A DNA stretch of 64,000 nucleotides from Pagrus major (Eukaryota > Chordata > Actinopteri > Spariformes > Sparidae): the NCBI RefSeq assembly GCF_040436345.1, contig NC_133234.1:9362446-9426445 (forward strand). Direction: 5' to 3'. The notes beneath the pieces were generated by a model. The model was given only the letters and a program-made list of their open reading frames with translations. It had not been told where the DNA came from and did no database searches. Shown here one piece after another: positions 1 to 64,000 of the stretch (position 1 is the stretch's first letter; each line of letters begins with the position of its first letter). Both the position numbers and the translations under genes were made by a program.

Positions 1-101
1 CCCTCTCTCTTTATAACTGCTCCACTATTGGTTTACCTTTTTTTACATGACAGTTGAAAAGGTGAATTATTTCAGTTGAAATTCTCTGCAATGTTTTGTA
101 G

Positions 102-3100
102 GTGAGGGGTCAACTGGTCGTCGTAGTCCTCTTCTGGAGGAGGTGGTCCTGTCTGCCATGGTCCCTGTCATCAGTACTTCCTGCTCCCGGCTGCAGCCCA
201 CGTCAGTACAAACTCTCTCATTAGTCTCTCGTTATTTGTCAGATATAAGTGATACTGATATCTGAACTAACTCATGTAAATGTAAAAACATACTAAGCAT
301 TGTCAGGGGAAGTTATTAAGTTTTTTATATATCTGTATATCAGTTCCAAGCTTTGCTAAAAAACAAACAAACACTTAATATGTCTCCAGTTCCTGTCTGG
401 TTCTCACCTTTTCTTATTTAGTCAGTCTCTTTGATTTGTTTTTCACAAAACACTGTCAGAGCATTTTTCATGAGGTTTGTGTGGTTTCCTCTCGGGGTGT
501 TTCATGTCTTCAGGTTGGCGGAAAAGACGGCGTCGAGGGCTGTGTCTCTCTTCCTGGACGGTGATGTTTCTTTTTTGCCTGACAACTCCTTCCCTTCACA
601 CATCCAGCTGCTCAAGGTTTGTATTTACCTGGATTTCAAGTTTGATTACTTAAAACTGAATACAACCCTGATTCCAAAAAAAGTTTGGATGCTGTGTAAA
701 ACATAAATAAAACGCTGACATTATTCTCAATAGAAAAAAGTACAAAAAGTATGGAACAATGCACAGGAACACTTTGTAAAACTGTTGTTGTGAAACACAG
801 TTCGTTTGCAAATGAGTGCACTCTGTATTTGTTTTATACAGCATCCTAACTTTTGTGGACTGTGGATTGTATTAAAAATACTTCTTAGTCATTTAAGACA
901 CTGTCATAAAATGTCATAAGAATTTTTCATATAATTTCTATTTTACAGCCCGAATGTAGTGACTGAGAATCTTTGGATTTGCAGAACTTTTTCAAGTCAG
1001 TGTTTCGTGAAAATGTTTTTTCATTAAGACCATGTTTCCACAGAAGCAGAAGGGGGACTCATGGAGCCAGTCCCAGATGGTTTGTCTGCTAATGGGATGC
1101 GTGTGTTCTTTACCTCGCAGCGTAAGTCTACATTACATCACTTAATTCTGCTTTTACTAATTAGTCACAAATGTTTCTGTCGCTGTTGCTGTTTTCTGAG
1201 TGGTGCATGTTGTCATCCAGGTGGAGGTGCCTCAGATGGATGAGCTGCTGTCTCAGCTGGAGGAGCTGAGCTGCACCTCCAGCCACCCGACGTCATACAC
1301 CTCAGCTGCAAAGTGCTTTGCCGGCCTGGTTAATAAGAGAGCGCAGGGTCAGTTTGTCTGTACACTCTCCTCCTCCTGGTTTTTGTTCCAACATGACAAC
1401 CCAACCGTGTCAACTAACAGCAGCTGTGATGGTTTCTTCTTCAGGTGATTCTCTGGACAGCCTCATTCAGAGCACAATGAAGAGAGTGTGTAGTGAGCTG
1501 GACTCTGAGTCTTCGTCTGTACGCACTCAGGCTTTCACCCTCATGATCTGGGTAAGAGTCACACTGTTTTCAAGAAGTCTGCTTCATGATTGTCAAAATG
1601 TTTGAACAGATAATTAAGACATTTAGTATGTGATATTACACAAAGGTTTTATGTTATTTGACTTATTTTGCAGTCAGTTGTCTATGAACATACTAAGTTG
1701 ATTAAATTAATGAACTTATGTTAGTGTGAAAAGCAGCAGGTGAAGTAAAGTTGCTCTTGTCTCCAGGTTGCCAAGGCTCTGCTTCTCAGATATCACCCTC
1801 TGTCCACAGCACTGATTGACAAGGTAACAACAGTTATATTCTTTCCATTTACAGTTCACAAACTTTTGCAGACATGTGGTTTAAATTTTCTTCCACTGTG
1901 TGTTGTTGAAGCTTTTCTCTCTGCTCGATGATGCCGACCTGGGTCCGATGGCAGCAGACGGCTTCTCGCTGCTGATGAGCGACTCTGCCGACGTCCTGAC
2001 CCGCAGTTGTCATGCAGACATACGCATCATGTACCGCCAGCGCTTCTTCAGCGAGAATTCAGCCAAGTTGGTCCAGGGTTTCAACGCTGTACCCCAAGGT
2101 ATTTGGCACTGCTTAAACCGTTGTGTTTGAAAATGTCTTCTATCATGAAAGACACTTTAGCAGGCAGCCCTGGGTTTAAGCATTTACCGATTCAAATTGA
2201 TCCTCATTTTAATGGTCTGAATACAATTCATAAAATCCTGAGATTGATTTTCAGTGCATGCCATTTCCAGTGGATGTGTCAGGGTCCAAAATTTACACGT
2301 GCCAAGCACCAAATGCACGTAGATTGTCTATTTGCCGAGTAAATCTCTGAATGCTTTTCGCTACACATGGACAAATGTTTGTACCAAAACAGTCATGTGA
2401 TTAAAAATATGCTGTCTGTCCTCTGCTGTCTGTCTGTGGCAGAGTTTCACACACACAACACAAGGAAAGGGACTTCATGGTGCATTCAGGTCCACTTGAA
2501 TGTACCTCGTATACTCAGAAATTGCTGCTCAAAAGCCACAAAGGTTGTTAAAACAGGAACAGGTCTTGATTCTCTGGTCTCTGGTCTCTGGTCCGAGAAT
2601 AAAATGAATGAATATATAAGGAAGAAAAGGGAAATGAGAGAAGGAAATACAACCTTCTTATTCCTTCTACTCTGATTGAAGTCTCTGGCATTTTAACCTC
2701 TGATCTTTTGTGGTGTGAACATTAATAGACACATAGAAGAGTCAAAAGTTTTTATTTAGTTCTACAGTTTCAGATTAAATCAGTTAACTTCCTCCAATTG
2801 CAGTGTCTAAAAGATGATTTTCTCCTGGGCTACATGTAGTTACAAGCTTCCACAGAGGCTTGTTCATGCTCAATAACTCAAAGAATATTTACAGGACATT
2901 TGATATGTGACATTTCCAAAAGAGAACAAATGACCTCAGAGTGAAGCGACTTTGGTCGTCTTGATCCCACATCAACTTTACTCACTGTCTGTCTCCCCTG
3001 CAGAGAAGAAGCCCAATTACCTGAAGGCTCTGTCTAACATAGTCAACAAACTACCCAAACAGGTTCAAGTCACTGAACTACCAGCGGTGAGTAAAGACCA

Positions 3101-4698
3101 AACTGCTGCAAGTGGTCACTGCAAGTTCATTTTCAGTCACAAAGAACTTCAATAACTACAAACGGTCAGCATTAATGTGAAGTTTTTGTCCCTGTCCAGC
3201 TCCTGTCTCTGCTGTTGGAGGCCCTGTCATATCCTGACCAGGGCGTCCAGCTGTCCACCTTGTCCTGCCTGGAGCCCGTCCTCGTCGACCCACCCGCAGC
3301 ACTCATACAGCAGCTAGAGGCTTTGGTCAACAGGCTGCTGGCCCTCATAACTAGTCGAGCCATGGTTAGTGAGATGTCACACCTTGGAGGGTTTTCTCTG
3401 CTGATGTTTCAGAATAAAGAAAAACAGAATATGTATAAGCGATGACAAATGCATCTCCACCCTAAAAATATACATTTAAAGCCAAAGAAGTCTCATAAAT
3501 GTAGAAAATAAAGAAAAATGCAAAAAAACAAGATTAACCAGCTAATCCCTTCTGTTCAAAGGTGCCATACTGCACATATTCAGTTGGACCATACTGTATC
3601 TTGATTGGTCAAATGAAAGCTGCTCATTCTATATTATGAGCATGGTAACTATCTTGATCTATATCTCTTGTTTGTTGCAGGACGTAAGAATCGCTTCATT
3701 GCGGTGCATCTATGCTGTTTCCCGCTTCCCCGTGCATGAGGTAAAACACAAATCTGTCCATGTTTTAGCTGTTAAAACATGTAAAATCACACATTTATTG
3801 TCTTTTCTCGGTCACTCAAGTAAAAATCTGCTCTGAGGAAACTCATTTATCAAAGAATTCTCAATGTTTTAACCTAAAGATCTTACATATTGCACCTTTA
3901 ATTTCCCCTCCACTTCCACCAATAAATGTGGATTCTTCAATGAACCTGTTTGGGTTTCTTATATATTGAAGACGGACTTATTTACTGTCTGGATTGAGAG
4001 TAGTGAGAGTAACTAGTAGCTGCACAAGTTATGATTTTCTCAAAAGAATATTACTGTGAAAGATGGCTGCAGTAGGAAATAGTGTGTCACCCCTCCCAGT
4101 ATATAAATACAGCATATTTGACCTATTAAATTATTACAGTATTACTATTTTTATGGACACTGGAAGAAAATCTTCACAAGCCACCGAGAAGACATACATA
4201 TTATATACATGTACAAACCCAATCATGGCCATCTACAACTACTATAAAATAATAAATAATAAAGTTCCTTCCAACATTTGTCACTGTTTCAGGTGTTGCC
4301 GTTTCGGGCCCGAGTCCTACGAGGTCTGGCCCGACCCCTGGATGACAAGAAGAGGCTGGTGAGGAGCGAGGCGGTTCAGGCAAGATCAGAGTGGTAAGAA
4401 TCAGATCCCACACTGAAAACTCAAATTATAAATACATTTGAAATCACAGTGTGTCACATTTTGTCATGATGTCAATGACTTTAGCCCCTCTAATCCTGTA
4501 AAAAATAAGTGACTATGAACCAGGTGTTAATATGCAAAGGAATGAAATATCCTTACTGTTAAAACATAAAGAAAAGATATAAAATATTTAAAAGGTACCA
4601 GTTACTGCACTGTGTCTTTATAGTTGGTTCCTCACAACACGGTGTCCCTTTCTTGTTTTCCTCATAGGTTCCTGTTGGGAAGTCCTGGGGGAAGGTGA
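102..4698 (+). CDS. mms19: MMS19 homolog, C-terminal part (5' end outside window)
   Basis: MMS19 is the HEAT-repeat adaptor of the cytosolic iron-sulfur assembly targeting complex (with CIAO1 and CIAO2B); it passes 4Fe-4S clusters to DNA helicases and polymerases such as XPD. Twelve exons read through in phase: 102-201, 514-616, 1044-1121, 1221-1347, 1445-1551, 1767-1823, 1912-2098, 3004-3086, 3200-3364, 3681-3740, 4293-4393, 4668-4698. Together they give about 399 codons, against roughly 1030 for human MMS19. Diagnostic stretches are AAKCFAGLVNK, AADGFSLLMSDSADVLTR, KKPNYLKALSNIVNKLPK and the C-terminal WFLLGSPGGR before TGA at 4696-4698. All introns are GT-AG; the first listed exon starts mid-codon, so earlier exons lie left of the window. 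The C-terminal HEAT domain kept here is the part known to contact the CIA partners. Identification is by remembered family sequence, exon boundaries by reading frame and splice sites. Confidence 0.95.
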
Positions 4699-5984
4699 TT
4701 TTGTTCCTCAAGTCTCCCTTCTTCCCTAAACGTGAAGAATACAGATGTGGGGAACGTCAAACTCCAAGACCAGGTACCGAGAATCACGGCTGTGCAATCC
4801 AAACAGCAGCTCCCTCTCCTCGGTCGCCTCCCTTTTTATTATTACTGAAATGTTTTTGTTGTAACTGTCTGTATCTTCATGAACGCACAAATAAGAGTAT
4901 ATGGACTGACTGCGGAGCATTGTCTAAGTAAAAAGAATGAAAATGATCTGTTTAAAATGTAACACGCCTTGTTTATGTTGCTGTCTTTCTTTCTACCTGT
5001 TGGAGTAAATTCAACATCAGATTGCATGGAAGCATTTTTGTTGACAATGCCCATCACAAGAGCCCAAAGTTTCATCTTTTAGGTTTCCTACTCAGTCAGA
5101 TTAGCGGCTAAAGTAACACCCAGAATTCATTTTGTGATTATAAGGAAATGAAGGACAGTATTTTTGAATATTGAGTATGGTTACTTTATAATTGTTTTAG
5201 TATTATCATGTGATGTTCTGGAACAAAATAATAATTTAAAAAAAAGATTCATTTTTCATCTAATCTAATCAAAGTTGTGTGGATCTGGTAAGGAAGTTAA
5301 AGATAATTAAGTTCTAAAATTCAAAATGGCTCCTGATGAATGCACTTTGAATGGGCCAACTGCTATACATCATTTTTCTTTTTTTTATGAGCATTTTGAG
5401 AATGTTTGGCTCCTGGAAACAACAATAATCACTTTGTTGCAGATAAAGATGTGGACCTGAAGCCAAATAAGAGCAGCACTGAACCCAGCAGGCACTGACA
5501 GCCTTTTATCTTCTCATCTGGATGAATGTGTAACTGAGCAGTAATGTCTTAATAGTTGGTGCATTTGATTTGTGTCACTCTGGTATGCCAGCTGGGTGGA
5601 TTTGTTGTTGCGACCTGGGAAAATGTGGATGTGCCAGACTTTCACTGGATTTTCACTGGGTGGCATCAATCGCGCACTTCTACATGTATCACATCTCCAC
5701 TGACATGATTGACATTTTAACATTCATTTTGCAAGTTGATGTACATTGAATGAAGATTGTAAGTTATGAGAATAATGTGTCAACCATCCTCTTCATATTC
5801 TTTCAATATTTGAGCAAATATTGATGCTATATTGTAGTTGAGTCATTTCAGCGAGGTTGGCTGACTTTTGACCTCACATCGACTTATGCCAAGGAAGCGA
5901 AAATATTTAAAATGTCTAACTTAACATGTCATTAAACTTTTCTTTTTAATTAAACAAAAAAAAAACATTTGATGTCATTTGTAT
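4699..5984 (+). other. mms19 3' UTR and downstream flank
   Basis: Low-complexity AT-rich sequence following the mms19 stop. No clean AATAAA is seen; ATTAAA at 5931-5936 is the best candidate poly(A) signal, which would give a 3' UTR of about 1.2 kb. A possible acceptor at about 5442 and a donor at about 4774 would allow a 3' UTR intron, but nothing coding follows in frame. Confidence 0.4.
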
Positions 5985-7202
5985 TATGTTATATATGCAC
6001 ACTTACATGTCATGGTCGCCACTTGTGTGTTGTGTCTGTAAGGATACACGGCTTTGGCATCACACCACCACTTCCGAATCACAAAGGAAACTTTAACCGG
6101 AAAACCCTCCTCTGACCACTTCCTTCACACCTCTCTAACCAGTTTACTATTAAAGTTAGCTCTCTGTGACAGGAGGAGATAGTGCAGCAGAGTCATGTCG
6201 GCGTGTATCAGATACTGTAGCAGCTTCAATATAATATGTGTAGTATTTAACGTGAATAACGGAGGAAATGAAATAAAGGTAGATGTATGCAGCGCAGTAA
6301 ACAACATACACCCCCCTGCACAGTCTCTGTCTCCATCTAGTGGCCGACTGCATGTACTTCAGGAGGAAAGAGCTACAGGTAGGTAAATCACTGCAAAACT
6401 ATTGGTGCAAACCAAGTTCATTCTGTCATTTCAAGTAAAGATAGAGCCTTTAACTGCATCCAAGAGGGTTTAAATTCTGGTGTGATGTTTGCAATAATAA
6501 AGTGACATATTCTTTCACCAAACAGCCAGTTAACAGTAAATACAGCAACGAATGCAGTGTTGTAAAAAGTACCCAACAGTCATATTTGAGTAAAAGTAAA
6601 GAAATATTAATAGGGTAAAAGTAAAGGTCACTCTTACGAATAACTTAGTACTTGATTAAAAGTGTCAATATTGACTTAAGTATCAAAAGTAATTTTCTGG
6701 CAATAAATATACTTAGGAATCAAAGTAGCCAACAAGTAAAAGGAAATTATACATATATATGTATGTTTATACTGTACTATACTGTATTATCGGCCTGGCC
6801 AATTATCTGATCTGATATTCATCATTTTTCTCATTATCACATGATCAGAAGTATTTCTTTATATGTAATTGACAATAAAATTAATTAATTTGACGTGGAA
6901 ACAGACGACTTTTCCAAGTGGATTTTTTTCTGTTGTTCTCAGAGTAACAACTACCCAAAACACAGGACAAAACTTGAGTTAATTCATTCATTTAGTCTAT
7001 AATGAAGACGTTAAAGCAGAGACAAATGATGCCAGGCTGCCTGCATGACTGGATCACCAGTCAGCCTTCATTTTCCCAGGAGATTTCATCCCTGGTAGCA
7101 GAAAAAAAGGCACAATGAAAGCGAGCTTTATGGGGAGCCAATGTAAACGCTGATGGTGTCATTATTCTATAGCCATTACATTGTGCAGTCAACATTTACA
7201 TC
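5985..7202 (+). repeat. Duplicated segment, copy A
   Basis: This 1.2 kb stretch recurs in reverse orientation at about 46215-47148 (copy B). Long runs are nearly identical between the two, for example around 6037-6110, 6150-6400 and 7077-7200. Small indels separate them: copy A lacks about 14 bases near 6113 that copy B has, and copy B has replaced the section matching 6730-7065 by a (GA)n tract. The shared section includes both unique-looking sequence (6010-6550) and the left part of a hAT-like MITE starting at 6555, so the segment was copied as a unit after the MITE inserted. On the minus strand 6001-6020 shows an ATG followed by a GTAAGT splice donor, matched by ATG plus GTAAGC in copy B. 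Confidence 0.85.
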
Positions 7203-7443
7203 ATAATATAATTTAAAACAAAAAACTTGCCAAAATGATTTCCAGTTTACAAATGCACTACTAGTTACTAAAGTAATCAAATAAAAATAGTGGAGTAAAA
7301 AGTACAATATTTGCCTCCAAAATGTAGTGGGAGTGGAAGTATAAAGTAGCAGAAAATAGAGATGCTCAAGTGAAATACACATACTCAAAATTATACTTAA
7401 GTACAGTACTTGAGTAAATGTACTTAGTTGTATTCCTTCACTG
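6555..7443 (+). mobile_element. hAT-like (Tol2-type) non-autonomous transposon, full length
   Basis: The left end is CAGTGTTGTAAAAAGTACCC and the right end is TGTATTCCTTCACTG, giving CAGTG/CACTG termini typical of teleost hAT MITEs. Both ends carry the usual short motifs built on AAGTA and TGAGTAAA. No transposase is encoded. Flanks are AACGAATG (6547-6554) and AATGAAAG (7444-7451), a 6 of 8 match; copy B at 46 kb has AATGAAGG at the equivalent left flank, which matches the right flank here at 7 of 8 and supports an original 8 bp target-site duplication. Confidence 0.75.
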
Positions 7444-7929
7444 AATGAAAGAAACAAGAGTTTATTGAACACTGTCTTTACGGACGTTAAAGACGTTAAA
7501 GGTAAGTATTTTCAGGGCCTGCACTTGTGGGTTTTTCTCCGGGGGCTCCAGTTTCCTCCCACCACCCTATCATGCCAGATAAACTGGTGTGTTTGGTTTG
7601 AAAAAAACAACAATTATAATTTGAAATAATAAAACAATAAAGAGATTGAATTGGAACTATTTTGCTCTGTGTGTTTTATACAGTATTTTCTTCAAGTATG
7701 ATGATGTTTTTTCCATTATTCAAAGTTGAATTTTAGGTCCAGCACATCCAACAAGTTTTTTTTTGTATGCAGGCATACTTTTGGTGTATGTCTTATTCAA
7801 TAATAAATGAACTCATTATCCATCCATCTTGCAAATGCACACACTGGTCATGTGACAAATCCAACAACTACGTGTATGAAATGAGTATCACTACCTAATG
7901 TACAACTTGTTGGTTTCAGAACAACATAT

Positions 7930-8292
7930 TAATTTCATTCAGTTGAGTGTTTCAATTTTCTGCTACTTTATACGTCTTCTCCACTACACCTTGGAGGCAA
8001 ATATTGTACTTTTCACTCCACTACATTTATTTATTAACTTTAGTTAATAGTTACTTTACAGATTGGATGCTGCCTCAGACAACCACTGATTGTGATGATC
8101 AAAAAACACTAAACATCAGATCCTATAATGGGTCGACCCATAGTATGCAGTATATACATACATGTAAATATGTGTAACATTTACACAAGTATTAGTTGTA
8201 TTAGTAACTTTCACTTTTAACAAAGTAATATTTTTAACACAATATCTTAACGTTTACTCAAGTATGATTTTGGGGTACTTTTTACAACACTG
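7930..8292 (-). mobile_element. hAT-like MITE, partial, reverse orientation
   Basis: It ends in TACTTTTTACAACACTG at 8292, the complement of the CAGTGTTGTAAAAAGTA end seen at 6555. The stretch 7955-8030 (TTTTCTGCTACTTTATAC, GGAGGCAAATATTGTACTTTT) is the reverse complement of 7270-7350 in the neighbouring element. Its other terminus is decayed. Confidence 0.65.
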
Positions 8293-8935
8293 GATCCAAA
8301 TCCAGTGTATCTTGAGTTGTAGCAGAACTTCCCTGTTATATTCAACCTGCAGCTTCTATATGAACGACCTGCCTGTTGGCCTTTTTTCTACATCAACAAT
8401 TATTAATCAGCAGGAATGATAAACTGTCCTGGTTGGTTCTCAGGTTGTTCTACAGTAAAGTCAATGTAGACTTTGCCTTTATTATTTTACATTGATGAAA
8501 AGGAGGTGTTCCCTTGGCAAAAACTATTTACAATGAAAATAATACAACAAGGATTGAATAAATACTAACGCAAGGTATCAAACTAAAGTTAAGCATTAAG
8601 CAGTCGCATGTTAGAAGAAAATGAGTTGAAAATAGTTCAACATCTTCTTTTCAACTGACAACTGATGCTGCTGCTGGAGAAGTGGACTGCTGGAGACGCT
8701 TAACATGGAGGTTGGGAGCCATGGACACATTCAATCTCCATCTGTAATCATGAAACAAACATAGTTGTAAACTGTTACAATGAATAGGCTGTAAATTCAA
8801 GAATTATTGGAGCATGGCGATCCATAGTGACTAAAAGTCAGGATATCAGCTTCTGCTGCTCAGATTTTGATGATCTTGTTTTTCAGTTGGTCTCTAAGGA
8901 AGTGCAACACCAAATCAGTGGAGGGATTCAGTATT

Positions 8936-9279
8936 AAATGTGCACTTTGTAGTTTAGGGAACGAAATTTTAATCAGAAGAGAAAGATCTTCATTGAATAA
9001 TTTTTTATGCCTAAACAAACTAAATAAACAAACTTGTTTTCTTGACTGAATAAACAAACTGGGCTTAAAAAACAATACAATCCACACCACGTAAACCCTG
9101 CCACCTTTCTAGCTTCAAACAGTGTTCTGGGTACCTTATTCTCCTCTGGGAACAGCTTGTTTATTCAGTTATGGAATAAATAAATATTTCTTGAGTTTGT
9201 ATTATTACCTCATTAATATTGTAAACATTAAATTTCTGTCCTTGAATTTCTTCTTCAAAATAAACATAGTGCCCCTTTG
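8936..9279 (+). mobile_element. MITE family M1, copy a
   Basis: A 340 bp unit starting TGTGCACTTTGTAGTTT and ending with a decayed form of CATAGTGCACCTTT, so the two ends are inverted repeats. Internal landmarks shared with the copies at 31188, 37416 (reverse), 40757 and 59317 (reverse, shortened) are CCTGCCACCTTTCTAGCTTC, the ACAGCTTGTTTATTCAG box and TGTATTATTACCTCATTAAT. No coding capacity. The family is unnamed here because I cannot search a repeat library. Confidence 0.65.
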
Positions 9280-9404
9280 AATAATCAAATTCTTGACAGT
9301 CGCCTTCATCTTTGTTGGACAGGTCTCATGAAAATGTTTCTGAATGCTAAATAAAGAACACATTTCAAAATCACCCTTTTAAAATGAGAAGAAATGCAGC
9401 ATTT

Positions 9405-9405
9405 C

Positions 9406-9455
<50 letters not shown>
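9405..9455 (+). repeat. (ATT)n microsatellite
   Basis: About 16 tandem ATT units in an AT-rich stretch 250 bp upstream of the get4 start codon. Confidence 0.95.
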
Positions 9456-9456
<1 letters not shown>

Positions 9457-9599
9457 GCGGGAATATTGGATAGATATCTATGGCTACAACTATGGTTTCC
9501 CTATAATGAATAATGAATTAATAATACTTGGTGTGAGGGTACTCATGCTGCCATCGGGGTTGTTTAGTCGTTCACAGAGGTTTCATGAATTTCGTCCAA

Positions 9600-9708
9600 A
9601 TAACCACAATATACCGGCTACGGCAAGCGAGAAGGTTCTGTCTTGTTTAAAGCTTTCCGGTTTCCCACTGTCAACACTTGGCTCGAGCGCTGCTGCGGAG
9701 CAACGACG
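9600..9708 (+). promoter_or_regulatory. Likely get4 promoter/5' UTR
   Basis: Unlike the AT-rich flank, this stretch has several CpG sites (for example TACCGGCTACGGCAAGCGAG and CTCGAGCGCTGCTGCGG) and no TATA box, as expected for a housekeeping promoter. The exact start site cannot be read from sequence. The start codon context is GACGATGT. Confidence 0.45.
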
Positions 9709-12700
9709 ATGTCGGAACAGGAGTCTCTGAGGTGCTCCAGTGCCAGGAACCGTGGAGGTGTACAGAGGGTGGAAGGAAAACTGCGAGCCAGTGTAGAAAA
9801 AGGGGATTACTATGAAGCACACCAGATGTACAGGACTTTATTTTTTAGGTAAGTCTTCGTTTCACGCTCGTAGGTGCAGTTGTAATTGTCATTTGGCTTT
9901 GGGGCCTGCCTGTTCCAGATCATTCGACTGTCAACCTTGCTTCTATGCCTGGCCGTTTATGATTGGATGAATTTCACCGCGGACCCACCCACTCACGTCG
10001 GTCCGACTGTTTGTGTGGACTGCTGTGGTGTCAATCTCCTACAGTCACAAAATAGGACTGATAACTACGGCTAGTTAGCTAGCTAGGTGTTAGCAACACA
10101 AACTGATAATAGCCGAAGCAGAGCTAGCTGGACTGCTAATGCAAGACAGCTAGACAGTCTGTGTATATGCGCCTTTGGAACAGATTCGTCACGTGTAAAG
10201 TGTCAGAATATAGAGGCTAACTGCTCTGTTCACCGCTGTCATTTCCTTAACGTGTGTTGAAGCTGTCCAGCTGTGCTAGCGCTAGCCAGATAGCCACACA
10301 CTGCACCACCGCAGTCTGAACCTGACATGTTTTTCCTACTACCTGGTATATTTTTTGACTAGCTTGATCTACAGCTGGTTATGCTAACATGACACTTTGC
10401 CATATTTGCAGAATCAGACATATGCGTATTCAGAATAAGTTATGGTTTGTTTTCCAGTGTGTACTTCATCAATGAACACTCACATACTTGCAAGTGTACA
10501 TAGCTACCTGCTTCGGTTCAGTATGGACACCCGTATAATGTTCGGGGTAATGATGGTAGTTATGTCACCAAACTGGTTGGCTGTCCACCTCGAGAATAGT
10601 TTACTAAACAAGGTGATCTGCTCAAAATCCAATCCAGTTAAGGCCAAACCTTCCCCATGCGACAGATTGGGCTTGGTACCCTCCTACTTCTACCTCTCTT
10701 GTTCTTTCTCATGACTAGCACTCATGACTGCAACATTAACTCCTGAAATCCTCTCAAACATGTAAATCTTAAAACCACTGCAGCTGTCCCCTGGTCTTCA
10801 AGAATATTATATGATTATTCTAATCATTGTAATAATTTTGACACTTTGTTTTGTATCTCAAGCATAATTGGTGTGCACACATCTTATCTTGCAGCCCCAT
10901 GCTGGACTGGTTTTGAATGATGTAAACAAGACTTGTGTCAGTCTTGATAAGAAGATGGTATCATCTTATGTGCGTAGTGCTGAAACTTCTGTTTTCCCAT
11001 CAGGTACATGTCACAGGCTAAACATGCTGAGGCCAGGGAGCTGATGTACAATGGCGCTCTACTCTTCTTCAGCTATAACCAGGTACATCCTACACTGGAT
11101 TTCTGTTTTGTTGGTTATGTGTTCAGTGTATACATGTTCATGGAAACACTCTAAATAAGGAAATTATAATGTTATGTTTCACAGAAGCTTTGTTGGTTGA
11201 CTGTGTTTATTGTCTACTTTTGCATAATTGAGTATATTATAATTCCGGTGCAATATGTAAGAATTGGCCAATTCTTACTCCAAACAAATAAGTGGGAGCA
11301 TATCACGGGAGTAACTGCTAAATACTCCTAACTTTAGTTGCTGTTAGCTAGTAAGCTCATTTAACTGTGCAGCTATCGTTGTATTAGCCGACTCTGCCCA
11401 GACTGGTGGCTCATAGGACTATCACCTCTTGAGGTACAAAACTGGCTAGGGGCTAGCTGGTTAGCATGCCAATCTCAATAGATATTTCATATCACTGTAA
11501 CACAATTCATAGACATCTTTGACATAACATCAAAACTTCTGTGAAATTTCTTCACATTCTTCTCTCCGACAGCGTCTTGACTCACTCCCTTTTTTTTGAT
11601 TATTGTCAGAAGTAAATCAGCTTAGATACTGTTGTGCCTAACACACAGTACATGCATGATTAATCTTTTAATAATACATCAAAAATTGTATGCCCTGAAT
11701 AATGTGTCAGTTTTTCCCTGTGTTATTGAACATCATACATTTTTTCAAGGGATTTTGTATGTTACAAATGCCAGTATCATGACAACCCTAGCTTTGAGTG
11801 TGCATTAAAAGAAAGCCAGGAGTCAATTAGATGGCAGATTGCTTGTTGGCTGATACGTAATGTAAGATCAATTGATTAAACTAACTAAACCCAAATTCTC
11901 TTGCAAAATATGGAATTAAAAATACGGTTGGTTGTGTTTTCATCCCCAGCAAAACAGTGCAGCAGATCTGTCCATGCTGGTACTGGAGGTGTTGGAGAAA
12001 TCTGAGGCGAAAGTTGAAGATGAAATATTAGGTGAGTGGCAGCCTTCGGCCTTTAAAAGACACCTAATCATGTACAAGACTACCAGTTCTAAACAGTATA
12101 TATTTTTAGAGAGTTGTTTAATAGTGTATAGTTGCAGGGATTTGTTTTCTGCTTTCTTATCTGTTTGAGAAGTCCCATTATTAAATTTTAACTTTTCAAG
12201 TTGATCATTCTATACCAAGTGAGAGATACTTTTCACCACTGAGCAATAGAAAAAAATAATTAAATTAAACTTTCTTTGGAAATAATGCTTTAGAGGAAGA
12301 AGGTTACCCTTGCCAAAAGTGCAAATGTTAAAATGTTTTTACAAGGTCTCCATTATTTACAGTGTGTCCTGATGAAACGTTCCAGTGTTTTATTGTAGTG
12401 AGTTGTATTTATATTGAGATGGCAGTGGGCTTTATGTATGCTTTATGTAGCATATACAAACTATTTACACTATATACTGACCTACTATTGATTGATGCTA
12501 ATACTGTACTGATCTGCTAGTAATATCTCTAGTCTCCATAACAATAACAAATCCCTTTTAAGTCTGCCTTTCAGAAGGACGGCAGGATATTTCAGATCAG
12601 AACGGACATTCTCTGATGTTATTGGATGTGTGTGTCTGTGTGTGGTTGTGTGTTGAGTAGAAAACCTGGCTAAGCTGTTCAGCCAGATGGACCAGAACTC

Positions 12701-13703
12701 CCCAGAGAGAGTAGCATTTGTGTCTAGAGCCTTGAAATGGTCCACAGGAGGATCCAGCAAGTTGGGTCACCCAAAACTACACCAGCTGCTGGCTGTCACC
12801 TTGTGGAAAGGTAATCGATTAATCATGTAGTCTAAGGTATAAAGGACAATTACAAGTGATCATCACAAGACTATAAATGTTGAATGTAAGTTGATATCAA
12901 ACAAAGTTTCTGAGTCTCTCATTTGGTCTCATTAATTATTCAAATATCTATCAGTCAAAGTCATAAAGATACTTCCATAAAGACAAACAAACTACAAGGT
13001 AACGTGTCACAATAGGCCACTGTCCTCTTTCTCAGCTCTGACATCGGTTAACACTCCAGGGAAGCACCATTTTTATTCCATTCGCTCCCCAGACTGCTGC
13101 ACTTATTCTTCCATCTGTATGGCATCACTGGTGTGCGTTGCCCTTAATATTGTTCGTAATGTTGAAGCTGCCCTGTCCCTACTTAAAAGTTAATATCTTA
13201 ATCGATTTAATTTGGATATTGAACTACTTGTGTCTCCAGAGCAAAACTACAGTGAGTCTCGTTACCACTTCCTGCATTCGTCTGACGGGGAGGGCTGTGC
13301 ACAGATGCTGGTGGAGTATTCAGCGTCACGAGGCTTCCGCAGCGAGGTCGACATGTTTGTGGCGCAGGCCGTCCTACAGTAAGTGAAGAGTTGATCCCGC
13401 AAAAATAGGTTTATGATATCATCACAGTATAAAAGCTGAAATCACCTTCCATGTTTAACCAACATCAGCTTGCCACCAATAAATGTCTTGACTTTTAATC
13501 TGAAAATGAGCGCATCAGTATGTAATGTTCAGTAAATGTAATCTAAAATGCTCTATTAGATTTAAGGTGGAGTACTCAGAGTCTGTCTGTTCAGTGGATC
13601 AGTGTAGTTGTGTTGATGTATCCTCCTCCAGCATGTTGGCCTGCAGTCGGATCCATTTTCTGTTCGTCAGCAGCCTTTTTAAAAAGTCTTTTGATTTCTC
13701 TTT

Positions 13704-13742
<39 letters not shown>

Positions 13743-15854
13743 CTTCATCCTCTGTGCCACACTTTGTGTCATGTTTTCTTTCCCATCTTCTTTTTTTGTT
13801 TTTAACCCCTGTTCCTTTTTCTATTTCTGTCCATTCCTCATGTGAACCTCCGCCCTCCAGGTTCCTCTGCTTAAAGAACAAAAACAGCGCTTCTGTGGTG
13901 TTCAGCACATACACAGAGAAACACCCGTCCTTAGAGAAGGGCCCTCCCTTCGTCCAGCCTCTGCTAAACTTTATCTGGTTTCTGCTGCTGGCAGTGGATG
14001 GGTGAGGAAAAACCTTGTCTTTTAACACTCAAAAACGTATGTCTTATTCTGTCGTATATCTGTACAGACTCCTTGGACTGAGGATTTTAGCGTACAGTAT
14101 TTAAAATGTTTCTTCTCTTTGTATCTTCAGGGGTAAATTAACAGTTTTCACAGTGTTATGTGAACAATATCAACCTTCCCTGAAGAGGGACCCCATGTAT
14201 AATGAGGTGAGTGTTAAAAAATTGCTTGATGCTTAGTTATTTATTGCCATGAATCAGGTATTAAATGGCCTTTATTATTGTGACTGTATGTGTACCTTAT
14301 GTATTATTTATTGTATTATTATTACCTTATGTATTATACTGCATAATTTGATTCTACCTTTACTCTGGTTAAAGGTGCAATATGTAAGAATTTACTGCCT
14401 GTCAATTTCAAAACAAATATTGCTAGAGTGACCGCTAACTGTTGCTAATTAGCTGACAATAGCTAGTTAGCTCAGTTAGCTGTGCAGCTAGCAGTCTGGA
14501 CTGGGAGTTCGGAGGACCAGGGGAGTGTTGGTGTTTACACCACTAGCACAGGAGCTAAAATTCTTACATATTCCACCTTTTCAAGGTAATCAAAAACATG
14601 ACAGTTTTCATTTTTATGTTATGATGGAATGTTTCAGTCCATGTAAAGACAGTGACTGTCTTCAGCTGTAATATTTTAACATATCTTATTCACAAACGCA
14701 TCTCTCTCTTCTTCTTCTTCCTTTGGACTTCTTCCTGGCTTCTCAGTATCTCGACAGAATAGGACAAGTTTTCTTTGGAGTTCCACCCAAACAGTCCCCA
14801 TCGTATGGTGGTCTGCTAGGTGAGTGGACCAGGACTTTGTTTATTTGAACTGATGTCAAAGATTATTTACACACAAGTTTTGTTCCCCATATGTGCTGCT
14901 AAAACTCAACTTGATATCATGCCATCATGTCTTTATGGCACATAAGGAGCTAAACATTGGCTGGGTGCAGTGACTTCTGTAGTCATGTTATCAGGAAGGC
15001 AACCAGCAGAGAGCTGAGTCTGTACTGTTGGTATAGTAAGCTTGAGAGGAGCTGGTAGGCAGATTTTATTACCTTTGGACAGGCTAGCTGTTTCCCCCCG
15101 TTTCCAGTCTTTATGCTAAGCTTATCTTGTATGATAGTAATATTGATCTTCCCAACTATTTCTTGACACAGTATTTTATTTCCTAAAATGTCAGACTATT
15201 CCTTTTTAAAATGCTACAGAAATATTGAAACACCACTATTTGAAAAATAAATCTTGGCAACGCTTAATTTGAAGTGCCGACATGGCTGTAGGTATAAAAG
15301 TAATCTAGGGCTGCACCTAACCATTACTTATCAATTATTCTAATCATTCTTTTTTTTTAATTAGTTGATTAATCTATCAACTAATGCAGTGGAAGGGTGG
15401 CATTCCACATCCCCCCTTCCATCACATTCACATTACAACAACGTTAACATTGCTAACGCCGGCTAGCCACCATTAGGGCAGTACAGTCAGAGATGGTATG
15501 CTGAGCAAATACTAAAGAACTCAGCCATTCTAATGTTTTTTTCCACAAACTGTCAAAAACTATGTAGTGCACCTTTTTAAAAGTGACATAATAGGCTGAA
15601 AGACACTTAATGACAACAGTCATAAAGACTCCAGCATGTTCATGACAGGTGTCCCTGCATGTTTATGTACATCCCTTGAAAGAAAGTTGTTGTTGTCTGT
15701 ACAGTGTGCACCGTTGCAGCATTGTATGCACAGAATGACGATCACTATGTATCATCCTGCAGGAAACCTGCTGAACAGCCTGATGGGTTCGGGTGAGGAG
15801 GATGATGTGGGTGAAGAAGCCCAGGAGGACAGCAGCCCCATAGAGCTGGACTGA
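9709..15854 (+). CDS. get4: Golgi to ER traffic protein 4 (GET4/TRC35)
   Basis: GET4 is the alpha-solenoid subunit that, with BAG6 and UBL4A, holds newly made tail-anchored membrane proteins in the cytosol and hands them to the ATPase GET3/TRC40 for insertion into the ER. Nine coding exons join without a frame break: 9709-9848, 11004-11082, 11950-12031, 12661-12810, 13240-13378, 13861-14001, 14131-14206, 14747-14819, 15763-15854. They give 972 bases, 323 residues plus stop; human GET4 is about 327. Nearly every segment matches the family: [20 protein letters not shown] near the N-terminus, [78 protein letters not shown] and [19 protein letters not shown]. The acidic tail ends in SPIELD. The start at 9709 (MSEQES) is the first ATG before the conserved block. 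All introns are GT-AG. The gene stands alone, with vps35l convergent 4.5 kb downstream. Confidence 0.97.
11247..11560 (+). mobile_element. MITE family M2, diverged copy in get4 intron 2
   Basis: It begins GGTGCAATATGTAAGAATT, the end shared with units at 14371 and 29407, and contains the same GCTAGCTGGTTAGCATG-type core as 30990-31060. The right end is decayed. Confidence 0.5.
13709..13740 (+). repeat. (CT)n microsatellite in get4 intron 5
   Basis: About 15 CT units, part of a pyrimidine-rich tract running to the acceptor at 13860. It accounts for the serine/leucine-rich open frames seen here on both strands. Confidence 0.95.
14371..14583 (+). mobile_element. MITE family M2, short complete copy
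   Basis: It opens with AAAGGTGCAATATGTAAGAA and closes with TTCTTACATATTCCACCTTT, nearly perfect terminal inverted repeats of about 20 bp. The interior is GCTAGTTAGCTCAGTTAGC-like. About 213 bp, no coding capacity, inside get4 intron 7. Confidence 0.75.
15395..15582 (-). mobile_element. Dispersed repeat family M3 in get4 intron 8
   Basis: Its end AACTATGTAGTGCACCTTTT resembles M1 ends. The interior, read on the minus strand, carries GCTAGCCGGCGTTAGCAATG and GTGATGGAAGGGGGGATGTG, also found in the plus orientation at about 23490-23720 and 35060-35240. Confidence 0.55.
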
Positions 15855-18110
15855 GCCTGCCCCAGGACAAAGAACAAACGAACACACAAAAAAGAGGAAG
15901 ACCACGCCGCCTCCCTCCTTCACCTCCACAACGAGGGTGGGGCGAGGCGCCGGTCTGTGTTTTCAGAGGCGTGCTGTTTCCAAAAACCCCTTCCCTACCC
16001 ATCCAGTCTAAAATCAGAGCAAGTATCAGGCCGCCAAAACATCCCTCTCAGCACTGCCGGGACTGGCTGCGCCAAACTGCAAACTCTTCCCCTGTTGAAT
16101 TGTTGTAAAATTATATTATTTTAATCATTATTTTTGTCAGTTTGGGACTCTTGCTCTCTGTTTAGGGTGTATGATTTTTAAACATAACAAACCCTCTCCC
16201 TGTGAAAACCTGCCCCCAGAGACGGGAATGGTTGCAGTCTCCCAGTGGAGAGGAGAGCATCACACATGAAACCCCCTTCATAACTGATTATTACATCATT
16301 AAAAGAGGGTTTAATCAACTCACGGCCAAGATTATCCAAACGTTTTGTTTGCCAGACGGCCACGCAGAGCTGCTGTTGTTGGCACTTGTCAACAACTTTC
16401 TCCGTTAAAATGTTCTTCTTTCAGTAGTAGATTAAATTGTAGTTGTAGTCATGGCCAACTCTTAGTTTCTCATCTTGTTTGTCAGTTAGCTAAATGGACA
16501 AAAAGGCAACAGAGTAAGTTATTACTAGAGGTCATCTTGCATCTTAAATATCAACAAAACAAACCCTTTATAATAATAGCTCCATTGTAGAGGGCCCACT
16601 TTTTACCGTGCACTTGCTGATCTGCAGCTTGTTTGCATCTCCAAGAGGAATTATGAGGAGAAATCTGTTTTATTTATTTTTTTGTTTACAGTTTGCATTG
16701 AAGCGTTTAAAGCACTTCCGAGTTTGTGTTTTGCTGGTTGATGGCTCTGACTGTCTACATGTCTCTGTGAAGAAGAAAAAAGAAAAAAGAAAAAAAATTC
16801 TCATCAGATGAGCAAAGTGAGATGACCTGTTGGAGTGAGTCTTGCTTTTCATGTTACAAAAGCTGTGTACCTAGCTGCTTCTGACTTGTCTTTCTTTCTC
16901 CATTCTGTTTTTAATTTGGTGTTTTTCCGTTACAACAGTTCCTCTTGGAGGTGGATCAGGAGTCCCACATCATTTCAATTAGTGCACAACCGGAAGTGTG
17001 ATTCATACAATAGCTACCGTTTATCAGTGTTAACTTGATTGGCCCTCAGAGAACACTCTCGCTCTACTCGTTCCTCTGGATAGCTGTCTTTTCTTGTCTC
17101 ACATCATTCAATCTTCAGCTTCTTTTTGTCCTCATAGTGACATACTGTTCAGGTCAGCTGTTTTAGGATTTTATTTTAAATTATTCTAACCTGTGCTCCA
17201 GATCATCTTAAAATGGGGAATCAAATTTAATTTAATATTAGGGACCTAGGAAAGTCCAGAGGTCTTCCAGCGTAGAGTAATTTACTCTACGTTAGAGTTT
17301 ATTTACTTCTATGTAATTATCTGTGTGGGACTTACAGAATACCAAAATGGCCAATACTAAAAAAGAAATGATGAAATCAATAATTGTGTGATGGAATAGA
17401 ATAAAATATATAAATGAACCAGTACACAGCTTGAAAGAACTCCTTTAAGTTTCCTGCATTAATGAAAAACAGATTTAAATAATTCCACAAAAATGAGTTG
17501 TTTTAATAACTTATTCAGTTACATGACAGGTTATTGGTTCATTTGAAACATTTTACTCATTGTATTTGCATGATTCTTTGTTTGATAAAATTCCCGTTTA
17601 ATATTGGCTGTTTTGGCGTACTGTACAGGACTAGCTGGCTCGACGTCGTAGTGCTACAGAGGGACAGATAGAATAGTATTGAGTTGTCGATGTACATACT
17701 CTGCTGTGATTATATCTATTAATGTTGGCATTGAAGAGAAGGAAAGCAGCAAGGTGGCAGACAAAGCCTTAACAGCAGTGGCCATTGGAGACTGAAAAAT
17801 AAAATCTAAAAGAAAACCGCTAACAGATATCTCAATGACTCGGCTTTAACAGTATTGTGTTTAATTGTGATGGAAGGTCCCATTTGTTAAGGAGGGTTGT
17901 CTTTTCCTGCAGACCTCCCACCACTGAGGTCGACCGTCTGAAGGGAAATCAGGCAAAATTGACTTTTAGGTTCCTCAACTGCGCACATTTTTCCAAAGAG
18001 ATCGATCACTTAAACAATACCACAGAACATGCTCTGATACACACATCACACAAGTTTTATTATTCAGTGTTAACACTTTAGTTCGCTGACTGCAGAGAGG
18101 AATAAAACAT
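15855..18110 (+). other. get4 3' UTR (extent uncertain)
   Basis: Non-coding sequence after the stop, with three AATAAA hexamers at 17400-17405, 17798-17803 and 18101-18106, any of which could end the transcript. The first 250 bp is GC-rich and the remainder AT-rich. A 21-base perfect palindrome sits at 17271-17291. Confidence 0.5.
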
Positions 18111-19140
18111 CAGCAGATCATTTATTTGTTAACCTGAAAGTCAGTTTTGCTAGAATTCCCCCTTTTAATTATCTGGCAGTGGAAAAAAAGGGTGTGTGAC
18201 CGAATCTGTCAGAGAACATCATTACAGCTGTTTGCTTTTGTTTTTTTTTAATAATTCTATTCCTTTGAGAACTAAAGGGGAGTGTTTGCCTTTTCGATGA
18301 TTCACTAATTGAGTAAATAAACTACAACTGAGAAGACTTTGAGAATGTCTTGAAACTAATATTGTCCTGTCCACTTTTTTTATTGCATCAATAAGGGGTG
18401 CGTGATATGCATCAGACTGATAAATTACTGCAACATTTACAAACTCTGATACAGTCGGGGGCTGTTTGCATCTTAAAAGTTGGACTGTGATTCGCCAATT
18501 AACACAGAGGAGAAGGAGACGAACAATCGAAGCCCATTGTGCAAACCTGGGAGAAGCCACGCAGTGTAGAGTAGAGAGACAAACAATTAGTTGCTGATGT
18601 GGACATTTTTTACAGTTTCGGAGGAAGACCACACAGCTGCAATTTGCTATACATGTACCACAAGGGTTCAGAGAGGAGAGAGAAGTCTGCAAGCTTTCAC
18701 ACGACAAATCTGAGCTGCGGAAAATGAAATCATCCATGTTTGCTCACTACGTATTGGCCTTTCTTACTGTCAGCTGTGCATAAACTACAGGTTAGGAACT
18801 TATTTTTAAAATACAAAAATAAATCGGTTTACCAATTAGTATCGGGCCATGAGAAGCAGGTGATTTCGGTATCAGCTGAAAAAAATCCATCATTCCATCC
18901 ATATCCCTATTAAAAACGTTGGTGCAGGGGGTACTGGGAAAGAAAACCAAAATTGTCATTTATAATGTAGGAGAGACTAGAATTACCACATCGCATCCTT
19001 CAAGTTGCTGAGCTATGGTGTTCAACATTGGCCAGAACATTTTTCACAGAATATTATGATGTCATGTGAAGTTGACCTTTCACCTTTTGGATATAAAGTG
19101 TCATAACTTTGGTCTATAGGACACCATTTTATCCTACAGA
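18111..19140. other. Intergenic get4-vps35l, no gene recognised
   Basis: The only long open frame is 18222-18737 on the minus strand (171 codons). It has no recognisable domain, no splice-compatible neighbour and a cysteine/serine-rich composition that looks like chance. Otherwise nothing seen. Confidence 0.4.
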
Positions 19141-19145
19141 CCACA

Positions 19146-19669
19146 TTCACACGGCGGACATTTTCCTCTGATGTCACGCTCAGGGTGGGAAGCTCAAATG
19201 TTAGGATAATGTCGTGCTGCTGTGTTTTAGGTTGCAAGTCGTATAAATGTATGGGAATCTGGCTAGCATTCAATCACTAACAAGCAAACATTACTCTTTG
19301 ACTATATCCAGTGTGTGTCACTTCCAGGCTTAAATAAATGTGTCCATGATGTGTATTGGTATTTTACGATTTATTTATGCTCTTTATATCATGTTGTGTA
19401 ACACTATCAAATAGTAATGTGAGCTATGAAGTGGTTATTATGAGCTGTTGTTGGTTAACGAGTTGTCAAATATGTTGTTCTACCTTGAAATATGGCCCAA
19501 TGTCCCTCTGGATTTTTACTAGCCATTGTCTTTTTAGGTGTTGATCAATGACACAGTGGTGAAATGATAATTTCAGATTCCCTACGTTTATAAGACTTGC
19601 AACTTGGAACACATAACATTATCCCATCATGTGAGCTTTCCACCCTGAGGAAAATGGCCGCCGTGTGAA
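19146..19669. mobile_element. Fold-back element with ~100 bp inverted arms
   Basis: Arm 19146-19260 (TTCACACGGCGGACATTTTC through TATAAATGTATGGGAATCT) is matched in reverse by 19575-19669 (AGATTCCCTACGTTTATAAG through GGCCGCCGTGTGAAAAAT), with gaps. The 315 bp between has no open frame of interest. It looks like a non-autonomous fold-back DNA transposon. Confidence 0.7.
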
Positions 19670-20306
19670 AAATAGTCTATCAGCAAAGCAGGACGATTGT
19701 TTATTTTTACACATTTATTAAGAGGACAACATGTTAAATCACTTACTAAACCTGCAATATTACATTATAAAAACTGTATGTTTGAAGCTAGATTATGTTG
19801 TAACACAGAGATCAGATGTGGTGGAATTTGTTCTTTGTTGAAGGTGCAGGGAAACACTGCAGGTAACAACACCAGACATGTTTATAATGCCTCTTTTGGC
19901 CTCTTCTAAAAGTCAGTGACTTGTGACTATACAGTAGAGCAGAGAACATGCAGAGAAGTGTTATTTTTCTTCTTCTGAATAATGTATTTTGGTTAAAGTA
20001 CCCCCCAAAACATGGACACTGCATAAGAGAAATTGACAATCTTTAAATATTTTTTCTGTCAGGGTTAATTGTACTATGATGGTTCAATTATTTGCTATTT
20101 TTAACTTGAAAATGGCAAAAACAAGGAATTTTGGCACAAGAACAGCTTCCTGTAACTTCAGTCTACAAGTATCAATACTGAGCTTTTTACATTGGTCCAA
20201 ACTGACGGTAAACATTCAGTGCCACGTAACCAAAGTGCTTTTTATCCATGTACACCTCTTCAGAATACATTAGGGCATGTTCTCTTCTTCGTGCTTGCTG
20301 GCATCT

Positions 20307-20312
20307 TTTATT
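20307..20312 (-). other. Probable poly(A) signal of vps35l
   Basis: TTTATT on the plus strand is AATAAA on the minus strand, 52 bp beyond the vps35l stop. This implies a very short 3' UTR of about 75 bp. Confidence 0.6.
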
Positions 20313-20363
20313 TACACAATCTTGGAGCACAACCACTTTAACAAAATTCGTTGAGGTTGATGT

Positions 20364-21730
20364 TCAGGTGCGGGACTGTAGTGCTAGCCTCTGGACTGTA
20401 TCCGTCAGGTGACTCATGTCAGGCTGCAGAGCCTGGTGTTTGATGTACTCCAGAGTCCGAACCTGGAGCAGAGACAAACAGGAAGTCACTAATGCTGCAT
20501 TCACCTGAAGCATGTTCAATGAATGAGATTGCTGCACTCACCTTAGATAAGAAACATTTAAATGAATTATGGTTACATATGTTGGAGATGTGACTGTGTA
20601 TCAACTCACTGAGACACGAGTCTCACAGTATCCGTGTTTGTGGCTGAGGTTCCACAGGTTGACAGCCAGCTGGCTCAGCTTGTTGTTCCTCAGGTCACCA
20701 TGAGCCAGCAGGACACCGAACAGGGAAAAGGCCAGAGCGCCTTGACGCCGTGTGCTCTGCTGCAAAGGGGGCAAGAGGAATAATGTCAGTCAGGGTTTGT
20801 GAGGTCACAATGACCTTCACCTTTGACCACCAATTTTTAATGAGTTCATCCTTGAGCCCATGCGAACATTTGTGCCAAATTTGAAAAAAATTCCCTCAAG
20901 ACGTTCTTGAGATATCACGTTCACAATAATAGGATGGAAAGACGGATGGACAATCTGGAAGCATTACGCGGCCACGGCTATTGCCGGCATGGAGCCATAA
21001 AAATGTAATACAATAAAGTACAGGAGGAGACAAAACACTGCAGCCGATGGCAGTGGGCACTTCTGCCTCACCTCGTCCCGACCGAGAGCCTTCAGGTGGT
21101 CCAGGATCTGTCCGATCAGGGTCTCGCACAGCTTGTTGATCTCTGATAAAAACTTTGGGTCTCCTCCATAAAGTGTCTCATTGGAGTCCACTGAATCCAG
21201 GAAAGAAGAAAAATTATCAATTTAGTTGAAAAAATGCTCGCATAAGATCCCTCCATAAACCTCTACAGCGTAGGATAAGATTAAAAGTACAGCCTCTTGT
21301 CATGCAACACTTAAAACCTGGTAATCCAGACGTATACAGAAATTAACCTTGGAGTAATCCATAGAGGAGGATTAGGAAGTTCTGTTCTCTGAAATTTGGG
21401 AAAATGATGGATTTAGTGTTCTAAAAATAAGTGCTCAGAGAAAGCAAATTAATCTTGTCACCTGGATTTGTTTTTAAGAAAGCTTGCTTGCTTTTAATAT
21501 GCATATCCAATGTATTTAAGACTTCCAGCATGAAATAGCCATCTGAATAAAGACTTTTTAAACTTTTTGACAGAAGAGTGCCTTGGATCTTTCTTTTCTG
21601 ACCTTCTGTGTTTCCTACCAAACAGCACCTTCATCACACTATTTTTAAACATCTGAGCACTCCTGACTTTTTCTTTCTGAAAAAACATGAGCAGTACAGT
21701 TCATAAGAAGTATTTTTACAACACTTACAA

Positions 21731-21770
<40 letters not shown>

Positions 21771-24700
21771 CGTGTGTGTGTTGACCTTTAGGGATGGAGT
21801 AGAGGTAGGTTTCCTGGCTCATGGCGGCCAGCAGGGGCAGAGCACTGACATAGACCCGCACCTTGGCGTCACTGTTGTCCTCCCAGGTGTAATCTTGGAC
21901 CATGTTGAGCAGACCGCGAACTAGATAGAGCACGCCGTGCTCTGGGTGGTCCTGCAAACACATTCGCACACACACATATGTGTAACATTTAGGGAGACTG
22001 GCCTGTTGCTTTGGTGCCTCATCGTCTTTGACTCTAAAACTACACCTGACCTCCGAACTAAAACGTCTAAACAGAGGAATGCGGTGGTGCTGAATGTTTC
22101 TGCTTTGGATGATTTTCCTTATCTTTCTGTTCTGAAAGGCTTATGAGAGGAGATGGATTGTGTTACCGGGACAACCAGAAGCGTGGCCAGGAAGTTGTTG
22201 ATGAAGTCCAGCAGGAAGCTCTCTGAGGAGCGGAGTTTCCCCTCCACGCTGATGGAGCGAGGAACCTCCGGAAGAATACTGACCGCTGCCTTTAGGAAAG
22301 CATCCGCTGGAGGTGTGCAAAGAAGGGCGGACAGAGGGAGGAAGGACAGGTGGTAACAAAGAAAGGAAAATTAGGAAATCAGTGAAGAAGAGAGGAAAGA
22401 AGGGGAAGAAAACAGAAGAAGAATTTTATGAATGACTAATTAAACAAGATAAAATGAACTGGCCATCATCTCATTTGCTGAAAATCCTTAAAAGAAGCAG
22501 CAGCTCACCCTGGGAGAGACACTGGTTTGCCAACGCAACCTGACCAGACAGCAGGTAGAGGCTGAGACGACTGAAGATGCTGCTGAGAGACGGGATGGTG
22601 ATGAAACTGTAGGCAGCACACGCCTGGAGGAGAGGTAAACAGAACAGTCCCTGAATTGGCAATGATTGGTTGATGATACCAGATTTCAAACACTGTCTGC
22701 CTCCTGTCTGGTGCTGTGACGATACGTGATTCTGTGTGACGGATGAGGTTGACTCACCCTGACAAAAGCCGCTGTTTTCCTGGAGTGACTCCCTCTCATC
22801 ACCCTGCTGGTCTCCATCGCCAGCTGGTTCACCGTCTGGAAACAACACTTTGAGCATTGAGGATGGTGTGCGCACGAATATCACATACAAATGAAATATA
22901 CTGATGTATGCTTACATGAATGAGCTGCACCAGCACTGGCTCCAGGTTACAGAAGGTGGCTCTGGCCTCCACACAGAAACTCAACTGCTGCTCGAAGTCA
23001 CGACCAAAAGAAACCTAAACACAAACAGACAAAGTAAATGAGTAGAAGAAGAGACAATGGTATTTTATTACATTAACTACAATTACATTGTAGTGTCATT
23101 GATTGATTGTTGTTAATAACAACAATGTGAGGAGGCAAGTTTTATCACATCCCATAGAACAAAAATCCAAAAATCCTACTAACATATATCGTCTGTGCAT
23201 TCACAGCCTGATATATGTTATTTCTCTGTGCCACAGAGCTCCAATTCTTGTTCAAAAATCAGTGATGTGCACCGGGTGTTTGTTTCTGCCATTAACATTG
23301 GCTCTGTACTTATTTTAGTCAGCCCCACATGCACCTAACTGGACCAGCAGATGGCTTTTTACACAAGGAAATTGTTTAGAAAAGGGTGGGCACTTTCACA
23401 AAATACTTTGCAGGTGATTGGACGAACCATCTGTCTATGACCATCTATTATTGGCTAACTTCAACCAGTCAGATCGACTGTAGTAGAGCATTAAAGGTCA
23501 TATCAACAACATTTTTATGTAGACAAATCATCTTTTACAATAAATAACATTAGCAAGTGTAAGCAACGTTAATGTTTGCTAGCTATGTTAGCAACTGCCA
23601 GCTACTTGAGGGGGCAGATGATTCAAACAACAGTGGTGTTGAATGCAATGGAAGGGGGAGATGAAATGCTACATTTAGTGGCTTCAATCAAGAATGCTTT
23701 CAGTGTCGTTCTTTGTTTCTTTGAATGAAATTAACTCTCCAATTCTGATATAACAGATGCTATAGCATCTAAATGCCTGTAGCTGCCAGTAGTTCCTCAT
23801 ATGACGCTAATTGGTTCAATCACTGTGTGTTTGGCCACAAGTGCAAAGCTTGAAGCCATGCAATTCTGCTGCCTCACCAGGTAAACGCACACCAGCCTGC
23901 TACTGGAAGTACTCCACATAACCACATGTGTATTAATCTTCCACAAACAGCCCCAAACAAATACATAATTTGCTCCTGTTTGCCTTTTAAAAAAAAAAAA
24001 AAACTATACTACGTATTTGTGAGCTGTTTTTAAACAATACAATGGAAGTCAGAAAGTATAGAGACAGACTAATGAATAGTTTCTCAGTAAGAAAATCTAA
24101 AATAACATCTAGAAAACGTCTTATTTCTAAGTCACAGACAAACGTCTGAGGAGTCTCACCATGCGGATGAAGCCGATGATAAGCAGAGCCAAAGATCTTT
24201 TCTCATCCTCAAGAGTGAGAGCGCTGCAATACAGAGAGGAGACAGATGTCTGACTGATGACTTAGTATCCATCTACTTTAACAGAGCGGAAACTTGAAAG
24301 AAAAATAGATGTTCACTGACATTCTAATTCATATTAAATATTTATATATTATATATTTCTCCAAGCCTCTAAAAGAATGAAAGTAATAAGTAGTATATAA
24401 CATTAACAATCACACAAAGAAATATCCTACTTGACAGAGTCGTGCATGGTCTTGCAGATGTGCAACATGGCGTTGAGGATGACCGGGTCTCTGGTGGGCT
24501 CCACCTGGTGTCTGCAGGAGACAAACAGATAATGCAACATTTGTGAGAAGTTGCCACTTTTGTGTCAAAAAGAGAAATAAATCTCATTATTTCATCAATC
24601 TCTCACTTGATGAAGACCTCCATGATGGATCTGCAGACCTCCACCCTCACGCTGTCCTTCTGGAACATGTCGAGAAATGGCAGGAAACGCTCCTGGGAAA

Positions 24701-27700
24701 CAGAGACATTGGGTTAAGATCATTTATTATTGATTATTTCAGGCCTCCAATGTTTCATCGTAGTTGCTCACCATGGAGAAGAGGACAGAGAAGTCGTGGA
24801 AGTAGGTGAGGATCTTCCTGATCACTGACTGCAGCTGGATGCAGAGAAAAAAATAAGTTAGAGTCACAACTGAGCAGACGACAGGAGGAGGAGGAATGCT
24901 TCAGTTTCAAGGGAACTGGGCTGAGCTGCTAACCTGTGGATAAGCGTCCTCAAACGCCCGGTCAGGAGTCATGTGTTTTATGATGTCAGCCAGGACAGTG
25001 TTGACCTCACGTTTCTGAGAAAAAAGATGAAAGAAAGGAAGGAGTCATTCTAAATTATACACAATAACAAGTGCCAAAGCGCCTCCTCTCTGCTGTGATT
25101 TACTCACTGTGAAGTGTCGGCAGGTGAACTCCACCCAGATCTCAGCACAGTTGACGTAATCCTAAAAAACAAAAATCGCATATACAGTCATAACCTGTTT
25201 TAATGGAAAATACACATCTGTGCGTGAGCAGCATTGTCCTCACAGTACCTGAGGACTGCGCACTTTGGTGACGACCTTCCAGGCTTCATTGAGGATCGTC
25301 AGCCTCTCGGATTCTGGAGGGTCAGCACAGGCCAGACTGCGACCCAGAGACCCAAACAGCAGGTGCTGGAAAGGAGACGAAGGATTAGCTTTTTATTTGC
25401 ACATTTATATTTAATGGATCACCACATCACAACTGTTGATGTCCTCTGACCTTCGGGAAGCCGGTCTCGTCGCAGTCTTTGATCATACCGATGAAGTCTG
25501 TTGCTCTGGCTGCTACAAACTCTGGCCTGAACGCCCTCATGACTGAATTCAGCAGCAAAGCACTGTAGGAAAAAAGAACAAGTTTGTTTTTTTTTGCAGT
25601 GGAAAAGAAATTCCCTGTTTTTCACCTCAAAAAGAAACCCTTGAAACATGAGCTGTAGTTCCATGGACAATCTTTCGTCAACCCAGTCGTAATCGTAGAA
25701 TTAGAATAGTTTTACATGCTTTAATGCTCAAAAACACAGTTTTTTTCTGATTGGTCAGCTCACACATGTCTGAGCCAGCACCGCTTACAACAACAGAGCA
25801 GCTGTGCTAAATCAATTCTTACGTGCCAAACTAGCCACTAGGCCTAAACTATTCACAGAATTAAAGGCGGGACTACTGACGAGGCTATCCAGGAGTAATT
25901 TTTTTCTATTGGAGAGAGGAGCGTCTGTAGGTGTAGTTTGTTTTGCTACTGCCATGTACTGACTGATTTGAAAAGATAGAGGTACAACTGTTCTGGAATT
26001 CACAAAAGGGAAAAGCAAACACTAGATTAAAGTCTGAAAAAAAAAAAAACATTTGGTGTAGCAGAAATATGTGTTTTTTTTCCTCCTGTTAATCATCCTA
26101 CACTCCCTGAGATTTATCTTTCATCCCCTGGTGGGGGCTGGGTACTCAGGTACGCTTCATAATATGATGAACTGTAACATATTGCTTTTTAAGTGAAGAC
26201 ATGTACCTCTTGTAGGACCTTGTCTTTCCCCAACAGAAATAAACCTACTAATTAAATTCACCTCATTATTACTCACTTGTTCCCCAGCTTCTTGCATCTC
26301 TCCATCATCTCCGTTAGCAGAGGCTGAAAAGGAAACACGAACAGTATTTTTGACTGAGTCCGACACTGAAACTAGAAAAAAGTTAAGCATTTCTGCCAAC
26401 ATTCAACATATTTTAACATGAAAAAAATCCATCTGAATAGGCTCAAGTAAAAAGTGTGTGACTGCATGCCTCTGGAGCTCTGTAGGCGATGCACTGCAGG
26501 ATCCAGTTGATGGCGGGCGAATAAAGCGTCAGATACTCGGGCACCTCCACCCTCTGCAGGACCAGCTGGTTCTGGACACTCTCCCCACTGATCTGCCGGA
26601 AGGTGCCCAGCAGGTCGAAGAAGTTGCGATTCAGGCTGTCTTTCAGGTGGGGGGCGACTTCCATGCCCACCTAGAGGGAGAGAGGGCACTGGATCACTTA
26701 TCTCTGGCCCAAGACCTCCTTGATTCCCCTGAACCAGTGATCATGGGAATAACTTGAGGTTTCTCTGGACATGCCTCTCAGGGCTTCCATACCTCACCCA
26801 CTGGTATCAACCCACCAATGCAGAAACAGGGAAGAAAAGACTTGGAGAAAGAGAGAAAGACAAAAACACAGGATGTAAAGTAAGACGTCGGTAAGTCTCA
26901 CCCTGCAGAGGTAAGCTCTGGTGTACGCTGCCACCAGAGGGTCTCCGATCCCTCTGATCATGGCTGTCAACCGAGGGAGTGTCTCCTGAATACCGCTGTG
27001 GAGGGCGAGAGCAAGCCGTGTTATTAGTCTGAAAGTCCTCTCAAGCAGAAAGGTGGGTGCAAAGAAGGTTTTTTATTTAAGTTTTGGCAGGTGAATATTT
27101 TTTTTGCCAGGGTCATCTTTTTTTTTTTTTTTTTGTAATACTCATTTTGCCCACACGAGGAAAACATGAATGGTTTTAGTCCTATTTTGAACATGGGTAG
27201 GGGTCCACTTCAGCCTCGTGTGGCCAAAATGAGTATAACAAAAACAAACCGGTCAAAACTTTAACAGATGGGGGAAAAAGAAAAAATGTCTTGTTTCAAC
27301 ATACCTCAGCTTTTTAAAACAAAAAACTAAAACAAAAAAAGTTAGAAAAATTGAAAATTGGAACCCCAGATTTTTTTGTTATCACTTGCCTCTCTGGGCC
27401 TCCACAAAATGTGCATGACAGGATAAAAAGCCTAGTTGGAACCTTATTTAACTAAGGTAGTGAAACAAGTAAAGGCAGAATACAATATGCGTACTATACA
27501 GAACTAAAGGATTATTGGGATGCAAAAGTGCAAATGCAAAAAACTTACGATTTGTTTAGGAAGCGGTTACACTTGAGAATGGCAGCCTCAACATATCTGT
27601 TCACAAACGTTAAAGAGTCAAATTTATCCGAGGTAAAGAAAAAAAAAGCAAATCAACCTATACCAAGACAGTCTACCTCTTCTTCTAAATATAAAACTAA

Positions 27701-30700
27701 TGCTCAGATATGGAAAAAAAGAAAAAAGAAAAAATGAGAGTCAACAGAAAGAGGGATCAGAAGTCCCAAGTCAAAATAGGTCTGACATTAGCTGTGGTCC
27801 TCGAGGAGAGACTGAAGCAATGAGGCCCTTTGCTGACAGTGGTAAAGGATACAATCTGGGCAGAAGCTCTCTGATGGAGGCGATCTTGAAGAACCAGTTG
27901 AGACACGTCTCCTTTGCCGTGTCATTCACATCTTCAACTGTGAAGGACTCTGAAGACGTAGGAAAACAAGATTACATACTCAATAAATAATGTGCAGTGT
28001 CCCCTCAGAAGCTAGACAAAAGTCTAAATGCTTTGACCTCGTGTGTACCAACAGGTTGAAATTAAATCCGACTAGATATGGGAAGGTAGCAAACACAACA
28101 TCCCATCTGTACCTGGTAGGGGTCTTGGGTCCGAACACATGGTCCAGATTCTATCGTACACCAGCCGGCCTACAAACAAGTGACATGACAGTCAGAAAAC
28201 CTGCAATTTTTTACTGAGCTGAGAGAAATAAGGCTTCTGTACACACCGAAAGTGTCGAGGATATCAGTGATGAGAACAAACTTGCTGGGGTAGAACTGGA
28301 TCACCGAGGTGTCTGACAGAAGCTTGGAGCACTGGAACACAGATCACAGATCAGCGCTGATGATTTCACACGAGACAAGAGATTTTTCCTCATTGTTTTG
28401 GTGATTGCGTGTTTTAAACTGCTGGATTACCTGGATGACAATCTTCAGGGCTTTGACCTTCTGGTCGGAGGCCCAGGCCTCCTTCAGGGACTGGTTCAGC
28501 TCCTCAATGCGGTTGGCGTAATCCTGCTGGGAGAGGTTCAGCAGCTCTCTCTGGGAGCCCTGAACACGCAGACAAACAAGTAGGTCCATAACACATCCTT
28601 GCTCTCATATGGATTCACTCTGCTTAGTTTAAGTGATGGTCAATGAAAATCTATTGGGCTGCAGCTTATCTAAGCACCAATGGAGGCAGTTAGGTACCTT
28701 TGTGGTGTGTGATGTGTGTACAGTATGTGCTTACATATAAACACAAATAACTGAGCGTTCACTTTGATTCAAGGAGTCTTACAGTACCAGGAGTGAAGAG
28801 GATTTTAAAATGAATACATTTGGAATTGAACCTCTAAAGCAGGGCTGCCACAAGTTAGTCCGTCTAGATTTAAGTTGGCGTGGCTTTAATTAATTAATGA
28901 GCAAATGATTTGATGATGATAATCCTAGTATGGTGTGCTGAGTGACAATTGCACAGGATGTCAGTCAATTAAGGGAATTGGGATTGTAGTACCAGTTAGC
29001 ATCTAAACAATATAATAGGTGTTTGCTTTTGGCCCATGGCCCACCATTAAGTTTCATTTAGGCCCTCTATGTGAAAAAGTTTGGCCACCTCTGCACTAAA
29101 ACTTGATTTATGGCAGGGCGCTCAACACTGTTGCTCGACAAAAATCACATATTGTCGAAAGAAAAAAGTCTTCATGTTTCCGTTCATGTCGTGCACCTTG
29201 AGAAATTTGTTTTGATGCAGACGCCCTCACATTTTGTTGCACAATGAACTTCAGCAGCTAAAGAAAGCAACTGGTCACCATGGAGACAGCTGACACTTTT
29301 CACAGAAACATAAATAGAAAACGACAGTCACTGAAAAAGTCAAGAGCCCTAGAATAAATCAGGAAACCAGAAGCAAGATTGATAAGTGTATAGAGACAAT
29401 GTTTAAAAGGTGCAATATGTAAGAATTTGCCACCTGTTGAATTCATACTCACCAGATTAGCCACTAACTGCTGCTAACTGTTGCTGCCGTTAAAGACTCC
29501 ACCACAGAGAAAAAAAACAAGCCAGACACAAACAAGCCTGTATGTCTCACGTGCACTTATAGAGAAAACGTACCTCCTCCAGATCATCCAGTTCCTCCAG
29601 GCGAGTACGAACTTTCTCTGAAACTGCTGATCCTGGACTTGGAGCTTTTCCTGCAGGGACAGCAGGAATGATTAGTTAGCTTCTGATGTGTTATTGTCGT
29701 ATCATCGTAAGTTGATGCGTTTAACAAGTTCGTAATGTCAACAGTTAGCAATTTAGAAATGTTTCGGAACACTGAGAAAATTCCAAGTTAATTAAATTAT
29801 TATGATGAATACAAACACAGATCTTACCTTTATCAGAGCCCATGAAAAGATTCTATGAAGACAAAGAAATTGGAATTATTTCCGGTCTAACAAAGCAAAG
29901 CTCTGCACACAACCTCTGATCACACAGAATTCTTTAGGAACAGAACAACTCGGTCTTTGCTGATGGAGGATGACTCACAATTGAGAGTTTTTCGGTGGTG
30001 GTGAACCTGGCCAGGATCTCTCCTCGTTTTGACGACCAGGGCTCAAAGTCCGGTCCCACCGCCTCTTCCTCCTTTTCCCTTCTCTTCCTCCCCAGGTCCT
30101 GGAATCACAATATCTCTCCTTAAAAACAAGTTTGGGTATCATCGCCTCTCCATGTCTTGTGTGTGTTGAAAAACATTTGTCTAAATATCAACTGGTCTGT
30201 ACGTGTTACCCCGGTTGAGGCGCTGTGTGACATGGTCGGAGCCTCGCTGGCCGAGGCTGCAGCAAACATGGAGAGGGGGTCGGTCCCATCCAGCATGGAG
30301 CTGAGGGGGTCCGCGGGTGCCGAGGAGGAGGAGGAGGAAGACGAGGAGGTGCTGCCTTTACGAGCCCCGCGGCGGGTCTTTGTATCTGTCACCTGGGTGG
30401 AGAGAGGGGAGGAGATCTGAGCTGATACAGGGCCATCAAACAACTGAATTATGATTTTCACCACGTCAATGGTGGATTTTAATTTCTGTCATATAACATA
30501 ACAGACTGTGTTGAACTATACTGCCATGTTTTGACAGAGTGGTGTTTGTGAAGAGTCGAAGTGGTAAGAAAACAGTGATAACAGCAGATGGCCTACCATG
30601 ATGGGCTTGAGGGGATGGTAGTCTCCAAACTCAACCGGAGCAGCTTCAGGACCACATCTCTGCAGCTCTGTGTCATAGTTGCGCCCACGGGAACGCCTTG

Positions 30701-32060
30701 TTACACGACAGACAGACAGGAGACCACAACAGGTTCAGCTTTTTCTACTGACTATCCTTCCAGTCACCGTGTGGGCTTATATTGACACTCTGATTTGGCA
30801 TAGTGGTTATTTACTTGCATTAACTCGAATTCAAATAGGCAGCAGGATATCACCAGAGTAACCCATAACTGCTGCTAACCGTAGCTAAAATTAGCTCTTT
30901 AGCTCAGTTAGCCATGTAGCTAGTTCTCCTATTAGCTGACTCTGCCCAAACTGAGAGCTCAGAGCACCAGAGTGTCGGTGTTATTTCCTATTGGACTTTC
31001 ACCTTCTGAGGTACAAGGTGGTTAGGGATGAGCTGGTTAGCTTGTTAACTTCAGTAGATATCTCTGCAACACAACACATACAGTAGATGTCCTTGAAGAA
31101 GCCCAAATTGTTATTTTTTTCACCTCTCTGTTGATAATTTGTAGGTAATTTCTGGATGTTTTAAACTTAAATTCATAATGCACCTTTAAATGTGCATTAT
31201 GTTTTTTTGGGGGAAGAAATTTTAATCAGGAGAGAGAGATCTTCACTGATTGATTTTTAATGCCTAAACAAACTAAATAAACAAACTCGTTTTGTTTTTG
31301 TGACTGAATAAACTGAATAAACAAACTGACCTTAAAGGACAACTCATCTCATACTGTTTAACTTTGTTTATATGTGGCGGACCCTGCCACCTTTCTAGCT
31401 TCAAACAGTGTTCTGGGGACCTTATTTTCCTCTGAGAACAGCTTGTCTATTATGGAAAAAACACAAAGATGAAGGTCTTGTGTGACAAAGGACACCCAGC
31501 TGTCAAGAATGGGAGGCAAGTGTCAGCTCATGACAGAGATATGAGTTATTACAGTATTACTCTAGAGAATGAAAGACAAAAACACTTGTGTAAGGACGCA
31601 CTGCTGCTTTCACCATCTGGACTGTGTAACAACTCTAAAGGGGAAAAAACCTATCATATGTTTATGACAAAATGATATTAAAACTTAGTAGTAATCCAGG
31701 GTACGTCCTCACACGTAGATAAATCTTAAGTTCCTAAACGTCTGCTAAAAAAAACCCTGTGTCATATCTTATAACACATCCCCATAAGCTTTGCTAGACG
31801 ACAACCAAAACATAGTCATAGAGGGTATTTGATTTAGGCCACAGCCATAACAACACTTGGAGATGTTATGGTGAAAACCTGCAATAAAAAGTGGACATTT
31901 CATTTGGCACGCTAAATTACAATTAAGCTCACGACCCACGCTTTGGTACGTTCAAAAAAGTGAAAAATGTCAATATATACATGATATAACCGATTAATTT
32001 TGCGCATACTGAGAGTTTTTGTATGAGAAAAAGAGCATCTTACCACTGCACCGCAGCCAT
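20364..32060 (-). CDS. vps35l: VPS35 endosomal sorting factor-like (Retriever scaffold)
   Basis: VPS35L (human C16orf62) is the scaffold of Retriever, with VPS26C and VPS29. With SNX17 and the CCC and WASH complexes, Retriever recycles integrins and other cargo from endosomes to the cell surface. Thirty exons join in phase, in 5' to 3' order: 32060-32044, 30696-30597, 30392-30210, 30098-29979, 29852-29828, 29650-29574, 28559-28431, 28331-28247, 28169-28113, 27937-27853, 27596-27549, 26995-26902, 26670-26470, 26323-26277, 25562-25451, 25365-25249, 25161-25108, 25014-24934, 24834-24772, 24692-24607, 24511-24431, 24223-24160, 23014-22916, 22835-22758, 22623-22509, 22306-22167, 21951-21786, 21190-21072, 20756-20610, 20462-20364. 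Total 2889 bases, 962 residues; the human protein is about 963. Landmarks: start MAAVQW, then RSRGRNYD and [12 protein letters not shown]; a run of nine serines (about residues 55-63); [62 protein letters not shown]; and [15 protein letters not shown]. One intron (26469-26324) uses a GC donor. The 17-base first coding exon is the least certain piece, but its phase and the Trp codon across the junction fit. Confidence 0.97.
20805..21002 (+). repeat. Dispersed teleost repeat in vps35l intron 28
   Basis: It contains the phrases TTTGTGCCAAATTTGAAAAA, CAAGACGTTCTTGAGATATC and GCGGCCACGGCTATTGCCGG, a repeat I remember as common in percomorph fish introns. A related phrase (GTTGACCTTTCACCTTTTGG) appears at 19071. 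The name of the family cannot be settled without a library search. Confidence 0.5.
21734..21782 (+). repeat. (GT)n microsatellite in vps35l intron 27
   Basis: More than twenty GT units with one interruption (TTCG), starting directly next to the exon ending at 21786 on the donor side. Confidence 0.95.
23490..23720 (+). repeat. Dispersed repeat family M3 in vps35l intron 22
   Basis: It shares GCTAGCTATGTTAGCAACTG, CCAGCTACTTGAGGGGGCAG and TGGAAGGGGGAGATGAAATG with the stretch at 35060-35240, and with the minus strand of 15395-15582. No coding capacity. Confidence 0.55.
29407..29515 (+). mobile_element. MITE family M2 fragment in vps35l intron 6
   Basis: It begins AAAGGTGCAATATGTAAGAA, as at 14371, then GCCACTAACTGCTGCTAACT. 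The right end is missing. Confidence 0.55.
30845..31455 (+). mobile_element. M2 and M1 (copy b) MITEs back to back in vps35l intron 1
   Basis: 30845-31187 carries the M2 core (CCATGTAGCTAGTTCTCC, GAGGTACAAGGTGG) and ends CATAATGCACCTTT. It is followed at once by an M1 copy (GTGCATTATGTTTTTTTGG to about 31455) with the usual CCTGCCACCTTTCTAGCTTC box. The right end of the M1 copy is truncated. Confidence 0.6.
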
Positions 32061-32690
32061 TTTTCTACCATCATATGACACCTCAGTACTTCCTGGTTAT
32101 GCCAAGTTTAGAGAAAGCGCTGTTTTTTTGTTTCAAATGGCCGGTCTATTCATTAATGTTTGTTGTTATCTGCAGGACTGATAATGTAACAATGGAATAC
32201 GGCGTTATTTTCCCGTTCGTAACAACGACAGCGTGAATTCAGGGACATTTAAACGAACTGTTACAGCACAGTACAACTTCATTTCCCAGGAAACATTGCG
32301 CGCTCTCAAGCGAATTGCCACCAAAGAGAAGAATAAAGATGAAGAGGTCCCACTTTGGATTTAATTTGTGCACTGAACTTGTGCACTGAACTTTTTGTTG
32401 CCTAATGTGTTAATTAGAATAAATGAACCAAACTAATGTATCCTGGTGGGTCAGTATTTGACCCAACACCGCTATATTGTGCTTAAAAAAAATCGACATT
32501 CCTCCAGCGGTCCACCGGAAGACGTGTTTGTTCGCTACAGTTGAGTGAAACGTCTGTTAGATAGACAATCTTCTTCAGCACCGCCACTCTTTGCTGTGGT
32601 TCTGCAGTGGGGACCTTAGCTAAACCTTCCGCCTGAACATGACCTGACCATAGTGCCAAAGGCTTGTCCGCCCAGCTCACCTGACCAGGT
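32061..32690. promoter_or_regulatory. vps35l promoter; possible shared promoter with zdhhc16
   Basis: It lies directly upstream of the vps35l ATG and contains scattered CpGs, a GABPA/ETS-like CACCGGAAG at about 32513-32521 and an ACTTCCTGG (ETS-like, reverse) near 32090. A donor-like ACCAG|GTACAG at 32688/32689 could end a non-coding zdhhc16 first exon going right. There is no direct evidence of the start sites. Confidence 0.4.
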
Positions 32691-35600
32691 ACAGTATTCC
32701 ATTGACAAATGCGGTCGGAGTGAGTGTACCATAATTATTTAAAATGCCTGGTAACATGGGCAGGTTGAAGGGGTCTGGAGGCAGCTAGCAGCTAGCTAAC
32801 GTTAAAGCATGACATGTTGTAGCTAATGGGAGGAATGCTTTCATCTACTGGCTGACAACATTAACCACTTGGTTAAATGACTGAATGGTGTGAACTGTCT
32901 TAATGTGGACATTTGTTAAACTGTTTCGTCTCAATCGTCTATTGAATTCTTCAGCCCCCTCATTTCCTGATAACATCTGTGTACTGAAGAAGCAATATAG
33001 TACATTACAAAGTAATACAAGATATTTTTTGTTTCAATACTTGTTTATATAATAGTATAACCACGATCTGGGTGTGACTGTTGGTGCTATCACTCAGTAT
33101 CTAATCCGAACTATAGGTAGATTATATAACAAGAGGGAAAAATGGTGACCAAATGGAGGGAAAATATGTTAATTTCACTCAGTTAACCAATTAATCTGCA
33201 GATTATTTTTCTCTATACATAAAGTAAGATGAAGGTGACATCCTCTCATGTCTTGTTTACAGTATAAATTGAGAAGACATTAAATTGACAATTAAATAAA
33301 GCATAGAAACCATCATATTGGAGAGGCTGGAACAGGATATTAACTACCATTTTTGCTTGAAAAATGATTGACAACAGTGCAACCCTGAACTGTAATAAAT
33401 CCAAAGGAAGTGTTTTCATCTAAGCCCCATTTCAGTCTACCTCATGCAGTATGTACAGTGAGTGAGTACATCGGTTTGAACAGACATCCAGAGACATTAA
33501 TTCGTTTATACCTGGCCAAGTTTCAGATTTAATAATCAGTAAAAGAAAAATACAATAGATCAGTTAATGTGGTCAGAGTAGTTGAAAACTCTAAATTAGT
33601 GATTTTAATGATTAGTCAATAATCGATCAATCGCTGTTTAGAATATAACCAATTAAATATCTATTAACTGACCATCAGAGATGGGCACAAATACATCAAA
33701 CATTATCTGTTACAAATTACAAAAAACAGGCAGATCGAATATATCAACATTGAATTACAAAATGCTGGTATGAGAAAAAGTTTTTAATTAAAATTAAAAG
33801 TAATTTGTAGTTTAAGAATACAAAAAGACATTCTATATAATACTTTTATTATTACTGTTTAGCTTTTTAGTAGCTTCAGAATAAACTGGATTTTCTTGAG
33901 CCAGTTGTTGAATAGCAACAGACGGGAGCTCTGCAATTAAAATTAAGTTGTTATTTTGTGTTATTTAGTTTATCATTCATGTAACTTGGTGTTTAGAATA
34001 TCCGTCCATTTAATTCCTAATGTAACCTACTGGGATTTTGCATTGAACATAAGTCATATCGAAAAAACATCCAACATATTTCGTATATTATAAATGATTA
34101 ACCAAGAATCGATTGTTAAGGCAGCTGGCTATCAATTAAAAAAATCAAAAAATGCTGTTAATGCTTGTGGTGATTGATGAATTAATATCTACCCTGTAAA
34201 ATCTCAAAAATAGTGACATATCAGTAGCAAAGTACCAGAGTGACTTTAGCCTTCAAACTGATTTCCAAAAAGTATTTATCTTCTACCAGTAAAAAAGGAT
34301 GTAGATCTTCATTAACTACTATTTTTGGATGATTTAAACACATAATTATTAATTATTATTATTATTTCACTGAAAGAAGATAAATTAAAAGTTAAAATCA
34401 AGCAGGCACATGTTCCTCCTCTTGGACTCGGAGAGAAAGAGACAGCAGGGCAAAGTAAAGCTTATTATAGAGAGACACACAGACAGTGATCGGCCTCACT
34501 CTAAGACCAGAATTAGGGCAGCGGGTTGCCATAGAGACTGTGGTGCCCTGCTGTGTGCCACTCTCTCATGTTCTTACTATCTCTGCCAGGTACAGGACAT
34601 GCAAATTAATACTGCGCCTTTTAAAGGTCCTATTTATTCAAACAACAGCCTGCCTGTGTGACGAGCAGAAGTGTTGGCACATTTTTTAATTGATTTCGTC
34701 TTTCTCTCTCTTCTCTCTGGTTGATCACAAAGAAAAGGTAGAGGTCTCATCTGTACGGAAGCACATTTATGCCAGCAAAAACAAAAAATCCTGAAATGTT
34801 TTGAATGACAAAAATATTCAAAAATGTTTGATACTAAGTCAAAATTATGAGACTGAAAACATTTTCAGAGCTGTGTTGTACGGCTAGTCAGAATCTTGTT
34901 TGTGTTACCAGTCAGTGTGATTGGTTTGGTCTGAACTGAACTCAGTAACACCTGCTAACATTTGACTTTTGTCTTCAATGTAAATGTGCACTGTACAATC
35001 TGCATTCACTCCCAGGTCAAAAGACTACAGCTGTCACTGATATTTATCATCTCCACCTTCGATTGGCTGTAATGTTAGCAACATAGCGTTAGCTAGTGTT
35101 AGCAACGTCAATTAGCGCACAAACTGCCAGCCACTTGAGGGGCCAGGTGATTCGAACAACAGCTGGGTTGTAACGTGAATTTAATGGTAGGGGGAGAGGG
35201 AATGCCACATTTGGTGGCTGAATGTTATCATTGCAACGTGACACACGAAGGGAACAAAAATAAATCCAATAGGGAAACTCGTCCACTGGCAATGGGAATG
35301 GAGTTAATCACCTGTTTTTAGCAGGTTAATCCACATTTAAAGGATTAACCTGCATATTCACTCATTTCCATACATTTGTGTAGAGTAATTACACTAATGT
35401 AATCAAATTAAGTTGGTCATGATTTATTAATGTCGTATATTTCACCTCTTAATGAAGATGGAAAGGAAAACCTATCAGTGTCATCATTTGCGGTGTTAGA
35501 CCGCTTATCGCACATGCACTCTTTTACTGTATGTGTGTAAAACAGTAATATGGATGAAAGTTTGCAGCAGTGGATAGTCAAGAAGCAGCTGATGGCAAAC

Positions 35601-35960
35601 AAAGGGGGCAGTTTCCAGACCTTACTGTTACTGTCTACTAGAAGTCCCAGGTTGGCATCTCTCATTATTAATGCCATGCTATTTTGGAGAACCTGAACAA
35701 GCCTTATCAGTGTAACCAATACTCACTTTCATGAAATGATGCCCTGGATCAGGTAGCCACTTTATTTCCCTCTTAAGACATTCACCCCTTTGCATTTCCC
35801 TCTTACAGGGTTACCACTCTGCATCTCCCCTGCAAGTTTCTAATAGGTTTTTGGCCTGGAGATGTGGATTTGCCTTGAATTATTAACGGGAGAAGTTTAT
35901 TTGTAGGAGCTGATGGGCGTAGCTCATTACCTGATAGCCCCAGTTCCTTTTTTCTTTGAA
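32691..35960. other. AT-rich stretch between vps35l and zdhhc16
   Basis: No conserved coding exon seen. It holds an M3 repeat copy at about 35060-35240 and many short AT-rich tracts, and probably forms zdhhc16 intron 1 if that gene has an upstream leader exon. A strong pyrimidine tract plus AG at 35943-35961 could be the acceptor for the 5' UTR exon. Confidence 0.4.
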
Positions 35961-36254
35961 GGACACATGTCACACAGAAGATGCCGTCACCAAACTTTAG
36001 TAATTTCTAAGAAAGGGAGCACTCTCAGGCTGTGGAAGTCCCTCACGCTGACTTCTGCCTCTGCTCTTGTATCTTGGCTCACTCGTCTTCAAGTAACTTC
36101 ACTTGAGATGACCATGGAACCCTCAGCGGCCATCAAGCTACGCTACGAAGAGCTTCTGTTTTACGCGGCCTGCGTTTCAAACTGTTGGTGTGTGTGTCTG
36201 TGTGTGTGCGTGTGTCTGGAGGGCAGAGTGTGTAGGAGAGGGGGTGGCGGTGGC

Positions 36255-39200
36255 ATGCGTATGAACAGCAGCTGGAGGTGGCAGCTCTCCCGGGCCATGC
36301 GACTCGCCCTGCGCTGGTGCCGGCTGTGCCGCCCGCAGAGAGGAGGCCGAGGCGGTGGAACCAAGCCGTGGATCAGCGGCAGGTTCTTGGAGCTGTGGAA
36401 CTATAGCAAGCTGCTGCTCAAGTCCTTGTACTTCAACAGCCTCAGCAACTCAGACACTCTGCTGGACTGCGCGTTTGAACCCGTCTACTGGATTGTGGAC
36501 AATGTGACCCGCTGGTTTGGAGTGGTGAGGGGTTGGATTTCTATTCTGGATGCTTCCACACTCCCAAACTGTACTCCTCACCCTCTCTTGTTTTTCCCTC
36601 TCAGGTGTTTGTCACTCTAGTCATACTACTCACGACCTCAGTTGTAGTCATCGTCTACCTGTTCGTCCTACCCACAATACTCAGCGCTTACCCTTTGCAC
36701 TGGGTCGTCTGGCACCTCTGCTGCGGCCACTGGCTTCTCCTCATGGTTGTCTTCCATTACTACAAGGCCACCACCACCTCCCCAGGACACCCACCCAAGG
36801 TACCAATTCTTCATAAGCTGACATGGTGTAGCAAGATTTCTACTGTGAGTGCTGTCAGCTGCAGCTCAGCTAAAGGAGTGCCACACTTTGTTTACATTAG
36901 AGCTGCAATGCTTATTCAGTTAATTACAGAGGAGGATTAGGGCCACTGTAAAAAAAAATATTTTGACTGATTTCTGACGTTAAAGCCAGTTGGCAATTCA
37001 ATTTCTTGTGACTGATTAATCACTTAACTACAGAAGAGGATTCGGGAACTGTAAAAAAAAAAAAACACTTTGTGTTCTGACTTTTTTTCACAATTCTGAT
37101 TTTGCTAGATTTTTTTAACCAAATTTTGACTTTAAAGTTTTTTAAACGGCAGCCCTAATCCTCTTCCGTAGTTAACTGATTAGATGGTGGAAAGAAATCA
37201 AATAACCAACTATTGGGTTTACCGATTCAGTCATTTTTTCCAAATAAAAATGTCAAACATTTGCTTGTTCCAGCTTTTTAAGTGTGAGGATTTGCTGCTT
37301 TTCTTTATTAGTTGTGTCAATAAACAATAAATGAAGAGTCTTTGGGTCACCTTTGGCTCTGGTAAATTGTGATTAGCATTTTTCCCATTTTTAACATATT
37401 ATAGACTAAACGATTTAAGGGGAACTATGTAGTTTTCAAGATAAAATTCAGACTTTAATATTTACAATATTAATGAGGTAATAATACAAACTTAAGAGAT
37501 AGTTATTATTTCCATAACTGAATAAACAAGCTGTTCTCAGAGGAAAACAAGGTTGAAGTTTGAAGATAGAAAGGTGGCAGGGTCTGCCAAATATAAACGT
37601 AAAAGTAAAATAGGTATGAAACTGTGTTGTCCTTTAAGGTCAGTTTGTTTATTCAGATTATTCAATCATGAAAATGAATTTGTTTAGGCAGAAAGAAATC
37701 AGTCAATGAAGATCTTCTCCTCAGATTAAAATGTTTTCCCCAAAACTACATACTGCACCTTTAGTCAATTAGTTGCAGCCCTAGTTTACATGCTGGTTGA
37801 CATCACTTGTCAGTTTAACACAAGGGTCCTTAACAAAATTGTGAAACTAAAAACCAAATATTCTTGCCCAGGATTACCGCCATGTACCAGTTTTCATGGT
37901 ATATCATGATATGAAAATGTTAGTGTACAAGTGTTATTTAAAAAATAATATTTAAAGTTTATATAAAGTTTAAAGGATCTGTTTTCATTCTGTTGAGGGT
38001 CATTGTAACTGATATTATAATTATTATCTTAATTGTGTAATACTGCACATGGTGAAATGGCGAAACCCTGATATTTTTGACAGGGTTATTGTACTCTATT
38101 GTACTACTGGATAAAATCTCATACGTTGCAACCTTATTCTTGCCTTGTGTTTTGGATTTGTTAAAGTTATTTCACTAGTATTTTGCAGATAAAATGTCTA
38201 TTTTTTCACTACCACAAGGTTAACACTTCTTCCAATAAGACAATTTCTACATCCTCTCTGTTTTTTATGTTTATTTCAGGACAAAATTCATATTCCCTCA
38301 GTGTCCATCTGTAAGAAATGCATCACTCCGAAACCGGCCAGGACACACCACTGCAGCATCTGCAACATGTAAGATGATCAAACAATGATGCTCGTATACA
38401 GAGTTTGTCATTTATTTTTTATTTTTAATCATTCATGGTGAACTGTCTCTGTTTCATTAAAGGTGTGTTTTGAAGATGGACCACCACTGTCGTATCCTTC
38501 TAACAAGTAACACATAAAAAACCCAAAAGAGAATACATGAAAAAAAAATGTTACGTTACTTTTAAATTTACTTTTTAATATCCAACCTTGTACAAATCGA
38601 ACTGAACATGCTTCCAGCCTGGTTGAACAACTGTGTGGGCCATTTCAACCACCGCTACTTCTTCTCCTTCTGCCTGTACATGACCCTGGGCTGCATCTAC
38701 TGCAGCATCAGCAGCAGGGACTTGTTTCTGGAGGCCTACAGCGCTATAGAGGTGAGGCCGGATGAACTGAAACGCTGCATCATCAGACCTTTGAACAAAA
38801 AATGATTTCCACTTCTGCTGGTAGACTCTTGGCCACCTCATTAACCCCGTAAATTAGACATTAGTAGATTAATTTTCTTTTTTCTTGAGGTTCGTCCAGG
38901 TGTTGTTAATGGTGCGAGTTTAGGTGAGGAGCTAAAGCTTCGTACCGTAGCACCTGCTAGACGGTAGTAAGAAGGCAGAAGCTGAGCTCAGATGGCTAAT
39001 GACAAGCGAAACAGGAGACTTGAACAGGATCTTTTCTTTCTGCGCTGATATTTATCAGTCCAGGATGGTCTTGTCTCAAAGGTGATTGTGCACCATCTGG
39101 TAAACAAACAGCTCTAGGATTCGAATACCAATTACTTTGCAAATTGGATGTCCTGTGCAACCAAAGATCACTTAACCAGGAACAGGATCCAGCATGTTAG

Positions 39201-41279
39201 ACTTGTAATTTTACCCATATTGCAAGTGGCCTTTTGATCCTGAGCCAAAATGACCTCAGAAAGCACTGAACATCCTCAAATCAGACCTTTAGAAGTGAAA
39301 TATATACACATATATGACTCTGATATAAACACTCTCTCCTTCAGAGATACTATCAGACCCCTCCTCCAATGGAAACCTTAAAAGAAACCACTGCTCACAA
39401 GTGTGTCATCTTCCTCTGGGTGCTGACCAGGTGAAAAACACTTTACTACATGCAGTATATTCCCCCTGTTTACATATCAGGTGAAGGTTGACAACATCAT
39501 GCAGACAGGTCAAGTTGTAATGTGTCCCCCCTGCAGCTCAGTGGCAGTCGCTCTGGGAGGACTCACACTTTGGCATACCATACTCATCAGCAGAGGAGAG
39601 ACCAGCGTGGAGCGACACATCAACCGTAAAGAGACCAAAAGACTACGGGAGAAGGGCAAGGTACATGTACACGTTAACAAAGTCAGTATTGGATGTGTAC
39701 ATTTTAAGACAAAAAACTTACAAGTTTCTTCTGTTCTCACGCAGGTGTTCAGAAATCCATATCACCATGGTAACATGAACAACTGGAAGTTACTGTTTGG
39801 TGTAGAAAAAAGGAGGTGAGTTCAGTTACCCATTGTTTAATATGGAGCGGCAGCAGTGGGAAATGTTGGGCTTATATTAGCAATAACATAATATATCCCA
39901 GATATGTTGTAAAGATAGTAACAGTAAACAGTGCAGCTGCTGTTATGAATGAGACAAAATTCCATTAGATTACATGCACGCATTCTTGTGAATACCTCGG
40001 GCATGTGAAGGCAATCTGAATCCAGGAGTGACGGACCTCGCCACTACAAATAGAAACTACATAGAAACTATCTAGAGAGATAATTACAGAATGTAATACA
40101 TGGAATGGCTGTTCCTTAAAGATATGATATGTAGCAATTCTTTATTAAAAGGCCTAAAAAAAAAGGTCTTTTTGTATATTTTGTTGCGTTGTGTACTTAC
40201 ATTCTCCCAAATGTTTTTCAACAATGTTCAAACCCAAAGAAAACCCCAAGTTTACTCAAAGTCACAGTGCGTTTCATTAGGGAAGTGAACAAAGAAAACT
40301 GAACTTGCGTCGAGAACAGAGGTCTCCTCCGCAGATCACTGATTCAGTCAGGTTGATAGACGGGACGTAAAGATAAATCCACTTTTTAATCTCAAAAGTT
40401 AGGGAGTAATCTCTGAGCTCTCCTCCCGTCGGTAAACAGCTCAGGATCAGAACCGGTCTGGATCAGAACCGGTCTGGATCAGAACAGGTCTGGATCAGAA
40501 CAGGTCTGGCTCAGCCCCTGACACTTTAGTCCTCTCTGAGCAGCTGAGCATTGTCTCCTTCCTCAAAACACTCAAATGTCTTATGTTTTGTTTTGAGAGA
40601 GAGCCCCCTAGTGGTGGACATTACATATACATGTAGTATGCTTAACCAAACTAAAGTTGCCTACAGTCATGTTTTCACATTTCAAAGCTGCTTGAAATCT
40701 TGGAAAAGGTTTTTGCTAATTTTAGTCTTTTTTGCATATTATCACAGCTATTCCATTAAAGGTGCACTATGTAGTTTTGAATAAGAAATTTTAATCAGAA
40801 GAGAAATTTAGAATATTATTTTATGCCTAAACAAACTAAATAAATAAACTCTTTTCATTTTCATGACTGAATACATTGATTAAACAAACTGACCTTAAAG
40901 GAAAACACATTTCCTTTGTTTATATTTGGCGGACCCTGCCACCTTTCTAGCTTCAAACAGTGGTCTGGGGACCTTATTTTCCTCTGAGAACAGCTTGTTT
41001 ATTTAGTTATAGAAAAAAAAAATCATATTTCTGAGTTTGTATTATTCCATCATTAATATTGTAAATGTTAAAGTTTTGAGTTTGAATTTCTCTAAGACAG
41101 TATGATTCAGATTATTTTTAAAACAACCTTGTTGTTTCTAGCCATAATTCAGGCTATTTGTCCTTCTGTTCCTCAGTCATTGGTTCACACGGGTCCTCTT
41201 GCCGTCCAGCCATCTGCCAAATGGAGACGGCATCATGTGGGACTGGACTTTCTCCAGAAGAGATCCCATGGCCATCTGA
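36255..41279 (+). CDS. zdhhc16: Palmitoyltransferase ZDHHC16
   Basis: ZDHHC16 is a DHHC-type S-acyltransferase of ER and Golgi membranes that attaches palmitate to cysteines of proteins, among them another acyltransferase, ZDHHC6. Nine coding exons: 36255-36524, 36605-36799, 38280-38368, 38463-38491, 38618-38751, 39345-39430, 39537-39660, 39745-39815, 41177-41279. They total 1101 bases, 366 residues, against 377 in human. Domains in order: a basic N-terminus (SWRWQLSRAMRLALRW); two membrane spans (about 91-115 and 125-143); a cysteine-rich domain CKKC..HHCSICNMC with the catalytic DHHC at 191-194 followed by PWLNNCVGHFNHRYF; and two more spans (about 207-225 and 257-282). The C-terminus ends GIMWDWTFSRRDPMAI. 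The zinc-binding Cys/His pattern is complete. A 16-residue block present in the long human form between exons 5 and 6 was not found; the join is in phase without it. The start at 36255 (MRMNSS) is chosen by family fit; the frame stays open upstream. Confidence 0.95.
37416..37763 (-). mobile_element. MITE family M1, copy c, in zdhhc16 intron 2
   Basis: The best preserved copy: opens AACTATGTAGTTTTCAAGA and closes CAAAACTACATACTGCACC, clear terminal inverted repeats. The interior is the reverse complement of the units at 8936 and 40757 (AAGGTGGCAGGGTCTGCCAA, AACAAGCTGTTCTCAGAGG). Confidence 0.75.
40445..40514 (+). repeat. 16-bp tandem repeat in zdhhc16 intron 8
   Basis: Four consecutive copies of GATCAGAACCGGTCTG (the last two read AACAGG), then a partial fifth (GCTCAG). 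The unit begins at 40445 and the fourth copy ends at 40508. Confidence 0.9.
40757..41092 (+). mobile_element. MITE family M1, copy d, in zdhhc16 intron 8
   Basis: It begins AAAGGTGCACTATGTAGTTT and keeps the CCTGCCACCTTTCTAGCTTC and TTCCTCTGAGAACAGCTTG boxes. It ends close to the last exon's acceptor at 41176, with the right inverted repeat lost. Confidence 0.65.
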
Positions 41280-42249
41280 TCTTCACCCTTTGAACCATAC
41301 CAAAAAACTTGTACCACCTATAACCTGCATTTAGACTTGAAGCAGCGTGACTCTTGTCATACTGCTGAGAGCAGCTAGAGACAGCTCAAGAAGAGAAGCT
41401 CTCTCTTCATTTGTGTGGGCTGCTGCTATGATCATGTGACAAGGAAAAAGAAGCTTTGTGGCTGCACATCAGAAAAGAGTGTTTTTCTGCATTAGTATTT
41501 GCACTACTGGAAGTGTGAACCACATGGATATAACACTGACGATTCACCTTTTTAGGATCAGTTATCATATCTCACCTGTCGCCAGTCGACCTTGTCCAGT
41601 AAGTCTGCCTGTTGATCTCACCACCAGCCGGTTTCACCTTGCGACTGCAGCGCTGAGGACTAATTAGAATTATAACTGGTGCTGCTGGCCGGCATCGTTG
41701 TCGAGACTAAACCTCCTTTCCTCTCTCCAGCTCATTTGTAAACACTCAGCAAAGACGTTTGTGAATTTCATGGACTGAAAATCTAAAACCAACCCTACAT
41801 CCGCTTTTGACCTCTAATTGTGTAAGATAGAGGGATGGATAAGGGATAAGATGGTATGTGCAAAGGACGAAATGGCATGTTAAAGGTGCCATGTGTTTTC
41901 AAACATCAGTACAGCACAGTTCTGTACACTGTACACAGTACACTCATGCTAAACTTTAGCATGAGTTGTTGCCGCCATCTTATTCCAGTTATAATGCAGG
42001 CTTTTCCTTATCTTTGAGTTCTTGGTCACCCTTTGTTGAAAGTTTTTTTTCTTATTCTGTTCTTACGAACTACCAAGCGCGTGTGGCACTCGAGAAAAAC
42101 AGTTTTATTTTCATCACCTTAAAGTGATCTTTCAGGTATTTTGATGTGGGGTTGTATGTGGTACTGCATCCCTAGTCAGTATATTGCCTGCAGTAGATGA
42201 CCATCAGCTCAAGCAGCACGCAGCACCAACAGGGTGGCATTATACTGCT

Positions 42250-42549
42250 AAACGGAACCGACAGCAAGATGCATTTTAGCCACCCATATCCTTTTAAATG
42301 TATGCTATATTGTGAACTTTTTTGGTGCTTTACATCGCTGTCAGACAGCCTTTTCCTCTGGGACTACATTTCCTCAATTGTACAACATCTGTGTTCCTAC
42401 ATGCCTGCCCTGTATTACGCGGCTGTCTGACAGCAATGTAAAGCACCAAAAAAGTTCACAATATAGCGTACACTTAAACAGATACATTTATTTTTAGGTG
42501 TGCCTTTTTAGGTTGCTAAAATACATCTCGCTGTCGGTCCCGTTTATCA
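42250..42549 (+). repeat. Long inverted repeat (hairpin) in zdhhc16 3' UTR
   Basis: 42304-42350 is matched in reverse by 42421-42467 over 47 bases with a single mismatch. The pairing continues outward, with gaps, to about 42250 and 42549 (CGGAACCGACAGC against GCTGTCGGTCCCG). The loop is 70 bases. It resembles an inserted fold-back MITE. Confidence 0.9.
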
Positions 42550-43867
42550 GAGCGATGCTCTGCTTCCCTGTAGTTTCTCCACACAGGGGGAGAGCTGAAC
42601 GTCATTTACTGCAGGTAATACACTGAGACAAAGACCTGAAGTATCACTTTAATGCTGATTTGGCAATATCAAGAAATGATTAAACACTTTTGACCCACCT
42701 GTGACTGTATCTGTTCCATGGTCACACTAATAAGCTCTTTTCCTTCATCATTCGTGTTTTCACTTTTTTCCTTAAGGCTCTGTGCCCTTTTGTCCTTCAC
42801 TGTCTGCACACCGTGCACGCTACGCATCTCCAGCCTTAGCCACCTTTTCTCAAAAAGTACAGGGAAAAGCCTGTATTATTAATGTTTCAAGTTAAGACTA
42901 CATTTCCCAGATACTGTGCGAGGAAAATATGATAGTCTTTTCTGGTTGGCCTTAACTATTTCCATCAGAAACTTTACAACTTTATCCTATTTTTGCTTAT
43001 TTTCTGCGACAGCACCATCTTACTGACTCCTGCTGTAAGGCAGTTCAGCAGATCCTCAGTCTTAACAGTCTGCTAAGACGTCTTTTTTTTAACACTGTTT
43101 TAATGTGCCATCTTCAGTGTACTGATGGTTCATTAATAAGAAAATGTAAAACAAAGCACCATTAATGAATGATGCTGTACTGTTGCCTGACTCCATGTTT
43201 AGAGTCGAGACATCATCTGTCTCTGAGAGGTCTTTAAGATTTCATTGTACAGGTTGTTCATAGTAACTGTGTTTGCGTGTCTTGGGCTGATGACAAATCC
43301 AAGTGTTTCTTAATGTGAGAAAGCAAGTCAGGACATGAAAACATATTTTTAATATTCATTTCCAAAAAACGTCCTGTGATACTTTGCTACTGTGCATGTT
43401 TTTACCTGCAATGTTTTTGCTGTTGTTGTGTTTTGGGGAGTGTGTGAGAACCATCAGCTGGTGTTTTAGTGCCGAAGAGAGCGAACAACCAAGAGTTTGA
43501 TTCACTTTTTATAAAATTTCTGTCTTAAATCTTTCCCTTACTTGCCAGTTTCAGTACAGAAAACAAAACCCTGTGCTCACTGGATCATCTTTAACCTTTC
43601 TTTTTTTGACACTGAATCAGAAATAGTCTTGTGCCTTGTTTGGTTTTTCAGCCTTTAAAATGAGGCACTTTAAACAAGTGAAATAGGCACTGTGAAATGT
43701 ACATTTTGAATTCCCACCCGATCATATTTCATACCAGTAACTCAGAAATGGATGAGTTGGATCTGCTGTAGTTGCCATAGAGACATGATGTACAGCTGTG
43801 ATATCATTTGTAACCAATGGGAGCTGTGCTCCAGTTTGATTTACGTTTCTGTTTTGTGTTTTTTTTA

Positions 43868-43873
43868 AATAAA
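43868..43873 (+). other. Poly(A) signal of zdhhc16
   Basis: AATAAA directly after a T-rich run and before GTACCTGTTTGATATTTT, the best placed hexamer downstream of zdhhc16. Confidence 0.6.
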
Positions 43874-44094
43874 GTACCTGTTTGATATTTTAAGCGTTCC
43901 CATGTTCATGTGGAAGGGATGTGCATCCCTTGCTTATAAGACGATCCGACACACATCGAGATACATGGGCTTCGATAGGATTCAGGGAAGATACATTTTT
44001 ATTTAAGGACAATTTTGTTCGATAGGATGCAATCTAATACAGTTCTTACCATTTAACTAATCTTATTAGTTAAATAATCTTATCTCATTTTCCA

Positions 44095-44480
44095 TTATGA
44101 ATTAAAATAAACCAATAAAACTGGCAGTACTTGGGGAACCCCTGGTCTTTTATGAAGTATTTCTGACATACTAAATATATATATATACATATATATACAC
44201 ATACCGGTGCTACCGGTGAACTTAATCGCTCTTCTACAGAACTTACAAATGGCCATTATTTTCCTTCTTTCTTTTAAAATCCAAATGTCTTCCAAATTTT
44301 AGATTTGATGGTGCACTATGAACCATGTGGGCATCGTCAGACATGTTTTTGTTTATCCCTCGCAAGCATGGATCTAATGGCAACGGAGGCAGTGCGCTAG
44401 CGTGACATGAAGTAACGAGAGTGTCGATGCAGGGCTCGCACATTGATGTAAAGGCATCTTTAATGTTCAAAAACCATTTC
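44095..44480 (-). pseudogene. Decayed hAT transposase / BED zinc finger relic
   Basis: Two overlapping minus-strand frames read like the N-terminus of a hAT transposase with a BED-type finger: LKFGRHLDFKRKKENNGHL in one frame and MAICKFCRRAIKFTGSTGM in the other, i.e. C-x2-C followed by the usual GSTG turn. The frame shifts between them (about 44250) and the histidine half of the finger is lost. An ATATAT tract at 44177-44200 follows. No catalytic core is left. Confidence 0.55.
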
Positions 44481-45289
44481 TAATTTATATCGGTGAATCT
44501 CTGCACTCTAGTACCTGAGTAAATGTTACCACTACTACTGCTACTACAGCAGTTATACTACTACTCTCACGTTTTTGAGAGTTTGTCAGTTCTGTGAGCT
44601 GCTGATAGACAGTAGAGGAAGCGTATTGCTGCCACACAAGAAAAATAAAAAAACACTATCACCTTATAACGTGAAAACTGCTCTTGTACAAACGTGATAG
44701 GTATCACGTAATAACGCAATCATTTAATTGTACGATCATGATAAGTTTCATGTAATAACCTGATAATTTCTCACTGATCAGCTGGAGGCACCATGGATAC
44801 AAGCAACCCAGCACAGCTGCTGACAGTAATCTGTCTACATGGAGTTTGCCTTTGTTAGTCCTCTGATCGGACAAGAGCTATCATTCTGATTAACAGGGGA
44901 TGAGGTGAAGGGTGGGTGAAATAATTCATCTTTAATGAGGAACATATTAATAACATAACCTGCAATGGACTCCAGTAGCAGAAACATTAAGTGCGTCTCC
45001 CCCTGAAGAGAGATGCAGTGTCAAACTGGCAGAGAGAGACTCACAGTTTCTTTTCAGAAAACCAGGACCAGAATTTAAACCACTTAGCGAGTGGTTCTAA
45101 CAGAATGTGTTAACTTGTGACCTGAATCTAACCACTTGACTAGGAACAACCTCTGCAAACCAAAAGTCAGTTTAAGTATAGTCAGTTTAGTCTAACATTT
45201 ATAAAGAAGACAGGTTCTAATTGTTCAACACATTTTTTTTTAAAAAAAAACCCTTCAGATAGACCTGCTTGGAAGTTTTCTCCAGAAAG

Positions 45290-46112
45290 TAGAACGTTAA
45301 CGGTTTCAAGAAAAGAGTTTGACAAAATCCGCAGAGCAGTTCCCTTCCCTTTACTAAGACTGATGCAAAGCCGTATGCAATTTTCTCTGATTGCACCTTC
45401 TCTGCCCTCTCTAAAAGTTTTAAAATAGTACCTGCAATTTACCTTGTTACTGATTTTATAACCAAAAGGTTTAAATTTGAAGTGGATCCTTGCATTGTTT
45501 GTTCATCAGGGGCTGAAACCATTAAACATGTATTATTTAAATGTCCATATACTAACTCGTTTTGGTCTGATGTTCATAATTGGCTGTCAGTAAAAATGTA
45601 CAACGTACCTTCTTTAACTGTTACTTTTACTATTTTATGGACAACTTGGATGCATGTTTCCGACACTGTTAACCCCTGATTGTAGTAAATATCACATACA
45701 TGCTTGTAAGTGGAGTGGTAGTACTCCCACCTTCACCATGTTTATCCATGTTTTTGTTGACTTCCCCCGAGTCATTGAAGTATATGGAAAAACAGATAAG
45801 AAGGCTAAAAAACTATACACATCCATATCCCAACCCTTGCTCTTTTAAAGGACTCCCTTGCCCCTTTGTACTCTTCGTTTGTTCATCTGTTCTCTCTTTT
45901 TTTTCATTTATTTAGTTTTGTAAAAATCCTCTCTCTTATCTTGCAGTATGAAGGTATTTCTTTTATCTGCTGCTTATCTGTGTCCCATCTGTAACATCAT
46001 CACCACCTCCGTTGTTTGTATTATACTACTATATTTGTATGATTCCCTATCTTACTTTGTACATTTGCCTTGTGCTGAATAAAGTAAAAAATAAATAAAT
46101 AAATAATTTTGT
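45290..46112 (+). mobile_element. 5'-truncated LINE (L1/Tx1-like) 3' end
   Basis: 45482-45600 reads MDPCIVCSSGAETIKHVLF then KCPYTNSFWSDVHNWL, the C-x2-C...H-x4-C knuckle and FW signature at the C-terminus of Tx1/L1-type reverse transcriptases. A second frame further on gives VYGKTDKKAKKLY. The unit ends in GAATAAAGTAAAAAATAAAT repeats (46077-46109), a typical LINE tail. Several stops and frame shifts; dead. Confidence 0.65.
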
Positions 46113-46214
46113 CTCTGTTAAAATGCCATATAATTCAAACAAAAGTTACTCTGAAGTGCTAAATCCACAGATAGAGTGTTACCAACCACCACATCTTGGT
46201 GCTTTAACTCTTCA

Positions 46215-46351
46215 TTATAAAGTAAATGTTGACTGCACAATGTAATGGCTACAGAATGAGACAATCAGCGTTTACATTGGCTCCCCATTAAGCTCGCTTT
46301 CACTATGCCTTTTTTTTATTCCACCAGGAATAAAATCTCCTGGGAAAATGA

Positions 46352-46411
<60 letters not shown>

Positions 46412-47148
46412 TCCCTTAATAGGATGCTACTTTTGATACTTACATTTAATATTAAGACTTTTAATCAAGCACTATTCATATGGGTGACTTTCACCTTCAA
46501 CATGACGTCTTTACTTTTACTTGGTATGACTTTTGGGTACCTTTTACAACACACTGCCTTCATTGCTGTAGATGCTGTTAATTGGCTGTTTGCAATAATA
46601 CAGTGACAATTTTTTCAGCAAACATCACACCAGAGACCCTCAGGGATGCAGTTAAAGGCTCTGTTTACTTGACAAGTAACAATGACACAGAGTGAACTTG
46701 GTTTGCACCAATAGTTTTGCACAGTGATTTACCTACCTGTAGCTCTTTCCTCCTGAAGTACATGCAGTTGGCCACTAGATGGAGACAGAGACTGTGCAGG
46801 GGGGTGTATGTTGTTTACTGCGCTGCATACATCTACCTTTATTTCATTTCCTCCGTTATTCACGCTAAATACTACACATATTATATTGAAGCCGCTACAG
46901 TATCTGATCCACGCCGACATGACTCTGCGGCACTATCTCCTCCTGTCACAGAGAGCTAACTTTAGTAGTAAACTGGTTAGAGAGTAGTCGTGAAGGAAGT
47001 GGGTCTTTGCGTCCCACGCAGAGGAGGGTTTTCCGGTTAAAGTTTCCTTTGTGATTCGGAAGTGGTGGTGTGATGCCAAAGCCGTTTATCCTTACAGACA
47101 CAACACACAAGTGGCGACCATGAAACGTAAGCGTGAATATGTGCATTT
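46215..47148 (-). repeat. Duplicated segment, copy B (inverted relative to copy A)
   Basis: Reverse complement of 5985-7202, nearly identical over long stretches (for instance 46730-46960 against 6165-6395, and 46222-46300 against 7110-7200). It holds the hAT MITE left end at about 46540-46555 with the same flank as copy A. A (GA)n tract at 46358-46408 replaces the middle. The 47120-47132 section gives ATGAAAC followed by GTAAGC on the plus strand. Confidence 0.85.
46358..46408 (+). repeat. (GA)n microsatellite
   Basis: About 24 GA units inside copy B of the duplicated segment, absent from copy A. Confidence 0.95.
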
Positions 47149-47460
47149 AAATGGATAGCGTCACAACATTAGCTAGCTTTCCCATCAGAGAGCACCGCGG
47201 CGTGACAGGCAGGAACTACGCCGAACAGCTAGCTAACCTAATGTTTAGAGTTGGGTTAGTGGCTAGCAGATATAGCATGCTAACGGCAGCTAGCTAACTT
47301 AGGGTGTCTGCAGTAAACAGGGATGCCGAGAAGGTCTCAAATGTAGCCGGCGTTAGAAATGAGTACGTAATGTTGTAGTTGGCAACCTTTCACGTTCATA
47401 ATTGGCGGTTGTGTCCGATTTTACATCGTAGCTTCAGTTAAACCTGCGTGTATTCTGTTC
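46960..47460 (+). promoter_or_regulatory. Candidate promoter of the right-hand gene
   Basis: CpG-containing stretch (GAGCACCGCGGCGTGACAGG, TACGCCGAACAGC) in otherwise AT-rich DNA, just upstream of a donor at 47127 and of a well formed candidate exon at 47772. No TATA box. Part of it lies in copy B of the duplicated segment. Transcription from here is inferred. Confidence 0.35.
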
Positions 47461-47771
47461 AGGTTAACTCCCACCCCAGACAAGCTAACAATAGCTTAGC
47501 ATGTCTGTGTTTTGGACAGTGACAGCTGTAGGCTGCTGCCCCATGACATCTGTGGAAAGGCCTCCTGCAACGTGGATTCATCTGGCCCATATAATCCTTT
47601 CTAATAATTTTTAACCTGCTCAATAGCTCTGCCACACTGATAGAAGTGCCGCTGCTCAGCATCATAATCCGCAGAGTAAAGGAGCAGAATAGAGAGAAGG
47701 GTTTGGCAGGGGAAGAGATCAGATATCATTCATCGCCTGTTGAACCTTTGCTCTTTGTGTTTTCTCAACAG

Positions 47772-47833
47772 AACCGTTCAAAGCTCCGTCCTGCTGAAAT
47801 GGGAAAACGCCCCGTGCTGATTTAGTCATACAG
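47772..47833 (+). other. Candidate non-coding 5' leader exon
   Basis: Flanked by TTTTCTCAACAG on the left and CAG|GTAAGAA on the right, both near consensus. The 62-base exon contains a complete short upstream frame, ATG at 47799 to TAG at 47823-47825 (MGKRPVLI). It would join to 51824. Confidence 0.45.
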
Positions 47834-50800
47834 GTAAGAAACATGCTGAGTCCCTATCGAGCCTAGTTTATGACAGACGAGGTGGGAAACATCCTTAACC
47901 CTACTGCTGCTCACTGAGAATGTGTTGTAATTGTGTTCAAGCTGAGTGATGGTGATACAGAGCAGCTGTCTGTCTCTGTGTATACCTTTTGTAATTGTGA
48001 TTCATATCTGAAAGGCTAGTGTGGGCGTGTAGAGAGGAATGCTGGAGTACAGAGTGTCTCTCTTCAGTGCATTGCACCAGAGCAGTACACAGTGCATGTC
48101 AGAACAGCAGCCCCTTCTTGGGAAAGTGAGGATGAAGCAACTGATGTTGCAGTGAGCATCTCTGGAAACTCATCTCTTTAATTACTTGTGTTACACCTGA
48201 TATTGAGGTTAGTGTAGAGTCCCGGGCCCTGAGAAACTGAATTGTTGTGTACGCCACAGAGATATAAAGCCAAACATACTTTCTGATGTCATGTTGATGG
48301 GAGATATACATCTCAAATATATGAAGGGGCAGAGATCACATGTTGTCCTGAAGCCACGTCAAACATTATAATGGTTGATTGCACTGTTTTTGATTCTACG
48401 ATAATAATAACTGTAGATACTAGCGGTACATTATCTAGTACTAGTCAAGGTACAGGCTTCTTTCTCAACATACTGCAGCAGCCTGACCCTTCATTCTTGA
48501 TTTAATGCTGCATTTTAGCACTACAAAATTTCCCTGTCATGTTATATCCTTCCCTTACCAAACCGGTTTCCTGGTTTGTTTCTTTCAGCCTGACTGGAAA
48601 GGCTTGTGACTCCCTTCGCTAGACTTGTTTTGACTGTTAACATCAGTACCATGTGATATCAAGCTTATATTATGAACCAGAGGAAATGTCCATGTGCACC
48701 TCCAGTCTGTATGCTTTTGCTGCTGGATTGAGGTGAGTCAGATTAGCAGATATACGAGAGAATGTGCTCACCCATGCTGTCATGACGCTGTAATGTACTT
48801 GATTGGTGGATATCGGGTGGTGTATCGCACACACGGTGGTGAAATGTATGCAATTCCAAAGTAAGATATCAAAAGAGTATTTGTATTGATGGCAGAACTC
48901 AGCAATCACATTTCTTTGTCACGAGTGCTTATAACCACATTTGAGGGATCATGGCAAAATTGTGTATCAGCTGATATCAGAATGTTTTTCGTTGCTAGTA
49001 TCAGCATCAATCCTAAAAATCAAGTATCGGTCAGTCTCTGATATTCACTACAGGCCAAAAAAATTGAGAAGTGTTGCTGTTTTTGTTTTTTCAAATCTAG
49101 TTTAAAAACAGAATATTTGAAATATTACCTTTCGGAAGTAAGCCTTTATTCTGATAGGTCTGCAGATATTCTTATATCTTTGTTTTAATTTATATTCTGT
49201 TATCGCAAGCGTTGCAGAAGGTCATCAATGTGTTAAACTTAGCATGATAACACTTGCACACATCCTGAGTCCAGCGACAAGCATACATTTAGTGTGTCAT
49301 GTGGTTAGTGTGCCGCTATTCAGACACATGTGTGTGTGCTGGCATTGTGAGAGAGAAGAGTGACATCTCAGACAACACTGCCTCATTGTTTTCAGGCTCG
49401 CTGTGCAGCAATGACAGAATCCCCATCAGAACCCCTCGGCTAGGAAACACATATTTGCACAGAGAGCAAGAGAGAGATCAACACACAGCGCAGCAGCAGC
49501 AGGCGGGCCTGTTTTTGTAAACAACCGTTAGTGATGTGCTGCCCAAGTTACTGGGCCTGTTCAGTCCAGGGGAGTGTTTTCATGAAGGAAGAGAACCAGT
49601 TACACCGGGCGGCTTACTCCAGTAAATCTGGAAGAATCTGTTCTGTTAAACAGGCGTAAATACATTTGACCCTGGTTACAATGGATACATATCCCTCTAC
49701 AGCAGGCTAATCTCAGACAGGTTTGTGTTCACTTCACTCAGATTAACCAGTTTGTATTACAGATGTACCTGTCAGTCTGAAACATGGTGTTCCTCAGTAA
49801 TTACTGCTGTGCTGTGCACATCAATATTTTGAAAAATAAGTGTAATTTCAATTTATGTAAATACAACTGGGTTCAATATTAAAGAGTATCAAACTTCCCA
49901 ATATGTTACTAGGATTTAGGTTCTTCCTAATTAATAATATTCCTTTCTCATACAAGACATTTTGACTTGTAGGAAAAGCAAAGGTATAATTAATGAAATT
50001 AATGATGGCTGAATTCCATTTTCTTGCTTCAGTTTCAACATCCTAGTATTGTGCATGCTGACTAACTGACAACACGACTTACTGGGACACTTGAATAGAA
50101 CCGAGTCATTGTTAATGTTATTAGTGACACCTGTCCTTTTCCTGCTATGACAAGTCACAATGTCAGAAATGTCAAAAACCACGACAGCTGTGCACAGTTT
50201 CAAAAAACAGCTAAAAACAGCTACTTTCTCGGTCCCGAGCTCAAAGTCCAAACTGCTAACTGAGCAAACTAGCTAACAGCAGCTACAGTTAGCAGGAACT
50301 TGTATATGTACATTCATTTAGGGTATTGAGGAGAATTCACATTATTTATGCTGGACTGGGTCCTATAATGACACGTTTACAAGGAGAAGGCTGCTACAAA
50401 TGCAACCATTACAGCAGTTCAAGGTGTCAAGAGTATGTACTCACTAGTGGTTTATAATGTGCTGCCAAAGGTTCTCTGTGGCTTTCTCTGTGTTAATTTA
50501 TGTGTAAAATGTGCTGCTATGTGACCATCGAAATTTCAACTTTCTTTTAAGTCTCGAGGCTTGAGTTAGTCTGAATTGCCTGTAAAGATGTTAAGGCTTA
50601 TTCAAGTCAACCTTACAGTAAGCCCCATTTCAACTTTCAGCTGAGCCTTCACCAACATTCACATCTTTTATAGCTTCCTTTATGAAATGCCTCCAGCTGT
50701 GAGGCTTGTTGAAGTTGTTACAAGGGTTAAATGTATGGAAATCACTCTGCGGTTGTTAAGAAGTTAAAAGAGGGGGGAAAAAATCCATAAACAAAGTTGA

Positions 50801-51823
50801 GTCTGTCCAAAGCAGCGGCCACAGCAACAGTTGTAAAAGCTCAAACATGCAAATTCTTCCCTGATGGCGGATTTTAATCCCCTAGCCTACAGCCCTGCAT
50901 TCTTCTTCTTCCCCCAGTTGTTTGTGTGTATGTGAGGGAGACAGACAGACAGACAGAGAGAGAGTTAAAGAGACGTCTTTAGTTTCCTGGGTGGGAACTT
51001 TTTGACTTGTTGTAGCTTGTAAAACTGCCCCGGGTTGCATTTGTCTTTTTTTAATTCAATGACTGGGTTCAAAACTCAACTCTGATTGGCCAATACAGAC
51101 AATCTGAATATGCAGCACTTTTCCCTGATAAAACAAACCCTTCATGGGGAAATACATTGTGAGACAGATGGAACAAAGGAGGAGCTAGGCCTTCAGAAAT
51201 TAGACCCAAGGGTATTTTTACCAAACGTTGCCACATTTTACTAGTGGAAAAGTACAGTATACATACTTCTACTAAGTATAAACTGGCTCAGGTGTTTTGT
51301 TGCCACACTGCTCAAGCTCACAGTAGAATATATGGCTTATTTTACTTGTACCATCTTTGTATTTCATTCCTGTCCAACTGGCAAATGGCTAAAAAGACAC
51401 CAAACAATGAAAATACCACAGGTTGACTTTAAAATGTTATTGACTGTGATGCTGTGATGACTGTTGATGATTCTTATTTTGCATCAAAGACAAACATCAG
51501 CCAGCACGATTATGTGCTCTGTAGCTAGATCATAAGCTGCTTACCTGTCAGATAATAAAATGCCAACTCTGCATCAGGACTGAAGTTTTCTAAGTCTCGA
51601 GTCCCCAAGCTTATTCAATAATGCATGTTCTGACTTAGATATTAAGATAAAACTGAACCAAATCCATAGCATGTGGTGGATTATGTATTTTACTGTTATT
51701 TAAGTATTACTGATTGCACCTTAAAATAAACAGTTCCAGTTCATTCTCAGTAGCTGCTGTCTATATATCACATGGAGTCTTTTGATGAGTTATCAAACTA
51801 TTAATGTCCGGTTATTGCTACAG
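47834..51823 (+). other. Intron-like stretch before the 51.8 kb exon
   Basis: AT-rich sequence without a convincing coding exon. A possible acceptor at 49395 followed by an 11-codon frame ending in TAG (MTESPSEPLG) might be another leader exon but has no clear donor. A GCTAGCTAACAGCAGCTA-type M2-like fragment sits at about 50240-50300. Confidence 0.35.
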
Positions 51824-51837
51824 GTCTCTCTGTCACC

Positions 51838-52009
51838 ATGGCAACGCTACACCCACAGAAAGGGGAGGAGCCTAGTCCTGGCAGCATGGAAGCCTCCAAG
51901 ACGCCAGGTTTGGCCCCGAGCCCGCAGAGTGAGGCAGTGACCAGTGAGCTTCAGGAGCTATCCCTTCAGCCCGCACCCGACCCGATGCCTCTGCAGGAGA
52001 GAAAGAACG
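51838..52009 (+). CDS. First coding exon of an unrecognised gene (continues beyond window)
   Basis: The exon runs from an acceptor (TATTGCTACAG, ending 51823) to a donor (AACG|GTGAGA at 52009/52010). ATG at 51838 sits in an ideal context (CACCATGG). It encodes 57 codons plus one base: MATLHPQKGEEPSPGS, then SKTPGLAPSPQSEAVTSELQ, ELSLQPAPDPMPLQERKN. The peptide is rich in Pro, Ser and Glu, looks disordered, and has no signal peptide or known domain. GC content is well above the surroundings, which supports real coding sequence. I do not recognise the family. No further exon could be fixed before the window ends, so the introns are long. An alternative first exon at 55916 ends in the same phase. 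Confidence 0.6.
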
Positions 52010-55000
52010 GTGAGATCATGGTGCATGCACACGTTTTGATTTTCGATCACCACGTTTAATCCCACATTTTGGTATTTTCTTTATTTTTGGATGGATCATC
52101 CTGGCTCAATTTTTTGCAGCAGAATAGTCCAAGAAACAGTTGTAAAAACTGCTGTACAGTGTTTCAGCTTTGAAAAAAAGCCTATTATTTTGATGCAGAG
52201 CTGTTTTTGACTTGAACACTGCTTAAAGCAGATGAATACGGAAAACCTATTTCAATGTGAAAATGAAAAGTACTTTACAGAAGTGTTTTTTTGGTTGTTT
52301 TCAAAATGTTACCAGTCCATACTCATCTTCCTTCCTTCTTCTTTGGTGGTCAATCACAGCCATCATCTGGTAAAGAGAAGGGCACACACTGCCTGGTTAC
52401 TTTTCGCCATAGCATGTTAAACCTCCGTTCTTGCAGAAGAGGCTTCATTCAGTGATATCCCCTACACATTTTGAATGTACTGTAAAAACATCACTCTGCA
52501 GACCTTGTAGGCCAACACTCCTGCCTCCAGCTCATGTAATATTTTGGCGGAGCACTACTCATCCTTCACACAGGTGGCCTATTTCCAACATGAATTCCTC
52601 TCAGCTAAAAAGCGTGTACGGAGAACATGTTACATAAGTTGAGGCTAAGTAGAAGTGGGGAAGAAACACTTATCTGAGAGACAGAAGTTAAATGTCAAAT
52701 GTGTCTGTACGTCTTGTTTTTGTCAGTGGAGAGCTTACCTCACTGCAGAGGGTGGTACAGGGAGAGAAACATGAAGGTTTAAGTACTAAGGTGAAGCTGT
52801 GTGTGTGTGTCTGTGGGGAGGGCTGTGTGTGGTGAAGTCTCCAGAAAGAAGGGAGTGAAGAAGCTGCCGTACCTAATTGGCTTGCTCCTCTGCGCTGACC
52901 TCTTGTTACACTAGATTAGACTGTGCTGCACGTCTGCTGTGTGTGACTCTGAAGGCCTTTTTTGTGTCTGGAGTTAGCGCAGAGCTTAAAGCACTTGGCT
53001 CTCTGTGCAGAGTGACGTGCAGCAGCTTCCATTGGTTTGAATCACAGTGGAAAAATTGACATCACCAACTTTATGTGTTTGGTTTGTTAAGGTTCACACA
53101 GCCAAATTACAACTGATCAAAGCTTATAAATGACAGTCACAGAACTCAGAGATAGCGTGTTTATTGGACAGGGTTTTGTTAGCATGGCTAGCTCTTGGTG
53201 ATGGTTTTAATATAATCTGACTCAAGTCTGTCAGTTGAACATAAAAACCTTTTCTGCTGTCATGTAGTAGAAGCTGGATATGTAATTGTTAATTGTGTAA
53301 GCGTGTACCGAATAGTTCGAAGCAATTCATAACGTTGACATTTAAATTCCAAACCAATATTTGATTTGTTTTTATTTTCTTTTGTTTGCATGTCTAATTA
53401 TTCATTTTAATGTGTTATTGCAACTAATACTAATATTATTATGAATATACAATTTGTAGAATTAGATTCCAGTGGAATCACTCCATTCAATTTAAGCATT
53501 TTATTTTATTTTGATTATTTTAGGATGGTAAGGTCAAATTTTGTAATTTGAAAATCTTAATAGAAGCTTTGAATGTAGGAAATGACATTTGGTACAGCCC
53601 TGATTTTTAATAAGTCATTCTACAAGAAAATATGACCGACATTTTCTTTCATTCTTGCTTCTCAAATGCGTGGATTTGTGGCTTTTCTCTGTTCTATATC
53701 ATTCTGTTCATTGGTACATGTTTTTTAAAACAAATCTCGAATTGCCTTGTTGAAAGATGTGATACATGCTCAGTATCTTTGGATTTTTGACTGTCTGATG
53801 AGGTATTTGATGAACTCCCTTTGAGCTCTGGTAAGTTATTTAAAGCAAACATTAGTTCAGTTTGCAGTTAGTTCTTGCTTCGTGTTATGTTGTTCTCCAA
53901 GCAACTGCTGGCTTGCAGATGTAAACAGTTATGTTTTTAGAGCTATTAAAACCTGATTCAAGTTCTTTCCTTTCCTTGTCAGTTCACACTTAAAAAAAAA
54001 AAAACACACACCAAAACTGGGTCAATAAAAGATCAAGACGAGCAGTTTCTGTTGGCAGCTATGTATGATCAGATAGCATCTTTCTCATCTGACCAAGTTC
54101 AACTAAACTGCTCTAAACATATTTGGTGGAATTGCACCATCAGTTAGCATACAACTGCAGGCACATAATATAGAGTGCACACTGGCACAAAGGCTCCAAA
54201 TGTTTCAGCCGCCGAGTCTGTTTGATAAGCCGAGATATCAGAGCGTTGGTCAGACCTGGTAATGGAGTAACTGCTACTTACATACACACACCTTGCATTA
54301 TCAGCCATTGTTCCCAGCTGGGCGTTGGCCGTCTCGTTTTGTGGAGACACAGTTGGTTGACCCACTCTTGATTTGTCAGGCAAGTAAGGTACGGCAAGGT
54401 TGGACCAGTAAATGATTTACCTTCTTTACGGTGGGTTTAACAGTGGCAGAGAATAACACACAGTGATACATACAATAAAAACAGTATGAAAAAAGAAGTT
54501 GAGGCACAGTACAGCTAGAGTTAACCATGCACTGCAACGTAAGAAATAAAAACAGAAGAAACTTAATTTATAATACACGAACAACATTTCAAGAAATGTT
54601 TACATCATTTCAGAAATGTTTAAGAATGGAACTGTGACAAGTCATCACAGGACCATGTTTACCTCACTGAAACACACAAAGGCTCACTCTTTCTCACACA
54701 CACATAGCCTCAGGCCACCACTCCCAATTTAAACAACCCCTGCTCTTGTCCTGTTCCTTACACACTTCATTCTGCTAGCCAGAAGCAGACATGTTGCTGC
54801 AGGCACTCCTGTAGCTCAGCTTACATGAAGATGCTTTCAGAGCTCTGGAGAGATGCATCACATGTGACTGCATACAGCTTGGGCAGTGAAACAGACTGGA
54901 ATGCCCCTATAGTAAAGCTTATCAAAGCCTTATCTCTGACAACAGGTTATGCAATGTGTTTATTGCACAAGGTTCCTTCCTCAGTCATGGCCAAGTGCTG

Positions 55001-55600
55001 GGAGGTTTATTGTTAAACAAACGTGCAAGTATAAATAGAGAGAGGTGAGGCTGAGGATCCGGAACAGATGTTTAGGGTATGCATTGGTGTGCATGCGTGT
55101 CTGTGAGAGAGTTAGCTGTGATTCATGACATAAAGGCTGACACGACAGAAAATGATCTTCAAAGCAATTTACGTTTCTTGTTTTCCACCACAAACCTGCC
55201 TCTCAATTGTTCCACTGCAAACAAAAGCCCTGTGAAAGCTATGATAATGTGACTGAGATCATTCAAAACTTGAAAAGAGATGGAAAAGCTAGTTTGAGTG
55301 TGGGAGTGTGGGCTGTGGCAGCGGCAGCAGCAGAAGAAGAAGAAGGAGGAGGAAGGGGAAGAGGAGAGGAGGGGGAGGTCATGTCTGTAATGGCAGTATT
55401 GCATAACTTCTCAGAGAGGGAACAGAAGGAAAGCGAGGGAAAATGGAAAGCAAGAAAGGAGGGGGCGTGTTGTATTTTAGGAGGTGAGGCTTGGCACTAG
55501 CTTGTTTTTCTTTTTCAGTTTTTTAACTTCCAAACTGGCTGAGAGAGTGCAGAGGAGTGACCCAAAGTTTGTACATGGGAGTGAAACAGAGGTGTAGCCA
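52010..55600 (+). other. Intron, nothing recognised
   Basis: Mostly AT-rich, with short purine tracts (55320-55380 GAAGAAGAAGGAGGAGG-type) that produce a glutamate-rich open frame. No exon, RNA gene or full transposon was identified. Confidence 0.4.
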
Positions 55601-55915
55601 CAGAGGGATTGGAACCATTGGGTGTTGTTATTCAAGGAGCAATAAAGGGGCAGACACACACAGACCTACACACGCCCTCTCTGTCGGGGCGTGCACACAC
55701 TTGTAGACAGACAGTCAAGAGAAAGGGAATGTGAGGTGCACTACTACCTGTGGAGTATCAGCTGCGAGCCGGTGAGAGGAAAACATGTTTTAATGTGGCT
55801 TCTTCTGTCACTGGAACTTCTCTCCAGCCTTCTTTTCCCAATCACTTTTTTATTCTGCTTGTGTTGGGAGTATGAATCGCTAATCTTGCCGGGAGGGTGA
55901 AGCTTTCCCTTCAGC

Positions 55916-55946
55916 ATGGTGCAGAGGGATATGACTATCCAGTCAG
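55916..55946 (+). CDS. Candidate alternative first coding exon
   Basis: ATG at 55916 (context CAGCATGG) opens MVQRDMTIQS plus one base G, then GTAAAGT donor at 55947. The one-base overhang is the same as at the end of the 51838-52009 exon, so both could splice to the same downstream exon. The upstream 250 bp (GCACACACTTGTAGACAGAC and so on) would be an alternative promoter and 5' UTR. Short and therefore uncertain. Confidence 0.35.
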
Positions 55947-56796
55947 GTAAAGTCCATTTGAGTACGCTGTCTTGTGCTTTCACGTCTCTGTCTTGTCTTT
56001 TAGAAATCGACGATAATGATTGAAAGTTACCTGTAAAGTAAGGTGGGCTTTGCTGACTGCAGGTGTGGTGTAAGCTGTTGCATGTGTCAGTAAATGTTAG
56101 GTGTATTGACACTGCAGTCTTAAGTGTTGGTGCCCTTCTGTATAAGATGATGGCTGCTCTGCATTGTTCGCTGCAAAACTTTAACTCTAACTTCAGGCAT
56201 TCTTTTCTGTACACATAAACCATTAATAACGAGCAAACATGGTCGCATTTAGGGTTGGAAATATGATTTATAAAAGTTTAGTGAAAGTAAAAAAGTAAAA
56301 AAAAAAATCTTTTAACAGAAGATTTAATGTGCAAACTTCCAGATGTTATGAAATGATTAATGATGTAGAGCCTGTACACTGTTAAAGCAGTTGTTTAATC
56401 AGTCTGGGTTGGTGGCAAATACAGTATGTAGTATGTTAATGTAGATTCCAGGGTTGTACCTTTGAGGCTCCCCAGAACAAAAGCGAACAGGCGGGGCAGT
56501 GAGGCCAAGTTTGCGGGGTCTGCACTGAGCAGAACTGGGTGGATGAAAGTGTTGAGAAGGTGGAAAGGTCAATGCAGCTGTCAACTGTCCATCCAAGGCA
56601 CTGCTGCTCCCCGAGGACCGGCTCCAGGCCAGGGGCCAGGATACAGTCCGGGCTGGAGAGTTGGAGGTTAGCCGAGGGTGGAGGAACAGAGAACACAGCC
56701 GGGATCACTGACGGGGACTTGTGGGGGGAAACTAGGTTAGAGGTGTCACAGACTCCGCTCCACATTTAAGTGGAAATGACCCACTCATTTCATGTC

Positions 56797-56811
56797 GGAA
56801 CAGATTGTTCC
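56797..56811. promoter_or_regulatory. Palindromic steroid hormone response element-like site
   Basis: GGAACAGATTGTTCC is a perfect inverted repeat of GGAACA with a 3-base spacer. It matches the glucocorticoid/androgen/progesterone receptor consensus RGAACAnnnTGTTCY at all twelve contact positions. Function is inferred only. Confidence 0.5.
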
Positions 56812-58394
56812 AGATCGTAACACAGACTACGGCTACGACTGCCAAGACTAGACGGTGGATTGTAAATGATAAATGCAACGAGGCAGTGTTTTATGTGTCC
56901 TCAGGAAGCCAGAACAGTGATTTGTAATCATGAGCCACTGTGGCAAGAGAGCCTGCGGATTTATTTTTTGTTTACTGCAGCTGATTTTTTCTGATTATTA
57001 CACCTACAACCACTGATAGGGACTAATCAAACCAGTTGGCTGCTGCAGTGTGAGGCTTACAATGAAACCCTGCAGATTCTTGTGTTGCAGAAACACAGGC
57101 AAGTTAAAATCAGCTGGCCAGACCATGAATATCAGACCCCGACACTGGAATACTGTGATTTTTATTGGTTTTTATGTCAAAGTGACAAAAACAATCTTGA
57201 CTGTTTAAAGGAATATCGTCCAGCTCGGTTGCCACTGGGAGTTTAAGATTTTTGAAAAGTGGAAGCATGTTGGGACATCTTTCAGAAAGTGGTCTAAATG
57301 TGAACAGAGACAGCGATTCAGGCTGTGGCTAAATGTTGGATGAGGAGCTGGTAAGCTCCAGCTAAAATTCCATCAGTGAGGTTTGGGATTCGGCTGACTT
57401 CATCACCCAGACTTGTAAACATAAAGCGATAAAGATCACGTCCCTATGCGTCCCCACCCTTGCATAATGACAATAGATGGGCCGTAGCTTACTGTACACC
57501 GCAATGTTGTGCCATTAGTGCCGGTCTCTGCTCGACAGGCGCCAGAAACGATCAGTTTGCCCTCTGAAATTAAAAATGCTAATGCAATCTGATCCCACAC
57601 AGACAGACGCTTTGCTGCTGGGCAGCATTTAAGATACGATAGCGAGATATGTAGCCTGGCCGAGGCTAGCCTAGCCCCGCAGTGATTCAGGGAGGCTGGC
57701 AGTACTGTTATGTAACAGATTGGGAGGCAGCCAGCAGCAGAGGCCCCACAGCACTCTGTCAGGCTGAGAGTAGGAGGGGAGAGGAGAGGGAAGAATGAGA
57801 CAGAGAAACTGATAGATGGCAAGAAATAAGAGAGAGAAGGGAAGAGAGTGACGAGATGTAAAATTGCATTAAAGAGGACCAAAGCGTTGAAAAATAAGAC
57901 CATTAAAAGTTCTGTAGAACAGGACATGGGGAAGGAAGGGAGGGAGGGGGGTTACGTTTCAATGTAATCCAAACACACAGCTGCAGCAAACACAATCCAG
58001 CTGTCTGTCTCCTCGCCTCTCTGCCTCACTCTGTCATGCTATTAGATAATCTCCATATTCCCAAGACAATCACATACATAGAAGACGTACACTCAAAAAG
58101 AATACCAGGTGATTAAATGAAAGACAAAAAATAAAAGATGTCAAAACTATTATACAGGATAAGATTAAACTGCAGCACAAATCTCAGCTTTCCAGTGCCA
58201 TAATGAAACAGGCTGAATCCAAACAGCAGGTGACCAAATGTCTTTGGCTGAATGTAAACAGCTTTCAGTCTAATAAACATACAGGCAGAAACATATTTAT
58301 GCAACTGAAGCAAGTTTTGCGAGAGGTCTAAATCTTAAATGTGTCCACACCACGCACACACCCACAGACTATGCATGACTCACCACGACTCACA

Positions 58395-58397
<3 letters not shown>

Positions 58398-58471
<74 letters not shown>
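58398..58471 (+). repeat. (CA)n microsatellite
   Basis: About 37 uninterrupted CA units. It explains the threonine/histidine repeat open frames here. Confidence 0.98.
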
Positions 58472-58473
<2 letters not shown>

Positions 58474-59316
58474 TTCATCTCCTGTCACTGTCGGGACCTG
58501 GACATGCACTCACAGGCTTTGGTAGCCGTCCATTTTCACAGTGTGTCCTGACAGTACGGTATTTCAACAAGCACGAACACACTCACATCTTTGATTTGCG
58601 ATCCAGTAAATTCCTGTTAGATAATGAGAAGCAAGAGAGACTCGCTCAGATTTGTAGCCTGAAGCTAAAGAAAAGCGCTTTATCAGCTTTGTAGGTCTGC
58701 TCGTAGCAACAGGAGCATGGTGACTGCACACCCACAGGTACAAGCCCACTCACGTAGCTAAGTGATCTTTAAAGACACACACACACAAGCACACACACAT
58801 GCAGATCTTATACCATGCACGACTGGAGGGCATGTAAGCCTGCGACAGTCTAAAAACATGCATCATCGAGCAGCACATTTTCCCACACATATCATACTAT
58901 GTACATTTAGAGGTCTGTAAACACCTGAATACTGTGTTTGTAAATACATGTATGATGTGGTGCATGATTAGAGCACAGCTGCAGCACACGCTCACATATG
59001 CACATTTATAATCAGTGTTGTGGGTAGAAAGACTTCATGTATCATCCTGTTCAGACATGCTGCGATTGAAATGTGTTCAGTATTAATTAGACTGCATTGT
59101 ATGGCAGGACGAGCTGTACTGCTAAAGCTTGTTTTTGAAGGGGGTGATGAAAAGGTTCAGGTTTCTTTTAATAAAGGGTGATTTTGTAGCATAAATACTG
59201 TACTACTCTGCCTTAAAAACCAACTCAACCCAACATTATCCACTGCAGAACCTCTACTTTAAAATATGCAAATGAGAATTAAAAGTTCCTGCTGCGACAG
59301 TTACAAACCTGATGCT

Positions 59317-59462
59317 GCTGGACTATGTAGTTTTGGAGAAGAAATTCAAACTCAGAATTTTAATATTTACAATATTAATGAGGTAATAATAAAAATCTAC
59401 TACTCTTTGAAGCTAGAAATGTGGCCAAATATAAACAAAGTAAAACAGTATGAAACTGCTAA
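59317..59462 (-). mobile_element. MITE family M1, copy e, shortened
   Basis: It begins GGACTATGTAGTTTTGGAG and continues with AATATTTACAATATTAATGA and GAAGCTAGAAATGTGGCC, as in copy c, but lacks the second half. Confidence 0.6.
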
Positions 59463-62400
59463 CTGTTGCATCTGAGATGTATTTAAGTACCTCACCCCAT
59501 TAAAATGCAATTGTAATAATCAGGCACATTTCCTAAATAATTTTGTTATGTTTATTATTTTTTATGATTTTATTTTTTTGGAGATGTCATGGTTTATAGG
59601 ATAATGTGCAGGGTTGATAATCCATGGCTCAAAGTCCCAAACATTTTGGTGGCATTGAAAATACAATTTAGTAAACATTCTTTTTCAGACATTGTTTAAC
59701 CTTATAGATTAAATTGGGCTCAATTTTGACTGCTTATAGAGTGTTTTATTACTTTTAGACTGGGCGATAGAAATGTAACAGTATGAGATTTAAAAAAAAA
59801 AGTGGTTTCGTAAGATCATGGGGTTTTGGGTTGAACAAACTATTATAATTTGACAAAATATTTTGTCCAGACAGACATGAAACTTGATATAAAAAATGTC
59901 AATATATTAAGCAAATGTACATGGTACAGTAACTACCAGTCAACCAGTAAACTTTTTAAACATCGGGGAAATTAGTTGTTAGGAACATCCCTAGCTTAAA
60001 CAAACAACCACACAAACAGAAGACATGTATCCTCTGGTTGATTTAGTCTCTGCCTCATCAACAACTCAAATTGCTCTGCCGTTTCTGAATAATAGAACAG
60101 CCATTAGCCTGTGACTCACCTGCTGACACAGAGTGTGCCACACTTAACGTTTCCTGGTGAATGTAGCAGAGGTCACTGCAAGCTAACGGGAGTCTTGTTT
60201 TGTCACTAGAGTGACTCAGATGCCAAGCCATGTGCAGACGAAAATTCACAGCTGATGACAGCATCAGGTGGAAACAATGTGGGTTATAGCTGTTTCAAGA
60301 TGTACTTTATTTGGGACATATGTGAAATATATTTACAAAAACATTAATATTTCTCGTGATCTGACAAAGCCAAGATTAATACCCAATAGTTTAGTCTGAT
60401 GTCCAAGTGAATGTGAGGATTGAGCTGCATTTCTCCCACACAAACAGGAAACTTTGTTGTCAACAGTAGATTGCATCAATAGTGTCACCAAATTCCAGGG
60501 AAAACTCAGCTCCTGTCTCGTCAGTTTGTTACTCTCTTACTCCGAGAACACTGCCAGCAGTGTATACCCACTGTCAGACCAGACTGAAGAACACAGCTGT
60601 CTGTGCTTGGATGGAAATGTTCATGGTCATCAGGGACTTGTCATAATCACAGTACCTCCTCATTCTCACCTTCACATGCTCTCGACAAAGTGTTTCAAGT
60701 GTTGTCGGTATTGTGCCTTTGTTTCTTAGCTTGGTGAGAACATAGCCGGCTTTCAAGTTTTGTGTCTCTCATATGCTTACTGTGAGAACAGTCTGTCACA
60801 AAGATAGGATAGGTTATCAGTCAGATGCATCAGAAAGCGAAAGACAGATCTTTTGATCAGGAGTGAACCAGATCTGCAAACACCACGAGTGTGTATGATA
60901 TGTATAGTACATTGAAAAATTAGGTAATATTTAAGTAGATTTCTGTTTTAAAATGAAAAATAAGAATAGAAACCAGTGTCCCAGTTAAAGGTCAGTGTCT
61001 AATAAAAGCACTGTCATTTTGGTGGCTGAAGCAAATTAATAGCCAGGCTTTTATTAGATGTATAAAGGGGGAAGGCAGGAAGGAGAGGCCTATAAAACTT
61101 GAAGGAAAACACCAGAAAAAACACACACATACATTATCAGAGTAACTTTCTCATATCAGGCCGAAGCGCTCTCTCTGTCCCACACTCATGCTGCACACAT
61201 GCCCTCACTTCAGCTTTGTTGTCTTTATTTCTCTTTTCTCTCCTGATTTGCTTCGACAGCCTTTCTTTGCAGCCAGTCTACGCAGGAGTCTGTTGTTGTA
61301 GGACTGAAATGGAAGCCAGTCGTAAACGAGAAAAGAAAGCAGTGTTTCCCCTGTAAGTGGGGCAGGAGGTTAGGGGGTTCGTTACATTAAAAATGATTTT
61401 CAGATGTTTCAGTTATGTAACAGTTTGTTACAAAGCTGTCATCACTGGTTCTGGTACTCAGTTTTTCCCTCTGTCTCTTTCTCTGCCTGTATTCCTCTCT
61501 GAAAATCTCATTTGCTGAAGGCGATCTCACCTCCCCTCCTCCATCCCTCCCTCCCTCAGTCCTCCCTGGTTTACAGTGAAGGCTCATGTTACCAGATGCT
61601 AACAGCTGCCAGCTGGTCTATGCCTCTGTTTGTCCTTTAACACTGACGCCCTTATAGCTGCTTCTCTCTCCTTCAACAGTACACAATTAGACCACAGTTG
61701 GTTTACTTTTTATTGACAAGATGTGAGACGGCTGATGGGTGCAACTGCAGAGTGGTCAGTGCCTACTCAACAAAGGAGCTTTGACCATTTAGAAAGCACT
61801 CTGTTACTTTGCTCAGTACCTTTTTTCTTTAACCACAAAAAAATTGACCAGGGTTTAAATGGCTTTAATTTCCTATACTGTTCTGTATGTGGGTGTGCAC
61901 ATGTGCTGAAGGCTCAGTGGGTATCGATGTGCTTGTTTTTAAGCTTATTGAAACCTTATGTCTCACCCTTTCATAGCTTAAATAAGCAAAATAAAAATAA
62001 AGCAAATTTGCAAATGCTGTCCGGTACGCACAGACATCCAGCTGTTCATGCAGTCACACGCACATAACCTCACAAACACTTGACCTCTGTGGCAGATTTC
62101 AACCTCCATATATATAGAAAATTGCAGTTGTTATAGGGTAGATTCAAGGATGGCTTTTTGTTGAAATGATGGACCAACAGAGGGTGATAGAGCAATGAAA
62201 AGGGAACTCAATGATGCCACCCACAACAGTGTACAACAAACGGGTCATGAGTTTTGAGAGAGGAAGTTATGCGCCTTTTTGTTATAGACCTCTGCCACTC
62301 CCTCTTTTAGTCAATTGTCATGATGCTGAGAGATATGGCCATTAAATAATACTACAATATTTTAAGCTATATCACAATACACAATATACATCTAGATATT

Positions 62401-64000
62401 TTGAAGTTTTCTCAAAAGCACTTCATAAATGTTAAGACTGTGTGACAAACTTTGATATCTATATTACAACAATTAGAAGAACAAGTAGAACAGCCTGATA
62501 AGTTCAGAAAATAACATCACTTTCCTGTAATACAGCAAAGACCTTATACAGTTTATATTACGATACCAATATATATTGTATATATTTCCCAGCCCTACTT
62601 CACACACACAAACACACTCAATTGAAGTTCTAGCTGCAAGAGGGTGTGGAGATTTTTTTGGACTAACTGATTGACCAAAAGAGAAACCTATAGAGCTGCT
62701 AGTCGCAGCTAACAAAACAACTTCATCTACTGAAGTTTGATAATACATAACATGTGTAAGATATCAAAACCCAAGACACCACATTATGGTAAGACATCAG
62801 TACAGCAAATGGAAAAATGTAATCTGTCTTGCACATCAACATGGGTACATATTTGTAATTACAGACCTACCAGTGGTCTTGGCAGAATTAGAGATTACTT
62901 TGATGAGTAAAATGTGAGTACTCCACCAACTTTTTTTCCGCTCTTTTGTCCATTGTACAATTTCCCCTATGATGCATGTTTCCTTTATATGTGTCAATCA
63001 TTTCTAGATTATTTAGCAGTAGTTAATAAATCTGTACATTGCACAACAGAACTTTCTTTCAAGTCTTAGAATAAAACATGATTCCTCATGGGAACCAAGT
63101 TGAAGTGCAGCACTAAGTCAGCTAGGGATCATGCCCCTGATATCCCAGAAGCACTTGTATAAATGCTTCATCTGCAAACACAGGCAGAGTTGGCTTATTA
63201 GCTTCTGGCGATGAGTTTACCTCCTCCAGAACAAACAGAGTGAGTACAGTACAGTAAGTAAGTGCAGGCTTGCTATACCAACATTTACATTAGGGTTTTG
63301 TGCCAGATTCCACATCCTTTCTTTATGATTACACACATGGCTGCCATGCAGCTACCAGTGTGAGCACCTTGGTTCAGATATCATCAACTACATTCCTCAG
63401 GCTGGTTCTCTTTGTGGATCAAAACTAAGAAACCTTAGGCCTGATGTCAGTGTTGAGTCACAGCCTAATGCAAACAGTGCTGGTAAATTCCACAGCAGTG
63501 TGGGTGGGGTGGGGGGGACCAGGAAGTAAAAGGAAAAAAACACCTTCTGTTTTTCCTGCTGGAATGTTAATGGCTGGTCTGACCTGTGGTAGACTGGCGC
63601 ATGGCCTGGTTTGTTTTCTTGGCAGGTTGGGGGTTGGTTTGGTTCGTCTGTTTGGTGCACTCTGTATCCATCTGTCTCGTTGGTAAACTTGATTGTGACT
63701 AGAACGTCACCAGTTAAAAACCCAGGGAATCCTGGGAAAATGCAAATGAGGAGCACTGCAGAGTATAGTACCAAAATATTATTCAAGTGTCTGTACAGAT
63801 AATAAAAGGCCTTCTCTGACATCTTAGTTTGTGAATATTTGTATTGAACAGAAATGGCCAAACTTTTCTATGCATCTGTGTTAACTGGAAAACATTGCCT
63901 AAATGAAACATAATCTAAAGTTATGTTTCATCTTTTAGATAATAATATGTCTGGTCAAAGAACAAGTACACATGCCTGAGATGCCAAATTTAGATACCTG

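Follow-up and report, generated by a model that had tools for sequence, protein, structure and literature searches.

The window, by which we mean the whole 64,000-nucleotide stretch of the Pagrus major genome analyzed here, carries three recognized protein genes, get4 (+), vps35l (-) and zdhhc16 (+), enclosed between two inverted copies of a segment that we call S. The preliminary description of this DNA had stated that the copies enclose exactly these three genes, which agrees with our gene calls, made from open frames of at least 70 codons, a threshold that a gene of small exons could escape. The approximate extent of get4 is 9604 to 15854 on the plus strand; two joined exon pieces match a GET4 homolog in PDB (E = 1.3e-26), and the match to the Pfam GET4 family (E = 1.9e-4) falls under that family's own cut-off. 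The vps35l gene occupies approximately 20964 to 30734 on the minus strand and matches VPS35L in PDB (E = 2.2e-13); its open frames were assigned by their likeness to what we take to be the human protein. On the plus strand at 36255 to 41276, the joined exons of zdhhc16 match the Pfam DHHC family (E = 5.2e-16), and a single open frame searched against PDB gave one weak, unrelated match (E = 0.55). Its number within the family, 16, is presumptive. A zdhhc16 relative also lies on contig C15, at 8.16 Mb.

To the left of the block the genes are ubtd1 (-) and mms19 (+), and to the right mrtfb and shisa9, a linkage known in teleosts. The 3' part of mms19 lies at 1 to 4397 on the plus strand, continues beyond the left edge of the window, and is supported by Pfam MMS19_C (E = 1.5e-10) and by MMS19 in PDB (E = 2.6e-10); its last exon and stop codon were placed by what we take to be the end of the protein. 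The 5' coding part of mrtfb spans 51838 to 64000 on the plus strand and the gene continues rightward; counted in window coordinates, a SAP domain (E = 1.2e-11) falls at 87 kb. The N-terminus at 51.8 kb is presumably that of MRTFB, and a PDB search with it returned no matches. A 3' fragment of a LINE with an A-rich tail lies at 45323 to 46110 on the plus strand (Pfam zf-RVT, E = 5.7e-7); an exact target duplication of 9 to 16 bp was looked for around it and none was found. In all, one of ten open frames in a first Pfam set scored above the cut-off and six of eight proteins in a second set were matched, while RNA-family and tRNA searches each gave no matches.

The inverted pair and its relatives in the genome

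Self-BLAST places the inverted pair at both ends of the block, with the left copy at 5993 to 7207 and the right copy at 47140 to 46214. No self-match within the window is stronger than the outer piece (5993-6691 against 47140-46428), at 85.4% identity over 733 columns (E = 0; 712 bits, the next match having 231), and the inner piece (7065-7207 against 46354-46214) is 88.9% identical (E = 1e-43). Between the two pieces the left copy has 373 bp where the right copy has 73 bp, mainly microsatellite, so that the earlier claim of a 1 kb segment repeated in reverse stands as to the pair but not as to a single uniform copy. The right copy, which as a feature extends from 46191 to 47140 on the minus strand, also contains a micro-inversion of 36 bp (46588-46623) flanked by GTTTGC and GCAAAC.

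Segment S is a mosaic of a low-copy outer part of about 550 bp (5993-6556, plus strand, in the left copy) and, on the inner side, a common hAT-like nonautonomous element, a transposon that makes up more than half of the segment. When the outer 553 bp were used as the query, three places were found in the 786-Mb genome, all 3 candidates having been scored: the two copies described here and a partial copy of 365 bp on contig C15, which as a query recovered the identical three places. Among the 45 matches listed for a 1218-bp query, for which scoring covered 40 of 3145 first-look candidates, the 38 dispersed ones lie within query positions 911 to 1218. These counts come from a search that omits very common words and may miss diverged copies. 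The suspicion that S is a high-copy repeat is thus borne out for its inner part only.

The element is complete in the left copy (6557-7444, plus strand), where its ends and the 8-mers beside them, AACGAATG and AATGAAAG, identical at six of eight positions, were read by eye. The upstream 8-mer of the right copy, AATGAAGG, agrees with the downstream 8-mer of the left copy at seven of eight positions, and a family member at 127.7 kb is bordered by CAAGATTG and CTAGATTG (7 of 8). An 8-bp target duplication and CAGTG-like ends are hAT hallmarks, seen here in two elements by eye and with imperfect 8-mers, and the superfamily name is our presumption. The C15 copy has the same order as the left copy, S followed by element and flank, up to position 7489, with two stretches of the element missing. 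The DNA beside the right copy (46040-46213) was searched for as a repeat spanning the junction and was not found as such; besides itself it gave one 45-bp match, on contig C1.

The common element in the inner part of S leaves some room for a chance pairing of two repeat family members, or for an assembly artefact, but both are very improbable. Only three places were found for the outer 553 bp, and immediately beyond the tract described below the copies are about 18% divergent, so confusion by an assembler is not expected.

Gene conversion within the inverted pair

The two copies have exchanged sequence by gene conversion. From 6011 to 6421 on the plus strand the left copy differs from the right at 11 of 411 positions, or 2.7% over about 410 bp, against about 18% beside this tract (23/129 in 6422-6556, with the micro-inversion turned), while the third copy is 16 to 19% away on either side of the boundary. 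With the micro-inversion turned, the contrast between 5993-6421 (15/429) and 6422-6556 gives p = 3e-7, and before turning it a change point at 6421 gave a 2dLL of 68.3, compared with a maximum of 20.3 in 1000 shuffles. The unturned left-right count of 33/125 in 6426-6556 is inflated by the micro-inversion. Divergence outside the tract is uneven: 7065 to 7207 differs at 13 of 140 positions (9.3%), which leaves a weak contrast to the outer part (p = 0.011).

Selection was considered as a cause of the 410-bp similarity and was rejected because the differences between the left copy and the C15 copy are steady across the boundary (42/254 in 6171-6425; Fisher p = 0.88 against 6426-6535). The differences between the right copy and the C15 copy did shift there (p = 0.002) with the micro-inversion unturned; once it is turned the counts are 40/252 and 26/120, and we put the shift down to the micro-inversion. 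The locus thus offers a small vertebrate example of sequence exchange between inverted copies 40 kb apart.

The divided flanks of S and the origin of the block

The copies are truncated reciprocally. On the left the inner side is preserved, with the whole element and its target duplication continuing toward get4, and the copy stops sharply on its outer side at 5993; the right copy is broken within the element on its inner side and on its outer side runs seamlessly into a CpG-rich stretch toward mrtfb. This stretch (46801-47400) is a putative mrtfb promoter, with a CpG observed/expected ratio of 0.78 to 0.94, a GC content of 0.43 to 0.48, below the 0.5 usual for an island, in 200-bp bins, and 8 to 11 CpG per 200 bp on either side of 47140. 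The outer end of the left copy adjoins AT-rich DNA (100-bp GC of 0.20 just outside and 0.46 just inside), where the ratio is also 0.74 to 0.77, from 3 to 4 CpG per 200 bp. When the copies are compared, four CpG have been lost on the left and one on the right, a small contrast.

Because the left element is complete and bordered by duplication-like 8-mers, and the C15 copy has the same order, S would belong to the flank of get4; because the CpG-rich run crosses the right end and AT-rich DNA lies outside the left end, it would equally belong to the flank of mrtfb. This indicates that the original flanks of S have been divided between the two ends of the block. Their present separation of 40 kb points to an inversion of get4, vps35l and zdhhc16 and to an ancestral head-to-head junction of get4 and mrtfb. 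A segment cut reciprocally in this way allows one assembly, with no outgroup, to point to both an inversion and the ancestral junctions.

When the block is turned on paper, zdhhc16 comes to adjoin mms19, and in human the two genes presumably lie tail to tail. Gene order in other species agrees with the earlier proposal that the block bounded by the two copies was inverted, which the reciprocal truncation also favors. Their adjacency, asserted previously for human, is confirmed by the order EXOSC1-ZDHHC16-MMS19-UBTD1 (PMC6563950); in mink 232 bp separate ZDHHC16 from MMS19 (PMC11272623), and a smelt BAC carries UBTD1 and MMS19 with ZDHHC16 as its end gene (PMC3499448).

We therefore favor, with a probability of roughly 0.78, a micro-inversion of the block, fixed or segregating, with S duplicated at both ends and later homogenized. 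The ancestral order would have been mms19 (+), zdhhc16 (-), vps35l (+), get4 (-), element, S, CpG-rich stretch and mrtfb (+). Breaks in the mms19-zdhhc16 interval and at S, in the interval separating get4 from mrtfb, would have allowed the block to rejoin in reverse, leaving about 1.2 kb of S at each end in opposite orientations, and at least one later recombination encounter of the copies would have homogenized the 410 bp.

The same copies could arise with no flip if S, a rare dispersing segment, had reached the get4 side as a leftward copy of the one beside mrtfb, the right copy had then lost its inner end, and get4 and vps35l had come to lie between mms19 and zdhhc16 by other events. S and its element and flank did move to C15, the LINE fragment terminates about 100 bp short of the inner end of the right copy, making local loss plausible, and the gene order and strands of our preferred reading are taken from one fish assembly. 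Nonetheless this history is unlikely, as it combines a duplication with a deletion and an independent reordering that also turned zdhhc16, where a single inversion covers all, and the genes that need turning are exactly those bracketed by the copies.

Given an inversion, we slightly prefer staggered breakage that duplicated S, at a little under even odds, to recombination between older inverted copies, which is only slightly less probable. Both end in the same sequences, so structure alone cannot choose between them. Taken as a complete history, with the copy beside mms19 an older dispersed duplicate, homologous recombination between pre-existing copies is a possible but minority explanation. 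The dispersed copy on C15, 16 to 19% divergent outside the element, is in keeping with it, and the sharp tract at 2.7% is the trace expected of exchange between copies; were the tract a crossover mark, the flip might date back just a few million years. Conversion with no crossover accounts for the tract just as readily, though, and an extra, earlier duplication into the gap between mms19 and zdhhc16 is required. Our preference for staggered breakage is weakened by the Atlantic herring, in which three of four inversions are flanked by inverted duplications and recombination between duplicates is favored and called apparently the commonest mechanism in vertebrates (PMC11499932).

A further, improbable reading is that the copies keep recombining, so that both orientations recur or coexist in the lineage; mms19 and zdhhc16, and the get4/mrtfb promoter pair, would then be repeatedly joined and parted. 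Given the exchange between the two copies across 40 kb, recurrence of the flip is directly testable by PCR or long reads.

The flip of the three-gene block appears to be an ordinary type of rearrangement with unusually readable scars. The repeats that flank human inversions are longer and more alike than the copies of S. HsInv0389, which turns FLNA and EMD, likewise holds a small gene block between inverted copies, and inversions of its type have been shown to be polymorphic in people (PMC3961182), whereas the present block is read from one assembly. The herring study resembles our case in concerning a fish and in the inverted duplications bordering three of its four inversions, at 85 to 99% identity and 95 to 99% in core regions only, but its inversions span megabases, are polymorphic and have duplications of several to 60 kb (PMC11499932). 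Also comparable are inversions 2h and 2q of Drosophila mojavensis, attributed to staggered single-strand breaks followed by non-homologous end joining (PMC3355041). They too have inverted duplications at each end; in 2h one copy is intact and the other shrunk by deletions, much as here, and one of the segments of 2q measures about 1 kb, similar to S. Those inversions were set against an uninverted species, and later gene conversion between copies would distinguish the present block from both, as they are reported (PMC3355041).

Inverted copies around get4-vps35l-zdhhc16

Self-comparison of the window is dominated by one inverted pair, segment S, whose copies lie on either side of get4-vps35l-zdhhc16 and match in two pieces, 5993-6691 against 47140-46428 (85.4%) and 7065-7207 against 46354-46214 (88.9%). 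The inverted copies of the preliminary description were thus recovered, but they are not uniform: in the alignment, 373 bp in the middle of the left copy are replaced by a CT microsatellite in the right. The inner part of S is a common, hAT-like element and the outer part is rare. In a search of 785.9 Mb in 25 contigs (the window being C20:9362446-9426445), the outer part alone (query 5993-6545) had three places, with all three candidates scored; a partial copy on contig C15, spanning 6171-6535, found the same three when used as query. A 1218-bp query, with 40 of 3145 candidates scored, gave at least 38 dispersed matches among the 45 listed, within query positions 911-1218. The earlier caution that S might be a high-copy repeat therefore applies to the inner element, but not to the outer part. 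The left-copy element (6557-7444) is bounded by 8-mers that, judged by eye, are alike at 6/8 positions; those of a related element at 127.7-128.2 kb, also judged by eye, agree at 7/8. A separate interspersed repeat family occupies five places in the window (8933-9278, 31183-31451, 37452-37763, 40753-41091 and 59322-59395; pairwise 77-92% alike).

Gene order and the probable inversion of the block

From left to right the genes are mms19 (+; Pfam E=1.5e-10, PDB E=2.6e-10), get4 (+; PDB E=1.3e-26), vps35l (-; PDB E=2.2e-13), zdhhc16 (+; Pfam DHHC E=5.2e-16, last exon at ~41.2 kb) and mrtfb (+). The name mrtfb and the "16" of zdhhc16 are putative assignments. The last zdhhc16 intron carries a 16-bp unit, AACAGGTCTGGATCAG, five times at 40435-40514. 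A second zdhhc16-like gene at C15:8162052-8166796 (L035, L036, L040, L041) is probably the partner of zdhhc16 from the teleost genome duplication. The 100 kb on each side were scanned solely for open frames of >=110 codons, a scan that further genes may have escaped; it found rbp3 (+) and ubtd1 (-) in the left flank and, in the right one, shisa9 (+) together with the exon for the SAP domain of mrtfb. At -75946 to -73856 in window coordinates (locus L014), a minus-strand open frame of 697 codons presumably encodes a LINE polymerase, and the exons on both sides of it we take to belong to an anthrax-receptor-like gene. The right flank matches the mkl2 (mrtfb)-shisa9 linkage known in teleosts (PMC4730296, PMC4259306).

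In the window mms19 and zdhhc16 lie 32 kb apart on the same strand. As the preliminary description proposed, inverting the block between the S copies on paper places zdhhc16 beside mms19, tail to tail; a single inversion there restores both adjacency and orientation. We take human ZDHHC16 and MMS19 to be tail-to-tail, and that half of the comparison is our assumption. Their adjacency is borne out by a human locus listed in the order EXOSC1-ZDHHC16-MMS19-UBTD1 (PMC6563950), and mink ZDHHC16 (209,928,631-209,937,825) is followed by an MMS19 start at 209,938,058 (PMC11272623). A smelt BAC of 15 genes includes UBTD1, MMS19 and, at its end, an incomplete ZDHHC16; the passage describing it names neither strands nor MMS19 as the ZDHHC16 neighbour (PMC3499448). 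Insertion of get4-vps35l between mms19 and zdhhc16 would leave zdhhc16 orientation unchanged. We consider inversion of the block likely, with a probability of about 0.8.

Reciprocal truncation and origin

On the left, S continues unbroken through the whole element into get4-side DNA, and the C15 copy has the same order to 7489, lacking 6536-6814 and 7033-7183. (A putative 5'-truncated LINE, presumably L2-like, adjoins the C15 copy at L003:1882-2530.) The outer end of the left copy is abrupt at 5993, where GC in 100-bp bins passes from 0.20 to 0.46, bins farther outside having 0.32-0.48. In the right copy, the outer half of S lies within a CpG-rich stretch that extends beyond 47140 (o/e 0.78-0.94 and GC 0.43-0.48 in six 200-bp bins, 46801 to 47500). 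Bin 47001-47500 is one of two among 128 500-bp bins with o/e >0.75 and GC >=0.45; the other contains the get4 start. The inner end of the right copy is interrupted within the element, at ~46190-46214. Neither copy keeps both flanks of S, and jointly they keep both; the simplest reading of this split is that S would originally have lain between get4 and mrtfb, with the block inverted at S. Plain dispersal of S would predict one whole copy and one cut at both ends, whereas the cuts seen are reciprocal.

Staggered breakage would produce this in one event, with ends at arbitrary points, as observed here inside the CpG-rich stretch and inside the element. Recombination between older inverted copies may also have flipped the block: the C15 copy shows a means for prior duplication of S, and this route is said to be the commoner in vertebrates (PMC11499932), but it requires that earlier duplication where staggered breakage requires a single event. 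The two routes yield identical final sequence. The mechanism resembles that of Drosophila inversions 2h and 2q (PMC3355041) and of inverted-repeat inversions in human (PMC3961182) and herring (PMC11499932); the kind is already known, and this locus is a further case.

Exchange between the copies

Left and right copies differ at 4/18 sites in 5993-6010, 11/411 in 6011-6421, 23/129 in 6422-6556 (a micro-inversion turned back first), 28/133 in 6557-6700 and 13/140 in 7065-7207. The change point at 6421 gave a 2dLL of 68.3 against <=20.3 in 1000 shuffles, with the micro-inversion not yet turned; the outer part differs from 6422-6556 at p=3e-7, and from 7065-7207 at only p=0.011. General constraint was rejected as the cause of the low left-right difference, since the left and C15 copies differ both in the tract (40/250 in 6171-6421) and beyond it (22/117 in 6422-6556; 12-14% within the element). 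The best reading of these alignments is that the inverted copies underwent gene conversion. The tract is of a length usual for gene conversion, whose tracts measure a few hundred bp in mammals and average 518 bp in Drosophila (PMC3961182). Because sequence has already been exchanged between the copies, it is possible that both block orientations segregate today.

If neutral sites change at 2-5e-9 per year, the tract would be roughly 3-7 My old and the copies would have split some 20-50 My ago; the 7065-7207 piece would imply a younger split. The 36-bp micro-inversion of the right copy (46588-46623) lies between 6-bp inverted repeats, GTTTGC/GCAAAC; in both the left copy and the C15 copy these 36 bp run the other way.
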